DNA of 64,000 nt from Heterotrichella gracilis (lineage: Eukaryota > Sar > Xanthophyceae > Tribonematales > Xanthonemataceae), in the NCBI GenBank assembly GCA_032358255.1, contig JAULBX010026829.1, forward strand, positions 156,685 through 220,684, given 5' to 3'. The translations under genes and the position numbers were made by a program. This document shows positions 1-64,000 of this stretch, in pieces. Under the pieces are notes generated by a model that did no database searches, was not told the DNA's origin, and was given only the letters and a program-made list of their open reading frames with translations. Each line of letters starts with the position of its first letter. The first letter of the stretch is position 1.

Positions 1-300
1 CAGATGGAAGGTCTGTACAACTGGGGATCAGTCCATCCTCAGAAGCCCTAGACAATACACCCTATGCCTTATAATCGTGCGTACCTGTTGCTAGGGTTTG
101 GCTCGTGGCTGGGGAGGTCACCGGCAGTGCGCACAGGATCAGTGTCCTCCTCCTCATGCGATTCAAAGGGGTCCCTCTTGTCTGCGTCCGAGGAAGGCAC
201 CTGGTACAGCTTGCTGATCCCCAGCAGGTCGGCGGGGACGGGGCCCTGGGGCCTCATGATGTTGGGGATCGTCACACCTGCAGGGGTCCAATTTTAAATA
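1..300 (-). other. Last visible exon of the membrane protein gene
   Basis: Exon about 280-90 on the minus strand encodes VTIPNIMRPQGPVPADLLG and an acidic stretch (ESHEEEDTDPVR). It lies between an acceptor CCTGCAG and a donor AACAG|GTACGC, so the protein continues to the left of the window. Confidence 0.55.
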
Positions 301-3300
301 TTAGCGTTTGAAACATAAAGGTTTATTCCCAGCCAGGCGGCAGGGGCGGGGCCTTTGTGCATCATCAATTGCAAAGATCCTGCCCTGATGATTGCTGGCA
401 TAAGGGTTTTGGGCTCAGGGCCTAGGGGTTTGTTTCATACCACTCCCTAAGGCTGAGACGGAAATGGGGTTTTTGGGTGTATGCTTTGGGACACTTTACG
501 CACCTGGCATGGGGTTGAGGGTTCAGCTATTAGGGTATTGCACTCACCTGGCATGGGATTCAGGGTTTAAAGCTTAGGGTTTTGCCCTCACCTGGCGTGG
601 ATGCGCTCCGCCTCACCCCCTGCCGCTGAGCCGCGGGCTGCTGCACAGGCTGTGCACGCACCACCCCCAGGTCGGGCATCTGCTGAAGGAATCGCGCCCT
701 CTCAGCCACAGTCATGCGGCGAAGCACCCTGTCCTGCAAGGGAAGAGAGGAAAGAAAATTTATTTAAATCATTCCAATAAATAAGTCCTGCAAAGGAAGC
801 AAGGTCACACAATTTCACTACCGCTGCATCATGTTGTGAGGTTCTTACTTTGAAAGGCACTGTCATCCGGCGAAGCATCCTGTCCTGTAGAAAGGACGAG
901 AGTAATAATGCATTTTGGATTACCGTTGCGTCACGTTGCGGTGTTTGCAATCTGAATGGAGAAGCAGGAGCAGCACTGTCATCCATTGCAGCAACGCCAA
1001 CCTTAAATTTGCTTATTCCTCTTGAGTTGAACAAACGCGCCTGTTTCGAAACCAGGCTGCCTAACTGTATTTTCTTTGAATATTTATGCGCACACCTGAG
1101 AGAACCCACTGGCCAGGTTGGGCAGACCGAATGCAGGCACCGGCGCTGGCTGCCTGCCCCTGGAGGAGCCCATCTGGATGCCCTGTGGGGGGTCTATGCG
1201 CGTGATGCTGCTGCTGCTCCTGGGTATGTCAAAGCTTGTGGGCAGGCTGGGCAGGTCGTAGCTGCCGCGGTGGCTCACCATGTCATCGGGGTTGCAGTTC
1301 ACCTGGTGCAGCAAAAAAATAGTTGCTTTGTTCCATGCAATCAATCATTTTGTGCACATAATTGACTCAACTTGGTTTTGGCTTATCACATGCAATCCAG
1401 GAGGTCAGACCTCCATCTCCATCAGCACTCATGAAGGAGGAGGAGTGTTTCTGGTATTACTAACGATTGGATTGAACATCTTCCATTTGATTACTTAATG
1501 GATTACATAAACACCAAAATTGGATGATAATAAACAGGGAGGAACGAGTATGCCTGTGTTTGAACAGGCACGTTGGTCAAGAATTCCCTTTGCATTATGA
1601 AGAGGTAACAAGAAAGGAGACAGAGGCCCATTCACCTTGTGCAGGTCATCCACCAGGGACTCCTCGGGAATGGTCTTGAGCACGTCTGAATTGCTGGTGT
1701 TGAGGCTCTGGCGCGTGATCTCCCCGGAGCTGCACTCCGACAGGGCAAAGGGGTTGATGCGCGGGAACACGGGGTTGACCAGCGTGATGGCCCTGGTGGT
1801 GGTGCTGAAGGTGATGTCGCCACTTGGCGGTTTGGTGGGCTCGGTGCTGTGTAGCGTACCGATGGTGGCACCTGGCACAGCAGAAATTGGGGAGAAAGAT
1901 AAGCTCTCAGACAATGACAAATCAAAGGAAATTCATAGCTTCAAGCTAGGAAATACCTGGAAATTCTGGAATTGGTAATACTGCACAGAAGTGCCAGGAC
2001 AGGGCTGTTTGGCGCAAGGCATTTGGGATGAAATGCTAATCTGGCCATACTGCTGGAACGCAAGTATGTACCGTACTGCACAGCCTGTCTTTGAATATGC
2101 AAGTTGGTCAAGAAATCAAAATTTGGGCAAAGAAAGAGAGTCAGTTGAGAGACGGCATTGCCCTCCTGTCTACTATTCTAACCCAACCCTACCTGGCAGG
2201 CACTGAATGGGCCAGCAGCATGGGGCACAAAGAGGCCCAAACCTAAGCTCTAAGCCTTAAACCCCAAACCCTAAACCCTACCTGGCACAGCCCGCAACAG
2301 CCCAGCGGGCAGCTTGGCCTGCAGGGAGGCCCAGATCCCCCTTTTGGGCGCAGCCGCAGGCGCCGCGCCCTGCGGGATGCCAGCAGCCACATCCTCAGTG
2401 CCTGCTGGGGTGAGGCGGTTTAGGTCATCCCTGTGGGCCCCATGGTCCTTCACGCTATCCTCGGTGCCGCTGTGTGTGGTGAACTGCGTGCTTGGGATAC
2501 CCGGGACGGGGTAGTCCCCGGGGCCGCGGGGCTTGTATGTGTGCGTAGGCTCGGAGCGATGGCGCATGCGATCCTGCAGGGGCAAGGAATACGGCGTTAA
2601 ACGTTGGGGTATTACCATATTGGGGATGTTTTATCAGTATCAAGTTTTGGCAGCGTCAGCGTGATGGTGATGGCGCTCAGCACAGGACCCATCACTAGTA
2701 CCATATATGTGTACTTCCTACAGTACAGCAAAGTTTGCAGTGCTCCCAGCTGCACCATGATCACCAATGCCATCACTTCCACACAAGCGCATGCATATCC
2801 GTGTGCGCCTCAATCACCTTCCGTCGGTGCCTGGTGATGAGGAAGCACATGAGCCCCAGCACAGCAGCCAGGGTGATGGCGATGGCGCCCAGCGCTGCAC
2901 CCAGCACAGCCCAATTGGTGGTGCTGGTGCCGCCACTGGAGGTGGTGGTGGGTGGAGGGGGAGGGGTGTAGGCTGCCGACGCCTGCACCAATTGAGTCCA
3001 TGATCAAACTTGATGAGTTTTGAGATTTGTAATGCAACATGGTCGTAGAGTATGCCTTAGTGCTGCTAACCTGGCCTGAGTTTAAATTAAACATAATACA
3101 CGTGTTAAAACCGGCATATCATAATGACACTATGGCCATTGCTGTATTCGAATTTTGAATGGACAATATCAAATGGCTGCATGATTAGCAATACCTGCTG
3201 AGTCCCTGGGACCCCCGACCCAAACTGTGCTAGTGGCGGTGCTAGCTGCGTCTGAGCGGGTGTGACAGAGGTGCCTTGAGTTGCGCCGGTGGTCAGTGGC

Positions 3301-6300
3301 TGCGTGCTGGTGGCCTGTCCTGCGAGAATGACAGACAGGCGCTGAGCTGGATGGTGTCCAACCTCTCGCGAGAGCCAGCATTGGGTTAAAACAATGTATT
3401 TTTAATCCATGATACTCAGCCAACCCGGTTGCAGTTGCATGGCATGACTATGCGATGCAGGGTTTGGGGTTTGGGGTTTGCACAGCAGTACCATGCCAGG
3501 TCTGATGTGTACACAGCTGTAGTGCTACTAACAGCAGGTCTGCATCACCCCATTCATCTTGTGAACAACCAAAGGGAAGGGCTAGTGTTTGACGTCAAGC
3601 CCTAAGGCTTTGCATTGGTTAAACGCATGCGCCATCCCAACAGAACCTCACACTTTGCACCCCACCTGGCACTGCCGCCCCCGGGACTCGCTCTATGTGG
3701 CTCTTGAGTGCAGTTGCAGAGGCGTTGCTCAGCCCCGCCTGCTTGAATATGGAGGTCAGCAGGGCATTGAACTTGGGCTCATACACAAAAAAGGGCTGGG
3801 GCATGGTCGGGAAAACCCTTATCGGGAGGTCCATGAGGATGCCCAAGACAAAACCCTTGTAGTAGGGTGAGGGCGATAGCAGGGCTGCTGTGGTGTTGAT
3901 GTAGTCCGCCTGGGGGATGAGGGCCTGGCAAGAGAGATCTGGGACGGCATTGACTGCATAGGATCCCGGGCCATAGAACTTGGCGCAGGTGGAGGAGGCG
4001 TTGGGGGTGGTGGTGGATGGCCCTGGGTTGATTGCCGCTAGGCTGGGCTGTGAAACCCCAGACCCTTGCTGAGGGTAGCTGTTTTGCCCCGTGGTCGGGT
4101 ACTGGTACACAGTGTTTTGTGGGGACGACTGCTGCCCAGGGATTGTAATCCCAGGCTGGGATGGGTTCTGTGTGCTCTGAGGCAAGGTGGAGACGCTGTT
4201 TGGTTGGGTCTGCGCCTGCCCTGTGCTCGACTGAGGCGCGGTCTGCTGCGGTTGGGTAGTTGATGCGCCTGTCCCCTGCAGCCCGGGGTTGAGCCCACTC
4301 CCGCTCTGTGCCGCCCCAGCAGTGGCAGGCACTGGGGTTTGTCCACCAGAGATCATCCCTGGAATTTGACTGGCAGCCTGAGGTGTCAAACTTAATCCCT
4401 GGGACCCATCTTGTCCCGCCTGGAACTGGTTTCCGCCGCCTCCCAAGGCCAGGGCGGGGGCTGCGGACTGGGGCGCAGGGCTGGACTGCATGAGCCGCCG
4501 GTGCCTCCCTGATGCAGGGGTCGCTGGCGCGGCGCCAGGTGGCGCACTGACATCGCCAGGTGGCGTGCTGGCGGCGTCAGGTGCAGCTCCTGGGGCTGCG
4601 CCTGGTGTGCTGGCCTGCTGGCTGGTGGTGTCTGCTGTGGGCGACAGTGGCGGGGTGTAGACTGCGTAGGAGACCAGGCGCACGGTGCTGCTGCGGGTGG
4701 CCGCCTGCAGGGTGAGGGTTTAGGGTTTAGTATCAGCCATACTCAACCATGAGGATGAGGTAGCCTGGCCTTGTACTAGGGCCTGGCGTACCAATGCTAC
4801 TGGTGGCACAGGTGGTGCACTGGGTGGAGGATGCATGCACATTGCTCCATCAGTCAGCCTAGTCAGCCTGCCATGTTGCCCTTAGTCATTTAGGGCTTAG
4901 GGTACCGGTGAGACCCATGCTGCCCTTGATCGGTGCAGGCCTGGACGCCTAGCATGTGCCTGTTTCACTGACTCACCACATTCAGTCCTCCTGTGACCAG
5001 CCCCTGCTTATCCAGGCCAAATGGCACAACATCGTCCCCACAGATGCGGACCTCCATGGCGATCCTGCAACACAAAATTGCAAGATGAGGTACAGAATGT
5101 TGCACCAGATAAACTCTATCCCGTTCAGACCCCAAACCTTTCAATTACTGATCAGCGCACTTAATGTGCGCCTAATTTAGCAGCGCGCCCAATTTAATTC
5201 ATGCCATATGCATGCCATTGGCTAATGAACAGATTACACCGTTCCCATTGAATTAGAGTGCCCTAAACCTTAAAACCCTAAACCCTAACAGTACGACAGG
5301 CTGCTACATTTGTACACAGTGCACACATACCTCCAGCTGTCTTCAGCTGCTGGGATACCTCCTGTAGCGACGGGTACGCCTGCCGAGCTGAAGCTTGAGT
5401 TTTCCATTCTCCCGCTTGAAAACACGTCCAGGGTGCCCCATTGGGCGGGCAGCTGGCGGAACATGAACACATCGGCTGGGAGGCCTGCATGGTGATAGAC
5501 AAGTGCTGTGACATTATGGTGAAAGAAGAAGGAACATCATTTGCAGCCAAGCAGGTGTGGCTCAGGAGACGCATTGCAAATGAGTTGTTGGCAAGAGAAG
5601 AGGGAAGTTTAACACTTCTAGAATGGCTGTGGAGAATATTGGCAGATAGGTGCATGCATCCAGTACCACTATGGCAGTACCATCCACGGCAGTACAATCT
5701 AGGCAGTACCATAACCCAGTACATGCTTGCATGCAAGCAATTGCTGCCTGCAAGCTTTGTGTCCCACACAACCATTTCCGTTATTCTTCACATGCGGCCC
5801 GCTGGTGGCGGTGAGCCCCCTGCATATGCACCATGTGCAGATCTGATCCCTGGAGCTTCAGCATGTGTGTGCGCACCTCTGTCGTACAGCGCACTGGCCA
5901 CATTCAGGCTGTAGTCCACATTCAGTGCAGCGGCTCCGGAGGGTGGGCCTGACCCCTGCCCCCCGGACCAGCTGGGCGCAACAGTGCCGGGAGGCGGGGG
6001 GTTGACGTGCAGGTCCACCACAAACACGCATGTGGGCACAGTGAGGAGGCTGGGCAGGAGCGTGGCATACACGATGGAGGCTGTCACCCCTGCAATGTGG
6101 AAGGTATGGACTTAGAACCCTTTGACTAACCACAGACATGCATGTTGATTTGGGACAACCCAAAGGCTACGCAGCAGCACAGCACACACAACAGGATCCG
6201 ATGCGGTTCACTCCTATGATCCTCTGAGTGTCAATTTGGAACCCTCTAGCCTGTGGCAACAACAGGTCCTACAAGTCCTGCCAATAAAATACCTTGGTAA

Positions 6301-6986
6301 TGCCCGCACACACCATGATGGGCACAGCTAGGACAGCGCACAAGGTGCACCATGACCATTTCATGCTTTGCATTGGATTGGCAATTGCAAGTGGCCAGTG
6401 ACTATCCACTGTGTGCATTGCAATTGCAGCCAGGCTCTCCCCTACCTGCATTGCCGTATATAGTCTGCACCGTGTTGTTAAGAATGTCTCTCTTCCTGCC
6501 ATCCAGCTGAGCAAAGGCGTCCCCTCGGACAGTGAACACCACTGTGGCCTGCGACAGGTAGCCAGGCCCCGGCCCCACCACAGGGGCGGCACCAGGCAGG
6601 GATTGCTGAGCTCCAGAGCTTCCGGGAGTAGTTGGAAGAGATCCAGAGGCTCCTGCGGACACATCAGCATGTTTTGGGTCTCGTGTGTAGGTTGTCGATA
6701 GCAATCAGGTGATGTGCCGCCACATGCATTGCATTGGAATCCAGAGTAGCCACAATCGAATGCCACCCTCCCGTGCACACTGATGAAGCCAACAACTGCG
6801 ATTGTGCAAGAAACCCATGCGGGGGCACATAGTAAAACAGCTGACGGCGCAAGCAGTGAAGTGGGTGACAGCTGTACTGTCCGACACATCCCTAAGAGTA
6901 CCTGGCATTGAATTAGTGGCCTGTGGGGTCTGGCATGCCACATAGGGCAGCAGGAAGGCGAGGTAAATGGCAGCGGGGAGCAACAT
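1..6986 (-). CDS. Large single-pass membrane protein with Pro/Ser/Thr-rich ectodomain (3' end outside window)
   Basis: I do not recognise a named family. At least 13 exons join in phase: 6986-6902, 6652-6446, 6089-5877, 5484-5331, 5064-4977, 4704-3666, about 3324-3195, 2983-2819, 2574-2283, 1867-1637, 1300-1098, 733-592 and 280-90, where a donor CAACAG|GTACGC leads out of the window. The start is the Met opening MLLPAAIYLAFLLPYVACQ, a clear signal peptide. The ectodomain begins with a compact beta-like segment (VVFTVRGDAFAQLDG), followed by Cys-poor sequence and a long Pro/Gln/Thr/Ser linker encoded in the 4.7-3.7 kb exon. That exon contains RHRRLMQ, a motif often seen in secreted chlorophyte proteins. 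One transmembrane helix (NWAVLGAALGAIAITLAAVL, about 2915-2855) is followed by a basic stop-transfer stretch (RHRRK). The cytoplasmic tail is long, polar and rich in Ser/Pro. Topology is therefore type I: a surface protein, possibly a receptor or wall anchor (inference). It is divergent to HCF136. Confidence 0.72.
705..905 (-). repeat. Two copies of acceptor plus DRVLRRMTV exon start
   Basis: On the minus strand CTTGCAG|GACAGGGTGCTTCGCCGC begins the exon at 733. A copy CTACAG|GACAGGATGCTTCGCCGG begins at 884, 151 bp upstream in transcript sense. Confidence 0.87.
5262..5290. repeat. Telomere-type tract in intron
   Basis: CCCTAAACCTTAAAACCCTAAACCCTAAC in the intron between 5331 and 5064. Confidence 0.85.
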
Positions 6987-7875
6987 CGCGTTCCTTGCAC
7001 TGTAGCTTGTGGGAAGTTTGAAAGCACAGGGCTAGGTGAGGTGGAACATCTGCCACAAGGTACTCTCCGTCATGGGTTGCAAAGGCTGCTCCTGTCACAT
7101 CAGAAGTGAGGACCAAGCACAGCAGATCATGAGGATAAGGTAACGTCTGGTCGTGCGTCTTGGGACGCAAGGTTATGCATGTGTGCCACGACAAGTTGTT
7201 GATAAGGTGGCGTGTCGCCTTCGGCCACCGCTGGCGCTACTGAGAAATAGCCCACGATATATGGGCAGGCCTAATACTCAAGAACGCCCACTTGGTTGTT
7301 GTCTAGGAAAGGTACAATGGCGTTCCATAGAGAGGAATGGGTGCCCATTTATCCCGAAAATCCACTGCAGTAGTACTAAAATCGAGGGCTCAAGTGGGCA
7401 ATGAACAGTTGGTGGTTGCGTGACGCTTGCGCAACGTTGACTGCAGTAGATGCATGCAAGTTGCAATTGGAAGTCGCATGCCGGTGGATGGCAATCGGCA
7501 AACTTCCGTGCGACATCAGGTTTTGGACAACCACTCCATGCTGGCAGTACAAACTACTGGACACCGCTCAACGGCCTAGTTGTTATATGTGCGTGTGAAT
7601 GACCCAATTATGCATGCAAACCTAGTAGGGTTCCAAATGGCGTGAGTTAGGGTTTGAAGGCATGCCACGCGTCACTATTACAGATGTCCACGAGTCAGCG
7701 CTGCAGGTGTTCGACTTTTGTGTGGCAGTGCTCCCTTTCGACTGTTTAATGCTGCTGCCGTATGGAATTGGGTGCTTTTCACCACAGCTTCTTGCTTTGT
7801 AAGAGCTGTTTGCTCCCCTCGTCGGTTCAGCAACCCTGATTCCGCTTGCCAGTGGGCTGGTGAACGCCTGACAGC
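6987..7875. promoter_or_regulatory. Shared upstream region of the divergent membrane-protein and HCF136 genes
   Basis: This 889-bp gap separates two start codons on opposite strands. It should hold both promoters and 5' UTRs. I see no convincing TATA box or coding sequence in it; the open frames here are short and unlike anything I know. Confidence 0.4.
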
Positions 7876-10261
7876 ATGGCCTCCAATATGCTGCTGACAC
7901 AGAAAGCGTCTGGCCTCGTGCAGGAGAACGTTCGATTTTCCAGAGGTACGCCTCCTTTTGCGTCCTACAGCTCTTCATAGAGTATAGTAGGTCTCAATAC
8001 TCACGTTAACATGTGTTCCTGCTAGCTTTCACTCACGCGAAGGCCTCCACTGCCTCCAAGCGGGCCAGTCGTGTTGTGCGGTGCCAAGCAGAGCCTGAGC
8101 AGCATGGTGTTGACAGGCGCTCAGTGCTGGGGATGAGCCTTTCCCTTGCTGCTGCAAGTCAGCTGCAGTTGGCTGCCCCAGCGGCTGCCAAGGTGGTGTC
8201 AGCGGACTGGGAGCAGGTAGCTAAATAAAGCTCTCGTACCCAGAGTCATATGTGTTATGCATGCTTTATGCATCGGGTTGCTAATACTTCACTATGTTTT
8301 GCAGGTTGACCTCCCTATTGATAAGGCCATCGTGCTGCTGGACATTGGGTTCACAGGCAGTGATCCCAACCACGGTGAGTTTTGCACTATCCCTCTCCAT
8401 CTGGCCACAGCACTTGTTTGGTCCTGCTGAGTCCTCTGTGTCCTGAAACCAGTTGCAACTTGGGTGCTAGTGGTGAGTGTTCGTTGAGGTGTGCATTCCT
8501 GCTTTAGGCTTCCTGCTTGGCTCAAGGCAAACGCTTCTAGAAACCTTTGACGGGGGCAAGAACTGGGAGCCCAGGACAGTGGAGGCAGCGCAGGACGAGG
8601 GCTTCAACTACAGGTTCACATCCATCAGCTTCAACGGAGACGAGGGCTGGATCGTGGGCAAGCCCGCTATCCTGCTGTACACCAGCGATGGAGGCAAGAG
8701 CTGGGAGCGCGTCCCCTTGAGCGCCAAGCTTCCAGGCAACCCCATCTTGATCACAGCGCTGCCCGGTGAGCCTGGGCAAGCAGAGATGACCACAGAGCAG
8801 GCAAGTCTCAACCAACGTTGGTGGTTAGACACTTTGCACATCTGGGTGGTGAGGTGAAGTTGCTCTACCAGCCAGGCTACACCACAAGTCTGCACATTGC
8901 CAACGGGCGATGCAATGTGGTGCAGGGCGCTATCTACGTCACCGCCAACAAGGGGTACTTATGGAAGGCAGCAGTGCAGGAAACGGTGGATGGCACCCTC
9001 AACAGGACTGTCTCCAGTGGTACGTAGCCTCCGCCTCCCACACCAAGCTTGCACACACACTGTGCCATGTGTGCATCCCGCCTGAGCCTGGATGGCCTTG
9101 CAGGTATCAGTGGTGCGTCGTACTACGAGGGCTTCTTCTCAAACGTGGGCAGGAGTGCTGATGGCGAGTACGTGGCTGTCAGCTCGCGAGGCAACTTCTA
9201 CATGACCTGGGCGCCCGGTGACTCGTACTGGTGAGTTGGTACAGTGACCTGTTGCCAGTCAGGCTTTCCAAGCCAAGCACTTGCATATGCCATATCATTG
9301 TGGTGGTGTAAAATACTTTTGCGGTGGAGTAAATCAAATGGAAGGTAGCAAACAAAGGGATTTGTTTATGATTTAGGGCCAGTACCACACTAGGCGTCCA
9401 GTGTTTTGCTGTGTGGTGTGCTATGTGGTGTGCGGAGTCCGCAAGCATTACTGCAAGAGCAGCTGGTACCTTGCTGTGCATCAGGCCATGAACAGCTCTT
9501 TTGCATGTTGTGCACCGTCTGGTGAGCCATGGCCCACAGTGTGCAATGCCTGGTAACCATTGCGGGGTGTGTGGAGGCGATCGATGAGATGCACTCCAAA
9601 TGCAGAAATTGGTACTGTGCCCTGCCAAAGTCCGGGGTATGTTTTCCATTCTCAATGGTATCACCCGACTGAACTGTAATCCCTGTGTACAGGACCCCCC
9701 ACAACAGGCCCACTGGGAGGCGCGTGCAGAACATGGGCTGGCTGCCGGGCAACAAGCTGTGGCTGAGCACGCGTGGGGGCGACGTGCTGTTTGGAAGCGG
9801 CGAGGACTTCTCACCCGCAAACCTCAAGTCCCGGGGTTTCGGGATCCTGGACGTCGGGTGAGCTCCCTGCGCAATTTCTTTCGACTGTGGCGGCGGCACC
9901 ATTCTTGAGTTGCACAGCAGATTATAGAATAGTAGATGGCCCGCTACCACCTGTCATGTTCAATCCAAGTTTTCTAATCAGAGAATGTAGTGGTGGTTTT
10001 TCCAAACGACCATTGGCATTGCATGTGTCCCGGTCCACCATTGCCTGACTTCATTTGCTGCTGTCCAGGTTTGTGAACGACACCACTGGATACGCGTGCG
10101 GCGGGAGCGGCACCCTGTACAAGAGCGAGGATGGCGGCAAGTCATGGAAGCGCGACAAGGCGGCAGACAACATCGCAGGCAACTTGTATGCTGTGGAGTT
10201 TGACAAGGGCAAGGGTTTCATCCTGGGCAATGATGGCATCCTGCTCAGGTACATTGGATGA
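7876..10261 (+). CDS. HCF136: Photosystem II stability/assembly factor HCF136 (Ycf48)
   Basis: HCF136 is a thylakoid-lumen beta-propeller that binds newly made D1 and is needed to assemble the PSII reaction centre. Eight exons: 7876-7945, 8026-8216, 8305-8374, 8508-8800, 8926-9019, 9104-9230, 9693-9857, 10069-10261. They total 1203 nt, a 400-residue precursor, close to the plant length. A plastid transit peptide is followed by a twin-arginine lumenal signal ([15 protein letters not shown] ... AAPAAAK), as known for this Tat substrate. The mature part starts near [12 protein letters not shown] and carries repeated propeller motifs ([30 protein letters not shown]) and the family blocks [33 protein letters not shown] and [15 protein letters not shown] at the end. 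Intron 4 (8801-8925) has a GC donor, CAG|GCAAGT. Identification is secure. Confidence 0.96.
8801..8925 (+). other. GC-AG intron in HCF136
   Basis: The exon ends ACAGAGCAG and the intron opens GCAAGT, ending GTGGTGCAG before GGCGCTATC. No GT donor nearby keeps the conserved join TTEQ|GAIYV. Apart from the C the donor is a perfect consensus, typical of GC-AG introns. Confidence 0.85.
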
Positions 10262-11543
10262 GCCTAGGTGGCTTCCTGGGTGCCCTCACCCAGCAGAGTG
10301 GGGATTGGCTGGCCAGTTGGGTGCAACAGATACTAGGACTCCATGAGTTTCTTCCAAGCGGCGGTTGGGTGCTGAGTAATTGACAATGCGGCAATAGGTT
10401 CAAACAGCATATGGTTTTATGTGAGCTACACGTTTTGAAAGGCATGTCTGCCATATTTTTATTTGCAGCGACGTGTGTAGTGGATTGGGTGTGAGTGTAT
10501 TTTTGAGGGTTTGCATGAAGCAGCAGCAGAGAAGATAAACTGGGTACAGAGACATGTTAGTGACACCAGCATATTTGAACAGTGGGACAAAGCGCAAGTT
10601 ACACTGTAAAGATTGCGAAACTTCGGCACATCGTGGGTGGCCGTGGACATCAGAGAAGATAAACATTGGCATGCATGCATGTGCCCGTATATTACTGGGC
10701 GACTTCAGATAGCGGGCAAACTAGCTTATCAACACACCCGCAGCGGCCACAGATACCTGGACATATGATAGACCTAGCCTCTTCCCTTTCGTTTCGCAGT
10801 GCTACCCCACCCGTCCCGTGGGTGATAGAAACGGAACACACATACCGCCTGCGTAGTCTGAACACAGCGGTCTGGGTTGGACTTAACTCAATGCCGTAGG
10901 CGGGTTTGGTCATCAAGATATGTACTTTGTCGTTGATCTCCCGTCCGCAAGCGTGTTGCAGCTATCCGCAAGCGTGTGTCAGTGCTAGTGATATGGGTTC
11001 CAGGCTGTCGTGGTTGTGGCACCGAAAGCAAGTCTGGGCGTTGACGAACTCAGCCACTGCCACCTTAAGAGAAACACATACACCCACCACAATCACTGTG
11101 TAAATGTAAGCGCGCCTGTTTGCAGGCAGTGGTGTTTGATATCCTGGCATGCATGCATTGCACACAACGTGTGGGCTGCGGCGCGCGGGTGAGTAACCCC
11201 CCCGCGGGTGACTGCTTAGCAAACACCTGATAGGTCCACTTGAGAGGTACAAAGTGTGTATTTGAATCGTTTCCGCCCGTCATCTGCCCGTTGTTTCGAT
11301 GCTACAGCTGGCATACATAGCCAAGTGTTCTTAACAAAAGCATCGGTGACCCACTTGTCATACTCTTACAGCTGGCTCTCCACACATTACCTGCACCCAC
11401 CACTTGAACTCAGTAGCTGCACTGCACGCTTGGCGCTGTTAAAGAAGCTCTCTTGCAGCTCTGCAGCTAGCTACAGTTTCCAAAACCGCTGATGAGCGAG
11501 GGTGGTGGCACATATATACAGCTGGCATCTGCTGCAGGCCACG
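10262..11543. other. Intergenic region between HCF136 and the Vps62-like gene
   Basis: This 1.28-kb gap holds the HCF136 3' UTR and the promoter of the next gene. A TGTAA (the usual green-algal polyadenylation signal) lies at 10605-10609. A TATATA stretch sits near 11513-11518, about 30 bp before the next start codon. I see no coding sequence. Confidence 0.45.
10605..10609 (+). terminator. Candidate TGTAA polyadenylation signal of HCF136
   Basis: TGTAA is the common chlorophyte polyadenylation signal. This copy lies about 345 bp after the stop codon. The match is short, so chance is possible. Confidence 0.35.
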
Positions 11544-14500
11544 ATGAACGCCCTTTCAAGAACAAACTGGGGGTGCTTGAGGCCCCTCCTGCTGCTGTGT
11601 GTGGCAATCTTGGCCGTCAGTGGGTGCAGCTTTCCCACCAAGGCGCGCAACATGACCACTCCACTCTGCGGGCAAGGGCAGGGCAAGACGCATGAGGAGA
11701 TGCAGAGGGCGGGCTACCTGTTTGCCCCCCAGGTGCACTTCCACCCCCTGGAGCAATACCACCTGGGTGAGTGGCCAGGACCCTTGCTGGTGTAACACCA
11801 CCCACAGGTTGTCTGCGGCAACCACCGCAGGGCACAGCGAAGGGAAGCATGAGCCTCTCCAAAGCCACTTCCATTTGTGCTAGCTAGTACTGCAGTATTC
11901 ACTGGAACTCGCAGACTCATGGCACGAGCACGTTATAGTTGGGCATGCTATGTAGGCACCCTACCCTATTCACCCTGTCCATGCTCCGCTGCATTCCACT
12001 CCACTCCTCCTGGCCTGTCACCGCGTGCGCTTATAGTACCCTAATTGTGCAGAGGACCCCAGCCGCTACTTTGACGCAGCGCAAATGCGAGATGCGCTCT
12101 TTGAAAGCACGCCAGACGCAGAGCAGTTTGTTCGTGAGGTAAAAACAAAATACCCTTGCTTTTGTTCTATTTTAGCGGTGCTTCAGTGAAGGGCGCCCTT
12201 GTTACTCACGCCATGCTCCATACCTGCTGCCCTGCCTGTCTGTGTGTGTCAACATCGCTGCTTTGTTAGTCAGTTAGTTAGTTGTGTGCCCCATTTTGAG
12301 GTTCTGCCAAAGTTCACCTGTACACATGTCGTTGGGTTTTCCTTCCTTGCGCTTTCTCTCTAATTTCACCCCTTGATTTGTGCGCAAGGCCTACTCCACC
12401 AACATCGTGGAGAGCATGTGGCTGCCAAAGTCCTTCATCTCCATCCTCAACCAGTCGAACAGCGAAGAGGTGCTGGCGGGGGCGCCCTTTGACAGCCAGG
12501 GCCGATCCCAGGCGGTGGTGTATTTCACCCTGGAGTATCAGGGGGGTGGGCTGTGGTTGTACACCTACCACCTGTACTACAGGTGGGTGAAATGTTCCCC
12601 CATACGTTCATCTCATGTGCTTGTGTCATGCTATGGTACTGGAATATTCCAGACAAGGTCATCATTATCCCCCCTACCAAAGGTGGGAGGGGGATTTCAT
12701 ATCCCCCGCCCACTGGGGGGGGGGTGCCCGCATGAGTATTAATATGAATTAATATGAATATTCATTTCACAAGGTGGGTGGAATATTAAGGTATTAGCGA
12801 TCATACAAGAGGGTAAATGCACTGGAGCATGGGTGACAGTGTAGAAGGGCATTGGAGGCACGTTGTTTGCATGGCGGCACATGATTGGAGGTGCATGATT
12901 GCACATGGTGGACGCATGGTTGCATATGGTTGGCTGGGGGCCAATGGAGGCACACTGCTTGGATGCGCACCCTTCCTCAGCTAGCAGTTAGAATGCCATG
13001 TTGGTACGCATGCGCCATGTCCAGTGTGGAGTTTGAGTCCATACAGCACCCACACGCATCATGCACCAATTCACAGTATGGGACTAGTACTATGGCAATG
13101 CTGCTGCCCAAGGACTGCATCGGTTGGCGTGTGCTGCCAAGGATGCTTTGGCAGTGCTCGTAATGACTCCATGTGGTGTGAATCTGCAGTTTCAACGGCT
13201 GCTCCAACCTGCTGCTTGCAACCTTTTTTCAGAAGTTTGAGGAGCTGGAGTTCATCCTGTGCCCCACCGGGACCCATGAAGGTACGGTAAACCCGAAGCC
13301 CTTAATCAATGCAGGTAGTTAAAACCGCACATCCCAAACCCTACCCTTAAAAGCATGTGTTTCATGTTCATGTTAATTCACTGGAAAGCACTGGGAGCAC
13401 AATGCAGTGTTGCTCGGTGGCGGACATGTCACACACTCAGTGGCGGTGTGTGGGCCAGCATTGCATGCATGTGATCAGTGACAGCATGTGCACCCCGCAG
13501 GGGACTGGGAGCACATCGCAGTGCTGGTGTGCGAGTCAGACATGTAAGATCCGCATCGCTGGTGTGTGAGCCATCATGGCATGCATGTGTTCAGTTGTGG
13601 CATGTGATCAGTTGTGACAGGCATGTGCACCCGCAGGGGATTGGGAGCACATCGCAGTGCTGGTGTGCGAGTCAGACATGCAGCCAAAGCAGCTCGCCTA
13701 CAGCCAGCACGCGTGGACCGAGCGCTTCGACTGCACCCTGGGGGAGTGCACGCTGGCAAACCAGACCCAACCCCTCACGCATGCGGCCCTCAACTCCCAT
13801 GCCAACTACCCGGTGTCGGACACTGAAATTGTGTATGCGGTAGTGAAGCTGGATCAGCTACCCAACCTGGTGGGGCTGTATGTGGTGGATCGCACGCTCA
13901 GCGATCCAAACAAGGTAAGATTGACTGAGATTGACCCAGCACCCAATTTGGAACCTGGTGGGGCTGTATGTGGTGGATCCCACGCTGAGCGATCCACGCA
14001 AAGCAAGATCGATGGCATGTCGGCATGTTGTTGACACAGATCATAAAAAACGACTAAAAATCCTCTAATTTATCGCACCTGCTCTCAGAAATTTGATGAT
14101 GCCACTTCTGACACACTCACGTGCGCAGCAGCTATATTTGCACAAAGGCAGAATTTTACTTGCCCAACCTCATTTGGAAGGTGTTAATGCACCTCCTCTT
14201 AGACTCACGCAAGTGCACTCCTTACCATTCATGTGCCTAAAGGATCCACTCCCCAAACCCTCGCTTGCCAGGTGTTCATTCCCACTGAGAGCAACGTGAA
14301 GTTCTTGCCATTCCCGCAAGCAACCATCCCAGAGAATGCCAGTATTGATGCGGTGTGGGCAACCTACACAGGCACCTGGGGGGCACCCTACTCGTACCCA
14401 TTCACCGTGCAATGCCTGTATGATAACCGTAAGTACAATACGCACATGGATATGGTCTCAACGATTGCCTGTGCAGAGTTCAGGTTGACCTTTATCCCTA

Positions 14501-17500
14501 AGGTTAACCCGCAGCTTATGGATGTGGTCTCAATGGTTACCACCTGCATTGCTATAATCCAAATTCTGTTACCCATCTAATCAATCGATACAATTTAGGC
14601 GTTGACAAAATTGTGCAGTGAGCCTGTGCGTTTCTTGGGGTGCAACAACTTTGATGATGTTTAAGTGCCAAGTTTTAGGTGCCCGCGTCCACACATGCTG
14701 CAGGGTTTTATGGTGTCAGCAAAATTCTTCAAGGTTGAACCCTTCACTGAGGTTGCATGGTGCCCCGCAGAAACCCTAAACCCTAAAGTGAGGTTCCATG
14801 GTGCCTGCAGAGACCCGCCTGGACGCCTGCCCTGAGGACAGCCTGACCTACAAAGTGCTGCTGACCGGCCTCTCAGCAGCCAGCAAGTCACCGGCAGCCT
14901 CTGTCGCTGAGCTCCCCTCAACTGCCATCTCTTCTGATGCATTCTCAGCAAGCTCGCTGGTGGTCAAAGCTGCCTTGGACTCTGTGTACGACGGGGGCTC
15001 GATCACCGGCCCATACACGCGCGCATACTCCTTCTACTTTGGCTTCCCCCAAAGCCCGCCAATCTACAACACCTACCCCGATGCCAACAGCTCGCTGTGC
15101 CCTGAAAATGCTTCGCGTACGTTCAACACAGACAAGTGAGTGCGGGTGGTGGGCTAGAATGCGGCATGGGTCAGTGCTAATTCACCCTAAACCCTAGACC
15201 CAGGTTGTGGGGGATCCCATGCCAGAGTTTGTTGATTTTAACCCCAATGCATGATTATGTGTCAAACAAAAGGCCTACAATGCTATAATGCTCATGCAGT
15301 GTATCATGCACATTGCTGACCATCACCATATCATGCTGTGCATTTTTGCAAAGCCAAAGTTTTTGCAAAGCCACGCGTTGCATTCCACAATATGCAGAAA
15401 TGCGAATGGGTGCGCAATCATAAGATGTCCCTGACACCGTGCGTGTGGATTATTGACAACGATGCCTGCACTCTAAACCCTAAACCCTACACCCTTACGT
15501 TTGTAAAGTCAACAGCAGTGTCTGCACCTTCAACCCTGAGCCCTAAACCCCTTCCGTGTACGGAACCGACATCAATATGTAAACCCTATCTCTACACCCT
15601 TAAGCCTTTAAAACAATCACAGGGGTGCCTGCACCCCAATCCCCCACTCCTACATCTTTCCCTGTGCAGAATCAGCAGCGATGTCTACACCCCATTGGCA
15701 AACCCTAAGCCTAGACCCTTCCATGTGCAGAATCAGCAGCGATGTCTACACCCCATTGGCAAACCCTAAGCCTAGACCCTTCCATGTGCAGAATCTGCAG
15801 CGATGTCTACACCCCATTGGCAAACCCTAAGCCTAGACCCTTTCATGTGCAGAATCAGCAGCGAGGTCTACACCTCTGGCTCTGTGATCAACTTCCTGTG
15901 GGGCACTGCCATTGGCATGCTGCTGTTCTCCTTGGTCATGGCAATCATCATGCTGTTCCCAGGCCTCTTTGCCTCGCACTCCAAGCAAGCCTACGTGCTG
16001 CTCACGCCGTCACTGGCAGGAAATGCACAGAATGGTTTGGAAGGGCTGTCTGGTGCAGGTGAGCAAGTACGAGTTGAAATGTCTCTCAAGTGGATACAGT
16101 CGCATCTGCATATGGTATTGGTCATTGGCTCAATGTTGGGCCGCTGTTCAACAGGATTAATCTAAGGTCAGCGTTGACAGAGCTTGTGCATTGCAGATAC
16201 TGTTGAGTCGAAACCAATGCAAGAACGACGAGCGGGTGCGCTGGCTGATCCAGAATGGCAGTCGACAAGCACGCTGTTGCAGATAGTGCTTGGCACCAAG
16301 CATGACATCTACAGGGCCACACTTGTGGTGCTTGCTACATTGCTGTACGCTGCGGGGGCGGTGCTCATTGGTGTGGGTGTCTCTGACCTGTTCCATCTGC
16401 TCAAGGTGAGGAAACCAATACCTCCCCTTTCTTTCCTCCTTCCCAAATGCCCCCAGACAGAATTCCACTTCCTTTAGCCTCCGGAGTCCGAATGGGCAAC
16501 TGCTCTAAGATTTCACAATCGCTTTGGGACGAATTTGCATCCCTAGCATTGCTGTTGCTTGCTAGGTTTATTTTTCATAATCTCAACCACAATATTGTAC
16601 AAATGTGGCTTGCGCCTGCGCTCATCTTAAACGTTTTGGAAGTCGTTCAGGGTGTAGGGTTTAGGGTAGCCTTTCTTGCAGTGCTATTACTTGCATGCAG
16701 TCAAACTCAGCCTGTTGTTTTGTGCAGGACCTGGTCAATTGGCACGCCTGGAACGAGGTCAAGGCAGTGTTCATCGTGCTCCTGGCAGTGCTGGGCCTCC
16801 TGGACCTCATCATCGCACTGGCAGCCCTCTTTGTGCACCTGCCCCGCCACAGGGACAAGCCAAACGCCAAGCCCCGGGGCTGCTGCTCCCTGCGGGGGTT
16901 CAGGGACTGCCTGGGCCGCCACTCGCGGAGGCTGCGGGTGGTGATGGCGGCCCTCGCGGTGATCGGCATCATGACTGCCATGGTGCTGTTTGGCTTCGCG
17001 TGCGTCATGGTGGTGGGCAGCAAGCTGCTGTCGGAGGTCTGCTCCAAGTTCACAGGGGTACGCGCCATGATCGATTACTATTACCGATTACTGATATAAT
17101 CATAATCACAATTACAGTGTGCGTCATGGTGGTGGGCAGCAAGCTGCTGTCGGAGGCCTGCTCCAAATTCACAGGGGTATGCGCAATTAAAGATTACTTT
17201 TACCATCACAATCACAAATACAATCAATATTACAATCGGCATGTAGTCAGATGACAAATGGGGTGAAAACAGGGTATCAGTAGGGTGACAGCATTATATA
17301 TAAAAAATGCATTTAAATAGTATTATTGGCAGGCGGGTGATTGCCAACTCTCTGCGCCTGGAAACCAACGCGCCTTGTGAGAAACAGGGTGCGTCTGACT
17401 ATCTATTTGACTTTTTCTATGTTTTCCCCTCCATTTCAGATCACTGTGAGCGACGTCAGCGTGCTTGAGGTGTGCATCGACCTCAGCAGCTTTGGGCTCA

Positions 17501-18027
17501 AGATCGGCAAGATTTGCGGCGCACAGGTGACAGGCAGCGACGGTGGCTGGGAGGGAGGGGTTGCTCACACTTTCACTGTGGCTGTTCATCGTTACAGCTG
17601 CCTACTTGACGGCACAGTTTGACAGCTCGGAATGCTCTTTGACTGCAATGTACATGAACTCGTGCGCCCTGACTCAACGTTGCGGGTCTTCTTCCTTTGT
17701 TTGTGTCACTTTCATGTGAATATTGAATACGGTTCCAAGCCTGCTCAACAACGCGCTGCATAGAGACGGCACCCAATGTTTCCTTATTCCACCCATCAAA
17801 TTGTGTGTTTCACGCAGGTGAGCCAGTTCTGCAACGACTGGCAGGACCTGCGGCTGGGCCTCATGGTGCTTGGCTCAGCCTTCCTGGCATGGGCGCACGT
17901 CATCTTCATGTTCCTGGCCATTGTCATGTACTGGGTGGCGGCGCAGTATGTGCTGGTGGGGGGCGGAGGGGGCCCAAATGGGGCTATGCCAGAAAGCGCC
18001 TTTGGCAAAAGGGGCGACGATGAGTGA
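11544..18027 (+). CDS. Vps62-like (DUF946) ectodomain fused to a multi-pass membrane domain
   Basis: Twelve exons (11544-11766, 12053-12138, 12389-12582, 13190-13281, 13637-13914, 14272-14428, 14811-15135, 15853-16058, 16197-16405, 16728-17057, 17440-17526, 17818-18027) total 2397 nt, 798 residues, with every junction in phase. An N-terminal signal or anchor (LRPLLLLCVAILAVSGCSF) precedes a domain with the Vps62/PF06101 hallmarks: APQVHFHPLEQYHLGDPSR, the central GTHEGDWEHIAVLV, and NSHANYP. This family is known from plants and fungi, where its biochemical role is poorly defined. The C-terminal half has hydrophobic segments near 15895-15965, 16315-16385, 16765-16845, 16940-17030 and 17860-17950. 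They are separated by basic and Cys-containing loops (LPRHRDKPNAKPRGCCSLRG). The tail is Gly-rich and ends GKRGDDE. The joining of Vps62 to a four- or five-helix membrane domain is what the exons show; its function is unknown. Confidence 0.82.
13383..13683 (+). repeat. Three tandem copies of acceptor plus start of the GDWEH exon
   Basis: The sequence CTGGGAGCACATCGCAGTG and its surroundings start at 13391 (most decayed), 13505 and 13641, with spacings of 114 and 136 bp. The last copy, preceded by CACCCGCAG, is the coding one. The middle copy also keeps CCCCGCAG|GGGACTGGG and stays near-identical for about 45 bp before a TAA. Copies one and two lie in the intron. Confidence 0.85.
13863..14010 (+). 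repeat. Duplicated 3' end of the NLVGLYVVD exon in the following intron
   Basis: The exon end at 13863-13914 plus donor GTAAGA is repeated 88 bp downstream at 13951-14008. The match is about 90 percent over 55 bp, and the donor GT has become GC (CGCAAAGCAAGA). Confidence 0.85.
14746..14816 (+). repeat. Duplicated acceptor with telomere-like spacer
   Basis: TGAGGTTGCATGGTGCCCCGCAGAAACC (about 14748-14774) and the functional copy ending GTGCCTGCAG|AGACCC (14811) are offset by about 41 bp. The spacer between them is AACCCTAAACCCTAAA. Confidence 0.75.
15664..15890 (+). repeat. Four 61-bp tandem copies of acceptor plus exon start
   Basis: GTGCAGAATC begins at 15664, 15725, 15786 and 15847, exactly 61 bp apart. 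Each unit holds GTGCAG|AATCAGCAGCGA, the start of the ISSEVYT exon, and a tail AAACCCTAAGCCTAGACCC. Only the last copy reads into the exon. Because 61 is not a multiple of three, use of an upstream copy leads to a stop codon. Confidence 0.95.
17001..17230 (+). repeat. 119-bp tandem duplication of exon 10 end, donor and intron start
   Basis: TGCGTCATGGTGGTGGGCAGC starts at 17001 (coding) and again at 17120 (intron). Both copies run through CACAGGGGTA with a usable donor. The second has an AG (ATTACAG) just before it and would be a 59-nt frame-shifting exon if included. Confidence 0.9.
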
Positions 18028-18158
18028 AGGGCGGTATGTGCTGGTTGGTGGCGGCGGGGGCCGGAAGGGGGCCCACGCCAGATTGGTGGCGGCGGGGACC
18101 GGAAGGGGGCCCACGCCACATGGCTCCTGTGGCAACAGGGGCGGTGATGAGTGAAGGC
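17938..18158 (+). repeat. Duplicated 3' end of the coding sequence beyond the stop codon
   Basis: The Gly-rich end (CAGTATGTGCTGGTGGGGGG ... GATGAGTGAAGG) is followed by a copy at about 18030-18078 (GGTATGTGCTGG), then by a third from about 18084 that ends GGTGATGAGTGAAGG at 18144-18158. The copies are in the 3' UTR. Confidence 0.75.
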
Positions 18159-18869
18159 AGAAGGCATTTAGGGCAGATGGTTGGAGCAGGTTTGGATGAT
18201 GCAGTTGGCTCAAGGTACTGACAGGGGCGACTGTTGATGGAAGCAGACTGTTCATTGGAAAAGGGTTGCTGATAGCGTGGGACACAGGGCTCGTGCTCTG
18301 GAGTTGGTGCATATGTATCAATTCAGCCTGCAATGACGCTTGCAAGCCCGGCACTGTTTTGCCGTATATATCATTGTGGCGACTTAACCATATTCCAAAT
18401 GGTAGCTGGAATTATCCAAGCATTGTTTCCCTTTTTTTACAATGAAAAGAAGAGCTACCATGATAACTGTATACCAGTTGAAAAAGTAGCTAGCAAATAA
18501 CAAATTTTCCATCAACAGTCTGCGGTGGGAACAATCGCATTTATTCAGGTCACGCATTTTATATCACGCCCGTTGGGCAAATTGCATTTGAATAGCCTAG
18601 TTTGAAACTTTGAAAATCAGCAATAAACAACTTTGATCGAGTTATAACCAGATGAATCTGAAGTTCAACAATCTGCCTACTAGTAAATCGGCAGCAGCAT
18701 AGCACAACACAACACACTGACAGGAAGTTGTTGATGTGCATCAACAACTTCTATATTTGACTTTTACTGCTGCTAATAGTGATGTTCAACATGGCAGTCA
18801 TTGCCGATCTGGCCAGTCTTGACAGCAGCTGAAACTGAAATATGTCTTGAGCGGCAACTAGTAAGACAT
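18028..18869. other. Convergent 3' region between the Vps62-like and HHE genes
   Basis: This 842-bp stretch holds the duplicated Gly-rich 3' end (to about 18158) and then AT-richer sequence with no recognisable gene. It should contain both 3' UTRs. Confidence 0.4.
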
Positions 18870-20625
18870 TCACCCAAGCAGCATCGCTAGCAGGCCCCTG
18901 CGCTTGGGCTGCTGCCCCGTCTTGACCGCCACAATGAGGGAGTAGTACTTCTTGTTGAACTTGCCCGCATTGGGGAACAGCAGGAACCGGGCCACCAGGC
19001 TGGGGATGCCCTCCTGCACCGCAAATCCCCACATCTCCTCCGGGGTCATGTGGTGCAGGAAGAAGCCGACGTCCATGGGCTTCAGCCCCTTCATCATCTT
19101 GTCCAGGATGGCTTTGGCCTCTGCAGGGGAAAAGTGCTGGCGCCACAAGGGCAGGCCAACCTCCTCCTCCTCCTGCAGATGCTCCCGCATGCTGCTCTCA
19201 AAGGCTTTGAACTCCTGTGAAGCAAAGGCAGAGAATCAGCATACATGTGACATTCATTGACAAACCCCAAAACCCTAAACCTTAGACCCATGGCTGTGGT
19301 GACCACAGCCAGCAATGTTGAAAACCACAGACAGGCTGGGCAGCAGCCAGTGGAACATGCATGGCATGGGTGGCAAGGGCATAGTAACTTACAACATGCA
19401 TATGCACCTTAGACGTATAGCCCTGATTAGCGCCTGTCAGTGCATGAGTCACGTGGGGCACTCAATGCTGGCGAATTGTTTAGAAAAGAGGAGGACTGTT
19501 GTCCTTCTGTCAATGGCAGGCAGAGTGCACCTCATCCCTTACCGTGGAAAGCAAGGACACTGTGCGGAGGTTGGCATCCTGGGGTTTCGCAGCATTGAGG
19601 GACTTGATGAGGGCGCCACACGCGTCCATGGCCGCCATGAGTGCCACGTGGTCGTCAGTCATCTTGGGCGGCAGCTGGCAGCGCTCGGCCATCTTGGGGA
19701 AGAAGATCTCTGCGGCAGGAAACAGAAACCCAGACGTCAGCATCCCAGCTGTTGTACAGTTAGATGACGGGGACCTATCAAACCTAGTAGTATACTAGTA
19801 TACTAGGAGCTACCCACAGCTGGAACCTCTTCACTCAGTGCGGAAACTTCAAGAGAGTCACAGTCTCACACTTTAGCCTACTCAGGCATTCAGAAAAGTA
19901 GAAATGTACAAGAAAATATCTAATTCTAATTAAACGTTCACTTTTTCTTGTACGGATTAGGAGAGCTGTAACTAGGTGCACTTTTGCATACACAGGCAGC
20001 AGTACTATAAAAGTACAGATTTGTATGAGAACCTCGGGCGGAGTGGGCAGGGCAGCCAGCCACAGGGGGCATTGCAGCACATATCCCAGCGGTGAAAATG
20101 AGATGCGCGCACCTTCTTCGTGGTCGTGGTGCTCGTGCACGTTGTGGTAGAAGTTGTCCCACCACTTATTCAGGTTCTGCACCTCCCACTGCTGCAGGGG
20201 AGCACCTGCCTGCAGCCGAGACGCCAGCGCTGCCAGGGCCTCACGGCAGGTGGCCATGTCCCCGCGGATGGCATTGTGGATCTTCATCCAGCCTGTAACA
20301 CACATGCTTGGTGTTGGTCTTGCCTGCTGGTGGTCTGAATTATGGAGTGTGCACAGCTGGAACAGTGCATTGGACCAAGCAGTCAACCACATCAACCATA
20401 AACCGTAAACGCAGGGTCACCACACAGTCTGGGTACGACGTGCGGCATCAGCCTGCGCGAAGTTGTGATATGTCTGCTTTGTTTCGGAGGCTTACCGTCC
20501 TGCTCCGGTGGGAAAGCCCACTCCAACGAGTGGTCCTTGGTGGAACCCTTCGTGGAACCCTTGGCGGAACCCTTGGCAAGGTGCACCCCATTGTGAGCAG
20601 GAGCCTCCACGACACCGACCGCCAT
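18870..20625 (-). CDS. Hemerythrin/HHE cation-binding domain protein
   Basis: Four exons (20625-20496, 20292-20113, 19709-19543, 19214-18870) give 822 nt, 273 residues. I chose the Met of MAVGVVEAP; an upstream in-frame Met at 20676 would add 17 residues. The centre shows the His/Glu pattern of a four-helix hemerythrin bundle: KIHNAIRGDMATC, then FYHNVHEHHDHEEEIFFPKM (the EEE is built across a splice junction), TDDHVALMAAM, and MREHLQEEEEVGLPLW. Such domains bind a di-iron centre and serve in oxygen or iron sensing and storage; which applies here cannot be told. A conserved-looking tail follows (FSPAEAKAILDKMMKG ... GFFLHHMTPEEMWGF), ending KRRGLLAMLLG. No transit peptide or membrane segment is obvious, so a cytosolic or nuclear location is likely. 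Confidence 0.85.
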
Positions 20626-22289
20626 TGTTTCTGGGAAACAGAGAGAAATCGTTCGATTAGACACTTTGATATTCATCGCACTGGGTCAGTCAGTGACCCC
20701 GAGTCAGTCGGGCACGCTACTGGCATGCTGTTGCGGTGGCACATGCATGCATGCGGCGTTGTATCGAGTTCTTTATGCCCAACTCGGTGCAGCTACAGTA
20801 GCACAAGACAACCCATTATTACAATGTCACAGAGAGCACACATACACTCTGTGCGTATGGTGCTGTTGTCAACACTGGCCAGAGCACACACTGCCATATG
20901 TATCGCTTGCGTACAAGGTACGACCAGAAGCTAGGTTCGCAACTCGAGACCAAGGCTGCGCACCTATGTGTGGATTCAGTGAAGGCACAGAAACTGTGAC
21001 TCGTGCACCCTTACTACTGGCCTTAGCCGACAGGGCGTTGTCAACGCTAGAATACTCACCAGTCCGTAAGTTGCTGTGGGTGCAGGAGATCTCTGGGGGG
21101 TCCTAGGAGGGCACCGGTGCTATTGGCGACGCAATAGAAGTTCGTGAAGACTTTCGTATGCTTGCAGGCGTTGCTTTGACACTCCTTTTATACCCCGTTG
21201 TGCAGCGTTGGGCTCCGGCTGGTTGCACTTACCAAGGACTTCTCCTGCCAACTGTCACCGGGCATGCCAACTGTCACCGGCCGGGTGCCACCTGTCGCGG
21301 TCGCACCCTAGGGCAGCTGCAGAGCATGTCAGAAACGTGCTGGCCAAACGTGCTGCCCTCCCCTGTGGCCCCTGCTTTGGCAAACCTTCCGACAAAGCCT
21401 TGGAGCCGTTGCCTACCCGGTACCATGCTGCCCTCCGAGAAAGTGTGTGTGCCTTGGAGCACTAGGTATCATGGGTTGTTACCGCTGCATATTCAACTTG
21501 AAAAAATCTTAGAACTTTGTTCAGTGGGAGTCACTGACAGTCACGGCCGTGGAATCTGGAAAGCTTTGGAGCGTGCATGCTGACCTTGGCATATGAGACC
21601 AAGAAACTTGTAGTCTGGGTACCATGCATTGCATGGCATGCCATTGATTGGCAACACTGCCAAATTGGTGGTGCCCTTGCCAGATGAGAGTCTTTTGGCT
21701 GCAATATTCTTAGAACTCAATGACGTGGCTGCACACAGTGACTGATGCAGCATATTACCGTTGGCATGGCTTCTACACCAACACCAACCGGCGCCGCGCA
21801 CCTCCTGCGCAACCTACATACTCTGCCAGCTAGTACGGTAGCCGCAATGGGCTGAGCCTGTGGGGTATTCAGTGACTGACTGACTTGTAGACCCCATTTC
21901 CCCAAAGTGTCCAAAAGTGGGGTCTGTTTGTTGACCAAGTAGCTTGCAGTGACGCCTCAACAACTGCCTTCCAGTTGCAACTATATACAGCAGCCATAGC
22001 GTTGAGGACCCACTCAGGCTACTGCAACAGTTGCAGCCAAACACCGTCAAACTGTTAGGCCCAGCACAATGCGACCATACAGCAGAAGCCGGCATGACGA
22101 TCAGTCCTGTTGTCACAATATAGTCAGCTACGCTGAATAGTGAACAACCTGTTGGCCCAACACCCTTTCACAACGCTCAATGGCAACAGCAACTCAAGGG
22201 GGGTTCAGGCCCTGAAACCTCATAGCATTCACAATATCCAACCCCCACAACTACACAATGTCCCACAGGAGCCCAAAACGCGCTGATGG
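20626..22289. other. Intergenic region between HHE and ZNF598-like genes
   Basis: About 1.66 kb with the HHE promoter and the ZNF598-like 3' UTR. Small direct repeats of CCAACTGTCACCGG occur near 21246-21300. A 141-codon open frame on the plus strand (21158-21583) has no recognisable motif and is not called. Confidence 0.35.
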
Positions 22290-25200
22290 TCACTTCTTGC
22301 CCCACGCGTCATTGATGGTCGATATCTGACCCGCAAGCTTGCTGCCACCCGCATTCGCCCAAGCGCCCCGTGCCTGTGGCGCCGGTGCCGCCGCTTGGTG
22401 CGTCCGGTTCTGTGTCCACACGTTGGCAGGGTTGGTGCGCACGCCGGCGTTGGTTTCCAGCCAGGAGCGGGTCGCATGCGGATCCCCACCTGCAAGACAC
22501 GCCCCACAGCAAGTCAGTGGGAGCTACGTTCGGTGTAGGCACGTGGCCCAGGGCAGTAGGGCTGTTGGCACATGGTGCAACGCAGCAGCAGTGCAGGGCA
22601 TGTTACGTCTTGAACAAAAAGGAGCACAGGGGAGTGGGGCACGAAGCCTGGCGCCAGCCATACGAGGCCCACATATAAGACGCCACATGCCAAGCTCAGG
22701 ACCAGACCAGTGCAGGTGCAACTACGATTCTACAACACCCCCCCTGCACAGCCTTGTGAGCCCGGGTTGGCTCCCAGGATGTGACTGTCAAATGATTGTT
22801 GTAAATATCAGTATGGGACAATGCTCTGAAAATTCTAAAGCATACCCTAAGGCATCTACCCCAAGCCTGCCACGTCAGCTGCCGCACCTGTCAACCGCAG
22901 CCGCTCAAACTTGGGCTGTTTCTTCGTCTTCTTGCCCCCCTTGCCAGCCGGCGGCGTGGTGGGTTGCTCCCCCTCCAGGTCGCTGCTGCTGCTGGCGCTC
23001 CGCAGGGACATGCTGGAGGAGGTTTCGCCTGGACCTCGCACGCCTGCAACCAGCCAGATGTTGCTTAATAGTGATCCAAGGTCGAGATATCTCAATCTTG
23101 TGGTTTGGGGTGAGGAGGCAGTCGCCCATGTGGTCTCAAAGAGGCATGTACCTCATCAACAGGACCAGATGAGTAAACCCTAAACCCTAAACCCTAAACC
23201 TTAAACCAGATGAGCAAACCCTAAACCCTTCACCCTAAACCTTAAACCAGATGAGTAAAGCGGCATGTAATTTCAGACCCAGGGGTAGCGATGCTTAGGT
23301 AATGGGATGACATGCACCCTTATGCACCCATGTTGTCAGCATGCCGAGCCACATAACAGTGCACCACATATTGTCAACCCATCCATTCATCAAGCGTCCC
23401 ATTCAGCCAAACAAGGCGAATTCGGCATCCCCACAAGCGTGGCAACAGCCTCCCCACACAGCATCCCCACCTGCACCACCATTTTGGGCACTGCTGCTCC
23501 CAGCCAGCGAGGGGAACGCCTCTTCCCTCCCCACCCTGCTGCTTTGTGCCCCTTGCACTGGCGCCGATGTACTTGGCCCCCCTGCCGCCACCGCCGACGC
23601 AAACGCGGGGGCGGGGCGCGAGGCGCGCTGCACTGCCGCCGCCTGCGGGTGGCCGCATGCCTCGCAGTTTGCGTTGGAGGGCCCGTTGATGAGGGTGCAC
23701 ACAGGGCAGCCCCAGCTGGAGTGGCTGGCCGCGTGCTGGGCGGCTGCCGCCAGCGCCTCGGGGGGCACCCAGTTTGAGCTGCCGCCGCGCTGCAGGCAGG
23801 AGGGGCATCGTCAGGAAAACGGGAAATTAATTAATCCAGAAGGAACGCTACACTGTCTTGAACAGGCACGCTAGGGAAAAGGACTCAGCCACGAGGCCGG
23901 CATTGCGCCATGCCACAAGTTAAATTCGGAAGTATAGCATTTGTGGTACAAAGTACTAAGCGAGAAATAAAAGCATTTCTCAACATAAAATTAAGGGTCA
24001 TCGCAGCGCACCTTCGCCTTTGGCGGCGTCCTCCCCGCATCTGCCGTATGCACCGCAAGCAGCGCAGTGCGCTTGTCTGCGTCGGGGCACAGCGCCGCCA
24101 GCTCAGCCACCAGCGACATCAGGCCAAGGTGGGCGATGATGTCGTGGAATTGCTGCGCGGGAAGGTTGCCGCGCATGAACGCCATGGACTCCTGCACAGG
24201 TTTGAGGTTATTTTTTAACGGCTATATTTAGGGTATAGGGTTTACAGCGGAGGGAAACGCAATGGACTTCAGCATGGATGTGTTTTGGGATCTGGAACCG
24301 AATTATTTTATGTGTATAGAGTTGGACTTTGTCACTGATACAATATAAGTGTCTACATTCAGAGTTGCGATTTGCAGTCCGACTCAAGTTGCTAAGCCGC
24401 AACACAGGCCCCTCCCATCACCCTGCTTGAAATCTATGATAGCCCACCCATCCATCACACACCCCAACACACAAAGTGTGCCAATCACTCCCCCGCCCTT
24501 ACCCGCTTGAACTCTGCAAAACCATCCGCATCCACCCGCGCCTTGATCTTCTCTATCAGCGCCTTGTTGGCAGCCTTGAGCGAATCAGATACCAGGGCAC
24601 CGCCAGGCGGCGCACCTGCAGGCCCCGCAGCACTGGTGGGAACCGGTGGCGGCGCTGGGGATGCGGCAGGGGCGGTGGTGGGCCGCAAGGGGGGGAAGTA
24701 ATCAGCTGTTGGCTGGGGGACTGGGATGGTTGGCCGCGGGGGCAGCGGCGGTGGCCTGCGTGTGAGCAAGTGGGTACATGTGACTGCCAGTTGGGTGATT
24801 GTGGCGGAACAGTGGTAGGCAACAGTAAAACATTGGCCACATCTTGCATGCACATTTCAATTTCACAATCACAAGGCCTTATAGCTGAGCCCAGCTTGAT
24901 TCCACACCAAACACAACATCTTAAGCGTACTGCACTACATTTTGCCAAGCCCATGCCCTACGCACCTGGTAACAGCACTGGGCGGTGTCCGCGCCGGAGG
25001 CGCGGGTGGCGGCGGCGGCACCGAAACCTGCGGAGCCCCACCAGCCAACAGAGAAGGCGCCGAGGCGCTGTGGCGCAGCGGCGGGAACATGGCCCCCACA
25101 TCCGGACCCCCTGCACCACTCCCCGAGGGTCCACCCAGGTTGGGCGCCTTGTTCAGGACCCGCACCCGCCCCCCCGTCAGCCGCTGGGCCATGGACTTTG

Positions 25201-28200
25201 GGTCCTCCTTTTCTTTTTGCTTGCTGCGCTTCTTGGCCGCCTTGGAGGCGCTTGGCAGGGCGGGGAAGTCCTCGGGGCGGGGGGCGGAGCCGCCTGCAAG
25301 GGGTGCCAAGGGCGTGATGACAGTATCAAAAGAAGCACTAGGTGTTCCAGGGGGAGTTGAGTGAGAACCAAGGAAAGTGCTATAGCGGGGGGACTGCGTG
25401 CAGGGATGCATCAAGGGGAATAGGTAGGGTCAATACCGTGTGGTTGCCTGGTAATGCGTGCCACTGCCTGCACTGCCAAGTGCGGCAGGGATGCAGCGCC
25501 CACATGGCTGCACACCACCCCGACCGCAGATATGATAGAGCAACAGGGTACATACATGCTCTACAATTAAACAAAAAGGCATTCCCAACCGACATCGGCT
25601 TGTTGCCTTGTGTGCCTCTAAAAGGACGTGCTCTACTACATGCAACATGCTGCCACTTGCTGACTCACCTGTCCCGCTGCGGGCCGCCCACAGGCCAGCG
25701 GCAGGCAGACAACCAACGACGGTGCTTTACTACTGCGCTACTGCTGCTCTACTACATGCGAAATGGTTTCCTCACCTGCCCCGCTGCGGGCCGCCCACAG
25801 ACCCGCGCCAGCGCCCGACCCGCCCTGCTGCACACCCTCTGGCAGCGGGAAGTTATCCGCTGACAGCGACATGTGCCCCCCCTGAGGTGCGCCACCTGGC
25901 ACGCCCTCGGTGGCTGTCCCTGATGTGTACGCCCGCCGCGATGCATCCCCCTGTGCGCTGTCCATGCTGGCCTGAAGTTGGGGGAAGGCGGTGGGTTGGC
26001 TTTAAAGGTCAAAACTCGATATTGACGCATATTTTAGTAGTTGTAAATTCAACGTATTATTTCACATGTTTTTGCGTTCGATTATTTTGCGCTTAATACA
26101 CAAAGCAATCAATTTTCCGGCCTTGCCATGTGGGCTGTGTCCCATGCCTCGCCATAAACATCCGCCATGCCCCCATGCAACTCAGCTTGACCACCAGCTG
26201 CACATACCCTATCAACGTACTTATTTGTTCATTTGTCGTATGTATCCCATTCATATGCGCTCTGCTGCACCCACCTGGATGGCTGTTGCCACCAGCTGCA
26301 CATAATTCATTCAGGTATTGGTTTTATTGACATATTTATCCCATTCATTTGCGCTCTGCTGCACCCACCTGGATGGCTGTTGCCACCAGCTGTACGTCGT
26401 TGCGCCCCCCTCGCCGGTAGCGGGAGGGCACTGTGGGCCCCCCGCCAATCACAATGGCGCCGCCGGTGTTGGGCGGGGGTGGAGGGGGAGCACGCCCCTG
26501 ACTCTGCTCCTGCTGCCCCGGTCGCCGGAACTGCACATGAGATACAGGCAGGCTAGATTCACAGGTGTAGGACACGGGCTTTGTGGTGATTGCATTTGCA
26601 AAATGCATGCCCCGTTTCTTCATAGTGCACGCACCACGGCATGCGCAACCCATGTCACCCCACCCTTGGTGCATAAGGCATACATGCAGTTGCCCTAGTG
26701 TTGACGATACCACTGAGCTATTCCACACCATGCGCAGCCATGTATGCAACACCCCCCCATCACCATACCTGCAGCGTAATGGGGATGGCCAGCGCCTGGC
26801 GCCGTTCAGGCCACGACAGGATCTCCCAATGACCCACAATTGCTACTTTATGTCCCCACCCCCGTAAACCCATGAACACCACCCATGCATACCAACCAAT
26901 GCACGAGTGCTTAGGATTCCACCCCGTTATTTAATTAATTTTTTGTATTATTGCTGCCCGGCTGCACAACCACATCACCAGGGCCCCCGCCATACCTGCA
27001 GCTCGATGGGTATTGCCAGCGCCTGGCGCCGCTCAAAGCGCGATAAGTTTTCCCCGTGCTCCCTCCCCTGGTGCTGCTTCAGCTCAGGCTCCGATGCAAA
27101 CACCACAAACTTGCGCTCCAGGCACTGCGGGTGGGAGCACAGGTAGTGCTCGTTCTTGTAGTGGCCTGCGGCATGCGGAGGGTGGGTGAGTGGCTGGTGT
27201 GGATGGCACCTGGTGGGAGAACATGAGTAAACCCTCATTGATAGGGTGCACTGGACAGCACTCTGGTAGTACACATATTTGCTTAGGGTTTGGGGTACAA
27301 GGTATAGGGTTTAGGTTTAGAGTTGCACCACTGCCTCCAGCTCGTTGCAGTCCCTGTAATATACATACTTGCTTACCGTATAGGGTCAAAGGTGTAGAAT
27401 TTAGGTTTAGGGTTGCCCCGTTGCTTTACCTTGCAGCTCGTTGTAGTCCCTGCAGTACACGTACTTGCTTACCGTTTAGGGTTGAAGGTTTAGGGTTTAG
27501 GATTAGGGTTGCGCCGTTGCCCTACCTTCCAGCTCGTTGTAGTCCCTGTAGTACACGTACTTGTCGGGCCGCGCCCTGCGGCACAGGAAGCAGTGCTCGT
27601 GCGCGCTCTGCATGTGCATGTACAGCTCGTTCTCGCCAAAGAACCGCTGGTGGCAGAACCTGCGCGCACACGGGGACCAGTTACACCACCACCAGTATCT
27701 GTCATTTAAAACCCACGTAAATCGTTGTCCTCGGTAACCTGGCCGTTCTGCTTGAATGCATGTACCTCGCGCACGTGCTGGAAAACTTGATGTGCATCAG
27801 CGGCAGGTGTTGCAGTGTGATGATGGTGTGGTGGCATAATGCGCCTTGGGCAGTGGGGCGCCTGCATATGGGCCGCCATTCATGGCGCAGTGATTGGCAT
27901 GGCTTGGTGCAGCGCGGGTGGAGGCATAGTGCGTTGCTTGGCGTGCATTGGCGCAGTGCTGTAGAGCACACCAATTGCTTGGACTGCAGTGCACTGTTTG
28001 GCATGGTTTGGAGTACCCCTGGCACCCCACGTACTTGCAGCCCGGGTGTCCCTTGAACCCGCTCTCCGCCAGGGGCCCTGACACGTCCCCTGACAGCATG
28101 TGCCGGTTCAGGTCGTGCTTGTTGTACACAACTTGCTCCGAGATGAACACCTGCGCACCACAGGAAGCGCCTGCTTAGAGTATGCAGCGCCATGCCCCAT

Positions 28201-29140
28201 GGCAGTTGCAGTCATGGCCATTATTGTGTGCTTCACTGCACGGTCACCGCTGGCCTAATCGTTATGGATATGTCCCAGGTGCGAATTTGTATTCAACTAT
28301 TCTTTCAAGTTACTAAGTAGTTGCAAGCTTGCCGTTAACTAGCTAGCTAAGTCGCAGTCCCAAGGTGCAGCAATGGTGGACGAACACACGCGTCCCCACC
28401 TTGCGGCTCTCCACACACACGTCGCAGAAGAACAGGTCGTACTTCTGCAGCTGGCGCTTCAGCGCTTTGAGGGAGGTGAACTTGGTGTGGCTGTCGGGCC
28501 CCTCCCGGCTGGAGATGACCGGGTGCGTGAACGAGCATAGCTGCCTAGGAAAACACAAGGCGTTTGCCATCAGCCAGAATGCACCAAGTTAACACAGAAT
28601 GCACCGTTACCTGCTCCAGTACTGCTGTAGGATACCCGGGTGGCTGTGGTAGCAGTACTAGTATGCATGCATATATGAGAGTTTGGTGTTGTAGGTGTCT
28701 TGTCCAAATGCGCTGTGTCCTTGCCTGATGGTTTCAAAGTGCTCCTTGTCGTCAAAGTAGGCTTCGGCCTCGGGCAGGAAGAAAACAGCACCGCTTGCAG
28801 TCTTTGCCTGGTTGCAAACAGGGAGCATGGTGAGAGAGTGGCCCGCACAGTCCAGCACCATCTGCCACCCAGATCATGCTCGCTCCAATGCACTGCTCAA
28901 GCACATTGGAGGTGGTGTACGCACCTGCAGCCCTCCAAAGTCTGCCAAGGTGGACGTGTAGTCCCCCATAAACCTTGTCACGAACACTGCGCCGTGCTGC
29001 TGCTGGCAGATGACACAGCGCTGGTCGTGCAGTACCGCCCTCAGACGGGTGACACATTTTGAGCAGGCTTCCTTGTGCCCACACGGGCCGTACGCTGTCC
29101 ACACTAGAGGCTCAGCACACACAGCACAACAGTCTTCCAT
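22290..29140 (-). CDS. ZNF598: ZNF598/Hel2-type RING and zinc-finger E3 ubiquitin ligase
   Basis: This ligase ubiquitinates 40S proteins on collided ribosomes and starts ribosome quality control. Fourteen exons (29140-28925, 28807-28725, 28544-28400, 28150-28035, 27659-27526, 27165-26996, 26530-26369, 25971-25776, 25293-24966, 24755-24503, 24193-24012, 23793-23471, 23042-22888, 22490-22290) total 2664 nt, 887 residues. It begins with a RING finger (MEDCCAVCAEPLVWTAYGPC, CGHKEACSKC, CVICQQ). Next come the family's zinc-finger blocks: FTSLKALKRQL, DLFFCDVCVESRKV, CKFCHQRFFGENELYMHM, HEHCFLCRRARPDKYVYYRD and HYLCSHPQCLERKFVVF. A long Pro/Gly-rich region contains the family motif EDFPALP. Near the C terminus is a RanBP2-type zinc finger (SWGCPVCTLINGPSNANCEA) and a second FPSLAG motif. 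Intron 2 is GC-AG. Several introns carry copies of exon ends (see repeats). The RanBP2 finger is not typical of animal ZNF598. Confidence 0.93.
23170..23255. repeat. Interstitial telomere-type repeats in a ZNF598-like intron
   Basis: Three perfect CCCTAAA units and decayed ones form two arrays separated by CAGATGAG(T/C)AAA, the block itself being repeated (about 23168-23212 and 23210-23258). They lie within the intron between 23042 and 23471. Confidence 0.85.
25630..25825 (-). repeat. 107-bp duplication of the GLWAARSGAG exon end and donor
   Basis: CCGCTGCGGGCCGCCCACAG occurs at 25674 and 25781, with shared flanks (GCTCTACTACATGC). The exon-proximal copy has donor CAG|GTGAGG and the intronic copy CAG|GTGAGT. 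Both look functional. Confidence 0.9.
26189..26410 (-). repeat. Tandem copies of the LVATAIQ exon end and donor
   Basis: GCGCTCTGCTGCACCCACCTGG starts at 26257 and 26351 (94 bp apart). A third, decayed copy (CCACCAGCTGCACATA) lies at about 26191. The copy at 26351-26395 is the exon end with donor CAG|GTGGGT; the others lie in the intron and the nearer one keeps the donor intact. Confidence 0.9.
26764..27060 (-). repeat. Duplicated ERRQALAIPIELQ exon end
   Basis: The exon end plus donor CTGCAG|GTATGG at about 26991-27055 is matched 227 bp away at 26764-26825. There the minus strand reads ERRQALAIPITLQ with the donor GTATGG kept. Confidence 0.88.
27260..27568 (-). repeat. 96-bp tandem copies of the KYVYYRDYNELEG exon end with telomere-like tracts
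   Basis: The block CTCGTTG(T/C)AGTCCCTG occurs at 27533 (coding), 27437 and 27341, each 96 bp apart. A more decayed fourth copy (GTAGTACACATATTTGCTT) lies near 27271. On the minus strand each unit is exon end, donor and a degenerate TTTAGGG tract. The second copy still reads KYVYCRDYNELQG with a GTAAAG donor. Confidence 0.93.
28545..28724 (-). other. GC-AG intron in the ZNF598-like gene
   Basis: The minus-strand exon ends GAAACCATCAG and the intron opens GCAAGG, ending TTTTCCTAG before GCAGCTATG. This join gives FETIRQLCSFTHPV in frame. No nearby GT would do so. Confidence 0.8.
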
Positions 29141-29809
29141 TGCAAGCGTGGCACCTCAACAAACAGCCAAGGTGAAGCAGTGTTTGTGCAAAACTGCTGT
29201 GGGGCTAAGCTGGCAAACAACGCTAGAACAAAGCAGGCCGCAAGCCGTATATCTTCGCTGCAACTTGTAATGCAAGCCACTAGCAATAGGCAGAGTTCTG
29301 TTTGCTTCGGCGGCACTTTGGCAGCCTTTATCCTATCACCGAAAGTTGTGAGAAGTCAGCTGGGTGTCACTCTTAAGGGGGAAAACTAAACCTGAAAAGC
29401 GAGCAGTCACATTATAGGTTGAGTGATTGCTTCAACTTGAAGTGGCAGAACAACCTCCTCAGCTCAGTTGTACGCACTCAACTAGTAACTCGTAACGTTT
29501 GGTTTCACTGCACATTAAGGGTTCGCTGGGGATTTTATTTTCTACCTGCCATCATCGCTGTGCATGCATGTAACCTGTTCGGTTCCACGAACGTTGCAAG
29601 CCCTCTTGCGCAAGACGGAAACACGCCCGGTGCCAGCTTCTCGCAGTCACTTGCTGTTCTAGCCTTCGATCAGGGCAAGAAAACAACGGTGCCTTATCTA
29701 GACGCCACCACAATCGGTGTTTTTCACTGGCCCCCTGGCGTCGTGAACAGCCGGGACCCATCATCCATCAGTCTTCTGCTAACCCACCGTCGTCATCCTT
29801 CACGTTACC
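29141..29809. promoter_or_regulatory. Bidirectional upstream region, ZNF598-like and hnRNP-like genes
   Basis: A 669-bp gap between divergent start codons. It should hold both promoters. I see no TATA box that stands out and no coding sequence. Confidence 0.4.
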
Positions 29810-32024
29810 ATGGCAGATCTGCTCGGAAAACGCTCTGCGGGTGATGCCAGCTTGGTTCCGTCCGACGATGACGAGCCAAAACGGAGTAGTGGAGGTTCGA
29901 ACTGTGTGCCTCATTTCAGCACCCGTGAAAGCTTTCGTGCTGCCCACGAACACCCTTTGACGAACCATGCGCTGTTGCAGACCGTTTCGAGGCGCTCGAT
30001 GCTACGGTTCGGCAAAAGCTGCAGACCATCTTTGATAGTGGGGTGGTGAGTGGATGCCCATGGGTGCATGCACATCGAAGAGGCACCGTGTTCGTGACGT
30101 TGTCTATCCAGCCCCAAGTGGCGAGGGTTCGTAGCAAGTTTAAAACCGTTAGTGGGTTACTCCTGTCGTTGTCATGCGTGAAGTCGGTGGAGGGTATCTT
30201 GCAACCCAGGGCAGCTCATTCAGGTACCCCAACAGACACCACTGCATATACCACTGACCGTTGTGCTTCCAGTATAAACTTGTTATTAGCTTCAGCTTTG
30301 GTTTGGCTAACATGGGTATTGTTTTATCTGTTGGACTTTTGAACTTTTGAGTTGGCACTGGATCTTCACCCTGCGGATCCTGACATGTGCTGCCTACAGG
30401 TGGCTGAAGAGGAGATTGACAGCCGGGCAATCGACTACCTGAGCACCTTCTCTGGCTCCGATGCAACTTTCATCCTGGATGAACTCAGTGCCCTCGACTG
30501 GGGAACCATCCGCAACAAGAGCGCCTTCCTGATCAGCTCCCTCAAGAAGCACAAAACCAGGAACCAGCCCACCCAGGGCAGCTTTGACCGCTCCGCCAAG
30601 CGGCCCCGGCAGGCAGCAGTCTGCCAGCAGGCCAAGACCCTGCTGGAGAACCTGTTCAACCAGCACAACCTGCGGGTGGATGACCTGGATGAGCGGTGTA
30701 TGTCGACCCTCGCCAACCTGTCAGACGACCTGCAGATCAAGGCAGTGGATGACCTGGCTGCCCGGGAGCTCAAGGAGGTCCGCAACCTATCAGCCTTCTT
30801 CTCCACAATCGCCAGAAAGTACCTGCCAACAGATTTCTATGACTCCCGAGACTCCCGGGACTTCAGAGCCCCATTCGCCGGCAACAATGACAGGCCCATG
30901 GACTTTGGGGGGTTTGGCAACCAGGACTACAATGGCCGGGAGCCCGGCTTTGGGGGCCTTGGGAGGTTCGACATGCAAGCCCCGCTGCAGACCTTCCCCA
31001 GTGCAGCCTCGACAGTTGTGCCAAGCTCGGGCAGGACGCACCACGGCATGGAGCAGCTGCAGTGGGGGGTGAGGATCGAGGAGTTCCACTCACTGAGCGT
31101 GTTTGCTGCCTACGTGCACCCAGCGACGGCGGTCAAGCTGCAGACCCTGTGGGACCAGGGCGTGAGGCTGGTGTCCTACTTGGATGACAGGTGAGGGGCA
31201 CATGGCCATCCACACGCACCGCAATATGGGTGACTAACAAATCTGCACCACCACAGCAACTGCATGAATTTTGTTCAGCATTGGAAATGATCAATTTGCC
31301 ATTCCATTGTTGAAATTGTGCATAGTCAGAATTGGTGAAGTCCTGCCAACGGAAAGCTGGCTGGTGCAAGCTGTACATCAATGGGAATCTTTCTGTCCTT
31401 GTGGAACGCATGCAAGTAACTACCTATTTCATTTGTTGCAGGTCTTGGGAAGCCCTGGCAGACCTTTCCGCCAAGGATGGCACCCTGGTGGTGGATGAGG
31501 TGGTGGAGGCCACCAGCTTCCAGCCCGACAACATCCAGTTTGTGAACAGCAGCGTCATGCTGGCGTCCAGCAAGCACCCCAAAACAGCGCGCAACCCCAG
31601 CCCCACAGTCGCCATGCCACTGCTCTCGGCCAACAACGGGATGATGGGCAACCCGCCTGGCATGGGCGGCATGTCTTTCATCCCCGTCAACATGCCCATG
31701 GGCCAAATGCCGGGCTCCCGGGGGCCAGGCGGCGGTCGGCCACACGTCACCTCCCCCAATGTGGCCATGCTGGCACCAAATGTGCAGCAGGCCTGCGCGA
31801 GGCTAGTGCAGGGCAGCGGCGGGTACCTCTCATGGGCCAGCTTTGACCAGAAGCTGACGGATGTGCTGGTGTCGCTGCCGCCGCCCATGGCCATCACTGT
31901 GCTGGAGGAGTGTGGGGCCAACGATTTGTCTACGGTCAGGAACCCCGCAGCCTACATCATGGGTATCTGCAAGCGCTACCAGAGCGGCGGCGGCGGCCAC
32001 AAGGGGCAGGGCTTCAGGCGGTGA
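29810..32024 (+). CDS. Protein with three hnRNP-Q-acidic-domain-like helical modules
   Basis: Four exons (29810-29894, 29981-30045, 30400-31190, 31442-32024) join to 1524 nt, 507 residues. The small second exon restores RFEALDATVRQKLQTIFDSG between the acidic N terminus and VAEEEIDSRAIDYL. Three similar modules of about 45 residues are visible, each ending in an RN-x-(S/A)-A-(F/Y) motif: ATFILDELSALDWGTIRNKS, QIKAVDDLAARELKEVRNLS and MAITVLEECGANDLSTVRNP. This resembles the acidic (NURR-type) domain of hnRNP Q/R and related plant and algal proteins. No RRM is seen. Between modules two and three are low-complexity Gly/Met/Pro segments and a separate folded-looking stretch (GVRIEEFHSLSVFAAYVHP). 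A role in RNA binding or RNP assembly is inference. The C terminus is basic and Gly-rich (GGGGHKGQGFRR). Confidence 0.8.
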
Positions 32025-33381
32025 GGAGGTGGCGGGCCCTCACGGTGCAGCTGCGTGTGACAACAGCGGAGGGCTTGCGGCAGCAGAGCTAGCGTGTATT
32101 GCACACAGTGTGCATTTGATTCACACGAGGGGTGCATTCAGCAGCTTGGAGGGAGCAGTACAGTACTAGCAGAGCACAATGACCGCTTGTCTGCAGGAAG
32201 TACTTGTGTTCAATGCTGGCAACTAGCCATGGCTTACAAAATCTGCAAGGCGAGGGCCTCAAACTTTAGCAGCAGAATAAAAAGCTCCTGTGTTATGAAT
32301 TTATTGCGCCCCTTTGTAGGTATAGAAATAACGTCCAGTGATAAGTTTTGCAGCCTTGGTGTACAATGGATCACTGATCTGACAGACTGCACTGAGTGTG
32401 AGGGTTCAAGCAAGTGCCAAACGATGTACGATATTGCATACTGTGGCCATATGGTGCCCTACACAGCTGCAGACTGCAGACTGAGTGTGTCACAACGTTC
32501 ATGTAACAAGAAGGAGTACTTTAATGCTACAAGGGCAGGCAACCGTAGGCAGTGGCACGACACGGATGTAACGATTTTAAATACAAAATGATTTTATTTC
32601 CTGCCTGGCATTGGAAGCCGATGGTGTGCATGCATGTAGCTAATTGCGAAGCTGTGCTTCATGGCGCAGGACCACTTGGGGTTCAATATGAAGCCAAATG
32701 ATGCGACGCTGAGGCATTTATAAGGCTGCACACTGTGGGCCGACCAAATGATTTACATTGTACCTTGTCAAGCGCCTGGTCAGCCCCGAATTTGACACAA
32801 GGTTGCTGAGGTGGTAGGGTTTACAACATTTAAAAGAAATTTCTCCCCATTCGGAATTCCTACTACTGCAGTGACAGTAACAATGACACTCGGTGGGTAG
32901 CGCAGGTCAATCTATGACTGGTGATGGCCTTCCAGGCATTTGCCTGGTAAACGTGTTCCAACTGGCAGCATAAGTCAGCAGCCCCATGCTGCACACCTGC
33001 TGCCAGCAGGGCTTTGGTAGCAGTGTCCAATGCAGCAGTGCGTGGCTCTGGCGTGTGCGATGATAGTCACTGGGGGTAGCGATTGGGCACATGAACAATG
33101 GTGCAATAACCATGATGGATGCTATACGAAAATAGTTCCCAGCTGTGGATGTAACCCCTGACCCATCATGAACTGCAGAGCAACACCCACCCCCTCCCCC
33201 TCCCCACACCCCAAGGGCTTCAACCTTTGCCACGCGTTTTCAACCCCCATAGCTGCCGCCATATGTCCCTTACAGGAACTCCTGCCAGTCACTTGGCGGT
33301 GACCATCGGTGAAGCCCAGCTGCTGCAGAGCGCACCGCTACTTTGCCACCAAACCACCCCAGCACCAGCACAAGGCTCCAT
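32025..33381. other. Convergent 3' region, hnRNP-like and PSMA5 genes
   Basis: This 1.36-kb stretch carries two 3' UTRs. TGTAA signals for the plus-strand gene lie at 32502-32506 and 32567-32571. A minus-strand TGTAA (TTACA at 33270-33274) is about 110 bp after the PSMA5 stop. A 165-codon open frame at 32094-32591 has no recognised features. Confidence 0.4.
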
Positions 33382-35319
<1,938 letters not shown>

Positions 35320-36152
35320 ATGGCGGAGTCCATCGTTCAACAGGTCATAGAGAACAACCTGCTTCAAGCGGCAAAGCAGATAGAGAACCAAATCGACAAC
35401 CAGTTGCACCAGCTTGAAAACTTGAACGACGATGACCTGGAAACGATCCGCCAAAGACGAATTGACGAGATGAAGCGCATGCAGACCAAGAAGCAGGAAT
35501 GGGTGCAGAGGGGTCATGGGCAGTATCAGGAGCTGCAAACAGAAAAGGACTTCTTCAAGGAGATGAAAGGGGAGGAGCGGATGATCTGCCACTTTTACAG
35601 AGAGAACTGGCCCTGCAAGGTACAGTGGATTATATGCATGGGTTCGCATCTTGCAACATAGGTTTTGAAACTTGCACAGCTGATTTGAACTGCTGACTGT
35701 GCAGGTCATGGACAAACATATGGCAATTCTGGCAAAGGACCACCTTGAGACCAAGTTTGTGAAGGTAACTGCTGGACTGATAGGTTGGGTTCACGATGCC
35801 CGCGTTGTGCCTGTCAGATGTTCAACGCCGTGACACAAGCCTGGGCTTGACAGCTTTGACTGTTGCACAGATTAACGCTGAGAAGAGCCCTTTCCTCACC
35901 GAGAAGCTCAAGATCTGGATGCTCCCAACGCTGGCCCTCGTCAGGCACGAGAAGACTGTGGACTATGTCTGTGGCTTTGACGAGTTGGGGGGCTCAGATG
36001 ACTTCCAAACAGAGGTGCTGGCAGCAAGGCTTGCCCATGCCGGGGTGCTCAACTTGGATGACGGGGCAGGAGCGCGCAGCAAGCCCGTGCAACGGTCGAT
36101 ACGGAAAGGTGGCAGGGCAGACTCTGACGAGGACTCAGATTTTGATGACTAG
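35320..36152 (+). CDS. TXNDC9: Thioredoxin domain-containing protein 9 (phosducin-like, Plp1/PhLP3 type)
   Basis: Members of this family bind the CCT/TRiC chaperonin and modulate actin and tubulin folding. Three exons (35320-35619, 35705-35764, 35871-36152) give 642 nt, 213 residues. An N-terminal coiled coil (QQVIENNLLQAAKQIENQID ... ENLNDDDLETIRQRRIDEMK) is followed by a thioredoxin fold: GEERMICHFYRENWPCKVMD, HMAILAKDHLETKFVKINAE, and KLKIWMLPTLALVRHEKTVD with the conserved cis-Pro. The active-site position has PCK rather than CxxC, so it is not a classical redox thioredoxin; this is normal for the family. The C-terminal tail is acidic (DSDEDSDFDD). The 5' flank is shared with PSMA5. Confidence 0.95.
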
Positions 36153-37318
36153 GCATTCAACTGTGGCAGAGCAACTGTTAGTGTGCTAAATATATGTGGC
36201 TTTCATGCCTAACAGTTTGCCTTTGTTGTGAATGCTGACAGACAATGTCCTGGCAAATTGCTATTGGGGTTGCTATTGGTGTGGACCTTGCAGTGGCACA
36301 ATCAAGTGTTGACAAGCCATGCAACAGAACGTCGTCGAGGAGTTTTGTACCATACATAATGCACACATTTGCATTGTCAGGGGTTACAGTGGCAGCCATG
36401 TTTTGGGACATCATACGGTAATAGGTGTAATTTTATCTGTGGCATTGCATTTGATTGCTTGCAATACTGAGTGAAATTTTACATGCCGTGGATCTTTGGA
36501 TGGCAGCATCAAAGCATGCGCTAGCCTAGAGCATGCGCGAGCTTCAGGCACCCTGAGCCAAAGCGCACTGCTGTGCCACTATCAACCTGGCCAATGTGGT
36601 CAGTAATACGACGTTATCATCGTCGGTTGAATGACATGGTGTGTTTTCAAAGTAGGGCCAGTAATGAGTTGACCGTGACAGTTACTGTATTACTGTATTA
36701 GCCTTGCTCCCTCCCAGATTCATGCTTGGTCAGGTACAATGACCCCAGGTGCAGCGTATATGGACGTACAAGTGCAGGAAAATCAACAATGTTTTAAAAC
36801 CGCATCCTGCTGGAAAACAAACACTCTTCGGATGATATACTACGCATGCTAATTATTATCATGATGCTTGCTAGCTGCGATGCCAGGCCAGGATCAAAAG
36901 GGCCGAGCCAGTCCCTAAATATCCATTGAATGTATTGCGCTGGTACACACTCCAAAGCTTGGCGGGTTTATTTCTCGTGCTGGTGTCAGCACGGTGCCCC
37001 TTGAGAATATAAATGGAGCGTGCTGGGGAAACGTCGAGCCCTACGCACCTCTTAAACCAGCCATCCCTAACAAGCATCTGGTGTTGCTGCCATTTCCGCT
37101 CTGCTGCTCCAACAGACACTTTCGCCCCCCGGGCGACCTCTCTCCCCACTGGCCTCCATCATATCATCTACTGTACCCCTATACTAAAATGCAATTCTCA
37201 CATCATGTGGCGCGCCTCTGCACTCATTATGTGTAGTTCCCCAGATGGCACACGATGTGCGTACTTCTCCAATGACATCATACGGTGCGCTCGCCTCTGC
37301 CCCAGCGTTATACCGCGC
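36153..37318. other. Convergent 3' region, TXNDC9 and aldolase
   Basis: A 1.17-kb gap. TGTAA at 36426-36430 is a plausible TXNDC9 polyadenylation signal. A 92-codon minus-strand open frame (36871-37149) has no recognisable features and is not called. Confidence 0.4.
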
Positions 37319-39955
37319 TCAGTACGTGTAGTTCTCCACATGGAGGCTGTCCCCACGCACGTACTCGCGGTCCGCTCGCCCTAGGGTGGCCGCCCCGTTC
37401 TTGAGGGCCACGTCCAGGAACGCATTCTGCGCCGCCTCCTTGTTGCCCTCCTTGCCGCCCCAGGCCTTGAGCGCAGATGCTTGCAAGGCGCGGCCGAAGG
37501 AGAAGGAGAGGTACCATGGCCTGCACACAGCGCCACATGCAGGCTGCTCAGCAGGCGGCGATGCTCAGGTGCTTGCGCTATGCACAGCTCCACCAGCCAG
37601 CGCGCTACTCCACGAAGAACCCAGCAGTACCTTGCACTCAATGCATGGAGCCAGCGGTTGTTGAAGAGAATAAAAAGGACACGACAGCGGAACCGCCATT
37701 CCCATTGTGCACTTCTGCGCACTGCCCAGCGTGTTTATTGCATTCATGTTGTGTTGGCAATGGGCTCAGCCTCAGATTGGCCATGCGCAGCGTGCACCAA
37801 GTCCTGTGTGCTGCTCTGATGCAATGCAACCCCTGCCGCACGGGTATCTACATGCAGCCACCAGCTGAGGTGCATTCTTAATTTATCAGTGGACCACACA
37901 CAACCCGCACATCATCCCATACGCACCTCTGCGCCCTGTCGAGCGTGTTCATCGCGTTCAGGTTGGCAGTGGCCTCCGCCTCGGACTGGCCGCCCGATAG
38001 GAAGTGCACGCCCGGGACCGCGGGGGGCACCGTGCGCCTGAGCGCCCTGACTGTGTACTTGGCCACCACCTCGGGGTCCACGGGCTTTGCCTTGATGCCC
38101 GGGGTCACCATGTTGGGCTTGAGGAGGGTACCCTCAAGGAGCACGTGGTGGTCGCTCAGGGCCTGCATGGGACCACAGGGTAAAATGCTTCCGTTTCATT
38201 ATTTTGAAAAACTTGTGAAATTTTGGGAACTACAAAATGGAATAATATTTCTTGATACATCTAATGATGCTATTGCATTTTATAAACTCCAACAAAATCT
38301 ACAGGGAAAATGCCTCTACACATCCCTGGGAGCACCGGGGCGCAAGTACCCCGCCGCCATGCCAGCATTTGGCTGAGCAGGTGCCTCTAGGCATGCAAGC
38401 GACACAGCGCGGGTTGGTAATTACCACTGAAAGATGCAGTACAAGGTTGTAGGTTTGTATGCCAGCAAGCGGTCTTTACCTTGTACACCGCTGCCAGCAC
38501 GCGCTCAGTCACAGCTGCACACGTCTCAATGCTGTGGCTCCCATCTGTCAAAATCTCGGGCTCCACGATTGGCACCAGCCCGTTCTCTTGGCAGATCACC
38601 GCGTACCTAGCCAGGCACCAATGACAAACGTCAGCTATTGTTGTGCGAGAAACTGTGTTGTGCGTGCTTGTCTTGTCACAGCTCCTACCATAACCCCCGG
38701 AACAACCCCATGTTCACTCATGTAGCAATGCAGTGCCGGCCACTCCTCGGCCCAAATCCAGTGCAAAGTACCCAGGCTCAGCGCCATACCTTGCCAGACC
38801 ATAGGCGTTCTCATGGATGGCCAGCTCCGAAGGCGCGCTGTCACTGATCTTCAGCACAGCGCGCCACTTTGCAAACCTTGCGCCTGCCTGGTAGTACTTT
38901 GCACAGCGCGCACCCAGGCCGTCGAGCCCCTGCATTACCAATGGTGTAACTTGGTCACGTGGTTTGTCCTGGTTACTAAAGGGCCCTGCCATTCTATACA
39001 TTTGGAGATGGAACTACCAAGACACAGCTGTTTGTCCAAGCTGTGCAAGGTGACTGCTAGTCTGGCTGTACTGAGTGAAAAATCATGGGATTAACCAAAA
39101 TAATATCACAATGCAGGCTAGAGCGCGCCCATAAGCATGTTGCAGTACACAGGGAAATGCAATGGTATGTGCAGCATACCTGGGTCGTGGTCTCCCCGTC
39201 AGTGCCAGGGAGGATGACCACTCCGGTGTCAACCTTTATGCCTGGCACAATGCCCCTGCTGGTGAGGAGTTCGACCATCGGGGTGCCATCTGCTGCCTTC
39301 TGGTACAAGGTCTCCTCAAACAGAATCTGAAGCAAACCAGTGGTGACCGTTCAAATTGTAGATTCCCTAAAAAACCGGGTTCTCGTGCAGGAATACAGAC
39401 TGGTTGCTATTGAACTAGGAAATTAAGATAGAGCATGGCCATGCCTCAGTCACAGTCAACCAGTTTTTCCACTTACCACACCACTGATGTACTTCTCCAC
39501 CGCTGGAGCAGTGAACAGGAACTCACGAAGGAACCGCCTGTTGGGCTCAGTGTTTTCAACTCCAATGCTGGAAAGCTGCATTGCGGGTCCCCACATGCCC
39601 AGTTAGTCAGTAGCTTCCACATGAGACTGCTCTCATCGACCCAATGGGCACGATACTTGTTCCAACGAGTGTTATATGCTCAAGTCACTGGCACTAGGTA
39701 TATTCACACGGCCCCACAGTAGTTGATGCTGGCTAGTACACACGGCTTCAGCCTGTCACGCTATTGGACTATTGGACCGACACAGATATAGTATGATATC
39801 TAGCACAGTAGTAACAGCAACAGCTGACTCACCCGCTTGCCTATCGTGCCGGTGCTTTCGTCTGCTGCCAGTATTCCCTTTCCAGGGCTTGTGATCTGCT
39901 TGGCAGTCTGGATAAGCTCCTCAGCATACTTGTTCTCAAATGCATTCCCGGACAT
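37319..39955 (-). CDS. FBA: Fructose-bisphosphate aldolase, class I
   Basis: The enzyme cleaves fructose-1,6-bisphosphate to two triose phosphates by Schiff-base chemistry. Exons are 39955-39833, about 39577-39478, 39328-39181, 38931-38790, 38608-38479, 38163-37927 and 37521-37319. From the Met of [20 protein letters not shown] the protein resembles the plant cytosolic type. Blocks visible: [92 protein letters not shown] (Schiff-base Lys), [13 protein letters not shown] and [13 protein letters not shown]. It ends in Tyr (HVENYTY), as class I aldolases do. An upstream exon could extend the N terminus in frame (see finding). The intron between the last two exons holds a decayed exon copy. Confidence 0.95.
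37712..37795 (-). repeat. Decayed exon copy in the last aldolase intron
   Basis: About 75 bp resemble the end of exon 38163-37927: the minus strand reads [12 protein letters not shown] where the exon has [12 protein letters not shown], and the upstream part matches in a shifted frame. It lies about 210 bp downstream of the coding copy. Confidence 0.8.
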
Positions 39956-40072
39956 CTTGCCTAGCTACGACACAGACCATACCAGGACGTCATTAAACAT
40001 AGAGTCACAAGCCCAATAAATACTTTAAAGTGCTTATCGAAACGCGAGAACCCTCGCCAACAGGTAACTCAC

Positions 40073-40243
40073 CTGGTATGTAGAAATGCTGGTCTCGTTG
40101 CAAGTGCGATGCTCCTCCCAGTAAGCAGCGCCGCAAGGAAAGATAGACAGGACGGGTAGAGACAGTAACAGGCTGACCACAATGTGCAATGTTCGCAAAA
40201 GCATTGACACTCTATGGCGCACGTCTAGCAGTTCTGGAAACAT
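40073..40243 (-). CDS. Possible 5' exon of aldolase, in-frame N-terminal extension
   Basis: A 171-nt open stretch begins at an ATG (40243) and ends in a strong donor CAG|GTGAGT. Joined to the acceptor GTCGTAG at 39965 it reads ...STYQLGK then the usual MSGNAF start, in frame. It encodes a hydrophobic segment (LHIVVSLLLSLPVLSIFPCG). It may be a 5' UTR exon that is open by chance, or a membrane-targeting form. Confidence 0.35.
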
Positions 40244-41129
40244 ATCTGCACATTGCAATGCTGTCGACACAACCTTGATCAGACCTGATCAGAGTTGATC
40301 AGACCCTCGAGTGATCAGATTGAGTCTGGGGGAAAATATTGAAAAATAATATGAATTAAGTATACAAACAAATATGTGGCTTTTCAGGGAGATCAACTTT
40401 TACCTAGGCTGCTTTCCCCCTGAAATAGAGCACCTGAACAATGCTGGAAACAGCCAAAGAGTCTGATTGTGGGGACATGGCAGGGTACATGGCCTGCCAG
40501 GTGACGCAACATCCCCGCCATCCTCCAACCATTGCTTGCTTGCTTCCGCCTGCATCGAAACCCACATACTGCTGCATAACAATTGCATCCCCCAGAAAAC
40601 CCCTCACTGCCGCAAACCAACTCCCCAGCCTGCACAATCCCTGCCACAACCCTGACCATCCTTCCACCCTCACACGCCAAGACCCCACTGGTGGTGGTCG
40701 TTGACAATGGTTCCACCCGTGTCAGCCTTCGCCACAGAAACGGGTTTGTGACAGACTCATACCAGCTCCTGGACTGACATTTGACAGTGGCATATAATTT
40801 TTGTTGGGTGTGCAGTAAAAGTATCGTCAGCCTTTGCTAGAAGAAAAAGAAGAAGAATATATGAAACGGGGTTTTGCTACCGCCTCACTTCAGCCCCTCG
40901 CGGCGTCGTACAGTCCCAACCTTGTTTAACAAAAAACTGCTTGAGCAGCTCCTTCGTATTGGTCCCCAATGCTGCTAAATAATCATTGATAAAACCCCGG
41001 CAGCACACCTCTCGCAAGAGCAAATCCAAGTGTGTGCACATCCCTCATGCCTGCTTGAAGAGCAACCCCGCGCCTGCACACATGCTGCCTGCCTGCTTGA
41101 CCAGCACATCCGATGCCTGCACACCTGCT
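40244..41129. other. Intergenic region, aldolase 5' side and AAE13 3' side
   Basis: The region holds the upstream sequence of aldolase and the AAE13 3' UTR. Decayed copies of the AAE13 3' end (ACTGCTTGAGCAGCTCCTTC at about 40937; GCCTGCTTGA blocks at 41045-41130) are present. An open frame at 40393-40716 has no recognised motif. Confidence 0.4.
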
Positions 41130-41165
41130 TCATGCCTGCTTGAGGAAGACCTGCTTGAGCAGCTC
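40935..41165 (-). repeat. Copies of the AAE13 coding end in its 3' UTR
   Basis: CTGCTTGAGCAGCTCCTTC, which encodes KELLKQ in the last exon (about 41150-41168), recurs near 40938. GCCTGCTTGA-containing units (the LKQA stop region) recur at about 41049, 41091 and 41134, mixed with CGCCTGCACACATGCTGCC-like spacers. Confidence 0.65.
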
Positions 41166-44100
41166 CTTCTTGTTGATCTTGCCCATGGCGTTGCGGGGGA
41201 TAGGGTCCAGTATGGCCACCTGCTTGGGCAGCTGGTAGGGGGCCAGGCTGGAAGCTGCCCACCGCCGCAGCTCGCCCACCTCAAGAGGTTGGGAGGGGTC
41301 CTTCAGGGCCATCACCACCGCGATGGTCTGCAAGGGGGGTGGATGGGGGATGGGGGAGGAGGTTGAGAGGCTTGCAATGCAGGGGAGGACCGTTACGAAT
41401 CTGTAACTCTGGCTGTATTGCTGGATCGCATGCACATCAATGATGGGATGACATATCATCATTTTCATCCCATCTAACCCGCATGCATTGGTAGAAAACC
41501 ATTTCGAACGACCATCGCATGTCCCCAACTCCTAGTTAGCGCAGACATGCACTGCCGCCGCCACAATCGCCATTGTCAACCACACTAGGGCTCCACCTCA
41601 AACCCTACAGCGGCGCAGGCCCCTCCCCACATACCTGACCGTATGCCTCATCCGGCACGCCCAGCACCGCGCATTCGCGCACATTTGGGTGCTCCAGGAG
41701 CACATTTTCGATGTCCAGCGCCGATATTTTGTACCCTCCGTGCTTGATGATGTCCACGCTGCTCCTGCCCTGAGTCTTCCAGTAGGGCGGGCTGCCCTCA
41801 AGCACAACAGTGTCACCTGCAGGAAAAAATTGAATTATTACTGACAGTTTTAGCAAATTGAGGTTGGGACCAGGAGAATGCTGATAACTAAATCCAGTAC
41901 AAATTAGGGTGGGTTGCCAGCACAACAGTGTCCCCTGCAGGGAGGCAATGGGGATGGGATTGGGGGGGTGCAAGAACACACGGATTTGGATGGCAGCCGT
42001 CAAGCACCACAGTGTTATCCACAGGATGAAATTTCAATCCTTGTCTCCTGCAGGGGCCATTGGGGATGCGCCAGTTTGGGGATGCGTGCCAGAAACATGT
42101 CGAGGCCTTCCAAGTGTGCACAAATCCCCACTCCTCCACAGCACACTACAACAACACAGCACCACCCACCGGTCTTGAAGTATCCATCCTCGGTAAATGA
42201 CTCCGCTGTTGCCTCAGGTTTCCGCCAGTACTCCTTGAATAACGTCTTGCCCTTGACAAGCAGCTCGCCTGTGCACCAAGAGTTTGCATTGTTGACAGAT
42301 TTTTGGAGATGGCACCTCATGGCTGGCACCATTTTGTGAAGAGCGGGGTGCATGCATACCAATAATGGGTGCTGTTACCACATGCATTGCCACCTTGGAA
42401 AAACATGCAGTATCAAGAGCGAAAAGTTTCCAAGCGAGCATCATCAGCTTATGCCAAATCAAATGGTCAAGCCCAAAACACTAGTTATCAGCAAGTGTGC
42501 GCAGCTCACCAGGTCCTGCCGGCTCCTCCCCTGCCACCTTGACTTCCACCCCTGGCAGAGGCAGACCCACCGACCCCGGCCTGCGTTCCCCTAGGTAAGG
42601 GTTTGACAGGGCCATGCCAATCTCCGTCATCCCATACCGCTCGAGCAGCTTGGTCCCTGGGGCAGAGGCATTGGGAATGGCAAATCATTTTTTTCTACAA
42701 AAGTGATTTTTCCTGGTCACTTGCATACTTAAGAGTTGACATTTCTTTAAAAAGGCCCGCCCAGCGAGTGCTGGGTGGCAAAAGCTGTGCAAGTGTGACT
42801 GAGCATCTAGCTACACTTTTGTAATGCCTGGCACTGCCGTAATTTGGTCGATCACATGGATTGCACCCAATTGCTCATGCAAATGCTTTCCACATACGCG
42901 CGCACATGCACATGCACATGCACACGCCAGCAACATGCACATGCGGCATGGCCACACACATGCACATGCCCCCCTCCACCCACCCGACAACTCCTCCCAG
43001 CTGTTCATGATGGTGATGGGGCAGGCAGCTGAGCCGCTGATGGTCAGGCGCAGGCGACTGGCCGCATCCCTGCACGCACACAGGGGTTGGGGTGACGATG
43101 CGCGCTGCTTTCAAGCATGGAAAGCCCACTTGATGTATGGCACATCTCGACTTCGTGCACTAAACAGCTTCCACCCCATGCAAAACCCCATGCAGATGCC
43201 ACAGGCGCCATCATGCACTCAATGCGCCCCACCCGCCCACCACCCACCTGGCTTTCTGCTGCTGGTCTGGTGCCATGCCCTGGTAGCGTGTGAGCAGGAA
43301 GGAATACATGGTGGGCACACCCATGAACAGGGTGATGGGGTCATCGCCACGCTGCAAGGGGGGGAGGGAGAAGGGGAGTATCAGCACCTTTGGTGAAGGG
43401 GATGGATTTACATGGGGGCCTATCACAACAACTGGCTGCCCTGCCCAACAACACAGTCTGCTCTCATCCCACATCCCTAGCTTCCACAAATGCCTGCTCC
43501 CCCAGCAACAACCTGTGCCAGACCTCCGCCAGACCGAAGCTGGACACAACCCCACCCACCCGTGCTGCCCTCCACCACCCCAGTCCCCAAATCCCAAGAT
43601 CACGTTCCCATGCCTACAATCACACCCCACATTCCCCATCACACACATGCCCCAACCTACATCCCCCATCCCCACCCCGCCACCCACCTGCAACCTGCGC
43701 CAGACCTCCGCTGGGCTGAAGCTGGGCAGGAACTCCACACACACCCTTGCCAGCCTACAGGACCTCCGCTGATCTCCACCACCCAAACCCACCACTCCCA
43801 AAACCGCATCCCCATGCCTAAAACAAACCCCGCACTCCCCTAAAACCGCATCGCCGAGCCAACCCCCACCTGCAACCTGCGCCAGACCTCCGCCGGGCTA
43901 AAGCTGGGCAAAAACTCCACACACGCCCCCGAGGCATGCGCACAATGCAGCGCATTGACTATGCCGTGCACGTGGTGGAGGGGCAGTGGGTGCAGGATGC
44001 GGTCATCCTCCGACCACTGCCATGCCTGCTGCAGGGCTGAGATCTGTGCCCCGATGCTGCCGTGAGTGTGCAGGGCGCCTGCGGCAATGGGACGGAGGTG

Positions 44101-45688
44101 GTGAGAAGTGGTGGTGATGCTGTGGTGGTGGCGAGGCCCTTTGTGGCAGGGGCATACTACACTCCATTCGCACCCCATGTTATGCGCGCAGTTTCAGTGC
44201 TGCACATTGCTGCCATGCGGCGGTAGTGGTGGTGGCGCTTTTGCTGCTCGGAGAACCATTTGTGCTCAGCAATGCATTGCAGATGCACCCAGCCTGTATC
44301 CTTGTGTATGCATTTCATATGCAAATGGTCCCGCCATGCCCGCCCACAGCTGCCTGCTGAGAATGGAACATGCCGCTGTGCAATTGCACATTTTTCACTA
44401 GGGGACCAGGAACATGCCCCCCCCAAGTCCATGCTGTTCTTCATCCATCGCAAATGATTTGTTTTGGCATCTTCTAATCATTAACTCATTCATTGCAGCG
44501 CAGCCGTAGGTGCCCCCACCTTTAGGCTTCCCAGTGGTGCCGCTGGTGTAGATGATGAGGCACCCGGTGCCGTCATCCACCCCTGCCAGCCTGGACGACA
44601 CCTCAGCATGCATCCCCTCCTGCCGCCCCACATCCCCATCTGCCTCCCGCTCATCCAGCACGTACAGGTGCGCCTTGGCGGCGCGTGCCAGCGGTGTCAT
44701 CTGCTCCACCCTGTCTGCGCTGCACATGACGGTGGACACCCCCGCGTCCTCCAGCACGTATTCTAACTCCCTGGGGAATGCGGAGCAGCCATTGGTTGGA
44801 GTCAGACCTCGAGACCGTGGGGGGAAAGGGAGAAAAAGGGGGCACTGCACGATGGGTCAGGCGGCGCATCTTGCAAGGTGCGTCAGGAACGGTGGCCACC
44901 TCACTGGCCAGCCGAGCTCGGTGCCCCATGTGACAGACACGTAGTCCCTAAACCTTAAATCAAGGTGGCGATGGCGGTGCTGGGTTGGTAATGGTGGTGG
45001 TGGTGGTGGGCCAGTGTGGGCGTACCTCGCAGGGTGCGAGAGGCACAGCGGCACTGCCACATCCCCCGCCAGCCAGGTGCCCCACGTGGCAGACACATAG
45101 TCTGGCCCGGGGGGCGCCATGATGGCCACTCGGTTGCCCACTGTGGGCCTGGGGCCGCTGGGCCTGGGTGTCAGGTGGTGCAGGGCGTCGCTGTGGCGCA
45201 GGGAGGTGCCCAGGAGCTGCCCATAGCTGGGTGGGAGACAGGGAAAAGGGCGTGAAAGAACAGGTGGAAGGAGGGAGATCTGGTGGTGGGTGGAGCTTTG
45301 AACCAGGAAAAACAGGTATCAAAGTGTTATGGCACAAGCCACGAATAGGATGCTACAGCTGTTGCGAAGCTCTGTGTGGAAGTAGCCATCCAGACTCTGC
45401 CAGGTTTGCTAGGACCGTGGTGAGTCATTGTGCATGCATATGCTTCCCCGCCATCAAAAAAGCACATCCAGGATCTGGCGTGGATCAAGGTCGACAAGTC
45501 AACACTGAGTTCCCATACGAGGTTACAAAATGGATAGCCGCGGTCCACGCTTCGATGGGTTGCTGGTTGCCTCCAGGTCACTTTTATCCCCTGCGGCGCC
45601 GGGGTTTGTCATACCTGTATCGCTTGCCCTCGGGCGCGACAGCCGCCACGCGTTTCAGGTATTTGGTTGCAGTCTTGAGGACCTCCAT
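41130..45688 (-). CDS. AAE13: Malonyl-CoA synthetase (acyl-activating enzyme 13 / ACSF3 type)
   Basis: The enzyme makes malonyl-CoA from malonate, CoA and ATP; in plants it detoxifies malonate and supplies mitochondrial fatty-acid synthesis. Ten exons (45688-45615, 45226-45026, 44770-44520, 44078-43870, 43351-43248, 43069-42984, 42656-42510, 42268-42170, 41816-41635, 41327-41130) total 1551 nt, 516 residues. It starts [11 protein letters not shown] and KRYSYGQL, like plant AAE13. Adenylation motifs follow in order: [13 protein letters not shown] (P-loop), [94 protein letters not shown] and [15 protein letters not shown] with the catalytic Lys. No peroxisomal SKL end. Several introns hold exon-edge copies. 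Confidence 0.95.
41800..42025 (-). repeat. Three copies of acceptor plus GDTVVL exon start
   Basis: On the minus strand CTGCAG|GTGACACTGTTGTGCTTG starts the exon at 41816. Upstream copies start near 41934 (CTGCAG|GGGACACTGTTGTGCTGG) and 42018 (CCACAG|.ATAACACTGTGGTGCTTG). Confidence 0.88.
42885..42970. repeat. CACATG simple-sequence repeat
   Basis: Imperfect (CACATG)n with CACACG variants fills part of the intron between 42984 and 42656. Confidence 0.8.
43500..43945 (-). repeat. Three 182-bp spaced copies of the [16 protein letters not shown] exon end
   Basis: CTGCAACCTGCGCCAGACCTCC begins at 43870 (coding) and 43688, with a decayed copy at about 43506, all 182 bp apart. The second copy still encodes [17 protein letters not shown] on the minus strand followed by GTGGGT. 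Both extra copies lie in the downstream intron. Confidence 0.93.
44857..45110 (-). repeat. Duplicated [13 protein letters not shown] exon end
   Basis: The end of exon 45226-45026 is matched by 44865-44945, where the minus strand reads [14 protein letters not shown] and THLARC. The copy is followed by CCCTAAACCTTAAA at its upstream edge. Confidence 0.88.
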
Positions 45689-46210
45689 GGCTGACGGGCG
45701 TTATAACAGGTTCACAGGTTGAGACTAGGGTTTAGGGTCCTTGCAGGATCAAGTCATTGCGCCCAGCAGCTGTCATGGTTGCCACAGGTAGTCACAGCTG
45801 GTACATGGGGGTTTAAATCACTGACATCTTCGCTAGTCAAGGTGTGGGTGTTGCTTAAGTTGACCAAGAAAGCTGCAGGAAGCATGCATGTTGCAAAGCT
45901 TGTTTGGGGTGGGCCTAGCTTTAGCATATGCCACGTGTCTGGTGAGGCTGCCATGTGTCCATCGATGGCGTCCCCTATCCATTACCGCCACGGAAAGTTG
46001 GCTGCGGTACCATATATCAAGCACAGCAAGGCCTGTAAGTTGCTACAAACACCTCTCGTACTTGCCAAAATACAGCTACATACTTTGTCATTGCCCAAGT
46101 TGCTGCTCAGGTGTACATCCACTCGCCCACAAAGCTTGCAACCTGTTGCACCAAACTTGGCATCGTATCGCCCCTAAACACTACTACCTCGCTAGCACCC
46201 ATCAGCCACG
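45689..46210. promoter_or_regulatory. Bidirectional upstream region, AAE13 and SUFC
   Basis: A 522-bp gap between divergent start codons. A TTTAGGG-type sequence (CTAGGGTTTAGGGTCC, about 45725-45740) lies just upstream of AAE13. No clear TATA box. Confidence 0.4.
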
Positions 46211-47829
46211 ATGCAGGCCAAATTATGTGGCACTGGTTGCCGTAGTACAGGCAAAGTGCATCATGCCCGGCCTGCTGGGCTGCGTGCTCGGAGTAGCGCC
46301 CGTGTGTGCACAGCTGCAGCAGGCGATGTGCTGCTGGAAGTTAAAGGCTTGAAAGCAAAGGTAGCAGCCACTGGGGAGCAAATACTCAAGGGAGTGAACC
46401 TGACAGTAAGGGAGGGAGAGGTCCACGCCATCATGGGCAAGAACGGGTCGGGGAAGAGCACACTCTCCAAGGTCCTGGTGGGCCACCCAGACTACGAGGT
46501 GACTGCTGGCACTGCCACCTACAAGGGCCAGGACCTGTTTGCGTTGGCGCCAGAGCAGAGGTCACACGCTGGGCTGTTCCTGAGCTTCCAGTCCCCGGTT
46601 GAGATCCCGGGGGTCAGCAACTCGGACTTCCTACGGGTGGCCTGCAACGCCAGGAGGAAGGCGCTGGGCAAGGAGGAGCTTGACCCACTGGAGTTCTATG
46701 GCTACCTGCAGCCCAAGGTTAACCCTAAACCCTGAACCCTGAACCCTATACAGCAGAGAGATTGGATCCATTTGAGTTTCATGGGTACCTGCACGGCACT
46801 GCAGCCCAAAAGAAAGCCAGCGATTGTCAGACTAGTACTGGCAACTGTGTACAGGCACTCGCCAAGGCCTGTTGTCAGACTAGCTCTTGCAAGTGTGCAC
46901 AAGCAGTAGCAAAGGGCCTCTTGCACTATCATGCCAACAAGGCAGCTGACAAGTTGGTGTGCACCCCACTTGCAGCTCCAGGCGCTGAACATGGCACCGG
47001 AGTTCCTGAACCGCAACGTGAACGAGGGCTTCTCGGGAGGCGAAAAGAAGCGCAACGAGATCCTGCAACTGGCAGTGCTGGAGGTGAGGCTGTTTTGCTT
47101 GAGCCCGCATCCCGCGGGCCAATTCCCAACTTTTTCATGCACAGTTGGTACAACTACTGCCTGTGCATAGGGGCTGGGGCACGATTTGCAGCCCTGATTC
47201 CAAAACAACTGTACTCAACCATGCATGTGGCGACACACAGGCTGAGCTCTCCATCCTGGACGAGATTGACTCCGGGCTGGATATCGATGCCCTGCGGGAC
47301 GTGGCCAGTGCAGTGAATGGGCTGAAGCGCCCAGAGACAGCCACCGTCATGGTGACGCACTACAAGGTGAGCTAGCCTGGCTTGTTTCATAGAACAGCAC
47401 CAATGTTAATAGAGGCCCCGCCTCTGTAGCCGTGGAGGTGGCACAGCACAGCACAGCACAGCACCGACTTGGCACTGTTCCAACATTTCAAGTCATTGAC
47501 AGCACCTATGAGGGCGCTGCATGTGTTGGCATGCAGCCTTCCATGCAAGCAGCTGACTTTCATGGTTGTGGTTATGGCCACCCCCGTATATGAAGAGTCT
47601 CTGGTGTAGCCCTGCTCATGCCAACAAACAAACAAACCCAACAACCAGAATGGCATTCCCAGCCCGGAAATTCTCATGCTGGCTGTGTGTTGTGCTGCAG
47701 AGGCTCTTGGACTTGATAAAGCCGGACTTCGTGCACATCATGCAGTCGGGGGAGATTGTCACCACCGGTGACATGTCACTGGTTGACCGCCTGGAGCTGG
47801 AGGGCTATGCCACGCTGCAATCAGCCTAA
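46211..47829 (+). CDS. SUFC: SUFC, plastid Fe-S cluster assembly ABC ATPase
   Basis: SUFC is the soluble ATPase of the SUFBCD scaffold that builds Fe-S clusters in the plastid stroma. Four exons (46211-46717, 46976-47083, 47241-47366, 47701-47829) give 870 nt, 289 residues. About 45 basic/Ala/Ser-rich residues (STGKVHHARPAGLRARSSAR) form a likely transit peptide. Then come LLEVKGLKAKV, Walker A (GKNGSGKST), the Q-loop region LFLSFQSPVEIPGVSN, the signature NEGFSGGEKKRNEILQL, Walker B with D-loop (LSILDEIDSGLDIDALRD), the H-loop (VMVTHYK), and the family end IKPDFVHIMQSGEIVTTGD. No transmembrane segment, as expected. The first donor is the unusual AAG|GTTAACC, immediately followed by telomere-like sequence. 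Confidence 0.97.
46670..46815 (+). repeat. Decayed copy of the SUFC exon 1 end
   Basis: Exon 1 ends GAGCTTGACCCACTGGAGTT...CTGCAGCCCAAG (to 46717). At 46757-46812 a copy reads DPFEFHGYL and ...GCAGCCCAAAAG, with an 8-bp insertion. CCCTAAACCCTGAACCCTGAACCC separates the two. Confidence 0.85.
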
Positions 47830-48965
47830 GCGCTGTCTCCACAATGGGAGGATTCTCCACCGCACCAGGGAAGGGTGCAGTGATACTGGTGCCAGCAGCG
47901 CTCACAGCTTTGAGCGCAAAGAGCGACATTGCGCTCGGGGCATCGCATTCTTATCAGGAGCTGGTGTGCAAGGATGCCAACAGCTGGGACGGCCTCCAGG
48001 GACATGCATTATATCAGACAGCTTGGGGCAAATGGATTGCCGATTCTAGTGCATTGGCACCAAAAGCTTGGCATTCTAGCAAGGCAATTTGGCTTTACAG
48101 GTGCAGCACCAAAGCATTCCACCATTAGGTGGTGATAATGCACACATGGCAGCCATATGGATTGGGATGCTGTAGATGCGGCATGTCTGTCCAGCTGCAT
48201 TGCCACGCGTGCAGTCCTTGTGCAACGCCGGCCTGGGCCAGGGCTGTTCATACCAGAACATACGTCGGAAACATGTCTACAGTAGTATACTTGGAGATTT
48301 CGACGTGGGCACTTATAGGTGTACATATGAATTTTATTGCACAATTGAGACGTCATTGAGTGTGCGTAACCTGAATTTCATTGCTGTTTGCAAGCATATT
48401 TTTAGCGCTGCTCGTAACGTGTCATTTGCGATGGCAAGTTCTATACCTGTATGCGTGTTGCATACCTGACGAAGTTGGTCATTTCACCTGGCAATGGCTT
48501 GTAAGTCTAGTCTGGGACACTTTGACAGTGTCAACTCAATTCAATTGCGTGTGTCAAATGTGCTGCCAAGCTCAGCCTAGAAGAAAATAAGATAGAAAAC
48601 GAGTGGAACAAGGCTTGCTTGATTAACACCTGCAAGATACTATACTGAGCAGCACGCGGGCACAGCTCCCCAAGAAAGGCAGCACAACTTGCGGCACTGG
48701 CTAATTCAGAAATAAAAAAGACTATGTCATCAATTTTGTGAATAAAATTATACTAAATAATGAAGTCACATGGCATGCCTGCGCGCGCTGGGCAGCGGCA
48801 CCTAGCTGTACTTATACCAGTTATAACTCCATAGATGGAAGGCAATTTGATAAGAATACGTAAGTTGCAATTGGGTAAACATTGCATGCAATGAAAATAA
48901 TGTAATTGAAAATGTAACGAGCATATGCGCATCATCTTCAGTTTTAAAGTATTTAAAGTTATGGA
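47830..48965. other. Convergent 3' region, SUFC and secreted paralogue A
   Basis: A 1.14-kb gap with both 3' UTRs. Short open frames on both strands are unlike known proteins. No RNA gene recognised. Confidence 0.4.
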
Positions 48966-51900
48966 TCAGATTACTGCTTGTCCAGCTAGCTTTACAACAA
49001 GGCTTGCAGCCCCGCCTTGCGGGCATCGAGCACAAACCACTCTGCTGCCTTGCTGCCAGCCATACTGCTTTTGGTGCTGCTCCCCTTGTGCTGCACCCAG
49101 CATCATGCGGCGGGCAGTGCTGATGGGCTGCACAACCTTGGTGGCCAACAGCGTGCCCATGGGCTGTGTGAAGTCAGCGCGCTCGTATTTGTTGTTCTTG
49201 AAATCATCTTCAAACAGCCCACTCACCCTAAAATCCGACTCCATGCCGTTCAGCACAACCTCCCCATTGTCCAGGGTCTTGGTGAACTGGCCTGGGTGTG
49301 TGCCCCGGGCTGTCTGGCCAATCAGGCCATGCCACCTCTCCCCTGCCATAGGCTTTGTCTTGGTATTGACCTGGAAATCCAAGTGGCTCTCCCCAGCGCC
49401 GCTGTAGCACCAGAATCGGAATGACGGCACGTCAATCATCAAGCTCTGCCCCTGGCGAATGCCTGGGTAGAACATGGTCATGTTGAAACCAGGGAACTCA
49501 ATGGGCACTCCAGGTACTATGAGGGAGGTGAGCTCATGCCCATCCACCTCCACCACCAAATGCCCATTGCCTACTGTCTCCACACGGATGCGCGTGTCAC
49601 GGTCATCTTTGCCACGCCCCAGCTTGATGCCCATGGCCTTTGCAAAGGTGTTGGTCACTCCCTCATTGTCAAAGTTGGTGAACATGACGTTGACCTGGTA
49701 CTGGGGGCTGGAGACCTCGTTGTACACGCCGCCAGCAAAGCCAAATACATTGTACCAGAAGCCATCAAAGCCCAGGAAGTGGGGGTCGCCCACGTGCCCA
49801 CCATCGCCAGCTGCAAACACACTGCTGGTTTCAGGCCCAAAAAATGCAAACAGTGCTGAGTACAAAGTGAGGCCTGGCTGGTGATACGTCTGCAAGGCAT
49901 GAACAGGTGCCACATTTTGAATGTAATAGTTTTATCATATATTTTTATCATTGCTGTCTTAAATAAGCACCGCCACAGCGTTGAAGCCTAGAAACGTACG
50001 TGGTGGTGGTGATGACAGCAGAGGTGGTGGTGGTGGCAAGAACAGAGGCGGCGGTGGCGGTGACAGCAGAGGTGGTGGTGGTGGCGAGAGCAGAGGTGGC
50101 GGTGGCGGTGACAGCAGAGGTGGTGGTGGTGGCGAGAGCAGAGGTGGTGGCGGTGACAGCAGAGGTGGTGGTGGTGGCGACAGCAGAGGTGGCGGTGGCG
50201 GTGACAGCAGAGGTGGTGGTGGTGGCGACAGCAGAGGTGGTGGTGGCGGTGACAGCAGAGGTGGTGGTGGTGACAGCAGAGGTGGTGGCGGTGGGGAGAG
50301 CTTTGGTGGTGGTGGTGGTGACAGCACAGGTGGTGGCGGCGGTGACAGTGGCGGAGGTGGTGGCGGCGATGGTGGTGATGGTGGTGGCGGAGAGGCTGCA
50401 ACACAACACCCAAAGCAATTTACCATGGCAATCGTGATAAGAGGTATCTGATTGCCCCCTTCTACCATTGGTTGGCAACAAACCTGCCTTGAGTTTTTGC
50501 TCACTTCATATTAAACCGATCGATGACGCATCCCCGGTCCCTGACCCCCATCCGATGGGACCCAACGCAGGCTTACAAACTTAGAACAACAATATAGATA
50601 CAAAGGACTTTAGACCTCAAATTAAACTAAAAACTTACCCAGTGGGAGCCATTCTGTGTTGCATTCAATGGAGTTTATAAGAATGAACTGCTGATACACA
50701 CTGCATGATACGTTTTTCAGCCATGGAATGTCAATGCTTTCAGCATTGTCTAGCATGCCTATACACTGCATTGCAATGCAGTGTTGCAATGCAGTGTACA
50801 CCCTGATCTCATCTGTCACGTAATACAAATTGGAAATGCATGGGCAGGCAATATTTAACAGAGAGAATTTATGGCTCTGCCAAACTTACCACAGCCACAG
50901 TCCACTGTGTACTGGAGCGTGCACCTCTGGCAATCGTTGTTGCTTGGCATGCACTCGCCCCCAGGCTTCTGCAGACTGTAGTACCCTCTGTTGCCGTACT
51001 GCCCATCATGTGTTGATAACCACACAGTGGCAAACCCATTGGCGCATGTGAACGTTAGTGCGCTGGTGCTTGCCCCCAGATTTATCTCTGTGCTCCTGTA
51101 GCAATCGCCCCCCGAGGTTGCGGAATCAGGTGCCTTACAAACAACCAAGTTGCTGAGGGAGCCAGATTTAAAGCACTGCTTGGCTGCGACTGTGACTGAG
51201 GTGCAGAGCTTGGCCGTGGTGGTCAGGCATTCAGTGGTTGAGCTGCCCAGCTGGGTTGTGCCACCACCATATTGATACACTGCTGAAGCGTAATACTTCC
51301 CAGCACTGTAGACCGGGTTTGGGCAAGAGTAGTCGCTGCCCTCTGCTGCAATCAATGGCAAAGTTAGAAGCGTGTTGAGGTTAAGGTGCATAGTGGGATG
51401 GAGGAGGAGGGGGATGGGGTGCTGCAATCTGCATCTGTACCAGCGTACTATACGCTGTATAGTAAGCTGGTACAATAATAAAATACGGTTGCTAATGTTA
51501 TACTCAAGCATTGGCAAGATACGTTTTTCAGCCGATGCATCGTGAGTAGCCTAGCTGGGATCCCCACCATGTGCAACAGTGACATTGACATGCATGTTTG
51601 CGCAAGCAGCGTGGCACAACAGGCATGCCCAGATGCGTAAGCGTGTGTGGGTTCAAATTTGAGTCACTATGCTCAGCACTGTGCTCATTGGAAGAGGCTG
51701 TATACAGTTTGCAATGGACACCCCTAGTGTGCTGATAAATTCTAACAATCGTACTTGATTGGCAGGACGTAGACTGTTGTGTGGGGGGTGATGGTGGTGA
51801 CGGTGGTGATGACGGTGGTGGTGGCGGAGATGGTGGGAGTGGGGGCACTGGTGGTGGTGGCGATGGTGGTTTTGGCGAGGGGGGTGGGGACGGCCGTGGC

Positions 51901-52028
51901 GGTGGCGGTGATGGTAATGGTGGTGGGGATGCTTTGTTGCCTCCTGCTGTTGCAAGTCCCACGGCAGACAGCGCGACCAGCGTGGAAATCAGCAGCAGTG
52001 CAGGGTTGGCACACGATGTGCGGCGCAT
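48966..52028 (-). CDS. Secreted Pro-rich protein with GDPHF (VWF-D/root-cap-like) domain, paralogue A
   Basis: Four exons (52028 to about 51756; about 51345-50890; about 50397-49999; about 49812-48966) join in phase. The start is the Met of MRRTSCANPALLLISTLVAL, a signal peptide; a TATA-like CTTATAA (minus strand TTATAAG) lies about 45 bp upstream. A first SPPPP linker follows. Next is a Cys module (DYSCPNPVYSAGKYYASAVY, TSVTVAAKQCFKSGSLSN, ALTFTCANGFATVWLSTHDG, CMPSNNDCQRCTLQYTVDCG). A second, longer linker made of SPPPPPLL repeats follows, and then a large domain opening GGHVGDPHFLGFDGFWYNVF and containing VPIEFPGFNMTMFYPG and GLIGQTARGTHPGQF. The GDPHF-x-G-x-DG start resembles von Willebrand D and plant root-cap domains. 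An extracellular-matrix role is inferred. The cysteine module is not a pherophorin domain that I can recognise. Confidence 0.82.
49995..50400 (-). repeat. Proline-rich minisatellite in paralogue A
   Basis: Imperfect 21-24-bp units (GGTGGTGGTGGCGACAGCAGA on the plus strand) encode tandem SPPPPPLL repeats, about 15 units. Such coding arrays vary in copy number readily. Confidence 0.9.
51780..51945 (-). repeat. Proline-rich linker array in paralogue A exon 1
   Basis: GGTGGTGGCGG-type units encode SPPPPxPxPP next to the signal peptide. Confidence 0.8.
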
Positions 52029-52070
52029 GATGGGTGGGTGCTTAGCTAGATACAGAGCACAACTGCACTC

Positions 52071-52077
52071 CTTATAA
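52071..52077 (-). promoter_or_regulatory. TATA-like box of paralogue A
   Basis: TTATAAG on the minus strand, 43-49 bp upstream of the chosen start codon. It argues for the Met at 52028 and against the in-frame Met at 52088. Confidence 0.5.
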
Positions 52078-52510
52078 TCGTGGACCACAAGCTGAGGTGG
52101 CGCTGCTGAATTGGCACCTTTGAGACCTCTGTCAGCAACTTTTTGGTGACCAAGGCTGTAAGCTGCTGCTGCAGCTTATCTCATAATCAAGGACCCTGCA
52201 GCAAACAACAATTGCATACGTTGAAAGTGCATAAGCAGCACCCTACCTTAACTCAACGAATTTTCCTGCCCTGACTTAAACCAGGACCCACGTTCAAGGT
52301 ACGTTTTGGCACACCAACAGCTGCCGCATTGAGGCCAAAAGGCACCCACTGCTTCAACGGCCAGCAGAAACAGAGCCATACCAATCGAAGCATGAAAACC
52401 AGAAGGTTGATGGTATGAAGCTTGACAAAGATAAATACTATACTCACAACAGCAAGATAAGGCAAAGGTAACCCTGCGACGCAAGTGCCTGAGTGGCGCC
52501 ACCAGTGCAG

Positions 52511-52526
52511 GTGACATTTTGGCGCC
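52511..52526. promoter_or_regulatory. 16-bp motif with E2F-like core upstream of paralogue A
   Basis: GTGACATTTTGGCGCC contains TTTGGCGC, which fits the E2F/DP consensus TTTSSCGC. It lies about 485 bp upstream of the A start codon and is identical to 57636-57651. Confidence 0.45.
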
Positions 52527-53799
52527 CACCATCACCCTTCGTAACTGTCACACTGCAAACACCACCCACCGGGCACTCTCGATCAGGAAAGCACTTGAAA
52601 GAAAGGATTAGGAATGATAAGGTACTCAAGTTGCGGTATGTGACCGCCTGACCTCACTTTAGGTGCATGCACAACGACCTAGGCGTTGCCCACCTCACTG
52701 GGACCTTGTCTGCATCCACGGCCAGCAAGCCATGTTACAGTTGAAATTCCAACCCCATCGCCTTTCTTGAGACGAAGGTAGTTTTGGCAGTTTTTGTGTA
52801 AACGCTACCGGGCTCGCCGGGTCTCACCTGTGGTAGGGTCGTTCCACGACTATGGACCACTGTTCGGCAGCGTCATCTGCATCTAGATGCCGGAGCATGC
52901 CAGAGACCCAGAAGCGGTGCAGCAACGAGCCTATCTCTGTGTCGATATCGCACCAGGACTTGGATCTAAATAGTTTACAGACGCGCTGAATTGGAGCAAT
53001 GTGGCTGCAACGTTGTAATAAAGGACGTAACGCCGTTGGCGCCATCAGCTCCAGACCGTTTCGGAGGGTTACAAAACCCTTCAGAAACCCTAAGCTGCAT
53101 GTTGCACCTCTCGGGACACAAAGGGCATCAACGGTGGTAATTAATGCACTTTCGAGCCTGGTCGGCCAACAACAGTTCAGGATTGAAATTGTTTAGGTGT
53201 TACAGCTGGGCATCTGCAGCCAAGGAACTGGTTTGGGCAATTTTACCCACCAGTTGCTACGATAGTTGGCATGCGTCAGAAAAAGGCGTCCAAATCGAGC
53301 CACATATTGGGCAGAGCAGGCACAAAAATGCATTGCGGCTGAGATAAAGTGGGTATTGGTGCATGCATCACTCAGCAGTGTGCACACAAGCCATTGAACC
53401 TTGTGATCTAATACAGTAACGTATACGACAGTTCTTGTCTGATATACGCAGACAGACAGATAACGGGAGCAAATAGAAAACACAGTATAGGTGTAGGTAA
53501 CCAAGCACATACGTAGGCTTCAGCCGTAAATGGAGTAGTTGCAGTTTCCGATAGTATGTTATACCCTAAAAGCAACTGCTGCAGACCCCAACTAGCCAGC
53601 GTGGGGATGACCGCTAAAAAAATAAACTACTGTATTTATGAAAGCTTGTTCAGCTACATATGGTACTCTTCAAAGTAGATTGCAGCTGTATTCATAGTGG
53701 TAGGCAACACGATAAAAATGCTCAGTGTAAGTAAGTGACCTGTAAAACAGTCGACAAAAAAACAACACCTTTATGAGAGGAAGAAAAAAGTACACTGTC

Positions 53800-56700
53800 C
53801 TACAAGTAGGCTTGCAGCCCTGCCTTGCTGGCATCGAGCTCAAACCACTCTGCTGCCTTGCTGCCAGCCATACTGCTTTGGTGCTGCTCCCCTTGTGCTG
53901 CACCCAGCATCATGCGGCGGGCAGTGCTGATAGGCTGCACGACCTTGGTGGCCAACAGCGTGCCCATGGGCTGCGTGAAGTCAGCGTGTTCATACTTGCT
54001 GTTCTTGAAGTCATCTTCAAACAGACCTGTCACCCTGAAATCCGACTCCATGCCATTCAGCACAACCTCCCCATTGTCCAGCGTCTTGGTGAACTGGCCT
54101 GGGTGTGTGCCATGGGCTGTCTGCCCAATCAGGCCATGCCACCTCTCCCCTGCCACTGGCTTTGTCTTGGTCTTGACCTGGAAATCCAAGTGGCTCTCCC
54201 CGGCCCCGCTATAGCACCAGAACCGGAACGATGGCACGTCAATCATAAGGCTCTGCCCGTCACGGATACCTGGGTAGAACATGGTCATGTTGAAGCCAGG
54301 GAACTCGATGGGCACACCCGCCACCATGAGCGAGGTCAGCTCCTGCCCATCCACCTCCACCAATAGGTGCCCGTTGCCTATAGCCTCCACGCGGACGCGT
54401 GTGTCAGGCTCAGTGGCACCCCGCCCCAGCTTGATGCCCATGGCCTTGGAGAAGGTGTTGATGACGCCCTCGTTGTCAAAGTTGGTGAACATGACGTTGA
54501 CCTGGTACTGGGGGGTGGACACCTCGTTGTACACGCCGCCGGAGAAGCCATACACGTTGTACCAGAAGCCATCAAAGCCCAGGAAGTGGGGGTCGCCCAC
54601 GTTGCCACCAGAGCCACCGTCATCTGCAAACACATCGGCTGATGTCAGACACAAATTTAAACCTGACAGTGGCAGTTGACGTGCAGCACATGTTAGTTAA
54701 GTTAAGTTGGCAGGTGATAGGTTCAATAAAAACCCAATGAACATGTGATTTTCTGATGCAGTTAAGACAGAGAAAATACAGCAAAAGAAGCACTGAACCT
54801 TACCTGGTGATGGCGCAGGTGGTGATGGCGGCGAAAAGCCTGCGGGAAGAGTGGAATGATTTGTTAGAACCTGCACATGTCGGCAGGGAGATCCCATGCT
54901 AGGGGTGACAACCTTCACGTTACCTTGCAACAACCTTCTATGAGTGTTATGTTTGTGTCAAATGCCAGAGGTACAAGGAAGTGGGTGCAGTGGGGCACAA
55001 ACGACAGCCAGGCGCAGGTGCTCATCACTTACATGTCGCAGAGCACGGCACTTGGATGACAGTCTGGCACTGCTTGTAGCCGCAGTCGTTGGGGGTTGAG
55101 GGGCACTGGCCCACCACATCTGCGATGCCGCTGCCCTTGATGGGGTAGGCTGGCTCGTTGAACTGCCCATCGTGGCTGTACACCGTGATGGAAGCTACGC
55201 CACCGGTACAGGGGTACACATAGTTGAGGCCACTCAGAATCACGGCGTTGGTGTTACCGGCTGGGGACACCTTGTTGACGCACTGCCCGGCGGGGTTGAC
55301 GATCCAGAACACGCTCAGGCTGCCGGCCTTGAGGCACTGCTTTGCTGCGGTCACCGTGATCTGCTGCTTGCCTGAGGCGCTGCAGCTGTTGGTGTAGTCA
55401 AAGCAGGAGGGCGACCCGGCTGGGCAGTTCCTGTTGCTGTTGGTGGCGCAGCCTGTTTCAGGGGAAGTGCCTCAGTACAGCTGTTTAGGGTTTAGGGTTT
55501 GCCTCAGTACAGATGCATGGTGTGCAGAGGGCTGATGCTGCAAGGTTGGTGCTTACTGGCACTAACTCGTGTGCTGTGGCATCAACAGCTACATACGCCA
55601 TCAGTACAGTTGCATTGGCTACATAGTCACTTTACTGCACGGGGTTGCAGTGTGCATGGCCAGCTAGACTTTGGTACTAAAGGCATCAATGCTGTTTGGC
55701 TGCTAGGTGCAACTCTCCATTGCATGACCTGCGGCTACATGCAATGTGCGTCAATTATTAAACATATTTAGATCAAGCACCGACTAGGCCAGAATGTGTG
55801 ATCATACGACACTTACCGCCGACAGGTGGCGATGGTGGTGGTGTCGACAGCACTGGTGGCGATGGTGGTGGCGATGACAGCACTGGTGGCGATGGTGGTG
55901 GCGATGACAGCACTGGTGGCGATGGTGGTGGCGATGACAGCACTGGTGGCGATGGTGGTGGCGATGACAGCACTGGCGATGGTGGTGGCGACAATACTGG
56001 TGGTGAAGGTGGCGGTGAGGCTGCGACACAATGATAATGTAATTGAGCAGATCATATGATGAATAACTATCAAATACATGCAAACAATCGATTAGTGGAT
56101 CCAATACCAGCACTGCAAACACTTAAAGACTTGTTGTATCAATAATGCTGCACGACATGTCATTTAATTTTATTTTCACATCAAGCTACTGCAATGTAAA
56201 TTTGCAACTGATCATGGCACGGGACAATTGAACAGCAGCATAATTTCCACTCACCACAGCCACAGTCCACTGTGTACTGGAGCGTGCACCTCTGGCAATC
56301 GTTGTTGCTTGGCATGCACTCGCCCCCAGGCTTCTGCGCGCTGTAGTACCCCCCGTTGCCGTACTGCCCGTCATGTGTTGAAATCACCACAGTAGCAAAG
56401 CCATTGACGCATGCGAACGTCAGTGCGCTGGTGTTTCCGCCCAGACCAACATCTGTGCTCTTGTAGCAATCGCCCCCCAAGGTTGACGAATCAGGTGCCT
56501 TTGAAATGACCAGGTTGCTGAGGGAGCCGGATTTGAAGCACTGCTTGGCTGCGACTGTGACTGAGGTGCAGAGCTTGTAAGAGATTGTCAGACATTCAGT
56601 GTTAGAGCTGCCCAGCTGGGTCGTGCCACCGCGGTGCGGGAATACTGCTGAGGCATAATACTTCCCCGCACTGTAGTCCGGGTTTGGGCAAGCGTAGTCA

Positions 56701-57282
56701 TTGTCCTCTGCAAGAAAAGGACACAGGTGAGTAACAGTTTGCCTGCAGGGTGCTGCAGTCTTGATGGTGCGCAAACGCTGCTGGAACGCAAGTTGGTGAC
56801 AAAACAGCGCTTCTCCCAAACATACATGTGCACTGGCAAAGTGTATGTGTGGGTGGTTAGCTTGCAGGACTTTTCAAGGACGTGATGGATACCTGTGATA
56901 CATACCGAATGCAACAGTGTCACTGCACACAATTGAACCCATGCATAGTAAACACAAGAAGCGTGCGCAAGGTTGAAGTCATGCCCGTAGATACTTCTGT
57001 ATTTGGTTGGGACGGGTACTAACAGTGTGGCCAAGGGCTAGGAGTCGTACTTATTGCGCAGGAGGTTGACTGCTGTGTGGGTGGTGACGGTGGCGGCGCT
57101 GGTGGTGCTGGGGGTGGCGATGGTGGCAACGGCGATGGTGGTTTTGGCGATGGTGGGTTTGGCGATGGTGGTGGTGATGGCGACTTGTTGCCCCCTGCTG
57201 TAGCAAGTCCTCCCACAGCTGATAGTGCCACCAGGGTGGTTAGCAGTAGCAGTGCAGGGGTGGCACGTGCAGTGCGAGCCAT
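53800..57282 (-). CDS. Secreted Pro-rich protein with GDPHF domain and two Cys modules, paralogue B
   Basis: This is the tandem paralogue of the gene at 48966-52028. Six exons: 57282-57054, about 56709-56257, about 56021-55818, about 55452-55034, about 54838-54800 and about 54625-53800. Signal peptide MARTARATPALLLLTTLVAL, then a SPPPSPNPPSPKPP linker. The first Cys module (DYACPNPDYSAGKYYASAVF ... QRCTLQYTVDCGCG) is almost identical to that of A. It has a 30-bp repeat linker (SPPPSPPVLS)n. It also has a second, divergent Cys module absent from A: ASGKQQITVTAAKQCLKAGS, SITVYSHDGQFNEPAYPIKG and CGYKQCQTVIQVPC. A short linker (GFSPPSPPAPSPG) leads to the GDPHF domain (GGNVGDPHFLGFDGFWYNVY ... 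GLIGQTAHGTHPGQF), closely matching A. The protein is secreted, and matrix or cell-wall function is inferred. Confidence 0.82.
55826..55985 (-). repeat. 30-bp coding minisatellite (SPPPSPPVLS) in paralogue B
   Basis: GGTGGCGATGGTGGTGGCGATGACAGCACT is repeated about five times with almost no divergence, which suggests recent expansion. Confidence 0.93.
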
Positions 57283-58889
57283 AGTGTGTGTGTCTAGGCC
57301 CGTCACAACTCCTCCCCCTTATGCTGCTTTTGAGCTGCTGCTGCTGAACCCCTGCAGGTGCCTGTGGTGTGGCCAAGACTCAACTGTAGCTGACACCTTG
57401 TTGCTTTTGCTCAAGTTGGGGCCTGTGCGTGAGAGGAAGGGTCAGATATGCAGTTGAACATCTTCGCCTATACATCCACACAGGCACACGAGCGAGGCAG
57501 CCATGTTACGCCAGGTTAGCGATCTCGTGAACAACGAGGCTGGGATATGCACAACAAAAAACCCTCCAAAACAAGACCACGGCGGTGGATGACTCAGCGA
57601 CGCAAACGCTTGGAGGTGCCCCACGTTGGACGCCTGTGACATTTTGGCGCCGGGTAGGCACCCATCACCATCTGTAAACCTGAAATCTACCGAAGGACTA
57701 CACGCAGACACTTCTCAGGCTGACTATATCGACGATTCAAACGTACTGCGGTTGAATGGGACAACCAGCAACGGTACTGTGCGGCAGCAGGGTCGGGACC
57801 CCACGACTGTATGCAGTGCCCGCCGCATGCATGGCCACTCGCTATCCACTTTGCAACCACCAAACCCGCGTACGGGGTACAGCCGGAAGTCGGACCCGTA
57901 GCTCGTGCCAACCCACCCAGAGTTCTCGTGTGGCAGCAGGTGCAACCGTGCTGACTGGTCTGGAGGCTCACCTTTGTCGTCCAAGGAATGCTTCCCGCTG
58001 TTATAGCTTAGGTGTGGATTCCACCGTGTTCTAAACCTACGTGCCAGTCTTGATCAAAGCAGCGCAGCGGGTTGAACAAGTGCACATCCACACTGGACAC
58101 GAGCAGTATGTGGGTGCTTGCAGATGGTTGTCAGGGACATAAGCGCCCACGAAGTGCTGCAGGTGGTCTCTGCACCTCCCCCGAGTTGGCGCCACCCCTG
58201 CTTGTCTGGCCCGAGAGACCCTTTTGCAGATTGTCATCAAGCCTGATCAGGCGCCAATTCTAAGGAAGGTACCGGTCAGGTGTCCACCCTTGGGCCATCA
58301 TTTGGCTTTAATCATCTGGGGCTGATTTATCGACCACTGCGTTTGTACCGTGTGGGCCCTCTATCACGGAACATTTGTACCCCCCGCACATAATGAGGCT
58401 GCGAGAGTGCCGTCGCAGGTACAGCAATTCCCGCCTGATATCCGACAGGTGGCTGTAATTTACGTCATATCGCGTAATAGCATTCCTGTTGTAACTCACA
58501 TGATCCACGTGAGGGACAAACGTGCCACGTCAGCTTTTTAGCGCCCTTTTTGTGGCTGCTGCATGCATGTTGGGCAAGTTTCGCAACTTGTTCAAGAGGA
58601 CGGCAGGAGCCTACAGTATGCCTATGCCCAACCGTCAGAACAACACTAGTATCAGGTTTGCCTGGTGAACGTTGAGGCACAGCTTGAAGAAGGCAAGGAA
58701 GCAAGTGAAATACTGTGCCCAGTTGTGTAACCTTCTCCGAGCACTTCTACCAGCTTTTGCAGGTATCAAACAGTTGGTACCAACAAATAAGCCGTCAAAC
58801 GGTATTCCGTACTTGTATCACAAATGCAGCAGTCTCGTACGATCGCGGTGTGAGGGACTTGGCAGGGCTGCGGCGCAGCACCACACACC
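57283..58889. promoter_or_regulatory. Bidirectional upstream region, paralogue B and NOL10
   Basis: A 1.6-kb gap between divergent starts. It contains the E2F-like motif (57636-57651). Open frames here have no recognised features. Confidence 0.4.
57636..57651. promoter_or_regulatory. 16-bp motif with E2F-like core upstream of paralogue B
   Basis: Identical to 52511-52526 and about 355 bp upstream of the B start codon. Confidence 0.45.
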
Positions 58890-61800
58890 ATGTCGCTCAA
58901 AGTTTCGGCGCCCGACGGCGTGAAGGTAAGGCTGGAGGTTGTGTTACCTGTCGTTTATTTCAAGTTGCACAGTTTCTAAACGCCCAGCAGGGCTTCAACC
59001 TGCACTTGCGAGGTGCCATATGCATGCATGCATGCATCCGCAGTCCTCACAATAACCCCCTCTTGCGCTACCACTCGCTCACGCGGTACACTTGCCACTC
59101 GGCCTTACCTGCTTTCAAACCTGCATAACCTGAAGGGTGCTGTGCCCCGGTACCTCCTGAGCGACCTACCTACCCACCGAGCTACCTCCCTACCCCCCTG
59201 GCTTGTACGCATGTGCAAACCACGTCTCCCTCCACCCCCCTCCCTCGCCCCAGGTCTACACCATAAGAAGTAGAGCCTGATCACATCACCTCTCCCCCCA
59301 TCTCCACACCCCCACGCCACCCCAAACACCCACGCACCCCCACCCCCCACCCCAGGTGTACAGCATCAGCAGTGGCAAGAGCCTACCCACCTGGCTCAAC
59401 ACCAAGCAGAAACGCTCACTGCGAAAAGATGAGGCATATGGCAGGCGCCTGGAGCTGCTCCAGGACACCACCTTCCCTGCGGCTTGCCAGCGAATCAAGG
59501 CCACACAGGATGGGGAGTACCTGTTTGCCACGGGCCTGCACCCGCCACAGGTGTGCATGGGGAGTGTTGGATGGGTGGCATGGTGACGTATGCTCCTGAG
59601 GGGCGGGAGGTCGAGGTCTAGAATCCTTACTTTAGGGTTTAGGGTTTAGGGCTGGGGCTGCTCTAGTACACCACCTTGTCAGCGCCTTGCCCAGCGGATC
59701 AGGGCAAGGGGAGTGCATGCTTCCAAGTGGCCTGCACCATCTTTGGTACGCCTGGCACATGAAGGGGGCGCCCAGTGCATTGATAGACCCTTGACGCACA
59801 CAGCTGAGGGAGCGGTGCAGGGCGGGCTGTCACTGCAGAGACAGCATTCCATTTTGAGTCGGTGGCAGCTTTACTCGGATCGCCCTGCAATTCCATCATC
59901 AGTAATGGCACACTCTTGGCGAGCGCCTAAGAAAGCGCTGCACCCCAACCCTAAGCCCCAAACCCTGAACTGCACACTCACGTTGCTGACCCGCTTTGGG
60001 TTCCTTTGTGTGCAGGTCAGGGCCTACGAGCTCAGCCAACTGTCCATGAAATTCAGCAGGCACTTCAGCGCAGAAATCATTGATTTCCAGATCCTGTCGG
60101 ATGATTACTCCAAGTGTGTGTTCATTTGCGCCGACCGCACGGTGGCATTCCACGCCAAATTTGGGGCCTATTTCACGCTGAGGACCCCCAAGACGGCGCG
60201 GGATTTGGCCTACTCCCCAGCCCTTGCGGACCTTGTTGTGGTTGGGTCGGCGCCTGAGCTGTACAGGTATTGGAACATGTGTCGTGGTTAAGGGTTTAAA
60301 TGTGCTTTGCTTAGGGTTTAAGGTTTGTTGTGTGTGGGTCGGCTTTTGAGGGCTGGACAGATATGAGCACAGATACTATCGCATGCTCAGTCACATGTAT
60401 AGGTATACATATAGGCACATGTACCACATCAAGTGTTAGAAATCCCATGCAGCAATCACGTATCAAATACCATGTTCCAAATGCCCCTTGCACCCATTCC
60501 ACAGGATCAGCCTCCAAGAGGGCAGGTTCCTGAGCCCCCTCCCCAGCGCCTCCCCTGCCATCAACGCATGCGGCATCAGCACATCACATGGCCTGCTGGC
60601 GGCGGCCGGGGAGGACGGGTTTCTCGAATGCTTTGATCTGCGGGCACCCAAGGCGGTGGGGAGGCTGGACGCGGCGGCGGCTGCGGGGGCGGCAGGTGGG
60701 GGATGGTGTGGGTGGGATGGGTTTGGGCTTGGTGTGTGAGGATTATTGTGCTCGTGCCAGCACAGTAGCCTATGGCATGTAGGGCGGCGCATGCCTGTGT
60801 TTATAAGCGCCATCATGAGCATGGGCGTCAGCATTGCCATCTCCCATGAAAGCAACATTGGCAGTATCATTAGCATGTGATCATGAGCATCATCATTAGC
60901 AGAATAATCATTAGCATCATCACTAGCATCGTTAGCATTGTCACTAGCATCATCATGCGCATGAGCACCAGCATCATTAGCAGTATGGTTAGTACCATTA
61001 TGAGCATCATCATCATCAGCACCATAATCACTAGGATGATCATGAGCATCATCATCAGCAGCAGCCACCTTATACAGCTCACACCCCACCACCACCACCG
61101 CGTCTCCCAACCCGGTCCCCCCCACCCCCACCCCTTCTACCTTCTGCACAGGCCAGCACCTGTCAGCCCTCCGCTTCGACGACACCGGCCTCCAGATGGC
61201 GGTGGGTACCGGCAACGGCCTGGTGGCGCTGTTTGACCTGCGCGCCACCAAGCCCATGGTGGTGAAGGACCACATGTATGGCTCGCCCATCGTGGACATT
61301 AAGTTCCACACGTCAAATGCAGAGGGCGGGGTGGGGCGGCGGGTGATCAGGTGGGTGATGCAATCTCCTGAGGGCCATGTGGGTGCATGTGGATCACTTT
61401 TACCACGTCAGGAAATGTTCACTGGTCACATCAAACTGTGACAGGACGAGTCGTTGCACTCCAGCAGCTCAGCCAGAGTTGGCACTTGGTACTTTTTAGT
61501 TTACTTTGTAGCTTTTAACCTACTTGTTAGCTTACTTTTTAGGTCACGTTTTAGCTTTTTTAGGTCCCTTTTTAGCTTTTGAGCTCATCACACTATAAAG
61601 CCTCCTCCACCCCCTCCCCGCAGCGCCGACAGCCACATCGTCAAGATATGGGACGCAGGCAGCGGGGAGGCGTTCACCAGCCTGGAGCCAGCCGAGGGCG
61701 GCATCAACGATGTGTGCGTGTGGAAGGACTCTGGGCTCATCATGCTTGCCTGCGACGCACCCAACATCCAGTCGTTCTTCATCCCCTCGCTGGGCCCCGC

Positions 61801-63938
61801 GCCCCGATGGTGCTCCTTCCTGGAGGGCCTGACTGAGGAGCTGGAGGAGACCGCAAATCCTACTGTGTATGATGATTACAGGTAGGTTTTATGTGGAACC
61901 CTGCTTAAGGATTGTGAATTGAAATTTGACTGCCACGAGCTTGCAAACGCGACATGTTGACCAGGATGGATTTCCAAAATCAAACCTACCTCCAGGGCAC
62001 ATCCCGTATAATTATATCCAAATTAAAACATTTGTAAATTGCAGCTGCTTGACTATGCAGTAAAACACCAAAAACATTCTATCAAAACCTTGTTTTCCGT
62101 TTTTTTCCAGGTTTGTGACCCACCAGGACCTGGAATCCCTGGGCCTGACCCATCTCCAGGGCACGCCCATGCTGCGCGCCTACATGCATGGCTTCTTCAT
62201 AAACAACAGGCTGTACCAGAAGGCGCGCCAGATGAGCCAGCCCTGGGCGTACGACACCTGGCGCAAGGACAGGGTGGCGCAGCAGTTGGAGAAGGAGCGG
62301 GGCAGCCGCATCTCGCTGGTCAAGAAGCTGCCAAAGGTGGGGTTGTGGGGCTGTTGGCGTTTTTTTACCCTTTTTGGGGTGGGGTTTCTGTTGTTGGTTG
62401 GGTGCAACGGTGTAGAATACTCCCTCCCCTTACAGGGCCCAGCGGGGACCTCGAGTCGCGCAAGATCGAAACGCTGTTTTATCAGTGCCAGGACAGAACT
62501 GCTTGTCGCCGCATGTGCAAGACTGCCTGCTAATTGCTGTATTGCTGGATGCATGTAACCACATCAACTAACTACCTTCTCGCTAACACCCGGTGCGATG
62601 CTCAGGTCAACGCCGTTGCTGCCGCGCGAATCCTGGCTGCCCAAATGGAGGAGGAGGAGCAGTCCGAGGGAGGGGAGGAGGAGGAGGCCGAGGGGAGCAA
62701 GCCCAAGAGGAAGAAGCACGCGCCCTCCGAGCTCCTCACCGATGACCGCTTCAAGGCTATGTTTGAGGATGACGCCTACACCATTGATGAATATGCGGAG
62801 GAGTATAAGCAGCTGCACCCCAATGCCAGACGTACGCATGCCAGATTGAAACCCTGCTCTAAAACCCTGAGGATAAACCCTAAACCCTACACCAATGATG
62901 AATATGGGGAGGAGTACAAGCAGATGCACCCATAGCCAGACGTGCGCGCATGCCCTAATGAACCCTAGGGTAATTTCGAAATGCTAAACCCTAAAATCTA
63001 TTTCATGGATGAATACTTGCAGGAATGCGAGGCGCATGCGCATGCACTCTTAAAACCCTGGGCTAAATCCTGAACTTTTGCACTGCTGTACTTCAAAGTC
63101 AAGAAGAAACCCGCACCCCTCTGAGCTGCTCACTGATGATTTGTTTAAAGCCATGTTTGCCTACGCTGTCGATGAGGAACTGGGGGAGTACAAGCAGCTG
63201 CACCCCAACGCCAGAAGTATGCATGCCATGCTGGAACCCTACCTTTCCTACCTTGCAGCTAACTAGACCAGCTACAACCCTGAACCCTGCTGTGCTGTTC
63301 CCCCTTGATTTTTTTTTATTTGCTGTACTACACTAAATCAGCTTTCAATTACTAAATTGCTGGTTCTCGCCCTTGCAGCTGATCGCAAGCGTGAGCAGCA
63401 GCTGCTGCGTGAGCACTTTGAGGAGCTGGATGGGGAGGATGATAGCGATGGGGAGGAAGGGGAGGACGATAGCGATGACGAGGAGGATGAGGAGGAAGGG
63501 GAGGACATGCGACAGAGCAACAAGGCTCGCACCAAGGTGAGCCACCAGCATTGCCGTTACCCGCACGCACAACAATAAGTTGCTCTAGAGCAAAAATGGA
63601 AGGCATTCATGTACTAGGTCTTGCAAAAACCCGTTGTTTTCCGGCCATTTTGTAAGAAAATGTTTTCCGCCTTTTGCAAGCATGTATAATACATACATCA
63701 GAAGTCACCCATCTTAAAACCCCGACCCCCTTTGCCACAGGCTCACGCCAGTGCCGGCCCCACTGGGAGCCACCAGCCACGCATGTACGCCGCAAGGGAC
63801 GATGCTTCAGCTGCCGCGTTCAACAACCGCGAGTCCCTGGCCCCACAGGCTGCCATGCCATTGGCTGATCGGGTGGCTGAGCTGGACAAGGGGGGGAGTT
63901 ACTCGGGGAGGAAACGGTCGCTGACTGGGAGCAAGGAC
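58890..63938 (+). CDS. NOL10: Nucleolar protein 10 (NOL10/Enp2), C terminus beyond the window
   Basis: NOL10/Enp2 is a WD40 protein of the small-subunit processome needed for 18S rRNA maturation in the nucleolus. Ten exons are visible: 58890-58925, 59356-59550, 60016-60266, 60505-60695, 61152-61350, 61624-61881, 62111-62336, 62606-62831, 63379-63536 and 63741-63938. They give 646 codons with all phases consistent. The last donor (AAGGAC|GTGAGT) shows that more follows; the human protein has about 690 residues. Family blocks: MSLKVSAPDGVKVYSISSGK, LPTWLNTKQKRSLRKDE, DYSKCVFICADRTVAFHAKF, SADSHIVKIWDAGSGE, PRWCSFLEGLTEELEE, TVYDDYRFVTHQDLESLGL and LSPEEEEE-like acidic runs. KRKKHAPSELLTDDRFKAMF and DEYAEEYKQLHP are typical of the NUC153 segment. 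The acidic stretch EELDGEDDSDGEEGEDDSDD is encoded by exon 9. Confidence 0.94.
59634..59652. repeat. Telomere-type tract in NOL10 intron
   Basis: TTTAGGGTTTAGGGTTTAGGG, nearly three perfect units, between exons 2 and 3. Confidence 0.88.
60820..61075. repeat. (ATCATTAGC)n-like low-complexity tract in a NOL10 intron
   Basis: Degenerate ATCATTAGC/ATCATGAGC 9-mers and ATC triplets fill about 250 bp of the intron between 60695 and 61152. The open frames across it are artefacts of the repeat. Confidence 0.88.
62739..63225 (+). repeat. Copies of the SELLTDDRFKAMF...EEYKQLHPNAR exon end in a NOL10 intron
   Basis: The end of exon 62606-62831 is repeated partly at 62888-62938 (NDEYGEEYKQMHP, 111-bp offset) and more fully at 63098-63220 (SELLTDDLFKAMF, EYKQLHPNAR, 384-bp offset). 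Both sit in the downstream intron. The first is preceded by ACCCTGAGGATAAACCCTAAACCC. The second keeps a GTATGC donor-like end. Confidence 0.93.
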
Positions 63939-64000
63939 GTGAGTTTCATACCCAGGGGTAGGGGGGTGGGGGGTGGGAGGCGGGGCGGCGGCCGGGAGGG

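Follow-up and report, generated by a model that had tools for sequence, protein, structure and literature searches.

The window, which is the whole 64,000-nucleotide stretch analysed here (C431:156685-220684), belongs to a 68.5 Mb draft assembly of 903 contigs and contains a Vps62-like, a ZNF598-like, an aldolase, an AAE13-like, and a NOL10 gene in which exon edges recur on the intron side. We call the extra, intron-side copy of an exon edge a decoy, and the DNA between two copies a spacer or filler. The wider sample of 246,089 bases consisted of the window and 20 of 22 additional stretches from the same genome (labelled L...); L005 and L007 were excluded for their foreign-looking composition (35-38% GC, CpG not depleted).

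Genes were modelled with a home-made 13-state gene finder trained on the 246-kb sample itself. It recovered sharp splice signals (AG/GTRNG donor, TGCAG/G acceptor) and sensible proteins (HCF136, Vps62-like, ZNF598-like, proteasome alpha-5, TXNDC9-like, aldolase, AAE13-like, SUFC, and NOL10). Several of these names were recognised by us or by the author of an earlier note on this DNA; NOL10, AAE13-like, and aldolase also matched solved structures of the same families. The proteasome alpha-5 predicted in the window was 89% identical to named Chlorella proteins and 97% to one further sequence. From this protein match, we took the source to be probably a green alga related to Chlorella, presumably of the class Trebouxiophyceae. 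Since the gene finder often predicted decoy exon edges as extra small exons, the statistics treat every exon < 75 bp as part of the surrounding intron (< 60 bp for the junction-type classification), and 346 introns result. A match of an intron to its own exon edge was counted from a score of at least 44.

Self-BLAST of the window gave 18 repeat clusters, and three Markov-3 shuffles of the window gave none. A predicted splice junction coincided with 13 of the 18 clusters.

On the forward strand, the Vps62-like gene carries two acceptor-type duplications, one with a lag of 114/136 bp (13390..13680) and the other a 61-bp array of 3.6 copies (15615..15874), whose unit contains AAACCCTAAGCCTAGACCC and TGCAG. 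The same gene has donor-type duplications with lags of 88 bp (13864..14012; copies 89% identical, 27-bp spacer) and 119 bp (17000..17204; 91% identical), and a non-splice duplication across its stop codon, read by eye, with a lag of 126 bp (17959..18157). NOL10, also on the forward strand, shows an exon copy with a lag of 203 bp (59449..59738): the first copy of this cluster (59449/59652) stops 8 bp short of the predicted donor, and the spacer ends in (TTTAGGG)3 directly before the second copy. A donor-type duplication follows in NOL10 with lags of 111 and 393 bp and telomere-like tracts between the copies (62710..63240).

On the reverse strand, the ZNF598-like gene presents donor-type duplications with lags of 107 bp (25629..25811), 94 bp (26191..26395), and 227 bp (26763..27035), the last with a homology that stops a few bases beyond the donor, and a donor-type array of 3-4 copies of ~96 bp, counted by eye, with CCCTAAA-like DNA within its units (27266..27563). 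The same strand holds a donor-type duplication in the aldolase gene (lag 209 bp; 37709..37991), an acceptor-type (lag 118 bp; 41783..41941) and a donor-type duplication (lag 182 bp; 43501..43928) in the AAE13-like gene, and an acceptor-type duplicated edge at 704..905 (lag 151 bp). The five clusters off a predicted junction comprise the stop-codon duplication, the NOL10 exon copy at 59449/59652, and three others that were intron-only (1552/2083), mixed (2650/2864), or an ATC-type simple repeat (60851-61050).

The genes listed in the earlier note were recovered for Vps62-like, ZNF598-like, aldolase, AAE13, and NOL10, but SUFC stayed below our threshold. Its periods of 61, 88, 94, 96, 107, 111, 114/136, 119, 151, 182, and 227 bp were found again, and two more, of about 118 and 209 bp, were added. 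The period given as 384 bp measures 393 bp here, and the 41-bp array that had been counted as an exon-edge case (23164-23259) is telomere-like intron DNA with no exon edge seen.

Duplicated exon edges in the genome sample

Aligning introns to their own exon edges and to shuffled pairs, a check proposed with the original observation, gave a clear excess. In the 246-kb sample, 39 of 346 introns held a copy of an own edge (donor edge 24/346, acceptor edge 19/346), against 0/3460 for donors and 0/3460 for acceptors when length-matched introns from other loci were used. Antisense matches to own edges numbered one for donors and none for acceptors, and pieces from exon middles matched the adjacent intron in 1 of 161 cases. 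Repeat clusters amounted to 79, with 60 on predicted splice junctions, and an ungapped scan of the sample retrieved 140 hits (some of them harmonics of one array) vs. 0 in the Markov control. Duplicated exon edges are confirmed as a real observation.

Half of the genes with at least three robust exons (20/40) carry a cluster, and the median intron length is 465 bp with a copy and 243 bp without. The recurrence described in the earlier note was supported for the sampled genome, over which clusters are spread unevenly: density was highest in L003, L008, and L010 (10-12 per 10 kb), and no cluster was found in L006, L009, L012, L014, L017, or L022. Clusters are denser where introns have a longer median length, GC3 is higher, and telomere-like tracts are more frequent.

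Structure of the duplications and telomere-like DNA between copies

The earlier note described tandem duplication across the splice junction. That the mRNA is spared and introns become longer agrees with our results, but a pure tandem form was not supported. Copies touched or nearly touched in only 20 of 79 clusters, where blocks sometimes overlapped by 4-14 bp as microhomology would give; the remainder were separated by a spacer. Unrelated or telomeric DNA lies between many copies.

Averaged over 38 donor events, the copies had a similarity of 0.80-0.84 in the final 25 bases of the exon. On the intron side, similarity was 0.75 for the opening five bases, then fell to 0.49 at +10 to +14 and to about 0.34 past +35. 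For a neutral tandem copy with equal exon divergence, simulation gave 0.69 at +10 to +14. In a gapped test, the intron part fell below the 5th percentile of its own decay simulation in 24 of 37 donor events; the ungapped version of the test placed 8 of 38 there.

In the 246-kb sample we counted 98 telomere-like tracts of at least 10 bp; five distinct permutations of the repeat word gave 1-5 each (six were tried, two being rotations of each other). They occurred in 23 of 79 clusters, where 7.1 were expected and the maximum in 300 random placements was 15. Among the 22 best pairs with a tract, the tract lay between the copies alone in 14, within the copies alone in 7, and in both places in 1. 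Spacers contained 21 tracts in 5,128 bases (4.10 per kb) and noncoding flanks 10 in 10,760 bases (0.93 per kb; Fisher 6e-5).

A stricter test compared the spacers (at least 15 bp) of 39 junction events with an equal-length intron stretch beyond the decoy, and retrieved 18 tracts in spacers and 1 beyond: 12 events had a tract only in the spacer, 0 only beyond, 1 in both, and 26 in neither. Telomeric DNA between the copies is far above chance. In a shuffle test on spacers of at least 18 bp, 22 of 57 spacers were telomere-like vs. 8 of 57 flanks, and therefore the majority of the filler is either of another kind or too old to be recognised. Spacers matched elsewhere in the sample in 11 of 48 cases, mostly through telomere-like stretches as judged by eye, vs. 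3 of 48 controls, and one 147-bp filler had at least one further partial match in the assembly. The earlier note had been silent on telomere-like DNA between copies.

Telomere-repeat sites across the genome

In the whole genome, exact (CCCTAAA)3 gave 834 matches, overlapping ones counted, and the reversed control gave 0. We fetched 28 telomere-repeat sites, namely 20 from among the first places in the match list and a further 8 from that list, taking one or two from each contig; selection was not random, but took no account of repeats. Direct repeats across the tract (score at least 44) were present at 10 of 28 sites (9/20 in the first set, 1/8 in the second), and no inverted repeat at these sites exceeded the same threshold. 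Random noncoding points gave 123/2000 direct (6%) and 2/2000 inverted repeats, and the tracts of the sample itself 28/89 direct and 0/89 inverted.

Admitting also abutting repeats with a score of at least 30, flanking repeats were found at 13 of 40 fetched telomeric sites, with duplications of 18-77 bp. A clear example is L044, where repeats of 34 bp abut the telomeric tract and pass the threshold. L045 and L057 resemble it, with abutting repeats of 26-27 bp below the threshold, and L061 has a shorter flanking duplication of 10 bp, seen by eye. In L050, the TTTAGGG tract abuts the right copy, where a simple one-ended addition predicts the left. In only 4 of the 13 repeat-flanked sites were the 40 bp outside the copies free of telomeric hexamers, and therefore some sites are tandem duplications of a unit in which telomeric DNA was already present.

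Tracts facing each other within 30 bp were oriented head-to-head (TTTAGGG...CCCTAAA) 13 times at 12 places and tail-to-tail once (p 0.002), the single tail-to-tail pair being located at one of the 12 head-to-head places. Telomerase acting on both 3' ends, followed by joining, predicts this polarity; to speak of short added tracts fused end to end amounts to the same. Among the 12 places, L030 alone passed the direct-repeat threshold (39 bp, 100% identity, abutting the tract); L025 has 18 identical bases abutting the tract, below threshold. A match to the telomerase RBD family PF12009 was present at contig C626 (54.9 and 41.2 bits, cut-off 25).

These results bear on plain short tandem duplication by slippage, microhomology, or unequal exchange, in which there is no filler, both intron copies drift, and the exon stays under selection, so that the intron half of each unit decays faster. 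The touching clusters with their short overlaps fit it, as do the 22 of 37 donor events whose intron similarity exceeds the 95th percentile of unrelated pairs, and simulations with 0.6-1.0 indels per substitution approach the observed intron-side profile. Against this stand the intron parts that have diverged beyond the matching neutral simulation and the position of the tracts, because a pre-existing tract would recur beyond the second copy. High indel rates do not explain the telomeric findings, and neither the flanking repeats nor the head-to-head tracts are predicted by tandem duplication. We regard plain tandem duplication as an unlikely explanation.

Functional copy and decay of the decoys

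The exon-proximal copy was the functional one, as had been claimed: the first copy in 38 of 38 donors and the second in 19 of 22 acceptors. The count is in part circular, since it is the gene finder that picks the copy. Homologous proteins agreed with this choice in two genes. For the Vps62-like protein, all four homologues (4/4) had a single GDWEHIAVL-like copy and lacked one of the two that the gene finder retained at 13390..13680. For the L010 protein, the single relative found lacked two extra pieces; a third extra-copy region was uninformative, the whole region being absent from the relative. Alignments of NOL10 to human NOL10 and yeast Enp2 extended only to the first copy of the duplication at 62710..63240. 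Two further points of the original description hold, namely that copies are placed where the mRNA is unharmed and that they are of mixed ages (identities of 68-97%).

We infer that the decoy is never spliced into mRNA. Retention of decoys for a function, as in alternative or recursive splicing or regulated transcript decay, would accord with mismatches in their exon parts that are slightly more skewed by codon position than simple drift gives (8.9, 7.8, and 19.3%), and with exon parts better preserved than the adjacent intron. The decoys nevertheless carry a frame-shifting indel in 23 of 55 cases and have weaker splice sites, with GT retained in 25 of 38 decoy donors and a mean donor score of 2.0 vs. 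5.4, and junction lags showed no preference for multiples of 3 (12, 10, 11). Selection on decoys was not supported by codon position, frame, or splice-site strength, and a retained function is improbable. An initial count of 14/16 exon-only lags as multiples of 3 was withdrawn as pseudo-replicated: it comes down to 6 independent places with 4 multiples, including two glycine-rich arrays.

New introns could also arise by tandem duplication of an exon piece containing AGGT, a mechanism already described (PMC3443670; PMC4974935), and most lags fall between 65 and 245 bp, about the size of an intron. That model places the intron between the first and second AGGT copy, which we checked in the closely read genes, a part of the 60 junction events. 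In L010, Vps62-like, ZNF598-like, and NOL10, a longer predicted intron encloses the donor-type decoy, and the next exon does not follow directly after the decoy. We hold intron gain of this type to be a very improbable source of the pattern.

Placement at splice junctions

Random placement of the 79 clusters would give 29.0 at junctions, 25.3 in introns, 4.8 intergenic, 5.5 in exons, and 14.4 mixed; we observed 47, 14, 1, 4, and 13, respectively. Part of this exon-edge bias is survival, because a duplication inside an exon breaks the protein and one that crosses the edge does not. When untargeted duplication followed by decay was simulated with the same ungapped detector, the ratio of edge to intron-plus-intergenic events was 1.0-1.3; the observed ratio, which includes harmonics of some arrays, ranged from 1.18 (junction inside the copy) to 2.14 (mixed events added). 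Most of the splice-site excess can therefore be survival. Duplications across stop codons fit survival as well, with cases in the Vps62-like gene described above, at L008:8557-8704, and probably at L010:9642-9853 (by eye). A BLAST-based ratio of 3.1 vs. a simulated 0.7-1.0 was not relied on, since its low-complexity filter was absent from the simulation.

At the 13 repeat-flanked telomeric sites, a strong splice site (score at least 6) lay in the repeats of 10 when the first copy was considered and of 11 with either copy. For comparison, 12% of random noncoding segments hold such a site, and among random segments that are not entirely exonic 15.5% contain an annotated junction; the excess remained at p 3e-4 to 3e-5 against the sum of both backgrounds. 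In the sample, the 30 bases that follow donors held 13 tracts (6.5 expected, p 0.016), and the 50 bases that precede acceptors held 17 (11.1 expected, p 0.06). Together, these counts make some real preference for splice junctions likely. Counts of donor-then-telomere and telomere-then-donor order (357+203 vs. 74+50) were withdrawn as confounded, the DNA upstream of a donor being coding.

Discussion

We consider that the edge duplications are probably scars of DNA-break repair, left by a staggered break, fill-in, and joining, sometimes with filler made by telomerase. Two nicks some tens of bases apart would open the break, and filling in both sides, perhaps by a step like that of CST-Pol alpha, would duplicate the stretch between them. 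Joining of the ends would often enclose extra DNA. A considerable part of the events have telomere repeats as this filler, most simply read as a telomerase product on exposed 3' ends. A scar would be retained when the duplicated stretch leaves coding sequence over a splice site or a stop codon, because the exon-proximal copy still yields a normal mRNA; introns would therefore lengthen by copy and filler, and the decoy would decay afterwards.

A broader proposal is that in this lineage telomerase, perhaps with CST-Pol alpha, routinely acts on internal breaks in transcribed genes, prefers splice junctions, and is a leading source of intron growth and of material for new splice sites. We put it forward tentatively, as a possibility. 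A preference for junctions might come from G-rich 5' splice sites that prime telomerase, or from exon-intron borders that break more often.

Copy, filler, and copy is also the structure that an introner-type mobile element inserting with target-site duplication would leave. Neither many similar copies across introns nor target-site duplications of 3-9 bp were found in our data; no filler repeat family was evident among 48 spacers of the 246-kb sample and one spacer searched genome-wide, and the duplications at the 13 telomeric sites are longer than the 3-9 bp given for some introner families (PMC9860276). An introner origin is very improbable. Assembly error or haplotype mixture, conceivable in a draft of 903 contigs with some foreign-looking ones, is the least credible explanation, since 73 of 79 best pairs are < 93% identical (rounded values) and the copies respect splice sites, whereas collapsed or repeated reads would have almost no divergence and take no account of gene structure.

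Returning to break repair, each step has precedent and the pieces are known separately. In mammals, short interstitial telomeric sequences were inserted at double-strand breaks; one study counts target duplications at 6 of 130 loci in rodents and 4 of 25 in primates (PMC2246262), another at 3 of 66, plus complex cases (PMC7215372). Internal telomeric repeats, extra bases, and direct target duplication at some loci are common to the mammalian insertions and this alga, and one mammalian case has head-to-head stretches as seen here. In this alga, telomeric repeats are likewise internal and above chance, duplications flank some of the presumed break sites, and a telomerase domain is present. Unlike in mammals, flanking direct repeats reach 10 of 28 sites, and strong splice sites lie in the telomere-flanking repeats of 10-11 of 13; in human, 31% of insertions are in introns, which is described as fitting random insertion (PMC7215372).

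In human and mouse cells, fill-in by CST-Pol alpha at breaks with 3' overhangs leaves small tandem duplications (PMC8355091). A staggered break, fill-in, joining, a small duplication, and telomere machinery are shared with our proposal. The parts of that report consulted describe no telomeric filler, and the genetic requirement for CST, Shieldin, and Pol alpha that marks this class may apply in this alga by analogy. A potato RdRp gene gained an intron through a tandem duplication crossing the intron-exon boundary (PMC4974935); this is one case in which a new intron was made, whereas in this genome introns that were already present appear to lengthen, with a decoy that is apparently unused. For plants, it has been proposed that telomerase, working at free 3' ends within transcribed genes, spread the telo boxes (PMC3022908). 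As described in the portions available, telo boxes are single motifs, mainly at gene 5' ends, with neither flanking duplications nor a splice-site context.

In the literature searched, with most subscription papers and bioRxiv outside the search, we found no paper that combines telomeric filler, flanking duplication, and splice junctions. The same literature yielded none that brings together telomerase, intron gain, double-strand breaks, and telomeric repeats, and none on Chlorella with interstitial telomeric repeats and introns.

Intron growth and the source of spare splice sites are usually inferred from single old cases. By extrapolation, if the sample is typical, one genome would hold thousands of events with the junction still legible. 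Such a set would link break repair, telomerase, and intron evolution, and make it testable whether telomere enzymes repair breaks inside genes. At the technical level, the decoy exon edges are a warning for gene prediction, as the gene finder used here misread them as exons.

Across the 40 predicted genes of the 246-kb sample, duplication density correlated with median intron length (rho 0.57) and with GC3 (rho 0.48).

The 147-bp filler at L010:6570-6716, which separates two copies of a duplicated exon edge in another stretch of the same genome, has at least one further partial match in the assembly (contig C28, 70520-70584; 65 bp, 82%), and it is possibly a templated insertion. The same stretch holds a coiled-coil gene (L010:4248-9700) with many decoys, that is, extra decaying copies of exon edges within introns. 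Its sole relative above the cut-off was a Pyramimonas protein; as a guess, this gene from a relative of Chlorella may be flagellar.

On the minus strand of the window, paralogous coding blocks lie in tandem at 48995-58087 and contain long glycine/proline-rich arrays. We take these blocks to be VWD-type and pherophorin-like, names recognised by eye.

Two other stretches, L005 and L007, had a GC content of 35-38% and lacked CpG depletion; they are probably non-algal contigs within the assembly. At L024 (C33:134880-135520), a head-to-head telomeric pair (TTTAGGG and CCCTAAA facing within 30 bp) adjoins a pair in the reverse, tail-to-tail order, the only tail-to-tail pair found.
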